A stretch of DNA of 64,000 bases, from assembly GCA_964030785.1 (NCBI GenBank), contig OZ034978.1:14746453-14810452 (forward strand), given 5' to 3'. The DNA is from Siderastrea siderea. Its lineage: Eukaryota; Cnidaria; Anthozoa; Scleractinia; Rhizangiidae. The first letter of the stretch is position 1; each line of letters starts with the position of its first letter. This document shows positions 1 to 64,000 of the stretch, piece by piece. The translations under genes were made by a program, and so were the position numbers. The notes beneath the pieces are model-generated. The model made no database searches. It was not told the origin of the DNA and saw only the letters and a program-made list of their open reading frames with translations.

Positions 1-441
1 GCCAGAGAGTAGCCAGTCCAGTCTTACAATCATAGCTAGCACCGATATAGTTCCATGTTCTTGGACGAAGTCCGCGAGTCCTCAGAACGAAGGCGCCTTT
101 GCCAGATCGCCGCACGAACTTCACATACAGCGTCCTTTGTCTGATGACCCACAGGCTCACGCCGGATCCCCGTGGTCTGTAGGAAAATATTGGTCCGCCA
201 CTTTCGGGGTAAACCCACGCCAGAAGGGTGATCGAGTTCCTAGTGTCGATACCCCCGTTGTTAGGAAAATACGTATAACTGCTACGACGACCGGAAAAGT
301 AAAATGAACCCCTCGGAAAACCATCTGGTCCACTAGCAAGACGTACACCCCTGGAACGTCCGGGTTGGTTTTTCCTTGGACCAACGTCGCGTCCTTGAGT
401 TTTGCTGTTAAGTGGGTACAATGCAACGGCACGTGGTGGTC
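1..441 (-). CDS. Gene A LamG9 domain (truncated by window edge)
   Basis: The exon starts at 441 after acceptor ccacag: PPRAVALYPLNSKTQGRD, GPDGFPRGSFYFSGRRSS, FPNNGGIDTRNSITLLAWVY, GSGVSLWVIRQRTLYVKFVR, then WNYIGASYDCKTGLATLW up to the window edge. An unusual Cys (YDCKTG) replaces the usual Glu/Gln/His. About 70 residues of the domain lie outside. Confidence 0.83.
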
Positions 442-3400
442 CTGTGGAAATAGATCGATTTATTTTCATTTCGCTGTTCAAATGAAGGAGATTGAATTTC
501 AGGTGATAAGTGAATCCCTTAGGAACTCTAAAGTAAGTTACAATGTTGAGGAAACTGTTATTTTAGGAAACAAGTCTTGGAAGCAAAAATTGCATCGGGG
601 AAACAAAAACACACCTCGTGAGAAAACAATTGTTTGCACAGTTATGTTTCCATCTTAACACACGAATATAACTACAGAAAATAACCAAGTGAAGTCCAAA
701 ACAAAATTATCACGGCTAGGAACTTACTTGTTGGCGTTGGAATAGTGGCTGAAAAGGAAAGAGAAATGTTTTCAGTTTAAACCATACAAATATCAGTCTC
801 TAGCTATTCACTCCTCTGTCATACGCTTTCGTTGTTAATCTAGTGTTCCTTGTTTGGTCTCAGTGATCAAGATTGACGTAGTCAAGGTCATGTGATACGC
901 CTTTTTTTTTGTTTAGGGCTTTGCTCTTCATCAGTGGGCACAAAATGAGCCTTGAATGTTGTTTCCCCACCTAAGGAGCTTAAAGGTCCTCCACTACTTG
1001 CCGGAGTAGAAGGCGTAGGGAATGAAGAACATTCGGAGTCCAATTAAGACCCACTGGCCAAAAAAATATGTGCGTTCGTCTGCAGAGATTTCTTGCTATG
1101 GGAATCTTTGAATTAAATATCAACAACCACAACTGCTCACATAGGGAATAAAGAGCAGGGAATGGGAATGAAGAACATTCGCAGTCCAATTAGGACCCAC
1201 TGGCCACAAAAAATATGTGCCTTCTTCTGTAGAGATTTCTTGTTATGGGAATCTTTTAATTAAATATCAACAACCACAACTGCTCACATAGAGATAAATG
1301 ACACGACAGTGACCTTTAGATCGCACTACAAATATGATATTTTGTACAGTTAGAGCTATCAAATTTGAAAAGAGCTACTTTCCAGAACCTTTTATGCGTT
1401 TTATCAACCAGTAGACTAAAAGGATAGCACGAGATAATCTCAAGCATGGGCACATAGATTGAACCGGACTCGTAACGGCACTTCCATCTTAAAGTAACTA
1501 ATACTGTACACAACGTGAAGTGAAACTTACGTCTAGGCGTTGGTTTAACAGGTTGACATACTTTCTCCTTAATAGCTTTAACCACTTTGCCAAGGCGACT
1601 AAAACCAGCAGTAAATATATTGAGGGCGCTTGAGGCAATTAGCTGCAACTGACTCCTTCTGTAACCAGAACCGACACCCAAGGAGAATATTTCCACCCCA
1701 TCTCTCCTGAGCCTTGATGCAGGTCTTCGCACACGGTCCGAGGAGGCGCCATCGGTTATGACAAGCAGAGCCCGTTTGCGTCCACGCATGGCTCGCCGGC
1801 GGAAGAGCCGTCTTCTAGCATTACGTAAGGCCCTACCAATGTACGTACGGCGTCTTCTGTATCGGTACCTGTTAAAATGAAAATAAATGTTGGTTCCTTG
1901 GCTTCAATTGTTCTCTGAGGTAACATTACCACTTTTGCACCTAGGCGAGAATAGGTTGTAGTGTGACTGGGTTAAAATATGGCAGACATCGCAGGACTGA
2001 GATTGGGATCAGAGAAGAAGATGTGCAGTGACTGTAGAATCAAATATCAAATCTGCCAAGCTTTGGAATCAACAGAAATCAGAGTTTTAGATCAGTGATG
2101 GAAAGATATACTTCGCCGTGACGTTTTGGCTGAGGAGGTACGAATTGTCTTCTGATCTCCTCAATTTTTTCTTGAGACGATTTTCACGAAGTCGTTAAGA
2201 AGAGAGATACGGAAGGGGATGTTAAGAATAAATGAGGATGGGTGGAGGAGCTGTTTGAAAGGCTATTGATCTTAGACAAACCTGATGCGGCCAATCGCTC
2301 TCACAACTTGTGTTCGTGAACTGTATCTGTTGAAGCCAAATATGACTCTTGATCGAGAATGGAACACCATCACACCAACTCTAGTTTCTCGTGTAGACAG
2401 CGGAAAGAAGCTGACAAAGGACTTCAGAAAGTCAGTGACCTTTCGGAAGTTCTTTCGCCCGACACTCCGAGAGGCATCGATAAGAATACCAAGGTCCACG
2501 CGAGATCTACAAACTGAAGAGTAAGGCACAAACTAGAGTAAGGTACCTCTGTTTCGTTGTTAAGACTGTAGCGGAAATAAATACAGGCTTCGTTAGATAA
2601 GCAGAGGGCAAACAAGAAGATCGCTTGTCTGAACATAGGTTAGAGATTTTAAGTCCCGATGACATGCGGCGAGACACTTAAAACGATGGGATGCGATAGT
2701 TGCCATTAAATGGAGGGACATGCAACAAATGCTAAAAAGCACATTTGACCGCTTACCCAAGTGCGCCAATGTGCAAACTTCTAGTTACTACAGTGCAAAA
2801 ATATATGCGATATTTTACCTGGTGATGGAGTCGGTGGAAGAGTAGGAACTGAAAAGAAAGCAAAATCCATAATTGAGTAAAATTGTTTTTGGAAATTATA
2901 TATTGCTTGCCACAATAATAAGCGACTATAATACTTACATCTCCACGATTTCATTTCAGCTCATTTAAATAGACTTCTAGATTTATGTAAGAATCCACGT
3001 AGATTAATAGATCAGAATCATTGAACGTAACACGCGAAAGAGACTATGGAGTTATATACATCTAGTCATCCCCTTTCTCCTTTGTTTCGTTTAATACTGA
3101 CTTTTACACTTCGTTTGATAGAATGAAAGAAGATTTTATCTTTCAAATAAAAATCAATACGTAGAGCAGTTGATCCCGGCTAACACTCAACATGACTATA
3201 ATACTTTAAAATGTACAAAATAGCGACTACAAGACCACAATAAACAAAAAGCAGCACTAACTTGGACGGAAGCATTTCTTCTGTAGTGCAACAATCTCTG
3301 GTCGCGTGAGTGCCACGTTGAAGATCTGCAAACAAGCCAGTCGTCCACGAAACACACGACGACTTCCCGGCCTCTTACCAATGATTATAGGGTAATTAGT

Positions 3401-6400
3401 GGCAAGCCCATTCCTGAACTTCCCAACGTTTCGCTGCGCCACTGGATATCTATTAATAAACAAGGTTGCCAAACCAGTCCGGTGGTTATACGTAGCTGCA
3501 ATGTAGTTCCACGTCCTTGGCTTAAGCCCGCGACCAATCAGCGGCTTCACCCTACGGCCAGACCTTTTTCGTGGCATCAACCGGAAGTAGAGTTGGTTCA
3601 GACGCGTTATCCATAGATGCACGCCCCATCCCTTTGGATTGAAATGGACTAAAGGTCCTGGAGCTTCCGGGAACACCCAGAATATCATCGTCAACGAATA
3701 ACGCGTGTCAAGACAACCGTTGTTGGGAATGATAGCATAGCTTATTCTTCTTCGTCCCCTTATTCTCGTTACCCCAGGGAAGAAGTAAGCCCCCTGTGGG
3801 TGTCCGTCAGGTCCTGTGATAAAGGAAACCCCTACAAGTCGTGCTGATGGGTTCTTGTACTGGCTAATGTCTCCGCCTCTTACGGCGCTAGTGAAGCCAT
3901 AGGTGGCCACAGCTCCCCTGGATAAAATCACTGAAGGAAAAAAAAGTTTTAACTTGTAGTCTATGTAGAACCAATTACAGCAAAAAAAGAAATGGTTGTG
4001 TGAAACACTGATACCCGTCCTACAAGGAGAAACCAGTGAAAGAACGCGCGCTTACGTTTTCTTGAGTGAGGTGTACAATGTAAGTGCACTGAAGGAAACA
4101 AAATGACAGGGTGTACAAGTACTTGTTCAACTCTGCTTCTAATCAACTCAACTTAACAGTCGCTCTTTCACGTCATGTGGGCTAGTAGTTAGATTCCACG
4201 CCTGGGAAAATAAGTGGCGAAGCCCGAAAACGAGCGGGAAGGCTAGAGCATGCCACCCTGAACTGGCGGTCACCATTAGCTACGTCACGAGGATTTTGCT
4301 ATTTTAGGTCAATTCTGTGCTGAAATCATTACCTAGTGCCTTTACTCGTACACAAAGTGCTCCTGTAGTATTATGAAGAAGATATCAAATGAATTTTATC
4401 AGCGACAGCTAACCATTATTTTTTGGTGACTTTTAAGAGCATAGCATCAAGGCTTGAAAAAATTGGCCCAATTATTTCAAGTTTTCAAACCCTTGCCATC
4501 AGTAGCAACAGAAGACAGGAAACAGTTTCAGTGCCGTAAGATAGTCTTAAATAAAAAAGCTAGACCATTATTTTTGGAATTCAGTTGATGCGAAGACACT
4601 TTTAGCTTTTTAAAAATATACTAAAATAGTGTGAGTCCCTTTACAATACGAAGTAACAAATACCATCTGGTAGAGCGTGGGATAATTGATTACTTTACAT
4701 CTCAACAAAGAAACGTTTTGACAGAAACGTTATTCTCTCAGAGAAAGTCATATCAATATATAACTGCAGGTACAGAAAATCTCGTTTGTCTTACCTGGAG
4801 AATGACACATCCTGTCCTTGACAGTCCTTACAATGCTCATCAAGCTACGACTATTCACAGAAAACACGTGATACCGGTCGGTAGAAATCTTCCTCAAATA
4901 GTTCACACTAACACGACCGACTCCCACAGTATACACCTCTACTCCCACAGCATGCAGGATCCTTGCTGGCCGGATCACATTATCACGTGACGTACCGGTG
5001 GTGACAAGGATGAGCACCCTTCTGCGACCACACTTAGGCTTGCGGCGGAAGAGGTACCTCTTAGTGTACAGGAGAGCTTGAGCTGTTCTCCTTCTTCTTC
5101 CACGCAGAAGCCTCAGTCTTCCGACTTCACGGTAAACCTGCGCCCTGCTGTGAGATCTACGGAAGCCGAACACAAGTCGCTGCCTTGAAGCGAATAAAAC
5201 CAAGCCTATTCTTGTTTGTGTCCTCTGGACGTCGAAGCGTCTCACTGTCTCCTTTACGTATTCGATGATGCGTAGAAACGTCGCTCTTCCGACTTGTCTG
5301 GATCCATCGATGAGAAAGCCGAGATCAATACGGGCTCTGCATACTAGTGATTAGGAGAAAAGGATTTCAGACTGGGAAAATTGAAGTTTAAGACGGAGTG
5401 GAAACGACAAACTAAATTGCAACCAAAAATAAATCACCTGGTTTGATCAAACAACATCGTGGATGTATTATTGTATAAAACGTTTATACTCACTTCTTGG
5501 AGGTGGAGTTGGTGCTGGAGTTGGCGGTGGTTTCGTGGGCGGTGGTCCTTCAATTAAAACCATACTTGTTTCATGATTGTCAGACTTTCATTAGATTTAA
5601 CCAGTGTCTCAAATAGAACGAACACGCCAAAAAAGAGAAGGCAACAAAAAGTTAAACGAGCGAGGACTGGAAAAGGACGCCGGGGGTAGTCCCTTTCTCT
5701 TCACTCGCCAGTCGCCGTAGTCTCTTTCCTAAATCCCTGCTCATTTATATTTTGCGCTTACTTTCTCTTTCTTGCGAGTTCCCACTATGTTGATTTTGCA
5801 GGATAAACTCTTGTGCCTTTTAATATCAATTACGAAACACCTTAAAGGGATTTCAGTGTTCCAGGAACGTCATAGCCATTTGCTTTTTGGCAAATATGAT
5901 GGATAGGAATACCATTAAACTCTCGGATCAATGGTCCATTTTCAACTTCACCGAGACCACTGGATTAAGGGACAAAATACGCATTTCTACAGGGTTAGCC
6001 TCAATCTCAAGTAAAATATTCACAAATACTAGTGACAAGATAAACTATTCACAACTCTGTGTATTGTTTCATTTCAAATTTTAGCAATTTATTGCTGGTA
6101 TTTGTGAGTATTTTATCTCAGATTGGGAGTAACCCTGCAAGAATACGTCCTTAGTGTTTTTATTCAGCGGTTGGTGATCTCAAAACTAGATTATTTAACG
6201 TGCACAGTTTTAACTACACAAGGACAATGTGAAATTTTCAATAACAATAATTGGTTAGATTAAACCTCCATATTGTATATGTACAATATCATTCATCTTA
6301 CCTGGCAGGAAACACTTTCTTTTGGCTTCAAAAACTTGCTTTCTGTTTAAGGCAACACTATAGAGCTGCAAACAGAACAGCCTTCCTCGGAGATATCTTC

Positions 6401-9400
6401 GACTTCTCCTGGTTGCACCCATTCGAATTGGATAGTTGGTAGATAGACGTATTGTACCCAACCGACGCCTTGCCACCGGCTGTGAGTTCACCCACAACGT
6501 AGCGATGCCACTCCGCTCATCATATGTAGCACCGACGTAATTCCACGCTCGGTACTTGAGCCGCATGCTTCTCACAGGCTTGGTCATGCGTCCATTGCGG
6601 CGTACAAAGCGCGCGAAAAGTTCCCGCCGACCAGTCGTCCACAGGTGCACGCCAAATCCATTAGGGTTGTAATTGACAATAGGGCCTGCAAGCCCCTCAT
6701 GGTACACCCAGACCAAGATGGTTATAGAGTACCTGGCGTCCAGACTCCCCGTGTTAGGGATTTCCACGTAGCTGGTCCGCTTTCCGTAGAATATACTGGA
6801 ACCGTCTCGGCGACCGTCAGGTCCTGGGCCGTATCTAACGCCTACAACTCGTGCGCTTGGGTTCTTTCTTCGACTGATGTCTCGTCCACCTCTCGGCCGA
6901 TCAAGTGGATAGACGGCCAAGGTTCTGGGTAGAGGTACTGTTTTTAACAGAAAAACGTCAATCATAGAATAAATGCATGGCTGAAATGACATATCCTGTA
7001 CCAATAACAGAACGGGCCACTTCCTAGTTGCCTCAGGTTTCTTTATTAAAGTAAGGCGGTAGGCCTAGTCTGGTGCGAAACATTCACACGAAAACGAGCT
7101 TTTTGCCTTTATAATATAGGCTTAAACCTGTGCTCGCTCTGGTTGGCCAGAAACCATGCTTTATCAGATTATAAAACAAGGATTTGCCTTTTATATTTGT
7201 TTATTTGTTGACAAAAAGAATATCATTTCAGCTTGAAGATTGTTCGTTCTGATTATGTACAGCCACTAATGTTGTGATATGAAGCCTCGACATTGAAAAC
7301 AGGGGCTTTCTTCCTAAATTCCACAAGGGTTTGCTGTGAGCCTCTGCGTCACTGAGACAATTTTAACAAAGGATATGTAAGTAAAGATTGGTTAATGAAA
7401 AGCTCTGCACCAGCACTGCAATCAGTAAAGGGGCGAAAGGCAACTATGAAATGGACCAGTTTCTCTGACTATTGAACACGGTACAACATAAATAAAAATA
7501 ATTAATAAGAAAAAATTATAGGAAATCACTTACCTCTTGGCGGTGGTGCTAAAAATAAAATGAGTAAACGAGGTTAGTAAATAATAAACAAACCGACATG
7601 AGGTTAACCTTTTAAGCCCTAACAGTGACGAAAATGAAATGTTTCTTTACGCCATCACTGCTTGTTCAAACATTCAAGCGAGGAGACCAAAGGAAACAAT
7701 CACCAAAGATAAGATGTCTTGAAGGGTTAAGAGAGATGTAATATTTAGCAGCATATCACGAGCATGGGATAAAGACAAAAATTGGGTCCCCAATGGTAAC
7801 CCATGACCTTCCGTGCACCGGTCGGATGCTCTGACCAGTGAGCTTAAGGTAGACTCGTGGCCAGGTAGGTAGGTCATATTTCCTTGTTTCATTGTGAGAA
7901 GCGTTCTACCTACTGCTAGGATATTTCGTAACCGTAATTAAAATTTATGATTTCTCTTTGTCTATTCCACATAAGGTTGATGGCACACCCAAGTTAACTG
8001 CAGTTACAAAAGCCTTGTCTTTGTCATTCAATGAAATACTGATCGATCTTTTGTTTTGTATATAGAGGCCCTTTTGATGATATGGTTTGGAATGAAAACC
8101 GGAGCATTAAAAGTTGATTAGAATTGCAATAATTAACAGAATACTTCAATCGTTAAACGTTCAGCTTAAAAAATCACACGAAATAATGAAACTACATTCT
8201 CTCTTTGATGATGACTTACGCAAGGGTTACCAGATTTGAAACGTCGGTCACCGATAACAGTCCTTTCCAGGACTACACTCACGCGGACGATCAGACACAA
8301 TCTACTCGTGACATGACCCCTGGCTTCAAAACATTTCACATCACTGCTACATTCACTATCTTGGTACCTTTGGCGCTTCTCACACAAGTTTAGGGGGGAA
8401 AGCCCTGGCACCGTCGCTAAGACGAAAATCACATTACAGTGAACTTACTTGGTATCCGCTGACAAGCTTTGGTTTTAATCTGCTTTATTACTCGTGCCAG
8501 CGATCTGAACGACACTGTAAATACATGACTGCTATCGGAAGCTATCTGTCTCAGCTGAGATTTCTTGTATCCTCGTCCAATTCCAAGCACGAACACCTCA
8601 CAGCCAGTACCGCGAAGACGGCGAGCTGGCGCGCTTACTCTGTCTTGGGATATGCCATCGGTAAGGACTACAGCCACTCTTTTTCGACCCCGTGCGGCTC
8701 TCCCCCTGTTGATAAGATAAGATAGGAGATGGTTGGTGATGTGTTATCGTTAAAACGATTGGATGATGTGTAGATAAAACCTTGAGTTGACTGTTTACAC
8801 GATTATGTCACACAGTAATTTCATGCGGTGAAGTAAACTGGGACGTTTTAGAGGTAAAGTGTCGTAGTTGAAGCAATAGGAAGTGTCTAAAAAATTTTGT
8901 ACAAAAAAAAAATAAATAAAAAATGGAATTATTAATTTCTAATAGCTAAGTTGTTACAGCATCCGTTGATTGTGCAGCAGGTCGTGGTTTCGACTATCGC
9001 CGGAGACTCAGACTACCTTTTTTGTAGTGCCACTGCTCATAATAAACTGGATTAGTTTACACGACCGAACTTAACATTTACGGTTCTTCTTTTTGTCATT
9101 TTGCATATTAATATTATCCCACGCTCGTGACAAACTGAATATTCCATCTTTCTCATTTCTTTCCAAGCTTAAAATTTACCATCTTTCTTTCTTTTTTCTC
9201 ACACACGGTGTTTCGACATTGCTGATCCTAGCAGTATGCAGGACGAGTGTCACAACGAACTCAGTAAATATGGCCACGCTCGCCACGAGTCTCCCAGTAG
9301 CTCAGTGGTTAGAGCGCCCGACCGGTGTACGGGAGGTCATGGGTTCGATTCCCGTCGGGGACTCAGATGTTTTTCTTTGTCCCACGCTCGTGACAAACTG

Positions 9401-11304
9401 AATATTCCATCTGTCTTATTTCTTTCCGAGCTTAAAATTTACCATCTTTCTTTCTTTATTTGCATATTATTGTTGGCAATCACATCGTAAGCGATCACTC
9501 CTAGAAATCTTCTTATCTTAGACAACACGCACTTTACAGAACCTTTACCAGATTCAACGTTTTAGAACTTGGAAAGAACGAAATCTTCATTACCTGTAGA
9601 GGTACCGTGTGGCAAATGACAGTGCTCTTCCGATCCTGGTGCCTCCTCGAGGGTACCGCAGGTTATCAATAACCCTTAAGATGGCGGCCCTGGTGTAGTA
9701 TCTGTTGAAGTTGAATATGGGTATGGGTCGGCTCGCGTACATTATGACACCAATGTGGGTTTCTCGGCGAGAGATGGGGAAAAAGCTAACCAGGGACTTG
9801 ACGAAGTTCAGCAGCCGGCCAAAGTTTCCCCGGCCGTAACGTTCAATACTTGAGGAGCCATCAATGAGAAAACCCAAATCCAGGGCAACTGCACAAACTT
9901 AAGATATGGATAACAAGAAGGACCATTACTTAGATCTTGTATACTTGATAATAAAATAACTGCAGGCGTCTTATTGGCTTCACTACGGTGAAGGGTATAG
10001 CCATTGGTCAGTATTTTCGCCTCAGTAGTCAATGATTATTTATTCTCGTTTTAGAAGGAGGCCGTCGTTGAGCGAAAGAATGAAGCGAGATGTGGATGGG
10101 TATATCAGGGAGATTCCAACTTCTTCCCATATTTTAGGAACGATTATGTCAATGCAAGTCTTGGGCACATTCCGAAAATGTACGTGCATGTTGCTTGATT
10201 TTGTTCTTTACGTTTCTTCATTTGGGCTACTATGGAGGGAAATTATTGCACTCCAAACTGAACTCTTCTTAGTGAACCATCAAGATCCTTAGCAGTCCAC
10301 AGTTAATCGTATTCTCCTTTTAATAGTTGTACCTGTTGATAATTATTGAGCAAACTATTCAACAAACCTGGTCTCGGAGTCGTTGGGGTTACGGGTGTTG
10401 TAGGCCGAGTAGGTACTGAAAATCGATCAAAAACCGTATTAGAGTTGGCGAATTGGCTAATTACCAGACTTCACAGCTGCGAAACAGGCTTGAACGTAAG
10501 GAAGATCGTTGGATAAAACTGCATTTTAGATCAATTATGGAAATGGAGAATACATCTTGGTATGTAAAATACTGCTGCTCACCTGGTCTGAAACACTGTG
10601 TCTTCTTGGCGACAATCTGAGCTCGCGACAAGGCTACGTTGTATACCTGTAAACACGCTATACGTCCACGGAAAACGCGAGTATCCCCAGGCCTCCGGCC
10701 AACGACAACAGGATAATTAGTAGCCAGGCCCAATGCGAATCTTCCGACATTTCTCTGAGAAACCGGAAGTCCATTCACCCAAAGAGTCGCAAGTCCTGTG
10801 CGGTGATCATACGTGGCGCTTACGTAGTTCCAGGTGAAGGGCTTAATGCTTTTACTGGTTAGCGGCTTCACCCTCCGGCGCGAGCCTTGCCTTGGCATTA
10901 ACCGGAAGTAGAGCTCATTTGGGTGAGTCAGCCAAAAATGGACTCCCCATCCTTTGGGATTATAGTGCAGTATGGGTCCAGGTTTTTCCGGGTACACCCA
11001 AACAATGATTGTTATGGAGTAGCGAGTGTCCAAACAGCCGTTGTTAGGGATCAAAGCATAGCTCCCTTTTCCCCGTCGCCTTTGTCTCCCAGGGAAATAA
11101 TAGGCCCCCTGTGGATGTCGATCGGGACCTTGAATGAGTGAGACGCCAACAAGTCGGGCTGCTGGATTCCTGAACCTGCTGACGTCACTTCCCCGTGACG
11201 CGCTTGTGAATGGGTAAACCGCGACGGCTCCCCCTGATATGATAACTGAAGATAAAGGAGAGTCACGTTAAAAGTGCAACAATGTAACGAAAAAGGGAAT
11301 GAAC

Positions 11305-11342
<38 letters not shown>

Positions 11343-14300
11343 TTTATCCAGGGAGCCCACTCGCCTTGGCGGTTTTCAGTGGGGCCCTGCAAATTATAAT
11401 AAAAATAAAAAATTAAAAACTAAGAAAAGAGATAAAAATTGATATTACAATACAAAACTAATTTTAAAATACTTTAACAATTAAATAGGGCATAATTTAC
11501 AAAGTTTTAAGCTTTGCCTTAAAGGAAGACAATGATTTGCTGTTTTTAATGTCATTGTCTAGGATGTTCCAGTCCTTAGAGGCTTGATAAATGAAAGTTT
11601 GCTTGCCCCAACTGGTACGCACGCGAGGAAGGTGTAAATCATTGCTTCTGCGAGTTTGATAAGAATGAAAACTACTTCTGATATATCAAGAGAGAACATT
11701 CGCACAAAGAAAAATGGCGTAGCAATTGGTCTCTGACCATGCAACGTTTTTCCAACAACCTCTGCGACCTTTCATTTTTACGCTACTGGCGAAAGTTTCA
11801 GGGTGTTGTTTGTTTCTCAACATTTCCAAACATGAAATATGGATTTTTTTCCCTAGTTTCAAGTGTGGAAAATCGAAGGGAAGAAAGAGTAAAGCAACAG
11901 CGTTTTCTGTTATCCGCTCGTGGCCTATTAAACTGATATATTTACCTGGCCAGCTGCAAATCCTGTCCTTGATTATCCGTGTGATTGATACCAGTCTCCT
12001 CGCAGCGACATTAAACACATGTCTTGACCCCGTGGCAATCTGCAGCAGTGATTGCCTCCGCACTCTTCCAATACCAATCGCGTATATTTCAACGCCAGAG
12101 GCAAACAAACGCCTTGCGGGACGTCTTACTCTGTCACGTGACTCCCCGGTTGTCAAGACGATCAGAACCTTCCTTCGACCGCAGCGTGACCTGCTTCTGA
12201 AGAGATACTGTCCTGTGTAGGTTAAGGCTCTTCCCAGGTATCTAACGCCCCTACCTCTCAGTTTCATCCGCTCCACAACTCTGTAAATTTGTACTCGAGC
12301 GTAGGTTCTTCCAAAACGCATGACAAGTGTGGGTCTAGAGGTGTATTGGACGATGCCGATTCTTACTCTTGTGCTAGAGACTTCAAATCGTCTGACCGTC
12401 TCCTTGATGTACTGCAGAATCACACGGGAGCTGAATCTGGCAGGCGATGCATCAACGAGGAAGCCGAGATCAATTCGTGCTCTGCAAACTAAGTGAGGTC
12501 AGAAAACCAAATTAGTCTTGGCTGTCATACTGATAAGCCCGAACTAGTAGCACCACAACAAGCGCTTTTTTATAGCTGTTACAGGATTTGCTTGTCAACA
12601 CGCATCAGGGTTCTGGCCAAATCTATACGCACATTGTGGCATTTGCTTCAGTTAGTTTCTTTTTCACTACTATGGTTTTCGATCTGTCTGTTTATTGATT
12701 GATTGATTCCTTCCTTCCTTCCTTCCTACCTCCCTCCCTCCCTCCCTCCCTCCCTGCCTTCCTTCATTCATAATACGGTACAAATAACGTCTTACCGCGT
12801 GGAGGTGGTGTCGGGCGAGGGGTTGGTGGTGTCGGCGGTGGTGGTGGAACTGCAAGGAAATTTGTGTTAAAGATATAAACCACTGTAAATTGAAACTATG
12901 CCTTGGTGTTAATACGTGTTACAGCTAAGCTGGATGAAATGTCAGGTGTAATAGGCATTGATCTCCATTATTACGTTTTCATTTGCAAAACCACAAGCGC
13001 GGCAGGGTGCTTTTTCAGAGGGCCTAGAAAGGGAGCTCGGCATAACAGCTAACACGAAAATTTTAGGCCATTTAACAGCTAACAGTAAAAATATTCGCTG
13101 TAACAGTTAAAATAAATAGCTGAATAAAAATTTGCACAAAAATCGAGATAATGGCCTTTTTTCGCATGTTAATGGCAATTTCACCAGTAACATCACTTCT
13201 GCAGTTTCAGTTATCTATTTTCTCGTTTTATTTAGTATCTAGAATGTTGTAACACTTAACTGTAATTTCATATATAACAGTTAACAACAAAAATTCGGGC
13301 TGTATAACACTTAACAGTAAAAAATATATGGCCCATAATATCTCACAGTAAACCCCATCTAGGCCCTCTTTTTAGAGTACAAGGCACACGTGGGGCGACA
13401 ATAAAGTTTTCTGTATTTCACCCTAATCAAGAACTTAATATCCTTCTTCAACAGATTCATTGTTAAATAATTTATTATCATAAATAAAAAAAATTAACAA
13501 ATAAATATTGGCTTTGGTACTTCAACTAAAACTAAACAGAATAGATGGAAAAAGCATCAGTATATCTGAAAATAACCGGAAATAAAACCCAACCTGGTAA
13601 AAAGCACTTTCGCTTGGCCTCGTCAATTTGTTTCCGGTTGAGCGCCACACTGTAGACCTGCGCACAAAAGAGTCTTCCACGGAAGTAACGCCTGTCTCCA
13701 ACACGAGCACCAAGCCTTATGGGGTAATTTGTTGACAACTGTATACGGCCTATCCTTTTGTAGGCCACTGGTCTCGAGTTAATATACAGCGTCGCTATGC
13801 CTGTTCTTTCGTCATACGTTGCACCAACGTAATTCCATGCCTTGTAATTTATTCGTCGGCTTCTAATTGCTGTTATAAAACGCCGCGAGCGCCTCACGAA
13901 GCGCACGAAAAGTTCGCGTCGTCCAGTCATCCATAAATGGACGCCAAACCCTCGTGGGTTGTAATTGAAGATAGGGCCGGATACACCCTCGTGGAACACC
14001 CAAATAAGAATGGTTATGGAGTATCTAGCATCCAATCGTCCAGTGTTAGGGATTTCAACATAGCTGTTTCTTCGGCCAGAGAACTGTAACGATCCATCCC
14101 GGCGGCCGTCTGGACCGAGGGCAGGACCCACACCCATTAGAGTTGCTGTAGGGTTTTTACTTCGGCTGATGTCTTTTCCTCGTCGTACTCCATCCAATGC
14201 ATACACGGCTAGAGTTCTCGGAAGAGGAACTGCAAAAAGATAACATCTTTTTAGACTAGAGGAAAGAGACAACTTAAACTTACACTGCTCTCATCACGTC

Positions 14301-17300
14301 GTTGGGTATGGTCAAGCTGTGGAGGACCTAAGGGAGCTAGTTGGACCCGGGGGCCTACCCTCCCACCTTGTGCGCCCCCGTTTTATTGCTCCGAGATGGG
14401 AGCTTGAGTTCGGGAGGCCAGCTTGACATTCACATTTCTATCTCTTGACAAGCCTATCCCTTCACATCTCCGGTTGAGGTCATTCATATCATTCTCATTG
14501 AAAATGAGAAAAACATTACAGAATTCGTGAGAAAAGCAACATGGTGAAAACTCACCTCTTGTTGGTGTAGGTGAAGGCGAAACTGAAAAGGAAGGTACAG
14601 GCACGATAAACACCTTAAAGGTAACGTTATTTTGGACAATCTACCACAAACAAACTAGTTTATCAATCAAGATCAGAGCGAAGAACTCTCTAAAATATTG
14701 GAGTATGTATACATCTTGTTATAACTTACTTTAAGTTTTGAAATATAGAGACGTTTTGCGTTTGCCAGCATTGGTGTTCAGTTTGTGGCAATTTATCACT
14801 AGTTCAGCTAGCTTATGATATAACTAATCAAAACAATGTTGCCTGTACGGTGTATCAGAATTTCTTCGATTTGTTTCAAAAAGTACAAACCTGTAGGAGT
14901 GATAATCTGACAGATTTTTGTCCTTATCGCCTTGGACAATGTTTTCAGTCCTCTGAATGATACAACAGAAACGTGCTGCCTATCGCTTGCAATCTGCAGC
15001 AACTGACGTCTTTTGAGTGCTTTTCCAATACCCACGGCAAACACCTCAACGCCTCTTGCTTTCAACAACAACGCTTGTCGTGTCACGCGGTCCTGTGATA
15101 TACCGTCTGTGAGCATGATAAGAATACGCTTACGGTTACGGCGTCTACGTCCACTAAAGAGGTATCTCCTGGTGTAGGCCAACGCCTTGCCGATATAGGT
15201 ACTGCCACGAGGGTACCGCATGCTGTCAATAGCTTGCGTGACGTGCGTGACAGTATTAAGCTGGCCAAATCTAAATAGCGGGATGGGCCTCGTGGAGAAG
15301 AGAACAGCACCGACGCGTGACTGGGTTCTTGAGATAGGTAGTGTGCCAACGATGGTCTTGATGAAGTTAAGCATCAGTCTGAAGTTGCCTCGGCCGTGGT
15401 ATTCTATGCTTCCAGAACCATCGATCAAGAAGCCTAGGTCTACAACGGTTTTGCACACTGGAATAACAAAGAATAAATCAGTTTCATACTGGCACGTGAA
15501 TCTCAACATCGATCACTCCTTTACTTTACCTAACAGTGGTTTGAGGTCAGTTCTACTCAAATCACAAACAACAAATCAACCACACCGTTAGTCTAGCAGT
15601 CCAACTTCCGCTAATAAACAACTCCTGTAGTCGGATGCTTGTTCTGAGCGGGCACTCTGTCGTGGTAACAGCCATTTACACACCGCTACAATTAAAGCAC
15701 CCAATATGAAGACGCCTCCTAAGCGAACAGTTAAATGTGGTCCCAAGGTTATTCTCTTACAGGGGAGTCAATTGAGAGGCCTATAAGCCAATATCCCAAA
15801 GCACTTACTTTCACAGAAAACATCTATACCGTTAGTCCTATTGACGAGCCAGTATAACATTTGGGTAATTATCTAACGGGAACTAATACAGGGTAGCATC
15901 GCCTTAGAAATTAAAAAACAAAATGTTTGAAATGTTGTATATATTATTTTTCCCGAAGTTTTAAGAGATTCATAGTTCTAATTTTCCAATTGATAACTTT
16001 TACTTATAAATTCTCAAAGTATGTCATACGAATGAGATAGCTAATCGGTGCCTACCAGGGAAAAGATTGAAAGACAAGCTAGAACTTTGAAATTTGGAAT
16101 TTAGCAACCGTATACGCATCCCAAAGTATGACATGTACGAGCGCGTTGTTATGTTATATATAGCTAAACAAAGGGATTTTCCTATGTTTTTCCGAAAAGA
16201 AAATCACATCTGAAAACACTCGCCCACCGGTTGTTGAAATCCGCTTGCAGTTTTTCTTGATATTAAACACGCATCTCTTTCTTAAGAAACATGGAGTAAC
16301 AATTTTTTTTATTTGGAGACTAACATCTATACGCAGAAAAACAATCTGGCGAGTTTGAGGCAACAAAATTCATACCTGGTGGTGGAGGTGCTGGTGGTGG
16401 CTGTCCTAGAGCAATTAAGAGAAAAACATCGAGGTTAAAAAAATTCAGGCTTTTATTGTTTTGTTCTTATCCCCCAATTAACAGGGCCTGTTCACAGGCT
16501 ATACCTATCTGTACGCCCTGTTGGCTGTTAGTTCATACAGCTTGAAAAAGAACGTGCAACGAATCCATTATAGGAGAGGTTAATTCCCAGTAAGATATTC
16601 TCCTTTATAAGCCATAACATAAAGTTGTATTAGGGCAGACTTACTCTTGAAACATCTCTTTGCAGCATTCATGATCTGCTTCCGGTTCAGCGCCACACTG
16701 TACACCTGAACACAAGACACCCTACCCCGGAAATATCGCCGATCGCCTATCTTTGCGCCCATTCGCACCGGGCGATTCGTAGCCAGGCGAATCCGTCCGA
16801 TGTTAGTCCGAACCACAGGTCGGTTGTTCACCCAGAGAGTTGCCATGCCTGTGTTTCCATCGTACGTCGCACCGATGTAATTCCACGCCTTGTAACGTAC
16901 ATTTCCGCCGTGGGTGACGAGTGGCGTAGTAAAACGCCCATTGCGTTTCACAAACCGTGCAAAGAACTGTCGTGGTCGTGTCATCCAAAGATGGACGCCC
17001 CATCGCGGGCCACGATTGTAGTTGAAGATGGGTCCCGAACGTCCAAAATGTAGTACCCAGGCCAGAACCGTGATAGAATTTCTGGTGTCTAGCTTCCCTG
17101 TATTTGGGAACTCAATGTAGCTGTTTTTATTCCCAAAGAACTCCGTAGCTGTGTTCGGCCATCCGTCAGGTCCTGGTCCAGTTCGTACACCAACGAGTCT
17201 GCCGGTTGGGTTACGATTTCTGCTGACGTCACGCCCTTGGTATTGTTCGTCTAGAGGGTATATAGCAACGATGCGAGGAAGTCCTGGAAAGGAACCAATA

Positions 17301-20300
17301 GAAATATTGAGTCAAAACGAACTCAACAGCAACACCTAAAGCCGGAAATCGTGGAGAAAGTCTTAATAACGAGGTCAGCGTTTCAAGGAAGTGTAAAACT
17401 GAAAAAGAGCGTTAAACTCATCAACAATAGATGAGCTTGGGCGTTGGTGCCTCAAGGTTGGTGGAGCCCGGCGATGCACAGCAGGGAAGGAGGTATCCAT
17501 GGTAACCCTGAAGCGGCCACCACCCACCTAGGCACCGTCACACTGAAGGACTCAGTGGAATACTTACCAACCTACCACGAGGCTCTATGACCTACCCGAG
17601 GGAGGGTGGGCCGGGCAAAAATTGCGAAGCTTGCGAGCAACTGTGCTAGCGAAATGAGCTTGCGAATGATAGCGAACAACACGCTGCGTGAAAGGTCACG
17701 AAGAGCCCCTGCGAGGGCCCTAGGGCCACCCCGCGCTATAAGCGACCAGCGGTAGCGGCCTACTGCGTATAGGCGTCACGGAGTGCCCCAGCGAACCGCC
17801 AAGGTTGCAAGCGAGCTTCCTGCATCAAACGGTTGCTAGAGAGCATTGCTTCGAGGTTAACTTTGCCTAAATTACATTTAGCCACATTTAAACTCATCAA
17901 CAATAGATGAGCTTGGGCGTTGGTGCCTCAAGGTTGGTGGAGCCCGGCGATGCACAGCAGGGAAGGAGGTATCCATGGTAACCCTGAAGCGGCCACCACC
18001 CAAACCCCCAACCCCAGGGTGCTTGAAAAGGAGGGGCCAGCGAAGAGGGAGAATGGGACCTCCGACTCCAAAACCCCAAGCACCATGTGGCCAGCATGCA
18101 CAAGAAAAGCCAAAAAAAAAACTAGCACTTACCCAGTCCCAGAGCAGGCTGCGAGCCAACCGAGCTGCGATGCTAACTGAAGGGAAGGATGTTGACGTAC
18201 TCTCACAGTGATTCTCGCCAACCAGATGAACCTCAGCCTGACCGTGACGGAGGACAAGATGAGCAATCACAAGGTAAAGCCGAATTACGCCAGACGATTG
18301 GAAAGACTCGCCAAGGCTTCCGACGGAGTTCTTATATACAGCTGGTAAGCGTTACTTGTCCAACGCCCTAGAGCCTGAATAAGGTGATCTGGGACACCGT
18401 TGCGAGCCGCGACAGTCGCTGCTCCGATGCGGAAGCTGTGGCTGGAAAAATTGCCTGAAATCCCAGCTGAAGACAGGATTTCTCTTAGCCAGTTCGTCAG
18501 AGTAGCGCGAGACAGAGGTTGGCCAGATTGGAGCAGAAATAATGGGCCAGGCTGATTACCCCGCAGTGCCAGGTAAGACAGCATGGCGTGGACAGCGCAG
18601 AGAGGAGCCTTTCCCAAACCAATGTGAATGAAGCAGCCCTTTCGGAACGGGTCCGTCTTGGATGCTTTAATCCAGATACGCATGCCTGAGGGAGAGAGCG
18701 TGGAGTCCACTGAGACATCTGCAACTGACAAATGAAGCTCTGGCGAGAAGCTGGCTAGGTTGGGCACAGTAAATTCAGCTGAACGCAGAAAACCAAAATA
18801 GCCCAAGGTGCACGCTGCCCAAAACATGCAGTGATCGAAAGATGAGAGGTCCAAGGCCTGGTGAACGAGAGAAAGAATACTATCGGTCACGGGAAGACGC
18901 CGGGCAGCGGGGGAACCTTGAGAACGCTTTATCCCTCTCATCACGCGTTGTAGGCGCAAGCAGTTAATTAATGGGTCAGGAAAACCTTGCTCGATGTGAA
19001 GAGAGCGAACGGCAGAGAGGTAAACTTTGATAGACGAATGCTGAATAGAATCTGCAAGGAAGGAAACAAACAGACACAGCGTCCATTCATCTACTGGACA
19101 AGGAGATCCGTTTGGATGAAGCTTCCCAGCTTGGAGGCAGAAATCATAAAATTTTCTTTGACCGGAAGCGTATGACTTGCGAGTTGAGGGAGCCAGACCT
19201 TGGACCAGGAATTGCCGGCATCGTTCCTCTAGTAGGGAGGTATCAAGCTGTCCAGAAGAAGCTGTGGGATAGGGCACGGGTTCAGCTGAGCCTCCGGGGC
19301 CAGGCGGCGGAACTCCTGCCAATGAAAGCGAGAAATTGCATCAGCAACATTGTTTTGAATGCCGGGGACATGAACAGAAGAGAAGGAAAACCCCCAACGC
19401 GCAGCAGACAGCAGGAGATCCCGAAGTAGGTGCATCAGAGCAGGAACCTTAGAGGTCCTGGACGTGAGCATAGCCACCACGGACTGATTATCGGAGCGAA
19501 AGAGGACGTGTTTTCTCGACCACTGAGAACCCCACAAATGAGCTGCAATCACCACAGGAAACAATTCTTTGTAGGCGATAGATTGTTGGGCCTGAGTAGG
19601 AGACCACGGGCCGTAGAACCACTGACCCTGAGAGTAGGCACCAAATCCGAGGGATCCAGCAGCATCGGAGGTGACTTCTATGTCAGCTAAAGGGGACATG
19701 CCCGGGTACAGCCAGAACCCGACGCCGTGCCAAGAGGAAAGAAAGCGCTGCCACCACAGTAAATCCTGGCGAAACTCTCGATTGATGCGGATGGGATGAT
19801 CCCTGTTACGAAAGCAGCAAAGCAGATCGATAAGTCTACGAAGAAAGGTTCTGCCAGGCCAAACCACCTTTGCAGCATGGTGCAGGTGACCAATCAGAGA
19901 TTCAAGTTCGCGCTTCTTGCACCAGGTACGCTGGAGCCAGGTGTGAATGAGTTGGTTGAGTGCTAGAAGCTTTTCCTCTGGTAAGCGGGCAACTTGCTGA
20001 ACCGAGTCAAGCTCAATTCCTAGGACGGAAAGAGATGTAGCTGGACCAACGCACTTATTGGGGTGAAGAGGTAGTCCCAGAGACTTGCAGACTGCCAAGG
20101 CGGTGCTCAGGTTGTATGCGCACTGAGGAGAGTGCGGGGGTCCAGCTGTGATGAAATCGTCCAGGTAATGCAATAAGTCGGACACTGCATGCTGGTTAAG
20201 GAGGATCCATTCCACCATATCGGCTACTGAATTGAAGATGGAAGGGGCGGAGCGGAGGCCAAAGGGCAGAGTGAGGTCAACGTAGTACTGGCCACGCCAT

Positions 20301-23300
20301 TTCATGCCTAGTAGAAATCGGTCGTCAGGATGGATGGCTATATTCCGGTAGGCAGCCTCAACGTCGAACTTGGCCATTAAGGCTCCTGGGCCGTAGCGCG
20401 ACACCATGCGGATCACCTCATCCAAGCGAATGTACTGGAGAGTGAACTCCTGGGGGTCAATGCCGTCGTTCACGCTAGAACCTCCAGGAGACGATAAATC
20501 AACGATCAGGCGCCACTTCCCAGGTTGCCCCTTTTTGGGAATAACCCCAAAGCTGCTGATGTGTAAGTTAGGTAACGGAGGGGAGGGAAAGGGGCCGGCA
20601 ACCCTACCCAACATGACCTCGTTGGCCAAATACTCGTCTACCACGTTAGCATGCATGAGGGCCGACTGTTTGTTCTTTTTGGCAGCCTTGAGGTGACCCG
20701 ATGACTGAAAGCCAAGCTTGAAGCCGTTTTGGATACCCTGGAGGACATAGGAGGCCTGCTGCTGGTCTGGATGGCTGGCTAGTTCGCGTGCGAATTCCTG
20801 AGGGTGCAACGGGCTAACGGCAGAGACGGGAGGAAGTACTGAGCCGGCTGCAGTAAGAGAGCAAGAAATGGAATGCCTGATAAGTAAGGGTGGAGAAAAG
20901 CGCTGCGACAACGGCAGGAGGGGATAGGCAAGAAACAGAGGAAACCAAACTAGCTCGAAGGAAATTTATTGCAAAAAACTGCAAGGTACGAAAAATACAT
21001 GATAATCAGACGAGAATCAAGGCCTATAGGCTACAGGTGTGATAAAAACAAGGGAAGGGGGGGGGGGGGCCAAGCCGAGAGACTCGAAAAACTAGCAAGT
21101 ATATATACAACTACGGCACGTGAGGGCCGAACATGAACAATAACAAGCAAAAACTAACAATAATGATCCAAAGTTTCTGTCCACTAATGTACGCCGGGGA
21201 AAGCGTCAAAGTTCGCCTCTCAATGACGTCTGGCCTTCGGGGGAGGGGCGGAAGCTGGGGGAGGTGGAGAAGAGCGTTTGTGGTCGCCCCTGGAGGCAGA
21301 TTCTGTGCGAACGGAACACTCGGAACAGCGATGAGGGCCGGCGCAGAGGCTGCAACGATGGGCGTATCTGCAGTAGTTGTACTGGGACGAACAGCGACCT
21401 CGATTCCATGAACGGCAGATTATTTGCGAAGACGGCGCTCCGGAAGGTTCTGGGAGGTCGGGACTCGTGCCACTAGCACCGGGACGAAGAGAAGCCCCGG
21501 CCGCGTGGAAGTTGAAAAGCTCAGAGTTCATGGATGACCAGTCCACCAGCTTGGTCGCGGCTGCGTGTTGGCGAAAGGCTAAGTCGTAGGCACGCCATAC
21601 CCGACCGCTAAAATGGCGCTGCGTCTGCAAAATTAGCAGCTTGTAGCAAGTTAGGTCTTTCCAGCGGTGTGGAAAGTAAGAGGTTAAAATCAGCGTGAAG
21701 ATGGAAAACGCTTCGGACCATGATACAATGTCGTCGATCTTACGACGATGTTTCTTCGCCGAAGGTGTGACGACCAAATGACCGCCGAAGTAAACTTGCG
21801 ACTCAGGTTCCTTCTCCGTAATATTCGCCGACAGCAAATCCCCCAGATCGATGAACTTGCCGGCGAGAATTTGGCTCACTGTCTTTGCCGGAACCGGAGT
21901 AAAGCCAGGGGGCAGGACGAACGGCTGTTGGAAGGACGAAGGCAGGCCAAGACTCGCGGAACCAACGGGGGATGGCACGGAAGGAGAATTACCCGAGGCG
22001 ATCGCCAGGCTAGGAATCGCCGAGCGAGGAGGCGCGAAGGTTGATATAAAAGAAGGAACAGAAAGCATTTGCCTACCTTGTGGGGCCACGGGCTGAGGGC
22101 TTGATTGTGCGTTGAAAGGGACTCCAGACGCCAAGAACGACGATGTACGTTGCTCGAGGCCGTTAGCGTGGACAGGAACGCCCCCAGACGAAGATGGCAA
22201 GTTCGCCAGGCCGGGCAAGCACGCGGCTCCAATGTTAGAAGAGGGCGGCGAAATTCCCGAAGACGAAGCTTGGGGAATAACCGGAGCAAGTACAGCTTGG
22301 ACTGCCGACGCCACCGCCGCTACAAAGGCTGGATCGAGCGTGATTGTTGAGGTCGGCGGCGGGACAGGCGTGGCCACGCTTGCAGCAACGGACGACACAA
22401 CAGAAGGAGCTGTCGTGGACGGCAAGGCAGCACTCGAAGACACGAAGAAACTGGCCGACAGGCTGTTGTTGGTGAGGCGTGTAGTGCCCGAGTCGCCCTC
22501 CATATTGCATAAACGACCGAAGAGCGAACGAACAGGGCGAAAAACTTGACAAAAATTGCGAAGCTTGCGAGCAACTGTGCTAGCGAAATGAGCTTGCGAA
22601 TGATAGCGAACAACACGCTGCGTGAAAGGTCACGAAGAGCCCCTGCGAGGGCCCTAGGGCCACCCCGCGCTATAAGCGACCAGCGGTAGCGGCCTACTGC
22701 GTATAGGCGTCACGGAGTGCCCCAGCGAACCGCCAAGGTTGCAAGCGAGCTTCCTGCATCAAACGGTTGCTAGAGAGCATTGCTTCGAGGTTAACTTTGC
22801 CTAAATTACATTTAGCCACATGTAATGAAAACGACAAATTTTGTATCAAGAATGTGAAAGGCACTCAGTTGTTCAACTTACTTGGCACTGTCGGCGATGG
22901 TGACACTGGCTCTAAAGAGACAAAATGATACAGAGACAAAATGATATAAGCTAAGCATTATACGCAAACATTCTCGAAGCAAACTGCAATGAAACAATAA
23001 AAATACTTTTACTGAAGCCTTTACAATAAACACCAACGATAATTCTTGGGGTATGATTGTACAAAGCTTACCCTTCAATGTGTTTGCCGGATCACAGATC
23101 AAAGGTATTCTTTTACCTTAGTGTAGAGGACGATGCGTGCACCGTCAACTAAAAAATAACCCTGTTAAAGTCAAACCCCAGGCTAAGGAACAAGTAACCA
23201 CGTTGTAATGAACAAGCGATTAATAACATCACGAATGGAAGGACCAGACATGCCGACAGAGACCACCAAAATATCTAAAGACGGATAAACTTTTCTCTTC

Positions 23301-26300
23301 TTCTCAGGTTGTGGAGTACGCTTGGATAGGGTCTGAAGTTTTTGCTATCCGTTCCGTATACTCACTACTGCTGCCTCTCTTATATTTCTTCTGCTTCCCA
23401 AGGCCTCACAAATAACGTTATGACTTCAAATCCATATTTGAAAACTTTTTGGTCTTCCAAAAAAGACTAACATTTAACACGAATCAACTTACTTGCACGG
23501 AAACAGAACCTCTTGAGTTTCCTTATCTGATAGGAATTTAACGCTAGATTGTAAATCTGAAGACACGCGATACGACCACGGAAATGCCGGGGATCACCGG
23601 GTCTACGTCCTGATACCGCCGGGTAATTTGTCGCCAGTCGAATCCTTCCGATATTTCGCTGCGTTATAGGAATGGAATCCAACCACATCGTCGCTAATCC
23701 TGTGTTATAGTCATACGTTGCTGCAATGTAGTTCCACACTCGTGATCGAATCCGTCTCGCGATCCTTTTTGTGGTCTTCCGATCGCGACTGACAAACTCT
23801 GCGCGGATTACTTTACGGCTGATCATCCGAAGATTGACTCCGACACCCCTCGGCATGTAATGGAAGACCGGTCCTGCACTTTCGGGCATCAGCCATAAAA
23901 GGATTGTGATGGAGTTCTGTGTATCTAGGCGTCCCGTATTAGGGAAGTATATGTAGCTGTTGGCGAACCCTTGTAGTTGGTAGGAACCTGCAGGAAGTCC
24001 GTCCGGTCCGTTTTTGGACAGCACATTTACAAGTTTCGCGCGTGGGTTTTTGAATGGTCCAATGTCCTTTCCACGATTGATACCATTCAGTGGGTAGATG
24101 CCCATTGCTGGAGGAGGAACTGAGAAAAAGAACATTTTTTTCAGTTGACTTATCAAGACCGAACAGTTTCTGGCTGCTCTCCAACTTCATCATTCATTGC
24201 ACCAAGCCTTATCACGTTCCATGAGAGGCAATCCAGAATCCGGAATCGGGTAAATTATTTCCTAGCCGTCTGGAATCAGAATCTAGGGCTTTGGAATCCG
24301 GAATTCAGCCCCCAGAATCCGGAATGGAATAGCTGGAATCTAGAATACAAACTACTGGACTCCGAATCAGTAATCACGTTATGGCTTGGAATCTTGAATT
24401 CTGCGGTGAGGAAACCAGAATCCAGTTAAAGGAATCCGGATTCCACAATGAGGAATCCGGAATACATCTGCCATACTGTCAGTGACAGCATAGTAATGGC
24501 AACGAGTGATAAAAATACAAAGGATTCTTACCTAGCTTTTGCGTTGGACTTGTCGGTACGGTACTAGGTTCTGTAGGCAACAAGCAAACGTAGTAAAAAA
24601 ATTTCTCAATACACCCTTATACTCTATGCTGACAAAGTATGCGAACCCCTTAGGAGGAACGTCGTGCCCGGCAAGCGCATCTTTGAAAGGACTTAGTTGA
24701 GGAAATGGTTACCCAAAGTAAAATTTATGCTCGAACCACAACAAACGGCCCATTCCTTTCAACAAATGTTTGTATTGGTTAGGTACCCCAAAGCCCATTA
24801 CGCTTGTACAAAGTACTTGCACAAAGAAGTCACTACTTGTGCAATCGACCGAACGAAAAAAAATAGAGAGGGAGAAAACACCGCAAAGGAAGAAGAGGCC
24901 CAAACTTACTCGTTGGTGTTGGTTTTCCTATCGGTTTAGCTGCACATATTTTAGCAACTAATTTTTCCACAACAGTTCTCAGACCCACTCTTGAGCCCGC
25001 GTTGTACACATGGTAACGGTCATATGCCATGGAAGACAGATATCTACTACTTCTTTTTTGACTTATTCCAACGGCAAAAATCTCCACGCCGGCTCGCCTC
25101 AGCATCTTGGCTGGTCGCCTTACGCTGTCATATGAACGTCCACCGGTGAAGACAACCAGGACTTTGGACCGTGCAAACGATCGCCGCGTTCCCGCGTAAA
25201 GGTATCTCCAGGCAAAACGTAGGGCGCGTCCAGTGTAGGAGCGTCCACGTGGAAAGCTTATCTTTCTAACCGCTCTTAGCACGTCGTATTTGCGCGTAAG
25301 ACGCTTGAAGTTAAAGAATGGTGTAGGACTTGTTGAGTAAGTGATGATACCGATGCGAGTGTAGATTCTGGAGACAGCAAAGTATCTGATAAGTTGGTAA
25401 ACGACTCTAAGGATTCGGTTAAATCTGGAGCGAGTGTTAGTGCCGTCCAGGAGGAATCCAAGGTCAATGCGAGCTCTGCAGACTGAAGAAACAAAACAAT
25501 TAGCTCTGTCGGGAATATATGCGAAGGGTCAATTTCACCGCATTTTTTTTTGCCTTACACCTCTAACATGCAGCTACCAAACACAGAAATCCCTTAACCT
25601 ACTTGCACATGCTGGCGTCCGATCCAGCACCCAAGATGTAAAGTGCATCTGAACACACAGGAAACAAAAACTGGGCTAAACAAACTTCAATAGCGTGAAA
25701 ATTTATTTTAATGTCCGCGGTATTTCTCATGACGCCGGTCGACGTTAATTAAATAAAAATACAGCAAACCAGCGAAGTCCTGAGATATTCAATGTTTTAT
25801 GTCTTCACCTGCAACAACGGTCAGAGTGACGTTAGCGAAGATCACTAAAACGTCAACAGTGTACCACCCTGGTCATGAGAACACACAACCAAGAAATCAC
25901 AGTCTTTTTTTTTCTGGGTCTTTCTTCTTAAATAAGAGACAAGCAAAGATTGTTTTATGTTGACCTCGCAGATTAAAAGAAGTCTACAATCAAGAGCGAA
26001 ATTCAAGAAGATTTCCTTACTTTTCCCAGGTGCCAATGTTGGTGGTGGAGTCGGTCGTGGAGGAGTGGGGTAAGCTGATGAAAAATAACACGCAATATGT
26101 TAGGCTAGCCATAAACGAAACGAACTTAGCAACTAAGGAAATCAAGAAAATTGGAGATGATTAGTGCTTATCACCACCAGTGAATTTTTTGCCTTATTGT
26201 TAGGAGTCACCATCAACAGTTCCCGAGCATCGACAGCTAGCACGGCGTAGCTAACACTCAGTCTTAGTTTTGTCAGAAAGAAAGTTGCAATTGGGTACCT

Positions 26301-29300
26301 AGCATTTGTGTTATGTGGATGGTAATTGGCAAGAGACAACAGTTTCACGTATTGCGTGCTCTGTAATTCTAGTTTGACCGATAAGTTGACGGCGTTGAGT
26401 CGTGTTTCGTTAACAGTGTGGAATTAGTTAGCTGGAGCAACATGGTTCATTTAAATTACCTCACAACAAGCGTTAATCATGGAAAATTTATGCGTAATTA
26501 AAAAAGGAAAACAAGAGACGTGTTCAAAATAACGTAGTTCCGTACTCGATACCTTTAAAGCAAAGCCGTTTCGCGATCCTGATAAGCCGCATCGGAAGTG
26601 CTACGTCATAAAGTTGCATACACGTGATCCAACCCCGGAAGTAACGACGATCTCCTATCCTTGCCCCCATCCTGGCGGGATAGTTTGTCGACAAGCGTAT
26701 TCTTCCAATGACTTTAGTAACGACTGGTTTCTCGTTTACGTACAGTGTTGCAATTCCCGTCCTTTGATCGTAAGTCGCACCGACAAAACTCCACGAGCGC
26801 CGTCTGAGTCGTCGGCTGACCAGCGGTTGGGTGAAAACGCGCGTGCGTCGCACAAACCGTACAAAGAGTCTGCCAGCGCGCGTTATCCAAAAGTGGACTC
26901 CAAACCCCTTGGGATTGTAGTTGAAGATAGGACCGGCACCTCCTTTGGGGTTTACCCATGATAAAAGTGTTATTGAGTTCTGAGTATCCAGCTTCCCTGT
27001 GTTAGGGAACTCGATGAAACTGTCCGGCCTTCCTAGGAAACTATACGAGCCACCGCGTCGTCCATCAGGTCCTGGGGCTGGTCGTACGTTGTTTAATTTA
27101 CCCGGTGGGTTTTTATTGGGTCCGATATCGTAGCCCCGATATTTTACGGTCAGAGGGTAGAAAGCGACAGCATCCGGGAGGCCTAAAATAAAGGTTGGTG
27201 AACACAATAAATCAAGTTTGATACATTGCAGAGAGTAATTACCTTTACTTGCAGGACTGTCTAAAAGCATGCTGCAAAGGATTAAAGACGCGCCATTCTC
27301 TTAACCTAGCACAAGATGCCAGTTAAAGCTTGTAAATTAGTTCAAGTTTCGAAAACCAAATCAAACACAACATAGATTTCTTAAAACATATCACCCACTT
27401 ATTGCAAGCTGGATCAACTCAGTGGTCATAATGACGGATGGCTTCCTGTTCACCAGATTTCGAGCAGTCTCTTTCATTTTCCAAATCTTAATAGCGCAAA
27501 ACGACGCCTCTCCAATCGGTTCTTGTATAATAATTTATACATAATTTAGATACTCTGCTAGTCGCTGGATTTGAGAAAAATTGGCCGACTGTTCGCAGTA
27601 AGGATTTTCAGATATTCGGACACTCACTCAAAGAAAAGAATAATAAATTGATACCTTGAACTGAATTAAAGGCAGCCACGAATTAACCAATAGTTGAACA
27701 AGTTGGTGTATCAAACGAAACCTAAGCATATTTAGTTGGTGTTAAAAAGTGGTGCTCTATCTCCATGTTATTTTCTGTGGAGTAGAGGACCGGGCAGTAC
27801 TTACGTGGGGGTCTTGTTGGTCTTATTGTAGGTCTGGTTGTTGGACCTAGAAAGGCAAATGGTATAATTTTTCAAATACGATATTGTATATATGGATATT
27901 AATACATACAGACTGCGAGTGCAACAACTTAAGAAAGCAAAAGATCTTTTGGAAACAAGAGACGGCACTGTCTATCTTACACCAAAGAAAACAGAAAGCA
28001 ACATCAAAAATAAAAGATGTGAAACCTTAAAGGTAGAACCAACACAAGAAGACAATCCAAATGACCTGAGGACGTGAAACGAGCTACGAAAAATGTGTAA
28101 CTCCTTTGTCAATCTTTTCCTCCCTGAAAGCACTAAACAATTTAGTTGCCGTTTCTTGCATATCTTAACAGAACAATAAGCTAGTTTTACTAAGAAATAT
28201 ACTTGGGAACTTTGAAACTTGCAACCCGCACTTAGCAAAACATCTCTACGCGGCAGGTAGAAAAAACAAAAAACAGGAAGAAATAAAACTCACGCGCTCG
28301 GAAGCAGACTTTTTCAGCTCTCTTTATCTCCGGTCCAGACAGCGGTACGCTATAGACCTGCATGCATGAAATCCTTCCACGGAAGTACCTCAAATCGCGG
28401 GGCAACGCACCCATTCTGACAGGCCGGTTGGTGGCAAGACGAATGCGCCCAATGTACACGGACTTCACTGGTCGAGAATTTCGCCAAAGGGTCGCAATGC
28501 CAGTCTTTTCGTCATACGATGCTCCAACGTAGTTCCATTGCTTGGGTATCAATCTGCTGCTTATGAGCTGCCGAGTTGGTCTCCCTGTGCGGCGCACAAA
28601 TCGAACGAACAGTGTGTTGGGCCTGACAACCCAGAAGCGAACTCCTCCAGGGGCGAAATGGAAGATTGGTCCGGAACCCTCCGGGTATACCCATGCAAGG
28701 AGGGTCAGTGAGTAGTAGGAGTCGAGCTTTCCGTTGTTAGGGAAGTTGATGTAACTGGTTTTGCGACCCGAGAAGTAGTAGGAGCCGTCAGGAAGTCCGT
28801 CGGGGCCAGATGCAGGTAGGACATCACGCAACTCTCCCTCGAGGTTTTGACTTGCGCTGATGTCCTTTCCCCTTGTTTTCTTGCTGAGCGGGTACAACGC
28901 AACAATACGAGGAAAGCCTATCAAGGAAAAAGAGACGGATTAAATCAGCCCTTTTCGCAGCGTAATAAGAGTTTTGGGTTTTGGGAAGAGTGTCAGACGT
29001 CATCCATGATCTATTAATTCTAAAGTAGTTAGCTCACAGTGGCCACTACGATAGAGAACAAGCGCAGTGTTGAACTGATTTGGTATGTTAAGCAAGGTTT
29101 TCTTGAGCGTATGACAGAATTGAAACCCAGTAACATATTAAGTGCGCGCTATGCAAACGCAATGTTGATATTATTTCCCCGGGGAATTACGAGATATTTT
29201 TACGAATATTTTGTTCGTTTGAAATAACAATAACGAAAACCAAGATACGCTGATGCATTTATCATCTTGGAGGAGGAGCACCAGGAGCACGAATCACAGC

Positions 29301-32300
29301 TGGAAGTACTTACGTGGTCTTACTGTCGGTTTTGTTGTAGGCTCTGAAAGTAAATGGAAAACAAACAACACTGTCTCAGTTGGTTTTGCATTAAGATTCT
29401 CGAAACAAACTCTTTCATCAAAATTAAAAACAACTAAATGTACAATGCGTACTTGTCGTTGGTCTGGTGACTGGACACAAACAGACGCGATGGGTGGCTG
29501 GCACGAGATTTCCTCCAGTCCCTGTAAGTGAGCAAAGATAGAAAATTATTACGCTTTCTACTAGCCTATTCCCGGCTCTCAGATAGTAGGGACGGCGAAA
29601 AGTAAAAAGAAACTGCGAAAATAATGTGCGGGATTTGGAGAAAAAGTGTGTCGGCTCCCCTCAGTCTCTGCGTGTTTTTTGTGCTGGTTTCCTCATTTAC
29701 ATTTCCTACTATCCCGGAGCCTGGAACACGCCGGTTAGTATTTTAGCTCTTTCAGCTTTTGTAGGCAATAGTGTTCACGCTCTCAGATATGAAGTCTCTG
29801 GTAAAACTGACGGACAACACATTAACACATAAACCATTTTTTTGGCACTGGCGTTAAGAACTTACAACTGATATCGTAAGGCAGAAGAAAATGGACACAG
29901 CTTTACCTAAACAAATTGCGTTCCTGAGCTCGTTCACAACAATACCGAGGTGCGTCCAGTCCGCGGTGAAGATATGGTTCTTTCGAGGGGGGGATGCCAT
30001 GATGTCTAACTGACGACCATTTATGTACCGCCCCACCCCCAAACAGTAAATCCTTACACCACGGGCTTTTAAGGCGTTTGAAGGCGCTGCAACGTCATCC
30101 ATCGAGCTACCGTCGGTAATAACAACGACCACCTTAGTGGTCCTTGCACGTCGAGGGTTCTTACGAAACAGTTGATTTTGGGCCATCAACAAGGCCCTAC
30201 CAATACGGCTCCCCGATTTCGGGTACCTGACTCTCCTATTTAGCCTGTTAAATACAGCTCCGTTGTTTGTATAACTGTTAAAGCCAAACAACAGATGGGG
30301 ATTGGTCCCAAACACGATAGTCCCCACTCGAGTGTTGGTTCGGGAGACTCGAAAGCCAAGGATGACGTCACGAACGAAGTCGACCAATCGGCGGAAATTT
30401 CCGATCCCGTATCTCTCGACGCTGGCGGAACCATCGATCAAGAAAGCGAGGTCTATGGCTGATTGGCAAGCTGTATAAATAAATATCAAGAAACAGAAAG
30501 TATTATGAAGCAAGTTTGGACCCTCTAGAGGCAATTAACCTACAATCGGTGCCTGTAGCACATGTTGGGGACTTAAGGTGAAATAGCAGGCAAGAGAAAC
30601 ACTTGAGACGAACGATTTATACACCGATCACTTCGAAACTTCAACATCCCCCTCAACGGCAACCCCCCGGCCATTTGAACTTTTGAAGGTTGGATCGTTC
30701 AAATTCCCTCCCCTCGGGGCAAAAAAATGCCCCACCAATAAATTTTAGTACGGAAATACCTCTCCTCAAAGACAAATTTCGTCTTTAATCAAACACTGCT
30801 CACAATTTTCAGAAAGAGATACCTGTATGATGACACCTTCAAACTTCTTTTGAAGACCCTTTTGAAAGAGGTATTCACTAACAAAGGCGAAATTCTATAT
30901 TGTAAATCCATCAAACCTTGCAAAGACCGAAAAAACTCACGGGAATATTACGCCAGAGCAAGAGATAAATCCGGTTCAAATTCCCCACCCTTCCAAGGCA
31001 ACGTTCAAATTCCCCCGTTCCCGGGCATACTGCACATTCAAATGCCCGGGGTTTGCCCATGGGGGAATGTTGAAGTTTCGAATCGATTGGCGCATATGCA
31101 GGCTCCCATGCAGTCCTTTTTAGGGGAGGAGGGTAATAAGACTCCCTTTAAAACGACTGTGTGGAAGGCCAACAATTAAGTCTCTGAATCGAAACTTACA
31201 AATACAATGCTACATGTATGTGAGGAGGCTTATTGCAATGTTCAAATTTGCGATTAAATGCAATAGAAACATCAACTGATAAACCGTTAGGATTAGATTT
31301 AGAGCCCCCTTTTTTATCAAATATAGGCAACTGTACTCCAATAAGCACCATCCTTCTTATAAGATAAGAGCCCATCTTTGCCTCCAACACTTCTCCCATT
31401 ATTCAACAAAACTTCCCAAGCTACCGTCACTATTAGCTGGAACAGTTCTGTCAAAAATGTATACGTTTATATTTAAGATTTCCTGATAAGCTAGGATTTG
31501 CCATAATCGATTTTCACTTACACTGGAGTAAAAGGAAATTTGGTATATGATAATCAGTTGCTCAATAATGTAACCTCAATATAAAATTAGCTGTCTCCTA
31601 AAATAATGACAGTAATAATAACAATAATGATGATGACGATGATGATGATGATGACGATGATGATAATGATGATGATGATGATGATGGTGATCATGATAGT
31701 AAACAGTCCCCCACACAGTCAGTAGCAAATTTCTGAGTGTCCTGTACTTATAATAGCATGTCTCAATATCTTGACATTTGACAGGCCACATGTGCATCTG
31801 ACATTAGTCCAACTTTAATTCAGGGATAGCCAAGCAACAGGCATGCTTGCTTGATTATCTCTGAGACAAAAGAGGGACTCAGTACATAGGCTAGAAATTT
31901 CTACTCTTGAACATTCTACAGCACACTCTTTTCCTTGTGCATACTTCATGAGTGTATGTGCAACATGTGATTTGCCACTTGCATAAAACATTCCCGAGAA
32001 AATGAAATAAAGAAACCTGGTCACAGACTATACTAATGCCGAGTGGCTCTCTTTTAGCTGAAGTTTGAGCAGTCACTGTAATCAGGTTGCAAGGTATAAC
32101 AATTAATACTTTCGGATTGTCTACTTACTCATAGGTCTTGTAGGCTTCAATGTTGCTAAAAAACGAAAAAGGAAAAAAAAGAAAGAAAGGTCTTGTTAGA
32201 GTCACACCACAACAGTGAGCAAATAAATGTTGCATTATTTCACTCCATTACAAAAGAAACACTCTATTTTGAATTCTCTTCTTATAGGAATGAGTTGTGT

Positions 32301-35300
32301 GACCAGCACAAAGAACTGCTGGGCTGGAGGCTACTCCAGTCACTAGTGGCATTTCAAGTAATCAGCGATCATCTTCGTCCATTTTTAGTTTTTGCCGAAG
32401 CACTGCAAGTTCGAATTCTTTACCCTTCAGGGTCTACTCAACACATTTGTTTATAATGCATGGTTCATACCCTCCCCCCCCCCCCTGTGCACACCCCTGG
32501 GAATTTTTTTACTTGATTTTCTATTCCCCACCCCCAGCCTAATGGACAATTCCCCACCCTGGGAACTGACTAAAAATAAACTGCTTAGTTTTGCAAGAAG
32601 TTGAAGACATTTATTTCGGTATTTAAACAAAAACTAAACTTTTAGAACAGTTAAAAACCTTCTGAAGTAGAATGATGTCTTTTGTATTTTTAGGCGAAAA
32701 TGAATTGCTTGTCCACAAACGACATTGAAGTTTACAACATTAACAAGTCATGCCTGCCCCTTACCCCTGGGAAAAGGCCACTTGAAAAAATTCCCCACCC
32801 CCTGGCCAGAAGGGCTGGCTTTTCCCGAGGATGTGCCCGCAAGGGGGATGGCAACAGCTAGAATTGAACCATGCAAATGTTTTCAAAGTTTCTCTGGCCC
32901 GTCACGCCTCTAACAGAACATGTACACGCTTCTCATAGTCAAGAGTCTAATATAAATACCAGCTCACACCCAGTCATGATCATTGACCTCCAGCGCAGTT
33001 AAAACTTAAAATCACTATCACATTTTATAGCTGTCCTACAGATAAACGACTAAGGTCAGTTGTTTTCATTCTGCAGTTAAACTAAAGAGATGAAGTTCCG
33101 AGATTTGAGAGCCGTTTGAGGCCACTGAACCATGCTGGTAAACTTAATCCCCAATTCATAAATATATCATTTCATGTTTCAGTTTGTTCTGGCTGTCCAA
33201 TTCTAGCGAAAAAGTAGGTACCAACAACAATCAAGAACACAACAAGAGCACAACAAATGTCCACTCAATTCGATCACTAATAAATTGCAGTGCCGAACAC
33301 TATCCAACACTGTAGTAAGCTTATCTACAACCTAAATACCTTTTCTCTTTGTTCACACTTTTCCATTTTTCTCTACTCGAAGAGAAATCTAGCTTTCGCA
33401 TGTTTGGCAAAACAGCAATATTTCAAAATCCTGTGGTGTTTCACTTGTGATCAAAATAAAACGGAAACACGCGTGACAGCTGGCGTGACAGATACATCGT
33501 TACCGCTGACCAAACAAAAATGTGGCTTTCAGCATACTGGCCTCGAGATCGCCAATTGAACAACAATTAGTTCTACTTTTATTTTTAAAGTTACTTTTTT
33601 GTTTTAACCCTTTTCTACTGTGCCCCTCTATCCTATTTCATTTCTTGTTGCGTTGCCACTTTTCTTAAATCAATATTCCATACTGCGTTTATTGAAGTAC
33701 AAGCCAAAAAAGTTCAGGTTATATCTCTTGGTCAAGCTCATCTTTAATAATTTTATCCCCCATACATCAAGTTCACAAGCACGCTATAAAATTCCCTGTA
33801 GGCACTACAAGACCCTCTATTTAACACAAGCTTCACAGATCAGTCTTTAAATATCAATATACCAATCCGGCCTGTTTTTACTCCCAATCCCTACCCTTTA
33901 TAAAGCAAATTTTTGCCTGCAATACCCCGCCCCTCGCAAAAATTAGCTTACGGATTATTTTGGTTTTCACGTTTCGTCCTTTCAGCCATTGCATGTTGGA
34001 TGACATCATTAAGAGGTTTCCTTTTTCTTACATCAGCCAACCTTGTCTTTTGAATCTTCAGTGATTGGTTGCAAAGTACCTTAAATAGGAATTTTGCGGT
34101 ATGTTCTTTAAGAGTATATACTTACGACAAACAGGACATCTTCCTCTAAACGGAGTCACAAGCTTCGGACGTGGTCTAACTGGACTCACGTTAAGAACTT
34201 CTGAATCAGAAGGAATCTCCTCGCTAATAGCATCATCACTCTCTTCATCGATAACCCCCTCAGTCTTATTTTCCTTCCCTCCAGGAACTTCATGCAGCAG
34301 GGCTACTTTATCCGCCTCCTTTTCCGCCACTACCGCGTCTTCTTCCACTTCATCTTTGAAGGGTTTCATATCAGGTTTCTTTCCTTGCTTTTCCATCGAT
34401 TCATTTTCGGGATGTTGCTGCCAGGGGTCGATGCTTTCCGATTTGTTTACTGCGATCTGGTCGGCCACAGGCGCGGTACTGGGTTGTGGTGTTGGCGGCA
34501 TTGGCGGCGTTGCAGCCGTTGGCTGTGTAGCCGTCTGAGCAATGCTTTCCTTCGAAGTTCCACCCTCTGTTTTGTTGGCCTTTAAGGTTTTTATGGGGCT
34601 TGAAGTGTTGCTGAGAAACCTGTGATGATGAAGAACGTCGAAACCAAAAGCCACGAATTTCCCTGTGGGGACTCTATGGAATTCTTGGGTGTAGTTCTAC
34701 CGCTCAGAGCTAGAGTATTTTAGAATTGAAATTCACGACTTTTCGTAACCTATTTTAGGGCAAACTCCATAAAAATCCCCTTTTTAGTCGTCTTAAAACA
34801 TCAAAAAACTATAATTATGTCAGAGTATTAGGCTAAACAAAGTCAAGAGATTAATTCCGAAGCAAAACTATGCCCAATTTTAGACCAGAACGCCTAAACA
34901 CAATATCCTTTTGGGTTGGCAGTGGGCAAATTTGTGTTTGCTCTTTTTTTTAAGTATTCTGTGCAAGAACAACGCAAATGTATGATTCCTTTCCATTAAT
35001 CGGCCACGACGTCTATTTTTTATTGCTACTTTTTTTTCGGAGTGGGGGAAGGGGGGGGGGGGAGGGGGCTTCACGGGGCGCCAACTCTTAAAGATTTAGA
35101 CGGTCAAATAATTGTACTCACTTGTATACTTCGTTTCCCCAAGGTCCTCCTTCGCCGTCAGCTAAAAAAAAAATCAAACGCTAAATTAGTTTATTGGTCT
35201 TTTTTGCCAACGCTTGATATTCAAAATCAGACGACGTGTAACTAGTATAACCACCTGTTAAAACGGCACTAAGGTTGAATAAAATCTAATCCGTACCTTT

Positions 35301-37535
35301 ACATGTATTGCTGACACCATATTTCATAAAGGTTTGTTCCGCGTCTTTTCCAGAGAAGCACTGTCCGCCATTTTGAACAGAGAAGATAGTGAAGTGATTA
35401 TCCAGTGCCGCTTCAGCGCATTTCATGAGGGCGTTGGTTCTACTCTTGTAGTCGTCCTCATACAGCAGTGGATGCTTTTTCTCCATTTTAGGGATCGCTC
35501 GATCCCAGGTGTCTTTCCAACATCCGAGACTTTTGAAACCTGAGGAGGGCAATCCAAATTTTGATCACAACGAATTGGCTAAAATTACTCATTGGATCGG
35601 TGCTTAACTACAGTTTCTCTAGCAGATCTACAAGGGTAATGCTTACTATCAACTTTTCATAACCCAGAAATACACCTCGCTATCGAGTTTGAAACGTAAA
35701 CCTTGACATCTCAGGCTGTCCTTTCCAGGGTGAGTGCCAGAGCATTGGTGAAATAACACTATAGACAATCATAACGCTACCTGTGCCTCTGATGTGATAC
35801 ACTTGGTCTCTGTTGGGTGACAATCCCTTATCCTCCTTGGTGTACTTGTCGTGTAGAGGAATCTGAGGCTGTGTGGGCTTTACCACTCTATCTTCTATGG
35901 GAGCAGATAGCACGGCTGCGGGTTGTGATGGGACTGTGGGCAGCTGAACGCCATCTGGCGTCATGTTGAATGTCAAACCAGCATCAAGAGGAGCGTTTGT
36001 CATGTCTGACGTCGTCATGCTTGGTGGACATGGTGGCTTGTCTATTGGGACAAGAAAAGCCATAGGGGCATTAAACACGGCCGACATACCCCACCAACAC
36101 CCCCAGGGTATAAAAATGTTAGCATAACGCAAGACACGAGCGCAAGAGACGTAATCTGGAAGTTAAAGACGAGAGTTTGTTTGGCCGATCGAAAACCGGA
36201 GCGAGTTGCTCATGAAGAAAAAAAAAAGACAAACAAGAAAAGAAAAAAAGGAATTAATGGAGGGGGGATTAATAGACTCGGTAGTCGCCATATTGGTGCA
36301 GTCCGACTCACTATGAAATCTCTTACTGCCTTATTGAACACCATCAGAACGCAGTTCAATTCCAAAAAAAAATATGTTCGCCACACAAAGTTGTAGGAAA
36401 ATACAAAAGAAGAAAAGAGGTACAAAAAGGAAAACGATTGGCAATGACAATTGTTGACTTCTTAAAAATTTTTAATTAGGATAATTCAGAATGAGCAAAA
36501 ATACCCTTGTAGCTCTGTCTTTAAAGATGAGCCAATACCTTTCTCATGAACGTTTAATTAAAATATACAAAACATCATCGATTGTAATGATATTAACCAA
36601 GCCAAATTCCTGTTAGTGAATGTCCTTGTATAGGCTATTAATCAGTTACATTAATTCAATTTAAAGTTGTAAAAAGTAGATTATGCTATTCTGAGACCTT
36701 TTTCAGCCAATCAGTTTTCACTGTCAAATTAAAAACAATTCTGACTGAGAAATTCAAAACATTGAGTCTAGTTGAACCAGAAACAACTTTTATCATCTGG
36801 GAGGTTTCTAGAAACAAAGAGCAACCTACCTGGACAAAAGGTGTTTGCCGGACAGCAAGGTTGGCCATCAGCACCATACTGATTGACGACGTTTGGATAA
36901 TTATAAACTGTGTAAATTAGAATTAGAATGGTATTTAGTGCTGAACCTTTAAGGCAAAGCTTTTTGCAAAGCCTGCATGTGTATGGAAATGATTTTTTTC
37001 CAGGTGAATTAAGACGTACACCACATCAAGAACACTGTGTACCAGGCTAAAGGAAACTCGGAAATATCCTATTCATTATTATGTATTACTAAACGATTTT
37101 CAATGTAAAGACAACTTCAAATCAAAGGTGATCTATGAAAGCAGTGAAAACAGTGAAATGGTAGTCATAAGCACATATCTTAACCAAACCAGTAGTAACA
37201 GTTATGATTCTGATGGTAATTCCACCGAATCGACATTTGAATTTAACAACTGAAAATGCTGTTATGGGAAACTTCTTCAAAAATTCTTTTCTTTATCAAA
37301 AGGAAGAAACAATTACAGCATTAAAGACGAAATACTAAACAACAGCAGAAGTTCTGTCAATACTAACAATATAACAATACTAAACAAGCTTACCTATATT
37401 TTGACGCTTCTCCTGTGTTGCATTTTTCTTTACATCGTGCGTTGAAGACGCAGTCGTATTTTTCTTAGCAGACACATGGCTAGCAATTAGCACAAATAAC
37501 AGGGCTCTTAACAGCGAAGAGCCGAGCATTCTTGC
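1..37535 (-). CDS. Gene A: giant secreted multi-VWA / LamG-like modular protein (3' end outside window)
   Basis: This gene-level entry covers 37 predicted exons that splice into one open frame of about 11.2 kb (about 3,750 residues) and continue past base 1. Order from the N terminus: signal peptide, CC-motif exon, linker, GCWxDT domain, acidic linker, VWA1, LamG1, LamG2, VWA2, LamG3, LamG4, VWA3, LamG5, VWA4, LamG6, VWA5, LamG7, VWA6, LamG8, VWA7, LamG9 (partial). Most domains are separated by 15-54 nt Pro/Thr mini-exons. Module exons are symmetric phase 1-1, and their lengths are multiples of three after two-exon VWAs are summed. VWA domains bind ligands, often through a metal site (MIDAS). 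LamG/concanavalin-type domains bind glycans or matrix proteins. With a signal peptide and no transmembrane segment visible here, an extracellular matrix or adhesion role is inferred. Exon borders are by eye. The gene could carry a collagen-like or membrane-anchored tail outside the window. Confidence 0.85.
728..748 (-). CDS. Gene A mini-exon (PTIPTPT)
   Basis: A 21-nt phase 1-1 exon between VWA7 and LamG9, with acceptor ttcag and donor gtaagt. Confidence 0.6.
1021..1293. repeat. Two-copy tandem repeat, 146-bp period
   Basis: A block starting AATGAAGAACATTCG at 1021 is repeated at 1167 with a few substitutions. It includes ATTAAATATCAACAACCACA and CTGCTCACATAG. It lies in the intron between VWA7 and the following mini-exon. 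Confidence 0.85.
1531..1868 (-). CDS. Gene A VWA7 domain, second exon
   Basis: A 338-nt exon starting YRYRRRRTYIGRALRNARRR, where TYIG supplies the MIDAS Thr. ALLVITDGASSDRV has TDG intact. It continues GVEIFSLGVGSGYRRSQLQL and ends VCQPVKPTPR. The two exons sum to 570 nt. It is the third intact VWA of the tandem series and opens the third block copy. Confidence 0.85.
2282..2513 (-). CDS. Gene A VWA7 domain, first exon (intact MIDAS)
   Basis: A 232-nt exon with CRSRVDLGILIDASRSVG (DxSxS intact), TRVGVMVFHSRSR and QVVRAIGRIR. Its donor is gtttgt. It joins in frame to the exon at 1868. Confidence 0.85.
2819..2848 (-). CDS. Gene A mini-exon (PTLPPTPSPG)
   Basis: A 30-nt phase 1-1 exon between LamG8 and VWA7, in the position equivalent to 10368-10415. 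Confidence 0.6.
3262..3930 (-). CDS. Gene A LamG8 domain (type b)
   Basis: A 669-nt exon, phase 1-1, joined directly to VWA6. It starts ILSRGAVATYGFTSAVRGGD and has IPNNGCLDTRYSLTMIFWVF, HFNPKGWGVHLWIT, QLYFRLMPRK, WNYIAATYNHRTGLATLFIN and FRGRLACLQIFNVALTR, and ends CFRPS. It is the block-duplicate partner of LamG6. Confidence 0.88.
4795..5343 (-). CDS. Gene A VWA6 domain (degenerate MIDAS)
   Basis: A 549-nt single exon, phase 1-1, starting CRARIDLGFLIDGSRQVG, where DxSxS has become DGSRQ. VLILVTTGTSRDN has lost the TDG Asp. Other core strands are kept (TRIGLVLFASRQ, GVEVYTVGVGRV, YHVFSVNSR, VKDRMCHSPG). It is extremely Arg-rich (LLRGRRRRTAQ). Confidence 0.87.
5494..5547 (-). CDS. Gene A mini-exon (54 nt, Pro-rich)
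   Basis: Phase 1-1 exon encoding PPPTKPPPTPAPTPPPRS before VWA6. It is a paralogue of the 54-nt exon at 12796-12849. Confidence 0.65.
5990..6138. repeat. Hairpin-type MITE-like element
   Basis: The first about 40 bases (CAGGGTTAGCCTCAATCTCA onward) pair with the last about 40 bases inverted, with several mismatches. It lies in the intron between LamG7 and the 54-nt mini-exon. Confidence 0.55.
6302..6937 (-). CDS. Gene A LamG7 domain (type a)
   Basis: A 636-nt exon, phase 1-1, starting VPLPRTLAVYPLDRPRGGRD. It has IPNTGSLDARYSITILVWVY, GFGVHLWTTGRRELFARFVR, WNYVGATYDERSGIATLWVN and a LRGRLFCLQLYSVALNRKQV core, and ends CFLPG. It is the block-duplicate partner of LamG5. Confidence 0.88.
7534..7548 (-). 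CDS. Gene A mini-exon (TPPPRG junction)
   Basis: A 15-nt phase 1-1 exon (CACCACCGCCAAGAG) with acceptor tttag and donor gtaagt, between VWA5 and LamG7. It is among the smallest exons in the window. Confidence 0.55.
7735..7862 (-). mobile_element. tRNA-derived SINE copy (diverged)
   Basis: On the minus strand, AAGCTCACTGGTCAGAGCAT (A-box region) and GGTCATGGGTTACC (damaged B box) match the tRNA-like head at 9289-9363. The tail TTTTTGTCTTTATCCCATGC also matches. It lies in the gene A intron between VWA5 and the 15-nt mini-exon region. Confidence 0.7.
8449..8705 (-). CDS. Gene A VWA5 domain, second exon
   Basis: A 257-nt exon starting GRAARGRKRVAVVLTDGISQ (TDG intact), with CEVFVLGIGRGYKKSQLRQI, SSHVFTVSFRS and IKTKACQRIP. 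The two exons sum to 561 nt (phase 1-1 overall). The intron splits the domain just before the strand leading to TDG, as in VWA7. Confidence 0.87.
9113..9190 (+). repeat. SINE tail fragment
   Basis: About 78 bases starting CCCACGCTCGTGACAAACTG match the tail of the SINE at 9379-9456 with few differences. The tRNA-like head is missing or replaced. Confidence 0.65.
9289..9460 (+). mobile_element. tRNA-derived SINE copy
   Basis: The tRNA-like head at 9289-9363 has an A box (TAGCTCAGTGGTTAGAGC) and a B box (GGTTCGATTCC). Its anticodon stem has one mismatch (loop CCGGTGT) and the acceptor is imperfect. A non-tRNA tail follows, starting TGTCCCACGCTCGTGACA. The tail recurs alone at about 9113-9190. 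It lies in the VWA5 intron, on the opposite strand. Confidence 0.75.
9594..9897 (-). CDS. Gene A VWA5 domain, first exon (intact MIDAS)
   Basis: A 304-nt exon with CAVALDLGFLIDGSSSIERY (DxSxS intact), THIGVIMYASR, and GGTRIGRALSF carrying the MIDAS Thr. It ends TRYLYR at a donor gtaatg. It joins in frame to the exon at 8705 (AG|G). Confidence 0.87.
10368..10415 (-). CDS. Gene A mini-exon (PTRPTTPVTPTTPRPG)
   Basis: A 48-nt phase 1-1 exon between LamG6 and VWA5. It closes the first copy of the duplicated block. Confidence 0.65.
10583..11245 (-). CDS. Gene A LamG6 domain (type b)
   Basis: A 663-nt exon, phase 1-1, joined directly to VWA4 without a mini-exon. It starts VIISGGAVAVYPFTSA and has IPNNGCLDTRYSITIIVWVY, HYNPKGWGVHFWLT, ELYFRLMPR, WNYVSATYDHRTGLATLWVN and FRGRIACLQVYNVALSR, and ends CFRPG. 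An extra Cys (NNGC) and the FRLMPR motif are shared only with LamG8. Confidence 0.88.
11305..11700 (-). mobile_element. 5'-truncated LINE 3' end with (ATT)n tail
   Basis: On the minus strand, an open frame to a TAA at 11497 encodes SSFHSYQTRRSNDLHLPRVR, then WGKQTFIYQASKDWNILD and SLSSFKAKLKTL. This is the usual C-terminal tail of LINE reverse transcriptases (repeated basic/aromatic, WN.L, L..FK..L). A 3' UTR and an (ATT)n microsatellite tail at 11305-11343 follow. It lies in the intron between VWA4 and LamG6, sense to gene A. Confidence 0.75.
11946..12488 (-). CDS. Gene A VWA4 domain (degenerate MIDAS)
   Basis: A 543-nt single exon, phase 1-1, starting CRARIDLGFLVDASPARF. DxSxS has become DASPA, and TDG has become LIVLTTGESRD, so the Asp is lost. 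The fold core is kept (TRVRIGIVQYTS, GVEIYAIGIGRV, RHVFNVAAR, IKDRICSWPG). It is very Arg-rich. It is paralogous to VWA6, which carries the same losses. Confidence 0.87.
12706..12765 (+). repeat. CCTT / CCCT low-complexity tract
   Basis: A pyrimidine tract of CCTT units followed by CCCT units, in a gene A intron just downstream of the 54-nt mini-exon donor. Confidence 0.85.
12796..12849 (-). CDS. Gene A mini-exon (54 nt, Pro-rich)
   Basis: Phase 1-1 exon encoding PPPPPTPPTPRPTPPPRG before VWA4. It is homologous in length and sequence to the 54-nt exon at 5494-5547. Confidence 0.65.
13017..13369. repeat. MITE-like element with AGAGGGCCTAGA inverted termini
   Basis: A 12-bp terminal inverted repeat at 13017-13028 and 13358-13369 bounds an AT-rich body with many AACAGTTAA / TTAACTGT motifs. 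It lies in the intron between LamG5 and the 54-nt mini-exon. Confidence 0.65.
13594..14229 (-). CDS. Gene A LamG5 domain (type a)
   Basis: A 636-nt exon, phase 1-1, starting VPLPRTLAVYALD. It has IPNTGRLDARYSITILIWVF, GFGVHLWMTGRRELFVRFVR, WNYVGATYDERTGIATLYIN and a YFRGRLFCAQVYSVALNRKQ core, and ends CFLPG. It is the same length as LamG7 and much closer to it than to other LamG domains, which supports block duplication. Confidence 0.88.
14556..14582 (-). CDS. Gene A mini-exon (SPSPTPTRG)
   Basis: A 27-nt phase 1-1 exon between VWA3 and LamG5, with donor gtgagt. Confidence 0.6.
14891..15457 (-). CDS. Gene A VWA3 domain (intact MIDAS)
   Basis: A 567-nt single exon, phase 1-1, starting CKTVVDLGFLIDGSGSIE (DxSxS intact). 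GSTYIGKAL carries the MIDAS Thr and ILIMLTDGISQDRV has TDG intact. It ends IRTKICQI and a PTG tail. It begins the first copy of the duplicated VWA-LamG-VWA-LamG block. It remains a single exon, whereas its paralogues VWA5 and VWA7 are split in two. Confidence 0.88.
16376..16405 (-). CDS. Gene A mini-exon (QPPPAPPPPG)
   Basis: A 30-nt phase 1-1 exon before VWA3. It is nearly pure Pro. Confidence 0.6.
16645..17283 (-). CDS. Gene A LamG4 domain
   Basis: A 639-nt exon, phase 1-1, directly after LamG3 with no VWA between. It encodes LPRIVAIYPLD, GPGPDGWPNTATEFFG, FPNTGKLDTRNSITVLAWVL, RWGVHLWMTRPRQFFARFVK, WNYIGATYDGNTGMATLWVN and FRGRVSCVQVYSVALNRKQI, and ends CFKS. The whole exon is open in one frame. 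Confidence 0.85.
17412..17526 (-). repeat. Split direct repeat B2 (3' end of DIRS-order element)
   Basis: The terminal copy of the 115-bp repeat. About 90 bp separates it from A2. Confidence 0.93.
17616..17887 (-). repeat. Split direct repeat A2
   Basis: The second copy of the 272-bp repeat, directly abutting B1 at 17887/17888. Confidence 0.93.
17888..18002 (-). repeat. Split direct repeat B1
   Basis: A 115-bp sequence identical by eye to 17412-17526, located just after the recombinase ORF region. Confidence 0.93.
18285..19322 (-). CDS. DIRS-order element ORF3: tyrosine recombinase
   Basis: 345 residues. The N-terminal SAM-like part is LAPSTRKSYASGQRKFYDFC. The catalytic part has Arg in GYFGFLRSAEF, His and Arg in HSFRIGAATVAA, and the Tyr nucleophile in WTSNAYQLYIRTP, so the R-H-R-Y tetrad is intact. 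This enzyme would integrate a circular DNA copy. It overlaps ORF2 in another frame. Confidence 0.93.
   Translation of the reverse strand: MAGVPPPGPGGSAEPVPYPTASSGQLDTSLLEERCRQFLVQGLAPSTRKSYASGQRKFYDFCLQAGKLHPNGSPCPVDEWTLCLFVSFLADSIQHSSIKVYLSAVRSLHIEQGFPDPLINCLRLQRVMRGIKRSQGSPAARRLPVTDSILSLVHQALDLSSFDHCMFWAACTLGYFGFLRSAEFTVPNLASFSPELHLSVADVSVDSTLSPSGMRIWIKASKTDPFRKGCFIHIGLGKAPLCAVHAMLSYLALRGNQPGPLFLLQSGQPLSRATLTNWLREILSSAGISGNFSSHSFRIGAATVAARNGVPDHLIQALGRWTSNAYQLYIRTPSEALASLSNRLA
19229..20911 (-). CDS. DIRS-order element ORF2: reverse transcriptase and RNase H
   Basis: 560 residues. RT motifs are WRLIVDLSSPGG, KFDVEAAYRNIAIHPDD (catalytic Asp), LPFGLRSAPSIFN and LHYLDDFITA (YLDD active site). 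The RNase H acidic residues are at TSDAAGS, YKELFPV, RSDNQSVV and NNVADAISR. All catalytic residues are present and the frame is open. Its 3' end overlaps the recombinase ORF (19229-19322), a usual DIRS-order layout. Confidence 0.93.
   Translation of the reverse strand: MSQRFSPPLLIRHSISCSLTAAGSVLPPVSAVSPLHPQEFARELASHPDQQQASYVLQGIQNGFKLGFQSSGHLKAAKKNKQSALMHANVVDEYLANEVMLGRVAGPFPSPPLPNLHISSFGVIPKKGQPGKWRLIVDLSSPGGSSVNDGIDPQEFTLQYIRLDEVIRMVSRYGPGALMAKFDVEAAYRNIAIHPDDRFLLGMKWRGQYYVDLTLPFGLRSAPSIFNSVADMVEWILLNQHAVSDLLHYLDDFITAGPPHSPQCAYNLSTALAVCKSLGLPLHPNKCVGPATSLSVLGIELDSVQQVARLPEEKLLALNQLIHTWLQRTWCKKRELESLIGHLHHAAKVVWPGRTFLRRLIDLLCCFRNRDHPIRINREFRQDLLWWQRFLSSWHGVGFWLYPGMSPLADIEVTSDAAGSLGFGAYSQGQWFYGPWSPTQAQQSIAYKELFPVVIAAHLWGSQWSRKHVLFRSDNQSVVAMLTSRTSKVPALMHLLRDLLLSAARWGFSFSSVHVPGIQNNVADAISRFHWQEFRRLAPEAQLNPCPIPQLLLDSLIPPY
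21220..22503 (-). CDS. DIRS-order element ORF1: Gag-like protein with CCCH zinc finger
   Basis: 427 residues. The N-terminal half is Ser/Ala/Pro/Val-rich low complexity. A conserved middle reads SQILAGKFIDLGDLLSANIT, and a later segment is Trp- and Tyr-rich. Near the C terminus, IICRSWNRGRC with YCRYAH forms a CCCH zinc finger, followed by CSLCAGPHRCSEC. These features fit the nucleic-acid-binding Gag of DIRS-order elements. The ORF is unbroken. Confidence 0.85.
   Translation of the reverse strand: MEGDSGTTRLTNNSLSASFFVSSSAALPSTTAPSVVSSVAASVATPVPPPTSTITLDPAFVAAVASAVQAVLAPVIPQASSSGISPPSSNIGAACLPGLANLPSSSGGVPVHANGLEQRTSSFLASGVPFNAQSSPQPVAPQGRQMLSVPSFISTFAPPRSAIPSLAIASGNSPSVPSPVGSASLGLPSSFQQPFVLPPGFTPVPAKTVSQILAGKFIDLGDLLSANITEKEPESQVYFGGHLVVTPSAKKHRRKIDDIVSWSEAFSIFTLILTSYFPHRWKDLTCYKLLILQTQRHFSGRVWRAYDLAFRQHAAATKLVDWSSMNSELFNFHAAGASLRPGASGTSPDLPEPSGAPSSQIICRSWNRGRCSSQYNYCRYAHRCSLCAGPHRCSECSVRTESASRGDHKRSSPPPPASAPPPKARRH
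22550..22821 (-). repeat. Split direct repeat A1 (5' end of DIRS-order element)
   Basis: A 272-bp sequence identical by eye to 17616-17887. It precedes the Gag-like ORF and probably holds the element promoter. Confidence 0.93.
22882..22911 (-). CDS. Gene A mini-exon (EPVSPSPTVP)
   Basis: A 30-nt phase 1-1 exon. Its donor (gtaagt) is only about 60 bases from the edge of the DIRS-order retrotransposon that fills most of the following intron. Confidence 0.6.
23493..24119 (-). CDS. Gene A LamG3 domain
   Basis: A 627-nt exon, phase 1-1. It encodes VPPPAMGIYPLNGINRGKDI, NGPDGLPAGSYQLQG, FPNTGRLDTQNSITILLWL, WNYIAATYDYNTGLATMWLD and FRGRIACLQIYNLAL, and ends CFRAS. It is a LamG-like jelly-roll as in LamG1. 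Confidence 0.85.
24231..24470 (+). repeat. Cluster of GGAATCCGGAAT short repeats
   Basis: About a dozen variants of GGAATC, CCGGAATC and CAGAATCC occur irregularly across 240 bases in the intron between VWA2 and LamG3. This is a degenerate short-unit repeat. Confidence 0.7.
24532..24570 (-). CDS. Gene A mini-exon (EPSTVPTSPTQKLG)
   Basis: A 39-nt phase 1-1 exon between VWA2 and LamG3, with donor gtaaga. Confidence 0.6.
   Translation of the reverse strand, partial: NLVPYRQVQRKS
24910..25482 (-). CDS. Gene A VWA2 domain (degenerate MIDAS)
   Basis: A 573-nt single exon, phase 1-1, starting CRARIDLGFLLDGTNT. Here DxSxS has become DGTNT. The third motif is VVFTGGRSYDS, so the metal-binding Asp of TDG is replaced by Gly. 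The rest of the fold is intact (TRIGIITYS, GVEIFAVGIS, YHVYNAGS, LVAKICA). It ends in a Lys/Pro/Thr tail. Metal-dependent ligand binding is probably lost or altered; this is inferred from known MIDAS chemistry. Confidence 0.85.
26021..26074 (-). CDS. Gene A mini-exon (54 nt, Pro-rich)
   Basis: Phase 1-1 exon before VWA2, encoding YPTPPRPTPPPTLAPGK. It has the same length and style as the 54-nt mini-exons that precede VWA4 and VWA6, so it is probably homologous to them. Confidence 0.65.
26553..27182 (-). CDS. Gene A LamG2 domain
   Basis: A 630-nt exon, phase 1-1, following LamG1 with no VWA between. It encodes LPDAVAFYPLT, GPDGRRGGSYSFLG, FPNTGKLDTQNSITLLSWV, GFGVHFWIT, a SWSFVGATYDQRTGIATLY core and FRGWITCMQLYD, and ends CFKG. 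The WNYVG motif is SWSFVG here. It is Arg-rich (RRLRRRSW). Confidence 0.85.
27805..27846 (-). CDS. Gene A mini-exon (PTTRPTIRPTRPP)
   Basis: A 42-nt phase 1-1 exon between LamG1 and LamG2, with donor gtaagt. It encodes a repeated PTxRP linker. Confidence 0.65.
28294..28917 (-). CDS. Gene A LamG1 domain
   Basis: A 624-nt exon, phase 1-1. It encodes LPRIVALYPLS, GPDGLPDGSYYFSGRKTSYI, FPNNGKLDSYYSLTLLAWVY, WNYVGASYDEKTGIATLW and FRGRISCMQVYS, and ends CFRA. The order matches the LamG/concanavalin A-like jelly-roll (LamG_3 type): beta-strand motif SxTLxxWVxP, WNYVGxxYDxxTGIAT and a C-terminal Cys pair. It probably binds glycan or matrix. Confidence 0.85.
29314..29343 (-). CDS. Gene A mini-exon (EPTTKPTVRP)
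   Basis: A 30-nt phase 1-1 exon between VWA1 and LamG1, with acceptor ttcag and donor gtaagt. It encodes a Pro/Thr linker. Confidence 0.65.
29907..30470 (-). CDS. Gene A VWA1 domain (intact MIDAS)
   Basis: A 564-nt single exon, phase 1-1. It starts CQSAIDLAFLIDGSASVE with the MIDAS DxSxS motif intact. SGSRIGRALL occupies the MIDAS Thr region with Ser in its place, and VVVITDGSSMDD carries the third motif (TDG). It ends near ELRNAICLG, and the flanking Cys pair can close the domain. VWA domains adopt a Rossmann-like fold that binds protein ligands through a metal ion. This is the most N-terminal VWA. Confidence 0.88.
30632..31082. repeat. MITE-like element with TTCGAAACTTCAACAT termini
   Basis: The left end TTCGAAACTTCAACATCCCC and the right end (inverted) match over about 45 bases with differences. 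The body contains several TTCAAATTCCCC units. It lies in the intron upstream of VWA1. C-rich stretches of similar style recur at 32465-32560 and 32750-32840. Confidence 0.65.
31629..31690 (+). repeat. (GAT)n microsatellite
   Basis: An imperfect GAT/ATG array. The His-rich open frame on the opposite strand is a by-product. Confidence 0.85.
32129..32155 (-). CDS. Gene A mini-exon (TLKPTRPM)
   Basis: A 27-nt phase 1-1 exon with acceptor ttag and donor gtaagt. It joins the CPVC exon to VWA1 and encodes a Pro/Thr/Lys linker. Confidence 0.6.
34126..34619 (-). CDS. Gene A exon: acidic Ser/Thr/Pro/Glu linker ending in CPVC
   Basis: This 494-nt exon enters in phase 2 (AA|G) and leaves in phase 1. 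It encodes a low-complexity stretch rich in Pro and Thr, then Glu, Asp and Lys (for example KDEVEEDAVVAEKEADK), and closes with PFRGRCPVC. The segment is predicted to be disordered and acidic, in contrast to the strongly Arg-rich VWA and LamG modules that follow. The terminal CPVC pair could form a disulfide or metal clasp; this is speculative. Confidence 0.7.
35122..35161 (-). CDS. Gene A exon: GCWxDT cysteine domain, last part
   Basis: This 40-nt exon encodes ADGEGGPWGNEVYK and completes the domain begun at 35539. The motif DGEGGPWxNEVY recurs in both gene C copies. It enters in phase 1 and exits in phase 2, as the gene C counterpart does. Confidence 0.8.
35297..35539 (-). CDS. Gene A exon: GCWxDT cysteine domain, first part
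   Basis: This 243-nt exon encodes FKSLGCWKDTWDRAI, a YKSRTNALMKCAEAA helix-like segment, FSVQNGGQC and MKYGVSNTC. Cys residues, QNGG and the KYG motif match the domain found twice in gene C. The fold resembles WSC- or apple-like small Cys domains of cnidarian secreted proteins, but assignment to a named family was not checked. The split from its last 40 nt occurs at the same position as in gene C. Confidence 0.8.
35781..36041 (-). CDS. Gene A exon: Pro/Thr-rich linker before the GCWxDT domain
   Basis: This 261-nt exon is phase 1-1. It begins DKPPCPPSMTTSDM and continues with low-complexity Pro, Val, Thr and Gln segments, ending near DQVYHIRGTG. It joins in frame to the exon starting FKSLGCWKDT. 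No domain is recognised; it is probably an extended extracellular linker. Confidence 0.7.
36830..36907 (-). CDS. Gene A exon: short Cys-rich segment
   Basis: This 78-nt exon is phase 1-1. It encodes a Tyr/Asn-rich start followed by GADGQPCCPANTFCP, and the next exon adds DKPPCPP, giving four closely spaced Cys (CC, C, C). The spacing looks like a small disulfide-bonded knot. No named domain is recognised. Confidence 0.7.
37394..37535 (-). CDS. Gene A exon: start codon and signal peptide
   Basis: The ATG is at 37529. The first residues, MLGSSLLRALLFVLIASHVSA, form a classical signal peptide: basic residue, Leu/Val core and small residues before a likely cleavage site. A Lys/Asn/Thr-rich stretch with NTT and NAT glycosylation sequons follows. 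An acceptor AG at 37537-37536 lies just upstream, and the donor follows base 37394 (gtaagc). The exon ends in phase 1. This sets gene A as secreted. Confidence 0.8.
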
Positions 37536-37539
37536 CTGA

Positions 37540-40500
37540 AAAAAAGGAAATTAAAACCGTGATCTGCTTTTAGCGATTTCTTAAACCAAGCACGCAAGTG
37601 AAGAAGATGAGAAAGACGGCCTAAAGTCCAATCCATCCTGACTTATCTGTCTCGCAGCGAAAGCCACTTTTCTAATATTCATTACTTTAGCAGACTAAAT
37701 GAATTTTGATGCGATTCTTGTCGCGCTCTCTAATGCAACTTTTGTCGCGGCGATTTGATTGCGATTTCTGTGCGATGCCAGTGCGATTTTCATTGCAATT
37801 TCCCAAAAATCGCCGCGCAATTGCATCAAGTTTCCAACATGTTCGAAACCACTACGATATCGCGGCGACAAATTTGTACAGAAATCGCAGTGCAACCGCC
37901 GCTAGTTTACACTTTTTTTTGCGACTTCGAGTGCGACAAAAATTCATTGAAAAGGGCGACAAAACGTGCATCAAAAATTGCATATGTAAACGGGCCTTAT
38001 AAGCCTGCGATTTCGGTTAGATGTCTGCGTTAATTGAGCAACTGAGTAACGTTCCAGTTTGTTGAAAATAACTATACTAATGGGATGGCATTATTATTAA
38101 TACTATACATACTTATTTTTGGTTGAAATATTTTTTTTATAGTCTTAGTTTGAACCTAGTTTGGATGGTGTTGTGTTAATTGAGGTTACTAAAAGTGTTA
38201 GATTAATAGTTGAGATTGATATTACTGAACGAGATTTAAAATCGACATACAGGTCCTTTGATAATTTCAGATGAAACTAGCCATGGCTGAAAAATGAATA
38301 TTTGAGTGAGAACTCAACATTTCAGTCGTAATCTTTAAACATAAGGTAATTCATAGAGGGTTTTATTCATCCTCAATTGCAATAACTACATAAAGCTGTT
38401 AGTAGTATCTAAGTTAAGAATAGTAAGCTGTTTCCGTATTGCAGAACTCCAGTTGAAAGCAACACGAGCGTGGATTTTCTGTCAGTTTTAATAACTAACA
38501 CCAGAATAAAATGTGCTCTATAAAAGCCGTGATTTTTAGTGTAATGTTACATAATTTAGCTACATCCACGAGGTCGAGGGAATATTAAATAAAATTCAAT
38601 ATCAATTGCAAATATATCCAAAGAGAAATGAGAACGTTTTTTTAAAATTCAACAGATTCCATTATGGGAGAGGAATAACAATTTAAACGCACAATTAACT
38701 TTAGTTAATAACTTGACACCTTAATTCAATTATGCTAATTTGTGTTGTCTTAATTATGGTTAGCGTTAAATTTCATTATTTAAAATTGTTAAACTGGAAA
38801 ATGATCCAAAATTGTAAGACAAAACTTGATCGATTGAGTTTTTGTACGCCAACACTTACATTTTGAGAAACAGATTTGCGACCTAAAGCGAGAAATCATT
38901 TTCAAGGGTAGACGAAAATAAGACGTAAATACTGTACATAGTTGTTAAAATTCTGCGTTTAAAACTACTTCTTTCAGCCCAGTTTTTATTTTTCTCAGGC
39001 GAGAAAAAATGACAAATAATTGATCTCTTACCTCGCTAATGTTAATAGCTGTGTGCTTCTCGCGCTAATCCATTTTTGAACGAAAATTAAGTCGTCCAGA
39101 CAAAGGCTAAGTTTTTCTTTTCACTTGTTAAGAGATGGCTTTTCAGTTTATCGGTCAATACGTTAATAAGTAAGTAACCTCTGGTACTTGTTGTCAGCCA
39201 ACTTGGGAAAGGTCAATTCCGATAAACAACCGGCACAATTTGTGTTAAATATCAGTAAACAACTGACTGATATCTTTTTGAGAAGTAAAAACCACTTTTC
39301 GACAGACAAGCCAATTTTCATCCAACACAATTAGGTTATATCAGTTATGCCTTTTCGAGACCAACGGTTCCAACGTTGGGCACCTAACATTTAATTCCTT
39401 ACCGAGATATTTGGCGATATCGCCTCGTTTGCACTATAGTTTGCTTGTGTATGTTATGATGACTCTGCAGGTGTGAACAAAACAGGTAACTCTTTAAATA
39501 TCAGTCGGGGGGCACAAGTGCCGTTTTTGAATGCAAATCATCGTTGAAGCACTAAAAGGCTTCTACACTTAAGTAAAACAGCCTAGACTGTTTGAAGTCT
39601 ATTTTCAGATGGTCAAGGCGGTGCGATAATCACGCAGCGAGCAAAGGCGTAGAACATGTGGGGCAAGACTACTGCACACAAAAGAGCCCAGAGGCACGCT
39701 GATCGCGCGATCGAGGGGAGGCCGGGGAATAAGCCAAGTTTGGTGAGACTGGAACGAGCAAAAGCTAGGGATTAGAGGGAACTCTCCCCAGTCTTCCTTT
39801 CAGTTAATTCCCCAGCTAAAAATTCTCTCGCTTTCTCGCTCACATGATTGGCTAGACTATCTCGAAAGGAACTGTTAGAAGTCTAAGAGACAACCGGTAA
39901 GTTTGCTTACGCCAGTTCTAGATGGATAAGGCGACTAAAAATCAAGTGGCCATCAAATACTGACCTTCGGGCTAAGATAAGTTTCAAATGTCCTTAACCC
40001 CTACGACTACACTGAGGAAATGTCTTACTTATGCCCTGGGAGATGGGTATTGCTGAAATGAGCTACTGCATTACGCAAAAAGTAAAAAAGCTCCCAAAGA
40101 CAGAAGCAAAACGTTACAGTGTCTGCCGCTTGCGCACGCAAACCATGAACAAGCGAAAGGTTGAATTTATTTACGACACAATCATCTCGCTCGTGCAGTG
40201 ATGATTCGACATGGCTTTCTTTTTGTGTTGTAACTTTTGCCAAGTCGAAACCACTCTAAAATGTCCATGCAATACCGGATCAAAATGGAAAACCGTTTCA
40301 TGAAATGTTCTACGCGAAATATGCGCATATGTTCCAGTTTACGAAACAAAAGGCGAAACAATCGCGCACTCCGTTTATTGTTTAGTTTGCCGCCTACACC
40401 ATGACAATGAGCATCGCCGTGCGTTCATGGCAACCAATGAATTAAGCTCTTTCTTAGCGGCTATGAATAATAACGCGCGATATGACAGATCTACAAACTT

Positions 40501-41890
40501 TCTTGAACTGGAAGTAAATTTCCCGAGAACAATAGGCATTCTGCGGGATGATTTATCTGCTAGTTTTTTTAACATCGTTAAATACGCTAAAGCTAAGTCA
40601 GTCAAATCAAACGAGAAAGGCCTTAAAATGGGCTAAGTACGTAGTTTATTTGTTTGTTTTTTTTTTCACCTAAAAGCCTTGAAACCACGATCAATTCTTG
40701 AAGAAAGGATTAACCAAATAATTTTCGCATATCATTAATTTTTTTTCTGTCGAATGAAAAGATATATCTCCCGAACATATTAAATTGGAACTGACAACTG
40801 AGCTCATGCACTTAGCAAAACAGATTGAGTAGGTTGGGTAACTGGGAAAGAAGAGAAAACCTTTTAATATGAAACAAACTGTAACAATTTCTCAACAATA
40901 CATATATATTAAAAGAAAAGGAACTTTAAGTAATTATTGAAGTGTTTCAAGAATCGTTCTCTTGAGGCATAGCAGTTCTGGTCACTAATAACTGTCAACC
41001 TAGGAGCATGCGTTCATCATGTAACCGTTTGGTGGCCTGGTTGGATTTGGGTTGTAACTTTATTACCTGCATATATTGATCATAAAGTTCATTAGACAAA
41101 GGACCAATAAAGAAACACTACTAAAAATAACTATGTCGTTGGTTATTCTAAGTTTAAGAAGATTCTTGAGGCATGAAATTACACCCATCAAGACGTATCG
41201 ACAAAAGAGAAAAATCTCGGGTCCTGTCATATACAATTCACGTTTGTCCCATTAATAGTCGAGTTTGAGACGTCAGAGTTACAATCTAAAGAGAGATAAA
41301 ATTAAAGAGAGATCATTTTTCAAACCCTCGGACGTACAAGCAAAGTCAGACTCCTACCGTGGTACAAGGGGGGGGGGGAGGGGGGTGATGGAACCCTCCC
41401 CCTAGCTGGGTTTCTGCTGTGATTCAATATTTCATGATAGAAAGCTTTACAAGAAGATGTATATATTATGGGTTGCGGCGCTGCTGGGGGCCTGCGGCGT
41501 CTTGGAAATTATAAAAAAATAAAAATTATAAAGAAAAAAAGCAAGGGTGGAAATTGGAACATTTCGATACTAGACATGTAAAATATGACATGATCAAAGA
41601 TTTTGCTGCTTTTTGTGAACAGCTTGTGCTTTTTTCATCTTAAACGTGAAAAAATACAATATGACATTTAATACAACTTTGGCCGTATTAATGGAGTGGT
41701 TTTATTAACGAAGTAGTATACTAAGACGAAGAAGGTGCAAAAAAGGCAGCATAGGTTGGTAAGCAGAATAACTTTGTTAAAAAGGTGGTCTCTGTTCTTG
41801 AAAACAAGGTGGTCGGATTTCCAGACATTCAGACACAACTACTTTTTACGTTAATGCTGCATCACTATTGAAAAAAATTACCGTTTGGTG
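37540..41890. other. Gap between genes A and B: no gene recognised
   Basis: AT-rich sequence. It may hold the gene A promoter and 5' UTR exon. A diverged repeat rich in GCGAC/GTCGC words spans about 37700-38000 and ends GTAAACGGGCC, a style seen in MITEs. G-rich runs lie near 41370-41390. Overlapping short ORFs at 40375-40636 on both strands show no recognised product. Confidence 0.5.
39032..39120 (-). other. Candidate 5' UTR exon of gene A
   Basis: An acceptor AG lies six bases upstream of the gene A ATG, so transcription should start in an upstream non-coding exon. A good donor (GCGAG followed by gtaaga) at 39032-39026 on the minus strand is one candidate for its 3' end. The 5' boundary is a guess and no promoter element was recognised. 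Confidence 0.25.
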
Positions 41891-41891
41891 A

Positions 41892-41897
41892 TTTATT
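41892..41897 (-). other. Possible polyadenylation signal of gene B
   Basis: An AATAAA on the minus strand about 48 bases after the candidate gene B stop codon. It is plausible by position only. Confidence 0.35.
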
Positions 41898-41944
41898 TAC
41901 ACGTTTATACTTTTATGTGGTGAAACGGTTCGCAATTCAGCATA

Positions 41945-42018
41945 CTAACTAGGCTTTTTACTTCCTTGTTTGCAGAGGCACTGTTTGTTTCCAGGTTTCT
42001 TTAAGAAACCACCGACTC
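41945..42018 (-). CDS. Gene B candidate terminal exon
   Basis: After acceptor tttacag the in-frame continuation reads GVGGFLKKPGNKQCLCKQGS then KKPS and a TAG stop at 41947-41945. Phase fits the 43067 donor. An AATAAA signal lies about 50 bases further. Short terminal exons are easily found by chance, so this needs transcript support. Confidence 0.4.
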
Positions 42019-45000
42019 CTGTAAACCAACAATTAAAAAAATAAAGAGGACTTAGAAAAGAATCAAGTGCAGCTTAGTATGTATAGAAGGTGCGTTGGAT
42101 GAGAACAGCTATTGTGTAATGTTGGTCTCCTAATTTATTCTAAAGGTAGAAACTGTAACAGCAGATAGTTTGTCCAGAAACATTTCTAAAGGTTACTGAT
42201 TTCGAAGATGAAAAAAATAACTTGCAAATACACCACCCCCTCACAAATACCTAACCCCTGCCGACGCCGCCCTGTGTACTAATGGTGCAAAGCGGCACAT
42301 TGGGCCTAAACAATTTGCCGCCACCGTCTTTTGTCCTGTGCCCCAACAGAGCGTCCCCCAAATTAGGCGTGTTGCTTTAAATGACGTGCCTGTTATCTGT
42401 AATCGACTACGCTTTACAGGCTAGGGTGATTGGTACGACTCCCAACTTCAATCTGCAAGAACAGGGGCCTGATTTTGTCAGGTTTCTTATTCTTGACCAA
42501 TCCGGCGATTGACCTGCCCCAGAAAATGATACACGAATATTACTTGGAATCGTACGACGTGACACGTCCCAACAAAAAAGGCCCAACAAAAAAGGCGTTT
42601 AAGTTTGGAGGTACAACAGAATAATTATAACAGGAGCAAAAAAGGTCGTGTTTAGTAAGGAATTTAAACACACGGCCCAGTTGTTCGAACCCTAACCCGT
42701 GATTATAAATAAACCAAGGTTCCTGTTTCTCCTGTTGAAAAGAATTCTCACAGCTAATGTTAGTGGCCGTTTGAAAGCACCCAAAGTGCAAAAAAGGGCA
42801 AAAACGATCGACAGGAATCCTCATCGTTTGCCTAGAAGACTGAATTAAAAATTGACGCCAATCCTGGGTTAGCTGAATTCTGCTTGAAACAACCGGGGCT
42901 AGGTGTGTGAATGACATGACAAGTGTGACCATCTAGGCAGAGTGATGCCAACTTTGCTATGGTTAAAAAAAAAATCCAGACCTCAACCCCATTACCTCAC
43001 ACAGATAATAAGAGTGATAATTATGAATACAAGGGGATTAGGCTATCACACAAGTTACAAACCTACCATAACATACACTTCTGACTAGATCATCTCTGAT
43101 ATACTGTAACTTGTTAAGTGGACCAGTGAACACATTTTCACTGACTGGCCTGGAAGCCATTGTCTCCAGCTGTTTTATATCAAAGTAATTTCCAACTCCT
43201 ACACCGTAAATCCGCACACCGCCCTGTTTAATCTTGAACGCAGGCTCAGTCACGCTGTCAGTCGATCTGAAACGTCACGTATTTAGAATACAAATAGGTC
43301 CATTTTGATATATTAGAATTCAGGCGGTAGGAAGGCTTAGAGGAGAAATGAATAACCTAATAAATGCATTTATTCATTTCCGTTTGTTTTTACCTTAAGT
43401 CGCGCTATCGAGCTGAATTTTAAAAGCGTTTTGTATTCCAAGTAAGAGAGAGAAGTTGGGACAAGTCTCTAAAATAATAGATTAGTTTTAAGTGTCAACT
43501 GCCAGGGGCATCTAACGAGAAAATTTTAGCAAAATATTTGAAATATCATTTTGAACTTTCTTAGATAGTTTTAGAGCTTTTTAAACGCATATTTGTCCAA
43601 GATATTACAAATTGATCTGTTCAGCGTTTTTAGCTGAAAATTTAGGCCGCAGAAAATGTTAGGAAACAGAATCCTATCCACCGAATTTCTGAGCTGCTGA
43701 TAGCTCTCCAAAAACGCTAGCTGACCTTATTTTGCACTCTAGACGACACATTTGTCCTTCCGAAAACTAGGAACTAATAAATCCTCTAGTTTCGAAAGGT
43801 GATGTTTCGCCAGAAGAAAATAGTTTTCATTGCAATTTTATCCGACAATCTCAGACGATTTAGGCCTTCTGAATAGGTAGTCCCCGAAACGAAATCGCTG
43901 GGTGCCCCTGAGCTGTGTTTAATTCTCCACTGTAAACCCTTCCACGCACAGCGTATGAGAATATGTAAACTGATACAAAGCACCTCAATAGAAAACTCGA
44001 CTTTTGCGCCCAATCCTCTTTAAAAGAGAATTTCACTCAATTGCTCTATGTGTAGAATGTTGCCTACAAAATATAAGATAAACGTCTTCTTTTTGTGGTA
44101 TAGTAGTTTTGTAACAAGTCTTTGCACCTAATTCTTCCTCCCTTTCCCTTGTATTACTGAATGGCATGTAATTTTCACTCTGACGAGCCAACAGCAGTAT
44201 CAGCACTGAACAGTAAAATCAATGTTCAGCTGATTGCCATCTGGTTATTTATCTTTATAGAGATTTTAAAATTAAAAATCAGATCATTGTTACTAAACGT
44301 TTGCTTTAAAATAAGAACTTACGAGCGACAAATTATACACTCAATACATATTTATCTCTTAAATGCATTTCTGTCCTGATTAGCAAGTGTTAAATGTTGA
44401 TATAAAGCCGATGCCCTAGTTATGCCAAACGTTCTCTTTTGTAGTTTGACTAATACTGGTACGAGATGAAGCCGAACAGTAGAATGCTACATACCTTCCA
44501 TCCGTGATGACTATCAAAACTTTAGGTAACTTTAGGTCTTTTCGAGAGCCTGTGTTGGGCAGTTTTATTCGAAATAAGTGGTACGCTGCCACACCAAGAG
44601 CGTAACCGGTGTTGGAACTGGTTAAACTTTGTGTGGAGGATTTCCGTAGAGCGCGAATAATGGAAGACTTCACTTGTGGTCTAAAAAACGATGAAAACAG
44701 GATGCAAATTTTTGATATTTTTAGAAAAGAAGTAAAAACATTACAGCTATTGTTTGAAAGTCTCTTAGTTTAGTATTTGAACAGCCTAGTTTGAATCGAA
44801 TGTCAAGTGCTTGACACATTCTGCAACTGTTCAGGTGAATAACTCTCTGTAACCAGACCCCTCGTACAAATGTTGTGGTTCAATTTTATCCTTGGTTCAA
44901 TTTTTCCTTTCCTTTGTTTTATACTCATTATCATACATAACTATGCACAAAAACAAAGGAAAATAAAAATTGAACCACAACATAAACACTACAGGGAAGG

Positions 45001-46246
45001 ATGTCCGTAGACTTTCTCAAACGTCCTTCGCTTCTCATTTCCGGTTCCGGTGGTAGGCCGTTTCATGCTTCCGAAATCGCGCTTCCAAAAAAAAAAAAAA
45101 CATTCTGAGCTCGACATGTGGGCAAGTCTAGGATGTCCGTGAAGAATGTCTCTTCTTATGCGGCAACCTTGAAACTTGCCATGGTGAACCATAAAGGCTA
45201 AAATTAAGAATGAAACATCCATGCCTTCGCCAGAGTGGACCGAATAGAAGCAAATAAAACTGACATAATATTACACAGATATTAAACATAAATATACGGC
45301 GAACCAGTTCTTCCGAAATACTAACCTTTCAAAATTAAATACCAAATCAGTTTTGTCTCCAAAGGTTACCAAACCAACTCTCGTTTTTGTTGAAGAAATT
45401 GAAAATTTCCGGACTGTCCATTCCACAAAGTCAAGCAGCCTTTTAAAGTTTCCTGTTCCATGTTTCTCCACGCTGGCCGAGGCCTCCACTACAAATCCCA
45501 AATCCATACGAGCTTGACAAACTGAAATAAGAAATAACGAAAAGTGAGCCGTTAAAGTGGTGAAATCTCACGAGGGGTAACTTACGGACAATCATCGAAA
45601 CAAATCTTGGCCAAAATTTCTGCATGAAAAAATACACTTGTCTTCCGAGTATCTGTTCTTCCGCACTAGACAACTGATTCACATGGCTGATCGGGTGGAA
45701 GCAAAAAAAAAAAAGAAAGTTAAGTTTAAATAGGGCCATCACGTTTTTGCACAAAAAAAAAAAAAGAAAAAAAAGAAAAAATGCTATTTCCTGATGCAGT
45801 CAGCGCTAGACATCTTTTAAAGTGTTTCTTTGAGTATAATTTTAGACAAAATTAATTGGAAACTCACATGGACTTGGCTTTCCCAGAAGAGCTAAACAAA
45901 CAAACAAACGATCAATTCTGCATCAGCCACTGTCGGGCTGCAAAAAGATTATAGAAGTAACTGAGAACTCACGGCAGCGAGGGCACCCAGGAGGCCTTGC
46001 ATGTTGATCCTGAGGCGTTTTCAGTGAGAAATAATTGTGCTTGATAAAAGTTAAATCCGCGAATTTTCTTTTTGAACTTGATGCTCCTTGATCATAGTCA
46101 GTGGTACTTGATGTTCGCAAGTCTTTTAAGGTACAGTTTCTAAGGAGAACGCCTTTATGGTTCATATTTGTTTTGTCTTCTTCGAATTTGCCACCGTGAG
46201 CCATCGTAGTTAATAGCAAGCTAATGAAAAGAACGTGGGTTGTCAT
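41945..46246 (-). CDS. Gene B: small secreted single-VWA protein
   Basis: Predicted exons are 46246-45973 (signal peptide), 45891-45868, 45521-45326, 44680-44495, 43266-43067 and a candidate terminal exon 42018-41945. Phases agree at every join. The product is about 318 residues: signal peptide, charged linker with a CPRC motif, one VWA, and a short Lys-rich Cys tail. The VWA is split in three coding exons, unlike gene A. It is closest in layout to gene A VWA1 and lies about 4.4 kb upstream of gene A on the same strand, so an old duplication is plausible. A secreted adhesion or matrix role is inferred. Confidence 0.75.
43067..43266 (-). CDS. Gene B VWA domain, exon 3
   Basis: A 200-nt exon with STDSVTEPAFKI, GGVRIYGVGVGNYFDIKQLE, ENVFTGPLN and DLVRSVCYG, which is the C-terminal half of a VWA with its closing Cys. 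It exits in phase 1. Confidence 0.78.
44495..44680 (-). CDS. Gene B VWA domain, exon 2
   Basis: A 186-nt exon with SSNTGYALGVAAYHLF (MIDAS Thr) and KVLIVITDGR (TDG intact). It is phase 2 at both ends. Donor gtatgt follows the Arg codon split. Confidence 0.78.
44871..44982. repeat. 112-bp MITE-like inverted repeat
   Basis: TGTTGTGGTTCAATTTT at 44871-44887 and its complement at 44966-44982 form perfect 17-bp termini. It lies in a gene B intron. Confidence 0.7.
45326..45521 (-). CDS. Gene B VWA domain, exon 1
   Basis: Starts CQARMDLGFVVEASASVEKH. The MIDAS DxSxS is EASAS, an Asp to Glu change. TRVGLVTFGDK follows. It ends FNFER in phase 2. Confidence 0.78.
45868..45891 (-). CDS. Gene B mini-exon (PLLGKPSP)
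   Basis: A 24-nt phase 1-1 exon with acceptor ttag and donor gtgagt. It is the gene B equivalent of the gene A linker mini-exons. Confidence 0.6.
45973..46246 (-). CDS. Gene B exon: signal peptide and charged N-terminal segment
   Basis: The ATG at 46246 starts MTTHVLFISLLLTTMAHG, a signal peptide. A hydrophilic segment follows, ending PPGCPRC before donor gtgagt. It exits in phase 1. Confidence 0.75.
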
Positions 46247-47104
46247 GGTTTTTCAGACTATAAAGGCCAAGAAAAATTAACTTGTTCTTGCTAAACCGTA
46301 CAATATTCAGTCTAAGAGAATCCGGTGGATTTTGTTTCATAACAGAAAGAATTTCTGCAACCAGTTTAAATAAGTTATTTTGATATTTCTAAACCAACGG
46401 GAAATTGCTATGACTCAATACACCTCATCGAAAATGTTATAACCATCTTTATTTTTCAACACAGCTTTTGATTTCAAGTTAAAGCGTCATCGTTCAGGTT
46501 TATGAGGAATAAAAGTGCAGTCTCTTTATAAGCTGTGGTGATATGTTTTTGAAGTGACCCATTTCAGATTGCAATTTCTAATTCAAAGATGGGATCAACT
46601 AGACGTTTTCAAACATATTCAAAAACTTTTTATGGTGGCCTGATTCTTAGTCATGAGTAGACTACAAGTGATTCCCTTGCGGTTATATTTCTTTTCGAAC
46701 TACATTCCATGGACGTTTTTAGGTCTTCTTTCTTTTTTAAATACATCATTCAGGCTTCTAATGGCGCGGCTTGTTTTGTCGTAAACACCACAAAGGGGAC
46801 ATGGAGAGGGGATGGGACTAGATTAGTTTAGTTAATCCCACGTGGTAGACAGCTGGTACCTGCCAGGTTTACCATTGGTGTATATCTTTGAAAAGAAAAA
46901 AACAAAACAAAACAAAACAAAAAAGAATAACTGACTTGATATTAGTTGACAATTGACAAGCTTCTTTTGTTCAGAAGCCAATTAACCTTATTCCGAGAAA
47001 GTTACGCGATTTTCCTGTAGCCTATGTACGGCCGCCCGCTCTCGCGGGGATTAATGTCTTTGATTGAATAAATAATTTTATTTTATTCGTCTACGGACAA
47101 GAGA

Positions 47105-47177
47105 GCCCGGTTAGCTCAGTCGGTAGAGCATCAGACTTTTAATCTGAGGGTCATGGGTTCAAGTCCCATATCGGGCG
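47105..47177 (+). tRNA. tRNA-Lys (TTT)
   Basis: A full cloverleaf: acceptor GCCCGGT pairs with ATCGGGC (one G-T), the D arm is GCTC..GAGC, and the anticodon stem TCAGA/TCTGA has loop CTTTTAA (anticodon TTT). The T arm is ATGGG-TTCAAGT-CCCAT. A and B boxes are good. The discriminator base is G. Confidence 0.95.
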
Positions 47178-48743
47178 CGTCTCAATTTTGGATAATGATT
47201 CATTTCGCTTTGCTGCAGCCGTTATGGCAGTTCCACACTATCATTTTGCCGAATCATTCTAGCCTCTTAATTTGTTTTTGTTATTTTTTGTGGGACTACT
47301 TACACAAAAAAGAAATAAGATCCTTAAGATAAGATTACAGAACACATTTTACTTTAGTAAAGTGTTATAAGCAATACTCAACTTTTCTTCGGAAAAACAA
47401 TTTACTAACAGAAGAAAACATTAAAGTGCCACTGAGACGAAAATTCGTAGGTTTATTTCCGCCAAATTCTGTCGCAGAATATCGCGTTGTGTCTATATTT
47501 ACCCAGAAAACTGAACAAGAAATGGTCCATCCTAATATTTTTTAGCTCCAAAGTTACGTAAAATGTGTCCGCCATTATTGAAAACGCGTTCCTGGGTGAT
47601 TGCGCAATTTAATAGCTTGTGACGTCAGAGGCTCACCTCAGTCGCGTTTCCTTGTGTTTTGACTCAAGATGCCGCTACCGTCGACTGCGAGACCTCCGAA
47701 GAGTATTTCTACGATTCGGAACAGTCTTTAGCTTCCGAAGCATCAGAGGATTCCTTTAATTCGGCAAATGAAGAATTTTTCTTTCCGTACGATGTAAGAA
47801 CTGATGTCAGGAGATTTCAGCTTATAAGCTCGTAAACAAACTGTTCAAAGTTGTTTTTCTCGCCTTATTGGCGGGAGTTCAAAATATGCGCGCAATAATA
47901 CTTATAATGTCATTACAGTTCAGGCACAAGTTGCTCAAAGAGTGGATAACTCTTATCCAGCGGATAAATGGCTGTCCAGCTATTCGAAAAATTGATGTTC
48001 TAAGCTTTGGAAATTTAGACAAAACACCTATAAAAAGTCTAGAATTTGATGCTCGCTAATTCTCAAGCATCGGTCGATCGATTTTATTGATCGCTTCGTT
48101 GGAGGAATAAAAGAAGCTATATTTTATTTGCCGTTGTTTGTTATATATTGTAAAGTATTGAGATTTTGGGCCATTCTTAGCATAGTATGGGAAACTTTCT
48201 TGAAGAGCCGTAATGCTGTAGTCATCTGGCAGTCAGCTCATGAAGCTTATCGTGTCCATCATAGTACAGTGGTCGCTTAATGCATTGAAACACAAGTGCT
48301 TGGCGTTTCTAAATATTTTGAACAGTTTTTGTAGAATTCTTAACTTGAGCCGAAAAAAGTGAAATAAACCAAGACCTTCTTTTAAGAACTGGAGACCTTG
48401 AGTGACCGGAATTTAAATATTTGTAGTGCAAATCAAAGCCACAAGGAAAATTTTCTGCTGTTCAACAACAACATGCGAACCGCCAAGGAAACGAAGCTTT
48501 CACTTGCTTTATTCACTGCGTAAAAATAATAACTTGATATTTAAACATTTTTCTTAGTAGTTCACTTCAGTTAAAAGAAAGAACATTGTAAAACCCTTAG
48601 ACAAATAGTGGCGTGTGATATTTTTTTCTAACTTAAATTTCCACGCAAGACGAGCCGACCTATCGACATGATCGAAGGCTTTATATATTTCGAACAATAA
48701 TGTCAATCGACTCTTCAGCGACAGGGAATAAGGAAAAAAAGTT

Positions 48744-48744
<1 letters not shown>

Positions 48745-48817
<73 letters not shown>

Positions 48818-49204
48818 AAACTTTATTTTAACACGGTAAATCCATTCAGGAGAAAAATTTATACAAATATTATTAAAAAGAGATAAAAACGCTGACTACA
48901 CTAACTAATAAGCTAACTACTAGTTAAACCTGCTTTACAAGGATGCCGTGTATTGATGCCTTAACATTAATAAATGAGCTCGCTTTGGAAGGTGTGATTT
49001 TTTAATTTAGTTTTAAATTCTTTTAGAGAGTTTGATTGTTTTATCTCACGAGGCAAACTATTCCATAACACAGCCCCGCTATAGCTAAAACTTCGTTTAC
49101 AATAATTAGTGCGCGGCTGTGGTATTGATAGCTTACATTCATTATTTCTAAGACTATAAGACAAAACCTCGTGACGCGGTTGTGGATGGTGTTGTACATC
49201 ATAA
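48745..49204 (-). mobile_element. 5'-truncated LINE 3' end with (ACT)n tail
   Basis: On the minus strand, 49164-48967 encodes LSIPQPRTNYCKRSFSYSG and AVLWNSLPREIKQSNSLKEF, the C-terminal end of a LINE reverse transcriptase. The 3' UTR ends AATAAAGTTTT, followed by a (ACT)n array of about 24 units (48745-48817). Confidence 0.8.
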
Positions 49205-49690
49205 TCGCTTTACTCGACATTCAGGAACCCGGCAATGGACGTTCTGAAATGGCCCACGCTGGAGGAGCGCCGTCGTAAATCTGTTTTTAAACTCGTTAAG
49301 AAATGCCTGCAAGGGCAATGTCCCCAATATTTTAAAGAATATTTTAAACGTAATAATACAATCCATGCGCGCGCCACTAGACAAAGCAACCTTTTACATC
49401 CGCCTGCTGTGAGGACTGAGATCGCAAAACGATCCTTCTATTACTCTGGTTGCACTCTTTTTAACGAACTATCTTGATGGTATTTTTCGTATTCATTTGC
49501 TTCTAAATCTTTTATTTGTACATAGTTTTCTATCTATATTATTATTAGTGTTAGTGTAATGCATATGTATGCATAGTTTTAGTACATTGTTGCGCTCAGG
49601 GCTTCCATTGATAACAGACAACTTTTTGCATCTGAAGGGGCTACCCTGAGCGGTATAAATCAATAAAGGTTCTTCTTCTTCTTCTTCTAT
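49205..49690 (+). mobile_element. 5'-truncated LINE 3' end with (TTC)n tail
   Basis: On the plus strand, 49235-49477 encodes LEERRRKSVFKLVKKCLQGQ, RATRQSNLLHPPAVRTEIAK and RSFYYSGCTLFNELS followed by stop. The 3' UTR has the GCTCAGGGCTTCC and AATCAATAAAGG motifs and a (TTC)n tail. It lies head-to-head with the LINE fragment at 48745-49204. Confidence 0.8.
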
Positions 49691-50615
49691 GCTATAAAAT
49701 AACTGTCCATGCTTCTAAGCGATTACTGCTTTGAAATTAACACACGCAGAATTAAAAAAAAAAAGCGAAGCAATACAAACTATTGGCTTAATCGCAGCGG
49801 TCCTGCATTCGCCCAGGATGCATTTTATGAGAACTACGCCGAAGATCTTCGCGCTAGCAGACGGCAGAACTGAAAGGGTTTTCCACAAGCAAAATAAATT
49901 TTAAAATACGTTAAAAGAAAAGGAGTTTTGCACAATGGTGGATGCGTTGAAAAAGAAACAAACTATCACTTCAACTACGTTAAGATTAGCTACCTTTCGT
50001 CTCGTTTCTTCCGGATCTTTCTTTCCATATAGTTGGAATGGACAATGGAATAATCGACCTCTGGGATCCTTCGACATGAGCAGCCCTCTGGAAACACTCG
50101 TCCGTGAAGTGATCAGATCAGCCGACAAAAATACCTCTCGGGTTGAAAGTTGCACTGTGTGTGAGTACGAACATTACCCATTTTTCCATTGCGGGCCGCT
50201 CGCAATAGGGCTTTGATGAAGCGAAATACCAGCTCGGTGGTTGGATTTATTGCTGTAGCGTTGTACAGCACAAGTAATACCCTTCATAACTGCTGCAGCA
50301 ACGAAAATTGCAAGGCCGTACAGCAAACAGTTGGTACGAAATCTTCCCTCGACAACAGTTATATTTCCCGCGGCAAGTAACCGAATGAAGCCTGACCTTG
50401 GTTTGAGGTGAGCCTCTAACGTCACTTCCGCTAATTCGCAAGTCAGCTTCCGGAACAAGGGCTAGTAATGGCGGCCGTAAAATCTCGACAAAAACCGTCC
50501 GAAAAAAGCGACTTCCTGTCATCGTAATGAGTTGAAATTTGACTAACAACCACAGAATATTTTCGAAAAATGCAAAAATATGGAATACCAAAATTCTGGT
50601 CCCAGTGGCACTTTA

Positions 50616-50750
50616 AACGCCGCCCTCGCTTAAACGCCGCCCTCGCTTAAACGCCGCAGATGGCAGTATAATTACCAATAAACGCCGCCCTCGAATAAAC
50701 GCCGCACCCAATCAGAAGAATTTAATGCGGCGTTTATTCGAGGATTTTGT
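50616..50750 (+). repeat. AAACGCCGCCCTCG repeat cluster
   Basis: AAACGCCGCCCTCG(C/A) recurs four to five times, and one inverted copy (GCGGCGTTTATTCGAGG) closes the cluster. It abuts the right end of the 3.2-kb inverted-terminus element. Confidence 0.7.
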
Positions 50751-51128
50751 GGAATAAATAACAAGTACGGTACAACTCGGAAATCACGAAGGGCACAGTG
50801 ACATTGAAATTCTCTGAACGTTGTACATGTCACAAGCCAGACAATTACGATTCTATCTCAGCAAAATGTGAGACATTGGAACTTTAAATGTTTCTGTTTC
50901 ACATAATATTTACAAATGATTTACCGTAATTGTTGTCAGTGATTTAAAAAACATGAGTTTAAAATAAATGTCACATCGACAGGCTTTGAATAAAAGATCA
51001 AATTTGAATCACAATAAATAAATTAAAATTAAAAAAAAAAGTAAATGCAAAGGCTAGGGAACCAAGGTAACAGAAGGGAATGAGGCCAACAAGTAAACAG
51101 AAAAAGAAAAGATTAAAAAAAAATTCCT

Positions 51129-51200
51129 CTCCCCGGCGGGGAATCGAACCCCGGTCTCCCGCGTGACAGGCGGGGATACTCACCACTATACTACCGAGGA
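51129..51200 (-). tRNA. tRNA-Asp (GTC)
   Basis: A minus-strand cloverleaf: acceptor TCCTCGG/CCGGGGA, anticodon stem CCCGC/GCGGG with loop CTGTCAC (anticodon GTC), and T loop TTCGATT. All stems pair. Confidence 0.95.
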
Positions 51201-51383
51201 CTTGCTATGCAAAGGGCTTAATTATATAATAATTGATATACATATTAATAGTTTACATATTATTAGTTTACGAAATATTATTAATTTAAAGTTACATCGC
51301 AAAAAAGTATTTAATGTATCTAATAATTGAGTCCTATATAATTAAAATTCGTTCTTAAATGGCTGAAAGGATTTGGATCGTAC

Positions 51384-51796
51384 AAATATTCAAAGACTTT
51401 TGCGACAAAAGTGACCCTTGCCCCCTAACCATTTTTGAGAAGGAGAGGAGGATTACTTTCTTGGTTTGTTTTACAATCAATGTAACATTTCACTGTTAAC
51501 TTTAAGAGACAACACAACGCTTTTAAAAGAAAACATGTTTCGGCATCCCTGATGCCATCCTCAGTTAAATGAAAATGCTGGAACAAAGCTATATATATGT
51601 AACATTTTCATTCAACTGAGGATGGCATCAGGGAAGCCGAAACATGTTTTCTTTTAAAAGCGTTGTGTTGTTTCTTAAAGTTAAAATTGAAATGTTACAT
51701 TGATTGTAAACTAAATCAAGAAAGTAATTCTCCTCTCCTCCTCAAAAATAGTTAGGGGGCAAGGGTCACTTTTGTCGTAAAAATCTTTGAATATTT
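51384..51796. repeat. 413-bp near-perfect inverted repeat (foldback MITE)
   Basis: Arms of about 200 bp (51384-51585 and 51596-51796) are reverse complements with a few mismatches, around a short AT-rich centre. The motif GTTTCGGC sits within both arms. Confidence 0.85.
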
Positions 51797-51944
51797 CCTG
51801 CTACCAAGACATTTCAATTTTAATTTTAAAATCGTTCTCTTAAAATAACACAAAAATATTACGCAGAAGGCAAGTGTGGTCACGAGGAACTGCCACAACG
51901 GCTGCAACAAGACGAAATGTATAATATTATCCAAAATTGAGAGT

Positions 51945-52016
51945 CGCCCCATATGGGACTTGAACCCATGACCCTCAGATTAAAGTCTGATGCTCTACCG
52001 ACTGAGCTAACCAGGC
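51945..52016 (-). pseudogene. tRNA-Lys pseudogene
   Basis: Almost identical to the tRNA-Lys at 47105 but on the other strand. One T is missing from the anticodon loop (CTTTAA, six bases). The acceptor GCCTGGT/ATGGGGC has a G-G clash. It is unlikely to give a working tRNA. Confidence 0.8.
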
Positions 52017-52019
52017 TCT

Positions 52020-53960
52020 CACGCCTGGTTAATCCAATCAATGAGATAAGAATCAAATACCAGGAATGTCGAGAAAATTCACTGAACTGCGAACCAACAA
52101 ACCGAGGAAAGAAACTTAAATGTTGGAGGTAACTTTGCCAGGGTTAAACTAGCATGATAGCATTACAATGGATGGAGAGTAGTACTGCCATATTCTCAAA
52201 AAGTTGCTTGATGGAGCGGATGCGAAAGGATATGGAGCGCCTACTGGAAGAAAACGATTGTGTCTTAGCGTTTTAGCAAAAGAAACTAACTCGTTAACTG
52301 CCTATCCTTAAGTTATGATAAAACATAAAAATATGGAAAAGCTCCAATGTAAACTTCAAAAAATGAAAAATAACAGAAATTCCAGGATTACATTTATCTC
52401 GCACAAATGATTTTCTTCAATTATGTTAAAATGGCTCCTCAACTTAGGTTAAGTTGACTCCTGAAGATGGCCCTGGGGTTACTTTATTTCGGGGTCGTTG
52501 TAACCCCCAACTTATTTAATGACAAAGAAAGAGCATAACTCCCTCTGAGGGCAGGAGTTACTTTTAACACCCGATTTGGATTTAAATTCAGGTGTTTAAA
52601 TAACTCTAAAAAGGATTAAACTAAAATTTCTAACTCCAGTTTTGGAAAACTACTGTGCGTTTAAATTTGTGTTTGCGAACATAGATCAACCGAGGCTTGC
52701 ACTTTGCATGGGCGGACCTGTTAACACATGTGTCCATTAAATAACAAAGTAAGAAGTCACATCTAGTTCTTGGCAAGGAAACACCTTTAAAACAATGGGT
52801 CTTATAATAAAATAAATTTGAAACAGGAGTGTTAACTATTTTATTATCCGGTGCTAATAATATGTACCATCGTGTTATCTTTGTTCATTGAAACAGAGAT
52901 GCAGTTCCTTCTAAAGTACAGTTAAACTTTAAACTATAGAATGTGATGTGGCTCTTTACACGCCCCTAGTACATCTGTTTACTTAAACCTGCTGTTTGCG
53001 AGATTCAAAAGGATGAAAAGTGACAGAAGACTACAACAATTTAAAATCTACTTTGTGAGTTAGACTTTCAGGTGAAACTTCCCATTTTTTCAGCTGGATT
53101 GACAACAGGATAATTTGGGTGAGTCATGATCAAACTCTATAACTATGGTATGTCATAGATGAGTTTATTTTGTTATGTTTTATACAAATGGCCGATAAAT
53201 CCTTTCTCTGTAATTCTATCGATCAGCCGCCAATGAAAGTCATTGTGTTCTATATGACTCGTATAGTGATTGAATTTCATTTCGTACTTTAATCAGTATT
53301 TGAGGATCTTTATTCAACCTTTAACTTTCTGTTGGAATTATTTCAAACCGTTTAAGAATTTTAGTCATTTATATTATGTTAGCAGATTGCCCGGAGATCG
53401 GGTGCAAACTTTCGAATTTTTTTGGTAACATTTCTCGAAACACATCGAACAGAAAATTGTCATATTGTTTGCTATTGTTAGAAGAATTTTTAAGAAAGAG
53501 CTTTTAAACACGTCGAGAGTTTGTTTGATCCAAGTAGCAGAGACTTTAGTTACAAGTACTTCTTTGTCCTATAACATTAAGGTGAAATTGTCCCATTTAT
53601 TATTCATCGGAAATCCTGTGAGAAAAACGAATTATTGGTGTGTACTGGGTATCCTAGGAGTTTACTTGGTATACAGTAGGACAATTTTAACGAACTGATT
53701 ATGTCCTAGGCCAGAATATCTACTAGTCATGTTGTGGGGATTTACTTAATTGTCCACTCAAAACTGACTTGAGGGTAAAGGAACTACCGGTAACGTTGCC
53801 CTTTTTGTAGGGTGATACAATTTCCCCTTCATTTATAAGATGACTATCCAAAGTGACTTGAAATTGTCTCTCATACTCAGATGTGCATGAGATGATTTTA
53901 AGTTAATCATCAACCATCAGCGGCCATACAGGTATAGGTGAAAACGTCCCGATTTGGAAG
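52020..53960. other. Intergenic sequence upstream of gene C
   Basis: No gene, tRNA or clear repeat recognised. It presumably includes the gene C promoter; no element could be defined. Confidence 0.5.
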
Positions 53961-53963
53961 ACA

Positions 53964-54072
53964 ATGGCGGTGAGCGTGTTGTGCTTGTCTTTAGCGATTG
54001 CATCATTAGTGAAAGAAGGGCAGATGGATGACTCTATGAAAGCGACAAGCAGAGGAATCTTTTCCCTTCGCG
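53964..54072 (+). CDS. Gene C exon: signal peptide
   Basis: The ATG at 53964 gives MAVSVLCLSLAIASLVKEG, a signal peptide, then a short polar stretch ending FSLR before donor gtaaga. It exits in phase 1, matching the 56366 exon. There is a long intron (2.3 kb) after it that carries the foldback element. Confidence 0.65.
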
Positions 54073-56831
54073 GTAAGAATACCCATTTACAGCATTTTTA
54101 ACAGAAATATAAGGCGGAAGATGCCTGCATGGTCCAGGACGCCAGGCTTCACGAATGTCAAAAAGTATATCTAGCAATCTTATTTCTAGAAATCGCACTT
54201 GTCATCTCCATCAATTTGTAAGCTTTTTGGCGCATTTTTAGAAGACATTTGAAGAATTACTTTGCTCAAATGTGCCCTTTAGTATATCCTTTTCTTAACG
54301 TAATTTTGATTAAAGACCCGTTGCAAATGCATTGCATTTTTATGTTTATACATATTGTGATTTATGTCTATGTTTGTAGTTATTAGCCATTTCATTTCTT
54401 ATGCAGCCCTCTGACTGTCGAATATCGTTCTTTTAAAACTGAATTGTTAATTGGGTCTAGAATGGTCTAAGTTTTAGTCTTGTTTTGATGGAGCATTACT
54501 TGTGAGAGACCATCTTCCTTCAGTGACCACATTCAGAACTTCCTGTGTGTATTTATTTATTTTATTGCCCACATCACAGGCGGCCCAAACTCACGTTACG
54601 AGGTGTAGCCTGTGAACAGGCTCCGCGGTGGGGAAAAAGCCCTTTTTCCCCACCGCGGAGCCTGTTCACAGGCTATACGAGGTGTAATGTAATTACATTC
54701 TTAGAGGCGGAACGTGACCTTTGAGCGAGCCGGTATCGCGTTACAGGCGACCGTTAAAAGAGACGTTGTATGAGAATTAAAATACTGAGGTCTGCGAACG
54801 CTAAATAACGATAAATTTGAACTTTTGTTCAATACCATGAATAAATAATACTTACCTTTGATGTATTCCTTTGTGTTTTGCCGTGTATTCATCGTTTTAG
54901 TGGAGTTTAGGCTTCATTGCGTAACCACTGTAACTCCCTTCATAAGACGAAGTCAAGGCTGGTCATTGCGATCTGGCAGGGATCCTGGACGAGTCGCACC
55001 AAAAATCGTTTTATTTCGCGGAAATTCGTATCCGTTGCAATTTTTTCAGCTCCAGCCCAGGAAGGAAACCTCCTCTTCCTCTCTTCGCTATCGGCTCGAA
55101 AAAAGCTTCATTCTTTCCCTTCCAAATCGAACCATTTGTGCCGTACTTCGGGGCCCATCTGGCTTTCCTCTCAAGCCTGTGACCGCCTTTGCGCCTACCA
55201 GCTAATTTGCATTTGAAATAAGAGACCTCACCAGCGTGACAACTGACACTTACGCGACCCATGGACGGGCAAAAATGGCCAGTTAACTATGCTGCTTTCC
55301 CCACGATCGCGTGTCCAGGTACGTTATTACAACGATCAAACACAATCACCCAATTCAAATTTGAAAAGCGGTAACGAGTATTTGCAACGGGAAATGTAAT
55401 TCTAACGTACCTGGACACGCGATCTCTCACAGCGTGAGCGTCATATAACTCCCGTGGGGTGGTGGGGAAAGCAGCAAAGTTAACTGGCCATTTTTGCCCG
55501 TCCACGGGTCGCGTAAGTGTCATTTGTCACGCCGGCGAGGTCTCTTATTTCAAATGCAAATTAGCTGGTAGGCGCAAGGGCGGTCACAGGCTTGTGAGGA
55601 AAGCCAGATGGGCCCCGAAGTACGGCACAAATGGTTCGATTTGAAAGGGAAAGAATGAAGCTTTTTTCGAGCCAATAGCGAAGAGAGGAAGAAGAGGTTT
55701 CCTTCCTGGGCTGGAGCTGAAAAAATTGCATGCGGATTCGAATTTCCGCGAAATAAAACGGTTTTTGGTGCGACTCGTCCAGGATCCCTGCCAGATCGCA
55801 ATGACCAGCCTTGACTTCGTCTTATGAAGGGAGTTACAGTGGTTACGCAATGAAGCCTAAACTCCACTAAAACGATGAATACACGGCAAAACACAAAGGA
55901 ATACATCAAAGGTAAGTATTATTTATTCATGGTATTGAACAAAAGTTCAAATTTATCGTTATTTAGCGTTCGCAGACCTCAGTATTTTAATTCTCATACA
56001 ACGTCTCTTTTAACGGTCGCCTGTAACGCGATACCGGCTCGCTCAAAGGTCACGTTCCGCCTCTAAGAATGTTAATTACATTACACCTCGTAACGTGAGT
56101 TTGGGCCGCCTGTGCCCACATGGAAAGCTGATGAATAAGTTATCAGTTGAACTTTAATTGGATTTAATGTTTTCCGGTACTAATCACGTGGTAGTAATAC
56201 GCGTCAATCTATATTCAGATTTCTTGTAATTAGGCGACAATCTCATGTCGATTAAGCAAGATTCCTTTTTCACTTTGCTTTCAAGAGACTCAGTTGTATT
56301 ATAGAACGAAGAACGACCCTTATTTAGTCACATTCCTGTCTTTGTATCCATGCCTTATTTTACAGGAAGTCAGATACCCAAGCGTCAACAAGATCTCGTT
56401 ACTTCTTTCCTAAGGACTTTCAAGATACCTAACCGTCCTTCCTTCAAGAAGTCATATATGGATTCATACTACAGCCCAGATTCTTCCTACCCTTCGGCTT
56501 ATTCAACCTACTATCCACATCCGTACCCGTATCCCTCCCCGTCTTCGTACCCTTACTCATTACCTGTGGGAAATCCCGCCGAGCATCCGGGTGGACAGAG
56601 CAGCCAACACCACTGCCTTTCTACTGAGACGCCTGCAATGAATCGGACCGAGAAATTTCAAATTAATGGAAAATGTGAGTCCTTGCGTGTACAATGTACT
56701 GATATACTACGCGCATTACCGTAAACCTAACAATTACGAAGCTAACATTTAAGACTTCTCCAGCACGTTTAGTCAAACAAGATGTTGACAGGGCAAATGC
56801 CTCCATATATTCCTCCAAAGGAGACTTCCAG

Positions 56832-56885
<54 letters not shown>

Positions 56886-59800
56886 ACAAATAAGTAAATA
56901 AATAAATAAATAAATAAAAAACTCTTTTATTCAAGTAAAAACGTTTCGGCGACTTCATGACGCCATTATCAAGGAATGATATTCAGGTCAGATAAATTTA
57001 CATAAAGGAGGTTAAACTAGACAAAAACTTTAGCATGAATGGAATCTAATTGTACATTCAAGCACGGTCTTAATTGCTTGATGTAATAGCCGAAACGTTG
57101 GAACTTAATCTTGTTAGTTTTTACTTGTTTATGTATCTCCAAATCATTATTAATTAACTCTTTTATTCCACAATAATTTTATTCACTTGCCAACAAACAA
57201 AACTGTATTGAAGAAATAAGTCACTATTTTCTGCACGTAGGTTAGGGAGACTCCCTCCGGGTAAAATGCCGAATGTAGTAGCTCGAAGAAACAATGTCAT
57301 ATATAATCAGCGCGGGAGATTACACGAACCCGGCATGGCTTTCATACCCGACTTTCATACATACACGGGTACTTTCATACCCGGTTCCCACCTGTGGGTT
57401 TGTTTTCGTATACATGTATATGACACCGGTGCAAAATCGTATATCGATAGGTCAACCCGGCGGTGCTAGTTGACCCTGCTAGCATTACCTAATCGACATT
57501 CAGATTTCGGTTCGAAAACTCACTGACAACAGTTTCATGTAATCATCTGTGACTGTTCGTTTTATTTTCCTTTTATTTAGAACCAATTTGTAGCACAGGG
57601 AACCTCATACCGTTTGAAAACAAGGTATAACGTTTCTCTTTCAACCCGAGTGAAACTCGTACCGGTATCACATAAACCTATCCCCAAGTGATCATTTATC
57701 TTTTAAACTACACAGCTTTCAAGAGCATCGGTTGCTGGAGTGACACTTCAGTTCGTGCCATAGAAACTTTGGAGGGAAAACACGCCCTCCTTAAAGACTC
57801 CGATTACAAGTCACGTGTGAACGCACTTATGAAATGCGCCGAGGCTGCACTTGCGACAAATCTCACCATGTTTGCCTTGCAAAACGGAGGACAATGCTTT
57901 GGTGGGAAAAATGCAGAGAAGACGTTTAGGAAATATGGAAAAAGCACGGCGTGCTGTGGTAACTATAATATATAACGAATATCTGTGTAATAGTAAGACT
58001 ACTGTCATATTTGGCCTGTACACTTATGCTTAATAAATAGGACTACGTGCTGTTCTAATCAGACTGCTGACAAATTGAAAGAACTGTGCGCTTTTTAAGA
58101 TAAATATGCTCTCGACCATGAACATGTGCTGTAAATTTGGAAATTACTGATTTCAGATAAAGTTGCTTAAAGGGCGGTAATTCTTCTTATCCGTATTGTA
58201 ATGAATGGCGTGCTTCTTGTAGTACCGTGGACGTCTACATTTTAAACTGCTGATTTAATGCATTCTGCGCAATGGACCTACACAATCGTTTTGGAGGTTC
58301 ATGGTTTCCAGTTTCATTATGCACGGAATGCCATCCACGCATTATGTTACTAAAATATATCTTTTAACGTTCAAAGGGGATGGCGAAGGAGGACCATGGA
58401 GTAACGAGGTTTATAGGTGGGTGTTACATTTATACAATCAAAGTGCACTCGTACCAGCTGAGCAGATATTTTCATGAGAGCTTCATAATTTATTACTCAG
58501 TTTCCTTGGAGACAATGGAAAGCCAATCGTGAATGCCAGCTATAACCCATGGTCTTCCTGGTCACCGTGCCCACAAACCTGTAACAATGGCAACGGAAGC
58601 GCAGTGCAAATGCGCAATCGCACGTGCTTCACGTCACAAGTCACTTACATCATACCGGCAATGGGGTGTGGAACATTAGGTTCCACTACCATAGAGACTC
58701 GTCCATGCGGGGTGCAAATTTGTCCCGGTAAGACAACAAATTTCATTTTAATGAAACGCTTTTTTCCTTCGCTTTCCAATACATGAAGTTTTTAGAATTG
58801 TCGTCTATTTTGACTTATTGATTTTTACGTTTTTCCACAGGTCTCAATCAAACAGGTAATAGCTCATTAAAACAAACATTATACAAATGACACTGATACA
58901 CTAATTCTTGGGTTAATCCTCGTTCTGGTCGCGTTGTTAAGGGTTCTGTTGCAACTGTTGAAGTTTGTCTTTAGCATTGATTTATCACATGAAATCTTAG
59001 CATCTTGTATTTCAATATCCTTTCCTATAAGGCAACACAACCACGACACCAAGCCCTACTTCAGGTTCAGGTAGGTAAAAGTTTGTCAGCTGCCTCGTTG
59101 CCTAAATCTCATAATTCTTTTGGTGTAACATTTTATGAAGTTAGCCTTAATCATAAGTTGATCAAGTGGATACCATTAATGACAAGTTGCTAATGTGCTG
59201 TTTCTTTTATTGGCAACACATGAACAGGCACGTCTCCAAACCCCACTCCAGGCTTAGGTACGTGAATTTTTCTCAGCTGCCTTAATCTCTAAATCTCATG
59301 AAGAGAAGAATTTTAGTTGGCGTGATATTTTATATTGTAAGTTAATGTTTACCATCGGGTGATCAAGTGGCTGCCATTAATGAACGTTATTAATGTCCTG
59401 TTTCTTTTGTTGGCAACACATGTACAGGCACATCTCCAAACCCCACGTCAGGCTTAGGTACGTGAATTTTTGTCAGCTTCTTTATTCTTTCAATCTCATA
59501 GAAAAATGAGAAATATTTTTTTGTTCTGATATTTTATATATTAAGTTAATGTTTGCCATTTGGTGATCAAATGCCCACCATTAATGAACGTTGTTAATAT
59601 TCTGTTTCTTTTGTTGGCAACACATTTACAGGCACAACTCCGAACCCTAATTCGGCTCAAGGTATGCAAAGCTTGTCTGTCAGAGTATTTCGGGGGTGGG
59701 GGGATTTTCGTCCTCCTCAACTATTTTTGTTTTTTGTTGCTAACAGAACACTCTATATTCGTAAATAAAGTATTCTGAGTGGTTTATAACTTTGACTTTG

Positions 59801-62023
59801 ACTTCCCTTTAGTTCACTTAACTCATTTTCGGTTTTACTCATACAGTTATGCCATTACCTCGACCACTAAGTTCGTAAAGCCGGCCATCTTTGTTTCATT
59901 TAAAGTGAAACCTAATCCGTGCGCTCTATATCCACAAAAATCCAAGCAAATATCTAGATGCAATGCAAATGGGATTTAAGGGAAATGAAAAGAAAAAATT
60001 AAGGGACGGATGTGTCTCTATATTGTTTGATATACTGTAAAGGGTGATATTTGGTGGTCCTTGTTTCCAACTTTTCTTTAACGTAGGGGCGGCTCAACTG
60101 CCATCAGGACAAAGGATTCCAAGTGAGTAAAATAAATCAAAATTAGCACCTTGAAATGACCTTGATCTAAAAATACATTTAAACTATGACGACCGTTTAT
60201 TTGGCTAATACGGCACTAACGGAGGGGACACTTAAGGCTAGCTTGAGGCTGTTTTGTGGAGAATGTACATCAAAGCTTGTTGCAGTTCTTTGCTAGTGAA
60301 GCAGAATTCAAAGAACAGTAATTGACAGCAACTTGACTTTCCGCCAAAAGCGTTGGCGTCGCCAAAGGCCACTTTATGTTTAGTTCCCTGTGCACATGGT
60401 TTGCGGTAAGAAAGATGCAGCCAAGACAAAAAAAAAATTATTGTGGAATTTTAACAGGAAAGTAGATTAAGATAGCTTTGATGTTAACATGTTTTTGATT
60501 TAAAGACATGAATGTCACGAAGATGGTTTGTGTCTTATGACGTTTTCCCCTCAGCTTATTTTACCATTGGATGCTACAGAGATACCTCCAATCGTGCAAT
60601 CCAAACCTTGGAAGGTAAAGATCCTATATTAGATGGATCTTATTCCTCTCGCATCAATGCCATTGCAAAGTGTGCCGTGGCTGCAACGAGCAGAGGCTAC
60701 AGTATGTTTGCAGTTCAGAATGGTGGCTGGTGTGCAGCCAGTGCTACAGCGCCACAGACTTATGATAAGTATGGAAGATCTACAGCTTGCAAGCCTGACG
60801 GTGAAGGTGGACCATGGGCCAATGAAGTGTATCGAATCGGAGGTAAGCGTTCAAGACCAGGATAAGTAGAACACTTGAGAAATAAGAAGACACATTTTAT
60901 TACTTTCCTACGATTTCAATAGAAAAAATTAAATCTTGACAGTCGCAGTTGTGTAAACGTGGCTTTTTATTTCAAGTGGCTGAACACAATTAACAGAGAT
61001 TGACTCTTGTTTTTCATCAGAGCACCGTGCTTTGATCGCACTGAACAGCTGATGGACCCTGTTTTAGCAGTCACTGAATGCTACAAAAATGCACTCAGCT
61101 CTAGACGTTTTATTCTATTTGCACACATTTGACTACGTTATCTGTTTAAATTAAACGAATCAAAGCATCGTACAATTCTAACAGAGCGGATCAGTTTTCC
61201 TTTTATTCACTCCCTGCCATAATAGGGGTTTGATAAAGATGTCTGCAAGATTGCAGGGCCCTAACTGAAGATCCCATGTAAGAACGTCCTCAAACCTATA
61301 AATGTAAGTTTTGTTTGTGGTGAATTGCAGCAATTCAACAAGCTCCTGACATGCAAAGCGGCACCAGCTCTGACAAAAAAGTAAGTGCCTCTTCAGAATT
61401 GGATGGCAACCCTGTCGCCATCCAGGACAGTCCTGGCTTTCACGGAAGTTCAGGCAAAGCAATATCGTGGTCAGCAGGCGTAAATGATGGCAATCAATGG
61501 CTCCAGGTTGATCTGGGTGATCCGTACACAAGTGTAACAGGTGTGACGACGCAAGGCAGAAATGGTTACAGCCAGTGGGTAACCAAATACAAGCTGCAGT
61601 ACAGTGATGATGGTGTGAATTTCAAGAGCTATAGCGATCCAGGACAAACTGCGGCTAAGGTGAAGTAGGCTTCCTCATTTTCATCTGCATTTTAAGTGAT
61701 TCTCGTCTTTTTATCAATGCTTCTCAAAAACTGACAATTCAACTTTCTTTACCGTTGACTATAGAACAGGAACGCTAAAGTAGTAGATTTCCTTTGTGCA
61801 TCCTGCGTTACTTTCACGTTACGATTTTGGGAAATAGAACTTTACCTGTTGTTGATGGCCGCTTTAGCTTTCCTTTTCTGCTTAATTTAGGAGTTTGATG
61901 GGAACACAGATCGGGACACTCCTGTGTATCATAAACTAGCACAGCCGATTTTGGGACGTTACATCCGCATTAGACCCACAGGATGGCATGGTCACATATC
62001 AATAAGAGTGCAACTCCATGGCA
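53964..62023 (+). CDS. Gene C: secreted GCWxDT / TSP1 / F5-8C protein (3' end not found)
   Basis: Predicted exons are 53964-54072, 56366-56674, 57716-57958, 58377-58416, 58501-58737, 58841-58855, 59032-59070, 59228-59257, 59428-59457, 59632-59661, 60087-60122, 60555-60842, 61331-61659 and 61891-62023. All joins keep one frame, about 622 residues to 62023. Order: signal peptide, Tyr/Pro/Ser-rich segment, GCWxDT domain, TSP1, Thr/Pro linker of repeated mini-exons, second GCWxDT domain, F5/8 type C domain. TSP1 plus discoidin-type domains with secretion suggest a matrix adhesion protein, broadly like coral coadhesin-type proteins; this likeness is by domain content only. The last exon leaves in phase 1 and no terminal exon was identified before 64000. 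Confidence 0.82.
54575..56114. mobile_element. 1.54-kb foldback element with long inverted arms
   Basis: The left arm (from 54575, CACAGGCGGCCCAAACTCAC) runs to about 55310 and returns inverted from about 55420 to 56114. Arms differ by small substitutions and one nested 79-bp insertion in the left arm. The flanks CCCACAT (54568-54574 and 56115-56121) look like a 7-8 bp target-site duplication. It lies in the first intron of gene C. The similar ORFs on each arm are mirror images and are not taken as genes. Confidence 0.85.
54606..54675. mobile_element. 70-bp perfect palindromic insertion nested in the foldback arm
   Basis: TAGCCTGTGAACAGGCTCCG through its exact complement forms a 34-bp stem with a 2-base centre. 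It is flanked by TACGAGGTG direct repeats (54597-54605 and 54676-54684). The opposite arm carries the empty site, so the insertion came after arm duplication. The end motif CCTGTTCACAGGCTATAC also occurs at 16487-16504. Confidence 0.8.
56366..56674 (+). CDS. Gene C exon: Tyr/Pro/Ser-rich segment
   Basis: A 309-nt phase 1-1 exon starting SQIPKRQQDLVTSF. It has a run of repeated YP/SP units (HPYPYPSPSSYPYSLP), then a hydrophilic tail with an NRT sequon. The low-complexity Tyr/Pro content is typical of extracellular structural proteins. No domain is recognised. Confidence 0.7.
56838..56917 (+). repeat. (AAAT)n microsatellite
   Basis: About 20 tetranucleotide units in a gene C intron. Confidence 0.9.
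57716..57958 (+). CDS. Gene C GCWxDT domain 1, first part
   Basis: A 243-nt exon, identical in length and phase to the gene A exon at 35297-35539. It encodes FKSIGCWSDTSVRAIETLEG, YKSRVNALMKCAEAA, MFALQNGGQCFGGKNA and KYGKSTACC. Confidence 0.82.
58377..58416 (+). CDS. Gene C GCWxDT domain 1, last part
   Basis: A 40-nt exon, phase 1 to 2, encoding GDGEGGPWSNEVYR. It is equivalent to the 40-nt gene A exon at 35122-35161. Confidence 0.78.
58501..58737 (+). CDS. Gene C thrombospondin type 1 (TSP1) domain
   Basis: A 237-nt exon, phase 2 to 1, encoding NPWSSWSPCPQTCNNGNG, then MRNRTCF, GCGTLGSTTIETRPC and GVQICP. It has the WSxWSPC, CxxTC and six-Cys pattern of TSP1 domains, which bind glycosaminoglycans and cell-surface proteins. 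Confidence 0.88.
58841..60122 (+). CDS. Gene C linker region: seven-exon... six Thr/Pro mini-exons
   Basis: Six phase 1-1 mini-exons: 58841-58855 (GLNQT), 59032-59070 (GNTTTTPSPTSGS), 59228-59257 (GTSPNPTPGL), 59428-59457 (GTSPNPTSGL), 59632-59661 (GTTPNPNSAQ) and 60087-60122 (GAAQLPSGQRIP). The middle ones sit in tandemly duplicated genomic units of about 200 bp, introns included. Together they form a flexible, probably O-glycosylated linker between TSP1 and the second GCWxDT domain. Confidence 0.7.
60555..60842 (+). CDS. Gene C GCWxDT domain 2 (single exon)
   Basis: A 288-nt phase 1-1 exon encoding FTIGCYRDTSNRAIQTLEGK, YSSRINAIAKCAVAA, MFAVQNGGWCAASATA, KYGRSTAC and DGEGGPWANEVYRIGG. The two parts that are separate exons in domain 1 and in gene A are continuous here, which points to intron loss or a distinct origin. 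GCW is GCY. Confidence 0.85.
61331..61659 (+). CDS. Gene C F5/8 type C (discoidin) domain, first part
   Basis: A 329-nt exon encoding MQSGTSSDKKVSASSELDGN, SWSAGVNDGNQWLQVDLGDP, VTGVTTQGRNGYSQWVTKYK and LQYSDDGVNFKSY. It shows the F5/8C pattern WLQVDLG, TQGR and YKLQYSDDG. The donor is taken after AAG (gtgaag) in phase 0, because the next exon then continues KEFDGNTDRDTPV. Confidence 0.87.
61891..62023 (+). CDS. Gene C F5/8 type C domain, last part
   Basis: A 133-nt exon encoding EFDGNTDRDTPVYHKLAQPI, LGRYIRIRPTGWHGHISIRV and QLHG. It completes the discoidin domain. It probably exits in phase 1 at gtaggg. The domain's usual N-terminal Cys partner is not evident in this copy. Confidence 0.8.
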
Positions 62024-62285
62024 GTAGGGGTAGGTCACCTTTTTATCGAGTATTTGAGTTAAAGACGAGACAAAAAAGATATATGATAGGCAGAGGTGAA
62101 CAGAAAGCATGCATATATCGTTTGTTGATGATTGCACCACTTTTTTTTTGTCTAAAGAAAGCTGACGATAGACGTTAATCACTGTAGAAGTAAAAGCCTG
62201 GGCATGAGGCAGTAAGAAGGTGCAGCAAATACATGCAATTGTTTGCAGTGTGTTTGCAGTGTGTGGGTCTCTCATTCTAACTTTT

Positions 62286-62770
62286 TGTGGTTACTGCGGA
62301 TTTGCGAGTAACCACTAACGCTGTCGCGCCATATAACTAGGTAAGTAACAATGGAATATTCGGGAACCAACGAGGAACAGGAAAAATTACCTTCGCCAAT
62401 CTTCGGAGGGTCTTGGCATCTACTTCGAATCTATATTAAACTAATATTAAACAACCTTTTCAAAACCTTCTTCCAGTGCTTCCAGTCATTTCGAAGTTTT
62501 CCTTGACGATGTGGTGAATTTGTAACCTTTTTAAAAGCTCTTTTTCTCTTCGAAATCGTCAAGTGAAAATATTTTTCAGTACGTACCGGGCCGCCATTCA
62601 TTTCTTTTTTTGGTTTTGTTTCCTTTTTCTTCTAACTAAGCTCCGGGGAAAACAAGGTGAAGGGGCGTCCAACGATGGACTTGCAAAATTTCACGGTGGA
62701 AAATTCCCGGTTTCGATAATTGCGTGCGGTGAGCTAGAAGTCCATATGCCTCAATCCCGCAGTAACCACA
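62286..62770. repeat. Possible element with TGTGGTTACTGCGG inverted ends
   Basis: A 14-bp inverted match at 62286-62299 and 62757-62770. A second short palindrome (GTGGTTACT with AGTAACCAC) lies at the left end. It could be a MITE or chance. Confidence 0.4.
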
Positions 62771-63715
62771 CGTCTGCATTGGGTGGACCTTTTTTTTTCA
62801 GCCGGTGTCGATGTTTGTTTTTTGTCGTGCAAGCGCTGGCGCTTCGACGGCCCGGATTCTTTCATTAACCTACCATTTCGTTTATGGTTTCCCGTTCCCC
62901 ATTTGCGGGTCAACACTCCCACAGCGGAAGCGAAATACAAAAACAACAACTCAATACACCTAAAATTTTATTTTCGTACCACTGCACATACAGGAATCGC
63001 GCGATCGCGCGGGATGAACGCGCGATGCGCAGAAAATGTGCTCGTTAGCAATAGGGGCCACCGTCCTTAAAAGCAATGTAATGTTACTTGTTCAAGGCGT
63101 TATTGAGGGAGGCTCTTCTGCACGCGCCAATTTCATTTCCCTAAGGAAGACTGCTAGTTATTACCTGAAAGTATCTCAGTGCCTGGAAGGCTATCATGAG
63201 TGGAATGAATTACTCGTAGCGTGCAGTTAAGCAATTGCTTCAATCTCAGTGTTTTTAGGAACATTTCAACCTTCAAAGGTTAATAGGCAAAACGTTGTAA
63301 CTAAGCTTTAATTTAAACCCTCGTCCGTACGCCCTCTGATAATGCAAAAGTGTGTGATGAGCAGAGGAAGAGAGAATAAATAGTTATAAGGGAAACTAAG
63401 GACATGGGTCTATTCGAGGTAAACGGCTTGCGATCGGACGGCTAAAGTATGCTAGCAGTGATTGATCTAATAAAAGTAATTATCCTTTACTTCTTTTATA
63501 CATCTTAATAGGAGCAGGACGAAGAATAACACGTGAGTAAATACATTCAATTAGATTTACTCTAATAGCTCCATAACGGTCCTTAAGCAGAATGAGGGGC
63601 TGAGGAATAGCTCGGTAACGGTAGTCGTGGGTTTGCGGATTTGCGAGAGCAAAACCTGTGCGGGCCCTTTTCATTCTGAAAGTCTTCGTAACAAAGGAAT
63701 TCAAATGTGCTTTAT

Positions 63716-63752
63716 TTATTTTATTATTTATTTATTTATTTATTTATTTTCT
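63716..63752 (+). repeat. (TTTA)n microsatellite
   Basis: About nine tetranucleotide units near the right end of the window. Confidence 0.85.
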
Positions 63753-64000
63753 TGCCGTTATTATTTAAACACTAAACTCATCAGGAAAATAAAACCATTT
63801 AAAAACAGAGCTGCTGAAATCCTCAGGAAACTCAGTTAACAGAATTTAATAGTCTTTGTTAATTGAACTGATGTACAACAGTTTGATTCTTGTGAGTAAC
63901 TCCATTTATTTCGAAGTGTGGATCGTTTGCAAATGGATGTGTCTCCTCTTACTCGTTTCCTGCCAAGCGATTTTTTAAAAAAAATGAGAATTCCTGCAAA

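Follow-up and report, generated by a model that had tools for sequence, protein, structure and literature searches.

Arrays of VWA domains with mixed MIDAS states are already known from collagen VI and vWF. In vWF, three A domains adjoin one another and no LamG domain is known. The A3 domain of vWF binds its ligand elsewhere than at the MIDAS while having the VWA fold, and most VWA domains of collagen VI, including N5, are without a conserved MIDAS (PMC3919171). The N-terminal array of collagen VI alpha3 is a string of VWA domains, as is that encoded by the coral gene described here (gene A), although the VWAs of gene A are separated by LamG exons. Among the molluscan shell matrix proteins, bivalve BMSP carries four tandem VWA domains, and Pif and BMSP join VWA and LamG in one extracellular protein (PMC11291548). 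Gene A shares this combination; Pif/BMSP have chitin-binding CBM_14 domains and a LamG domain that is often only partial. When 25 stretches of the window were scanned with Pfam, neither a CBM_14 match nor a collagen match was found. In the literature of the one open-access library covered, no array of VWA and LamG domains with both MIDAS states was recognised from a cnidarian.

Gene A lies on the minus strand of a 64,000-nt stretch of contig OZ034978.1 of Siderastrea siderea, referred to here as the window. Its exons within the window, from V1 to G9, are as follows.

29907..30470, minus strand: V1, VWA exon with an intact MIDAS motif (DGSAS and TDG, with Ser in place of Thr); from Pfam VWA
28294..28917, minus strand: G1, LamG (Laminin_G_3) exon; from Pfam
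26553..27182, minus strand: G2, LamG exon whose sister is G14, outside the window; from Pfam and tree
24910..25482, minus strand: V2, VWA exon, MIDAS dead (DGTNT, TGG), without the extra Cys; from Pfam and motif
23493..24119, minus strand: G3, LamG exon without the extra Cys; from Pfam
16645..17283, minus strand: G4, LamG exon; from Pfam
14891..15457, minus strand: V3, VWA exon with an intact MIDAS motif (DGSGS, T, TDG); from Pfam and motif
13594..14229, minus strand: G5, LamG exon of the type found after V3, V5 and V8; from Pfam and tree
11946..12488, minus strand: V4, VWA exon with a dead MIDAS (DASPA and TTG, with Arg in place of Thr) and an extra Cys in CGRR; from Pfam and motif
10583..11245, minus strand: G6, LamG exon immediately following V4, extra Cys in NNGCLD; from Pfam
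8449..9897, minus strand: V5, VWA split over two exons, with an intact MIDAS motif (DGSSS, T, TDG); from Pfam and motif
6302..6937, minus strand: G7, LamG exon in a clade with G5 and G11; from Pfam and tree
4795..5343, minus strand: V6, VWA exon with a dead MIDAS (DGSRQ and TTG, with Arg in place of Thr) and an extra Cys in CGRR; from Pfam and motif
3262..3930, minus strand: G8, LamG exon immediately following V6, extra Cys in NNGCLD; from Pfam
1531..2513, minus strand: V7, VWA split over two exons, with an intact MIDAS motif (DASRS, T, TDG); from Pfam and motif
1..441, minus strand: G9, LamG exon truncated at the edge of the window, with a further 188 bases outside

Domain membership was taken as a match above the curated cut-off of VWA (PF00092) or Laminin_G_3 (PF13385). 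V1-V4 and V6 as whole exons, and V5 and V7, each of which is split over a pair of exons, scored above 23.8 bits, and G1-G8 each scored above 27.6 bits. A MIDAS was called intact, by motif only, when D-x-S-x-S, a T or S, and the D were in place. By this reading the seven VWAs are intact, dead, intact, dead, intact, dead and intact: V1, V3, V5 and V7 have the motif (V1 with Ser for Thr), and V2, V4 and V6 all lack the final Asp, with Arg at the Thr position in V4 and V6 and, as in V1, Ser in V2. The initial annotation listed neither the residue at the Thr position nor the extra Cys. Judging from these motifs, the first group would be metal-competent and the second would have lost the metal. The exons from V1 to G9 join in phase 1 at AG/GT sites and encode 3227 amino acids without a stop; they belong to a tandem exon array whose product would be a very large, probably extracellular VWA-LamG protein.

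The initial annotation, bounded by the same exon limits (1531 and 30470), described this order as a strict alternation and the loss of the metal site as apparently selected. Selection for the alternation itself would mean that metal-binding and metal-free VWAs are needed in turn, the dead domains acting as partners of the intact ones. Of the 35 ways of ordering four intact domains and three dead ones, a single one alternates perfectly, and homologues conserve both classes; these points speak for this idea. However, the window begins inside the LamG exon G9, and same-strand exons continue along the contig (G10, V8, G11, V9 and onward) for approximately 71 kb, giving a total of 25 VWA and 28 LamG domains. 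The states over the array are idididi in the window, followed by ididddiiiiiiiiiiii beyond its edge (i, intact; d, dead). Since V8 is intact like V7, the alternation breaks at the first VWA past the edge; V9 is dead, V10 intact, V11-V13 dead, and V14-V25 intact. The 25 VWAs form 11 runs, which is what chance would give, shuffled orders having 11.08 on average. Hence, the alternation holds for V1-V7 by motif and frame, and we rejected it as a property of the array. That it was selected as such is very improbable, since it does not continue past the window and the trees described below derive the pattern from block copying.

Alternatively, gene A would end near G9/G10, yielding one protein with seven alternating VWAs, and the further exons would belong to another gene. 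An array of 25 VWAs is long, and no transcript or gene model was seen for the locus. In contrast, the acceptors and donors of V7, G9, G10 and V8 are all in phase, with spacing that resembles the rest of the array. From these splice sites and phases, V8 and the later exons would lie in the same transcript as V1-G9, and we regard a gene end at this point as unlikely; even so, the trees would still give block copying as the source of the pattern.

The VWA trees were built without the MIDAS columns. With the array alone, V4, V6 and V9 grouped together (100/98), as did V3, V5 and V8 (98/93), and V4, V6 and V9 were joined with 28 homologues in two trees (98/96 and 100/99). The LamG tree gave the same split as the VWAs, namely G5+G7+G11 (100/98) and G6+G8+G12 (100/99), and further paired G2 with G14 (98/95), G3 with G15 (93/85), and G1 with G13 (85/77). 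V7 and V10 grouped weakly with V3, V5 and V8 (75/82). All seven dead VWAs formed one clade at 62/61, and V2+V4+V6 as a clade had a p-AU of 0.129; on these values, the whole dead class may or may not go back to a single MIDAS loss. V2, V11, V12 and V13 were on long branches.

The alternation thus appears best explained by tandem copying of a block consisting of an intact VWA, a LamG, a dead VWA and a second LamG. The MIDAS of one VWA in the array would have been lost long ago, with Arg replacing the Thr and with Thr, Ser or Ala replacing the Asp. Later, the block would have been copied in tandem as V3-G5-V4-G6, V5-G7-V6-G8 and, outside the window, V8-G11-V9-G12. Every domain corresponds to one exon, or to two together, with phase 1 at both ends, so that such copying would leave the frame intact. 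The alternation in the window would then be the footprint of these copies together with the V1/V2 end of the array, and not a rule for the protein.

We also examined the fold of a dead domain. The AF2 model of V4, which is a single exon, had a pLDDT of 87.8 and a pTM of 0.86. Its closest fold match was N5 of collagen VI alpha3 (PDB 4igi; TM 0.84), and the best PDB sequence match was likewise a collagen VI alpha3 chain (9han). The model also matched the vWF A3 domain, a VWA fold with MIDAS-independent ligand binding. A fold search with LamG yielded jelly-roll look-alikes alone (clostridial toxin binding domains and an arabinanase domain), which were set aside.

If the dead VWAs were decaying copies, each degenerating independently, their motifs would be expected to diverge, and indeed the DxSxS part differs among V2, V4, V6, V9, V11, V12 and V13. 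The long branches of V2 and V11-V13 point the same way, and V11-V13, for which no orthologues were found, could still fit decay. On the other hand, all 28 dead-class homologues, some of them from Desmophyllum and from the anemone Actinia, have Arg for the MIDAS Thr and carry the extra Cys, and the Asp is replaced by Thr in 24 and Ser in 4. The MIDAS Asp was absent from all 29 database homologues found with V4, and all eight complete homologues falling with V3 or V8 were intact; a ninth (P0101) is truncated and retains T and TDG. Between paralogues, pN was 0.33-0.35 in the dead class and 0.29-0.33 in the intact class, with pS of 0.77-0.85; these values are given instead of dN/dS because dS was saturated for all pairs within V3/V5/V8, V7/V10 and V4/V6/V9. 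By these values, the two classes are similarly constrained. Together with the open frames, the splice sites and the confident VWA model of V4, the same dead residues in 28/28 homologues make independent decay highly improbable, the cross-species conservation counting against it for V4, V6 and V2. The dead class looks old and kept by selection, in agreement with the earlier view that it is not decaying.

The extra Cys, which lies in CGRR in V4 and V6, is present in only four of the 25 VWAs (V4, V6, V9 and V12), all of them dead. Correspondingly, four of the 28 LamGs have an extra Cys, and these are G6, G8, G12 and G15, each directly after one of the four VWAs. The LamG Cys is kept in 53 of the 54 LamG homologues nearest to these domains. 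The V2-G3 pair has neither Cys, though G3 groups with G15 beside G6, G8 and G12. An interdomain VWA-LamG Cys pair is not known in collagen VI. The paired Cys predict a disulphide-locked, metal-free VWA-LamG module, in which the dead VWA, held to the following LamG by this bond, would serve for docking or spacing, and the intact VWAs would retain metal-dependent binding. The structural or metal-free partner role suggested at first for the dead class is plausible, and would take this concrete form.

Other lone Cys without an evident partner occur in 11 of the 25 VWAs, and an odd Cys is therefore no proof of a bond. The extra Cys may link chains to one another, or may be inherited hitch-hikers of the copied block, with no bond inside the pair. 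Since the pairs were copied as a block, their co-occurrence would partly reflect shared descent, perhaps amounting to two independent events and not four; the other lone Cys agree with this reading. Against it, V2-G3 is without both Cys, as if they were lost or gained together, and both are conserved in homologues (28/28 VWA; 53/54 LamG). We consider the absence of a bond within the pair a serious contender, at somewhat below even chances.

Searching this genome with V4 (150 candidates scored) returned V6 (181 bits, 55%) and V9 (161 bits, 48%), followed by V3 and other array members, and the best hit outside the array had 86 bits (C13:1640373). Among the other VWA-LamG neighbours that were read (L025-L028), two loci (L025 and L026) have a dead VWA without CGRR followed by a LamG without the Cys. 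A further locus has dead VWAs and no LamG (L027), in another the VWA is intact and the LamG lacks the Cys (L028), and two stretches of the C12 cluster (L022 and L023) have VWAs with no LamG match. When full-length orthologues were sought with a long composite query, 12 proteins were returned: Stylophora pistillata LOC111338336 (P0030) and a set of collagen-type proteins, for the most part from fishes. The Stylophora protein has a WSC-like domain (below the Pfam cut-off), five VWAs, two of which read as MIDAS-dead, and one Laminin_G_3. It differs from gene A in its single C-terminal LamG, its glycine-rich linkers and, by eye, the lack of CGRR and NNGCLD, and resembles the plus-strand neighbour gene in the window instead.

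Taken together, block copying with an old, retained MIDAS loss is, on its own, quite probable. The full sequence of events, adding a kept dead class that would serve as metal-free docking or spacer units through a VWA-LamG disulphide beside metal-dependent intact VWAs, stands at just under an even chance. A broader proposal is more speculative and on balance doubtful: that hexacorals possess an ancient module, a VWA with an invariant Arg filling its metal site, disulphide-locked to the next LamG and recurring between metal-competent VWAs, such that rigid adhesive units of two kinds, metal-switched and metal-free, lie on the same chain. In place of strict alternation as a design rule, the analysis offers a history of block duplication, and a specific, testable module in which the Cys of an Arg-filled, metal-free VWA would be partnered with that of the next LamG. 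Stony corals carry this candidate Arg/Cys module, and an anemone has part of it. If true, it would show how a VWA domain can change from adhesion that depends on a metal to the role of a fixed joint in the structure.

Named close relatives of the proteins in the window (C13:14746453-14810452 in the 831 Mb genome; C13 is contig OZ034978.1) were those of the stony corals Desmophyllum, Stylophora and Montipora and of the sea anemones Actinia and Nematostella. The seven minus-strand VWA domains of gene A (V1-V7) were present with the motif states assigned in the initial annotation, and that reading of the metal site (MIDAS) is right. The exons from V1 to the ninth LamG domain, G9, were joinable into 3227 residues with zero stops, with AG before and GT after each exon and phase 1 on both sides; they were joined by script, the best-scoring donor or joint being chosen where several were possible, and the joints are predicted from the DNA. 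The splice-site and phase pattern was the same for dead and intact domains. The following features were also observed in the window.

17572-22709 (-), retrotransposon-like segment inside gene A between G3 and G4; the same peptide at its two ends, and long ORFs resembling, by eye, tyrosine recombinase, reverse transcriptase/RNase H and gag (DIRS-like)
35289-35564 (-), 57676-57975 (+) and 60512-60865 (+), WSC-like domains, each slightly under the Pfam cut-off
43041-45567 (-), divergent VWA split into three exon-like pieces and lying upstream of V1; EASAS replaces DxSxS, TDG retained
about 54850-55918, large inverted repeat with near-identical ORFs at 54849-55205 (+) and 55550-55918 (-)

The minus-strand WSC-like domain lies upstream of V1 and may belong to the N-terminus of gene A.

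The window cuts the array. We fetched 10 kb stretches on both flanks and scanned them with profiles derived from the domains of the window itself. Between 14.675 and 14.777 Mb, the minus strand contained 25 VWA and 28 LamG domains, a count that omits the divergent VWA (window 43.0-45.6 kb) and a Laminin_G_3 match (C13:14658330-14658770), both missed by the profiles. From V1 to V25 the states (i, intact; d, dead; slash, window edge) were i d i d i d i / i d i d d d i i i i i i i i i i i i. Eleven runs were observed versus 11.08 expected from shuffling, and 10% of shuffles had a longest alternating stretch of at least 7. Taken by itself, the window would show perfect alternation with a chance of 1/35, a post hoc figure.

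We cut the MIDAS columns from the VWA alignments, so that state could not drive grouping. V4, V6 and V9 formed one clade with 28 database homologues (supports 98/96 and 100/99 in two trees), and the three grouped at 100/98 in the array-only tree when the Cys column was cut as well. V3, V5 and V8 grouped together (98/93) in the array-only tree, and V7 and V10 stood next to them at weak support (75/82). The LamG tree, comprising 27 of the 28 rows (G19, found without exon limits, was left out), grouped G5, G7 and G11 (100/98), which follow V3, V5 and V8, and G6, G8 and G12 (100/99), which follow V4, V6 and V9. Because the VWA and LamG trees split alike, V3-G5-V4-G6, V5-G7-V6-G8 and V8-G11-V9-G12 appear to be copies of a single unit. 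Furthermore, the pairs G1-G13 (85/77), G2-G14 (98/95) and G3-G15 (93/85) suggest that a larger block was copied as well. If the order of the LamGs can be trusted, V1 and V11 would occupy the same place in two copies of that larger block yet differ in state, V1 being intact and V11 dead; the VWA trees gave no resolution of their relationship. Taken together, the 25 states, the runs and the trees indicate that the strict alternation claimed earlier is what a duplicated array looks like when cut at the edge of the window.

V2 grouped with the homologue P0029 (100/100). All seven dead domains may share one loss: the array-only tree placed them together at 62/61, and V2, V4 and V6 as a single clade were not rejected (p-AU 0.129).

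A search with V4 yielded 29 homologues, including P0010 (Desmophyllum pertusum) and P0028 (Actinia tenebrosa). The MIDAS Asp was absent in 29/29, DxSxS being unreadable in P0001, P0007, P0018 and P0022, which are without the N-terminal part. P0029 belongs with V2; the other 28 all had Arg at the Thr position and carried the extra Cys, and at the Asp position 24 had Thr and 4 had Ser. With the V3/G6 query, 11 of the 12 single-domain VWA homologues scored (leaving out cochlins, P0135 and other later rows) were intact; P0101 was truncated before DxSxS and retained T and TDG. Nine of these 12, including P0101, grouped with V3 or V8, and P0109-P0111 elsewhere. Since both searches favour query-like proteins, they test conservation per lineage and not domain order in other species. 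Synonymous sites were saturated; nonsynonymous divergence was alike in dead pairs (0.33, 0.35 and 0.35) versus intact pairs (0.29-0.33). An AF2 model of V4 showed the VWA fold (mean pLDDT 87.8, pTM 0.86), and its best solved neighbour was collagen VI alpha3 N5 (TM 0.84), which according to PMC3919171 has no conserved MIDAS. Judged by these results, the dead class is kept.

Besides their two terminal Cys, V4, V6, V9 and V12 carried a further Cys in the same alignment column (CGRR in V4, V6 and V9; CGRK in V12), directly preceding the strand that ends at the former MIDAS Asp. Among the 28 LamGs, an N-x-G-C-L-D Cys occurred only in G6, G8, G12 and G15, each immediately 3' of one of these VWAs. 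By our own count of 20 VWA-LamG neighbours, 4 had both Cys, 16 neither and 0 a single one, a pattern of 1 in 4845 by bare count; because the pairs were copied together, its weight is perhaps that of two events. The V2-G3 pair had neither Cys, though G3 groups with G15; this is one indication that the two Cys were gained or lost together. With a query that itself carried the Cys, 53 of 59 scored LamG homologues had it: 53 of the 54 nearest G6, G8, G12 or G15 (the exception being P0136 of Nematostella) and 0 of the 5 nearest other LamGs. P0025, a dead-class VWA, and P0050, a Cys-bearing LamG, may be neighbours, the longest contig being 7615 bases for both. In single-domain models the V4 Cys was residue 103; because it precedes strand 106-113, it is predicted to lie at the sheet end away from MIDAS. 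The G6 Cys, residue 70, falls in the loop that links strand 62-65 to strand 77-87. A disulphide likely joins the dead VWA to the next LamG; counting against this, 11 of 25 VWAs had another lone Cys without an evident partner.

Elsewhere, dozens of nearly identical VWA matches spaced 1036 bases apart were observed at G000:C6:47448909-47507153 (+); they would be either a tandem array of very recent origin or an artefact of the assembly. Further MIDAS-dead VWAs (DASGD with TSS; DASAK with TGS) were read at L025 and L026 (C13:19.35 and 19.37 Mb) and L027 (C13:1.64 Mb); a LamG followed at L025 and L026, and none of the three loci had the CGRR Cys or the LamG Cys. By motif, MIDAS loss is not rare among VWAs of the Siderastrea siderea genome. 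Two of the five VWAs in P0030 (Stylophora pistillata LOC111338336), a protein resembling the plus-strand neighbour gene, looked MIDAS-dead by eye: VWA 3 (ECSSS, TAS) and VWA 5 (AGS for TDG).

The domains of gene A suggest a matrix or adhesion role. PMC3204972 describes four Acropora VWA genes up before settlement, two of them expressed in aboral ectoderm, and PMC4890752 a VWA/TSP-1 protein in the skeletal proteome; these may be genes other than gene A. The dead class, which is conserved, Arg-filled and Cys-partnered, is the part worth following.
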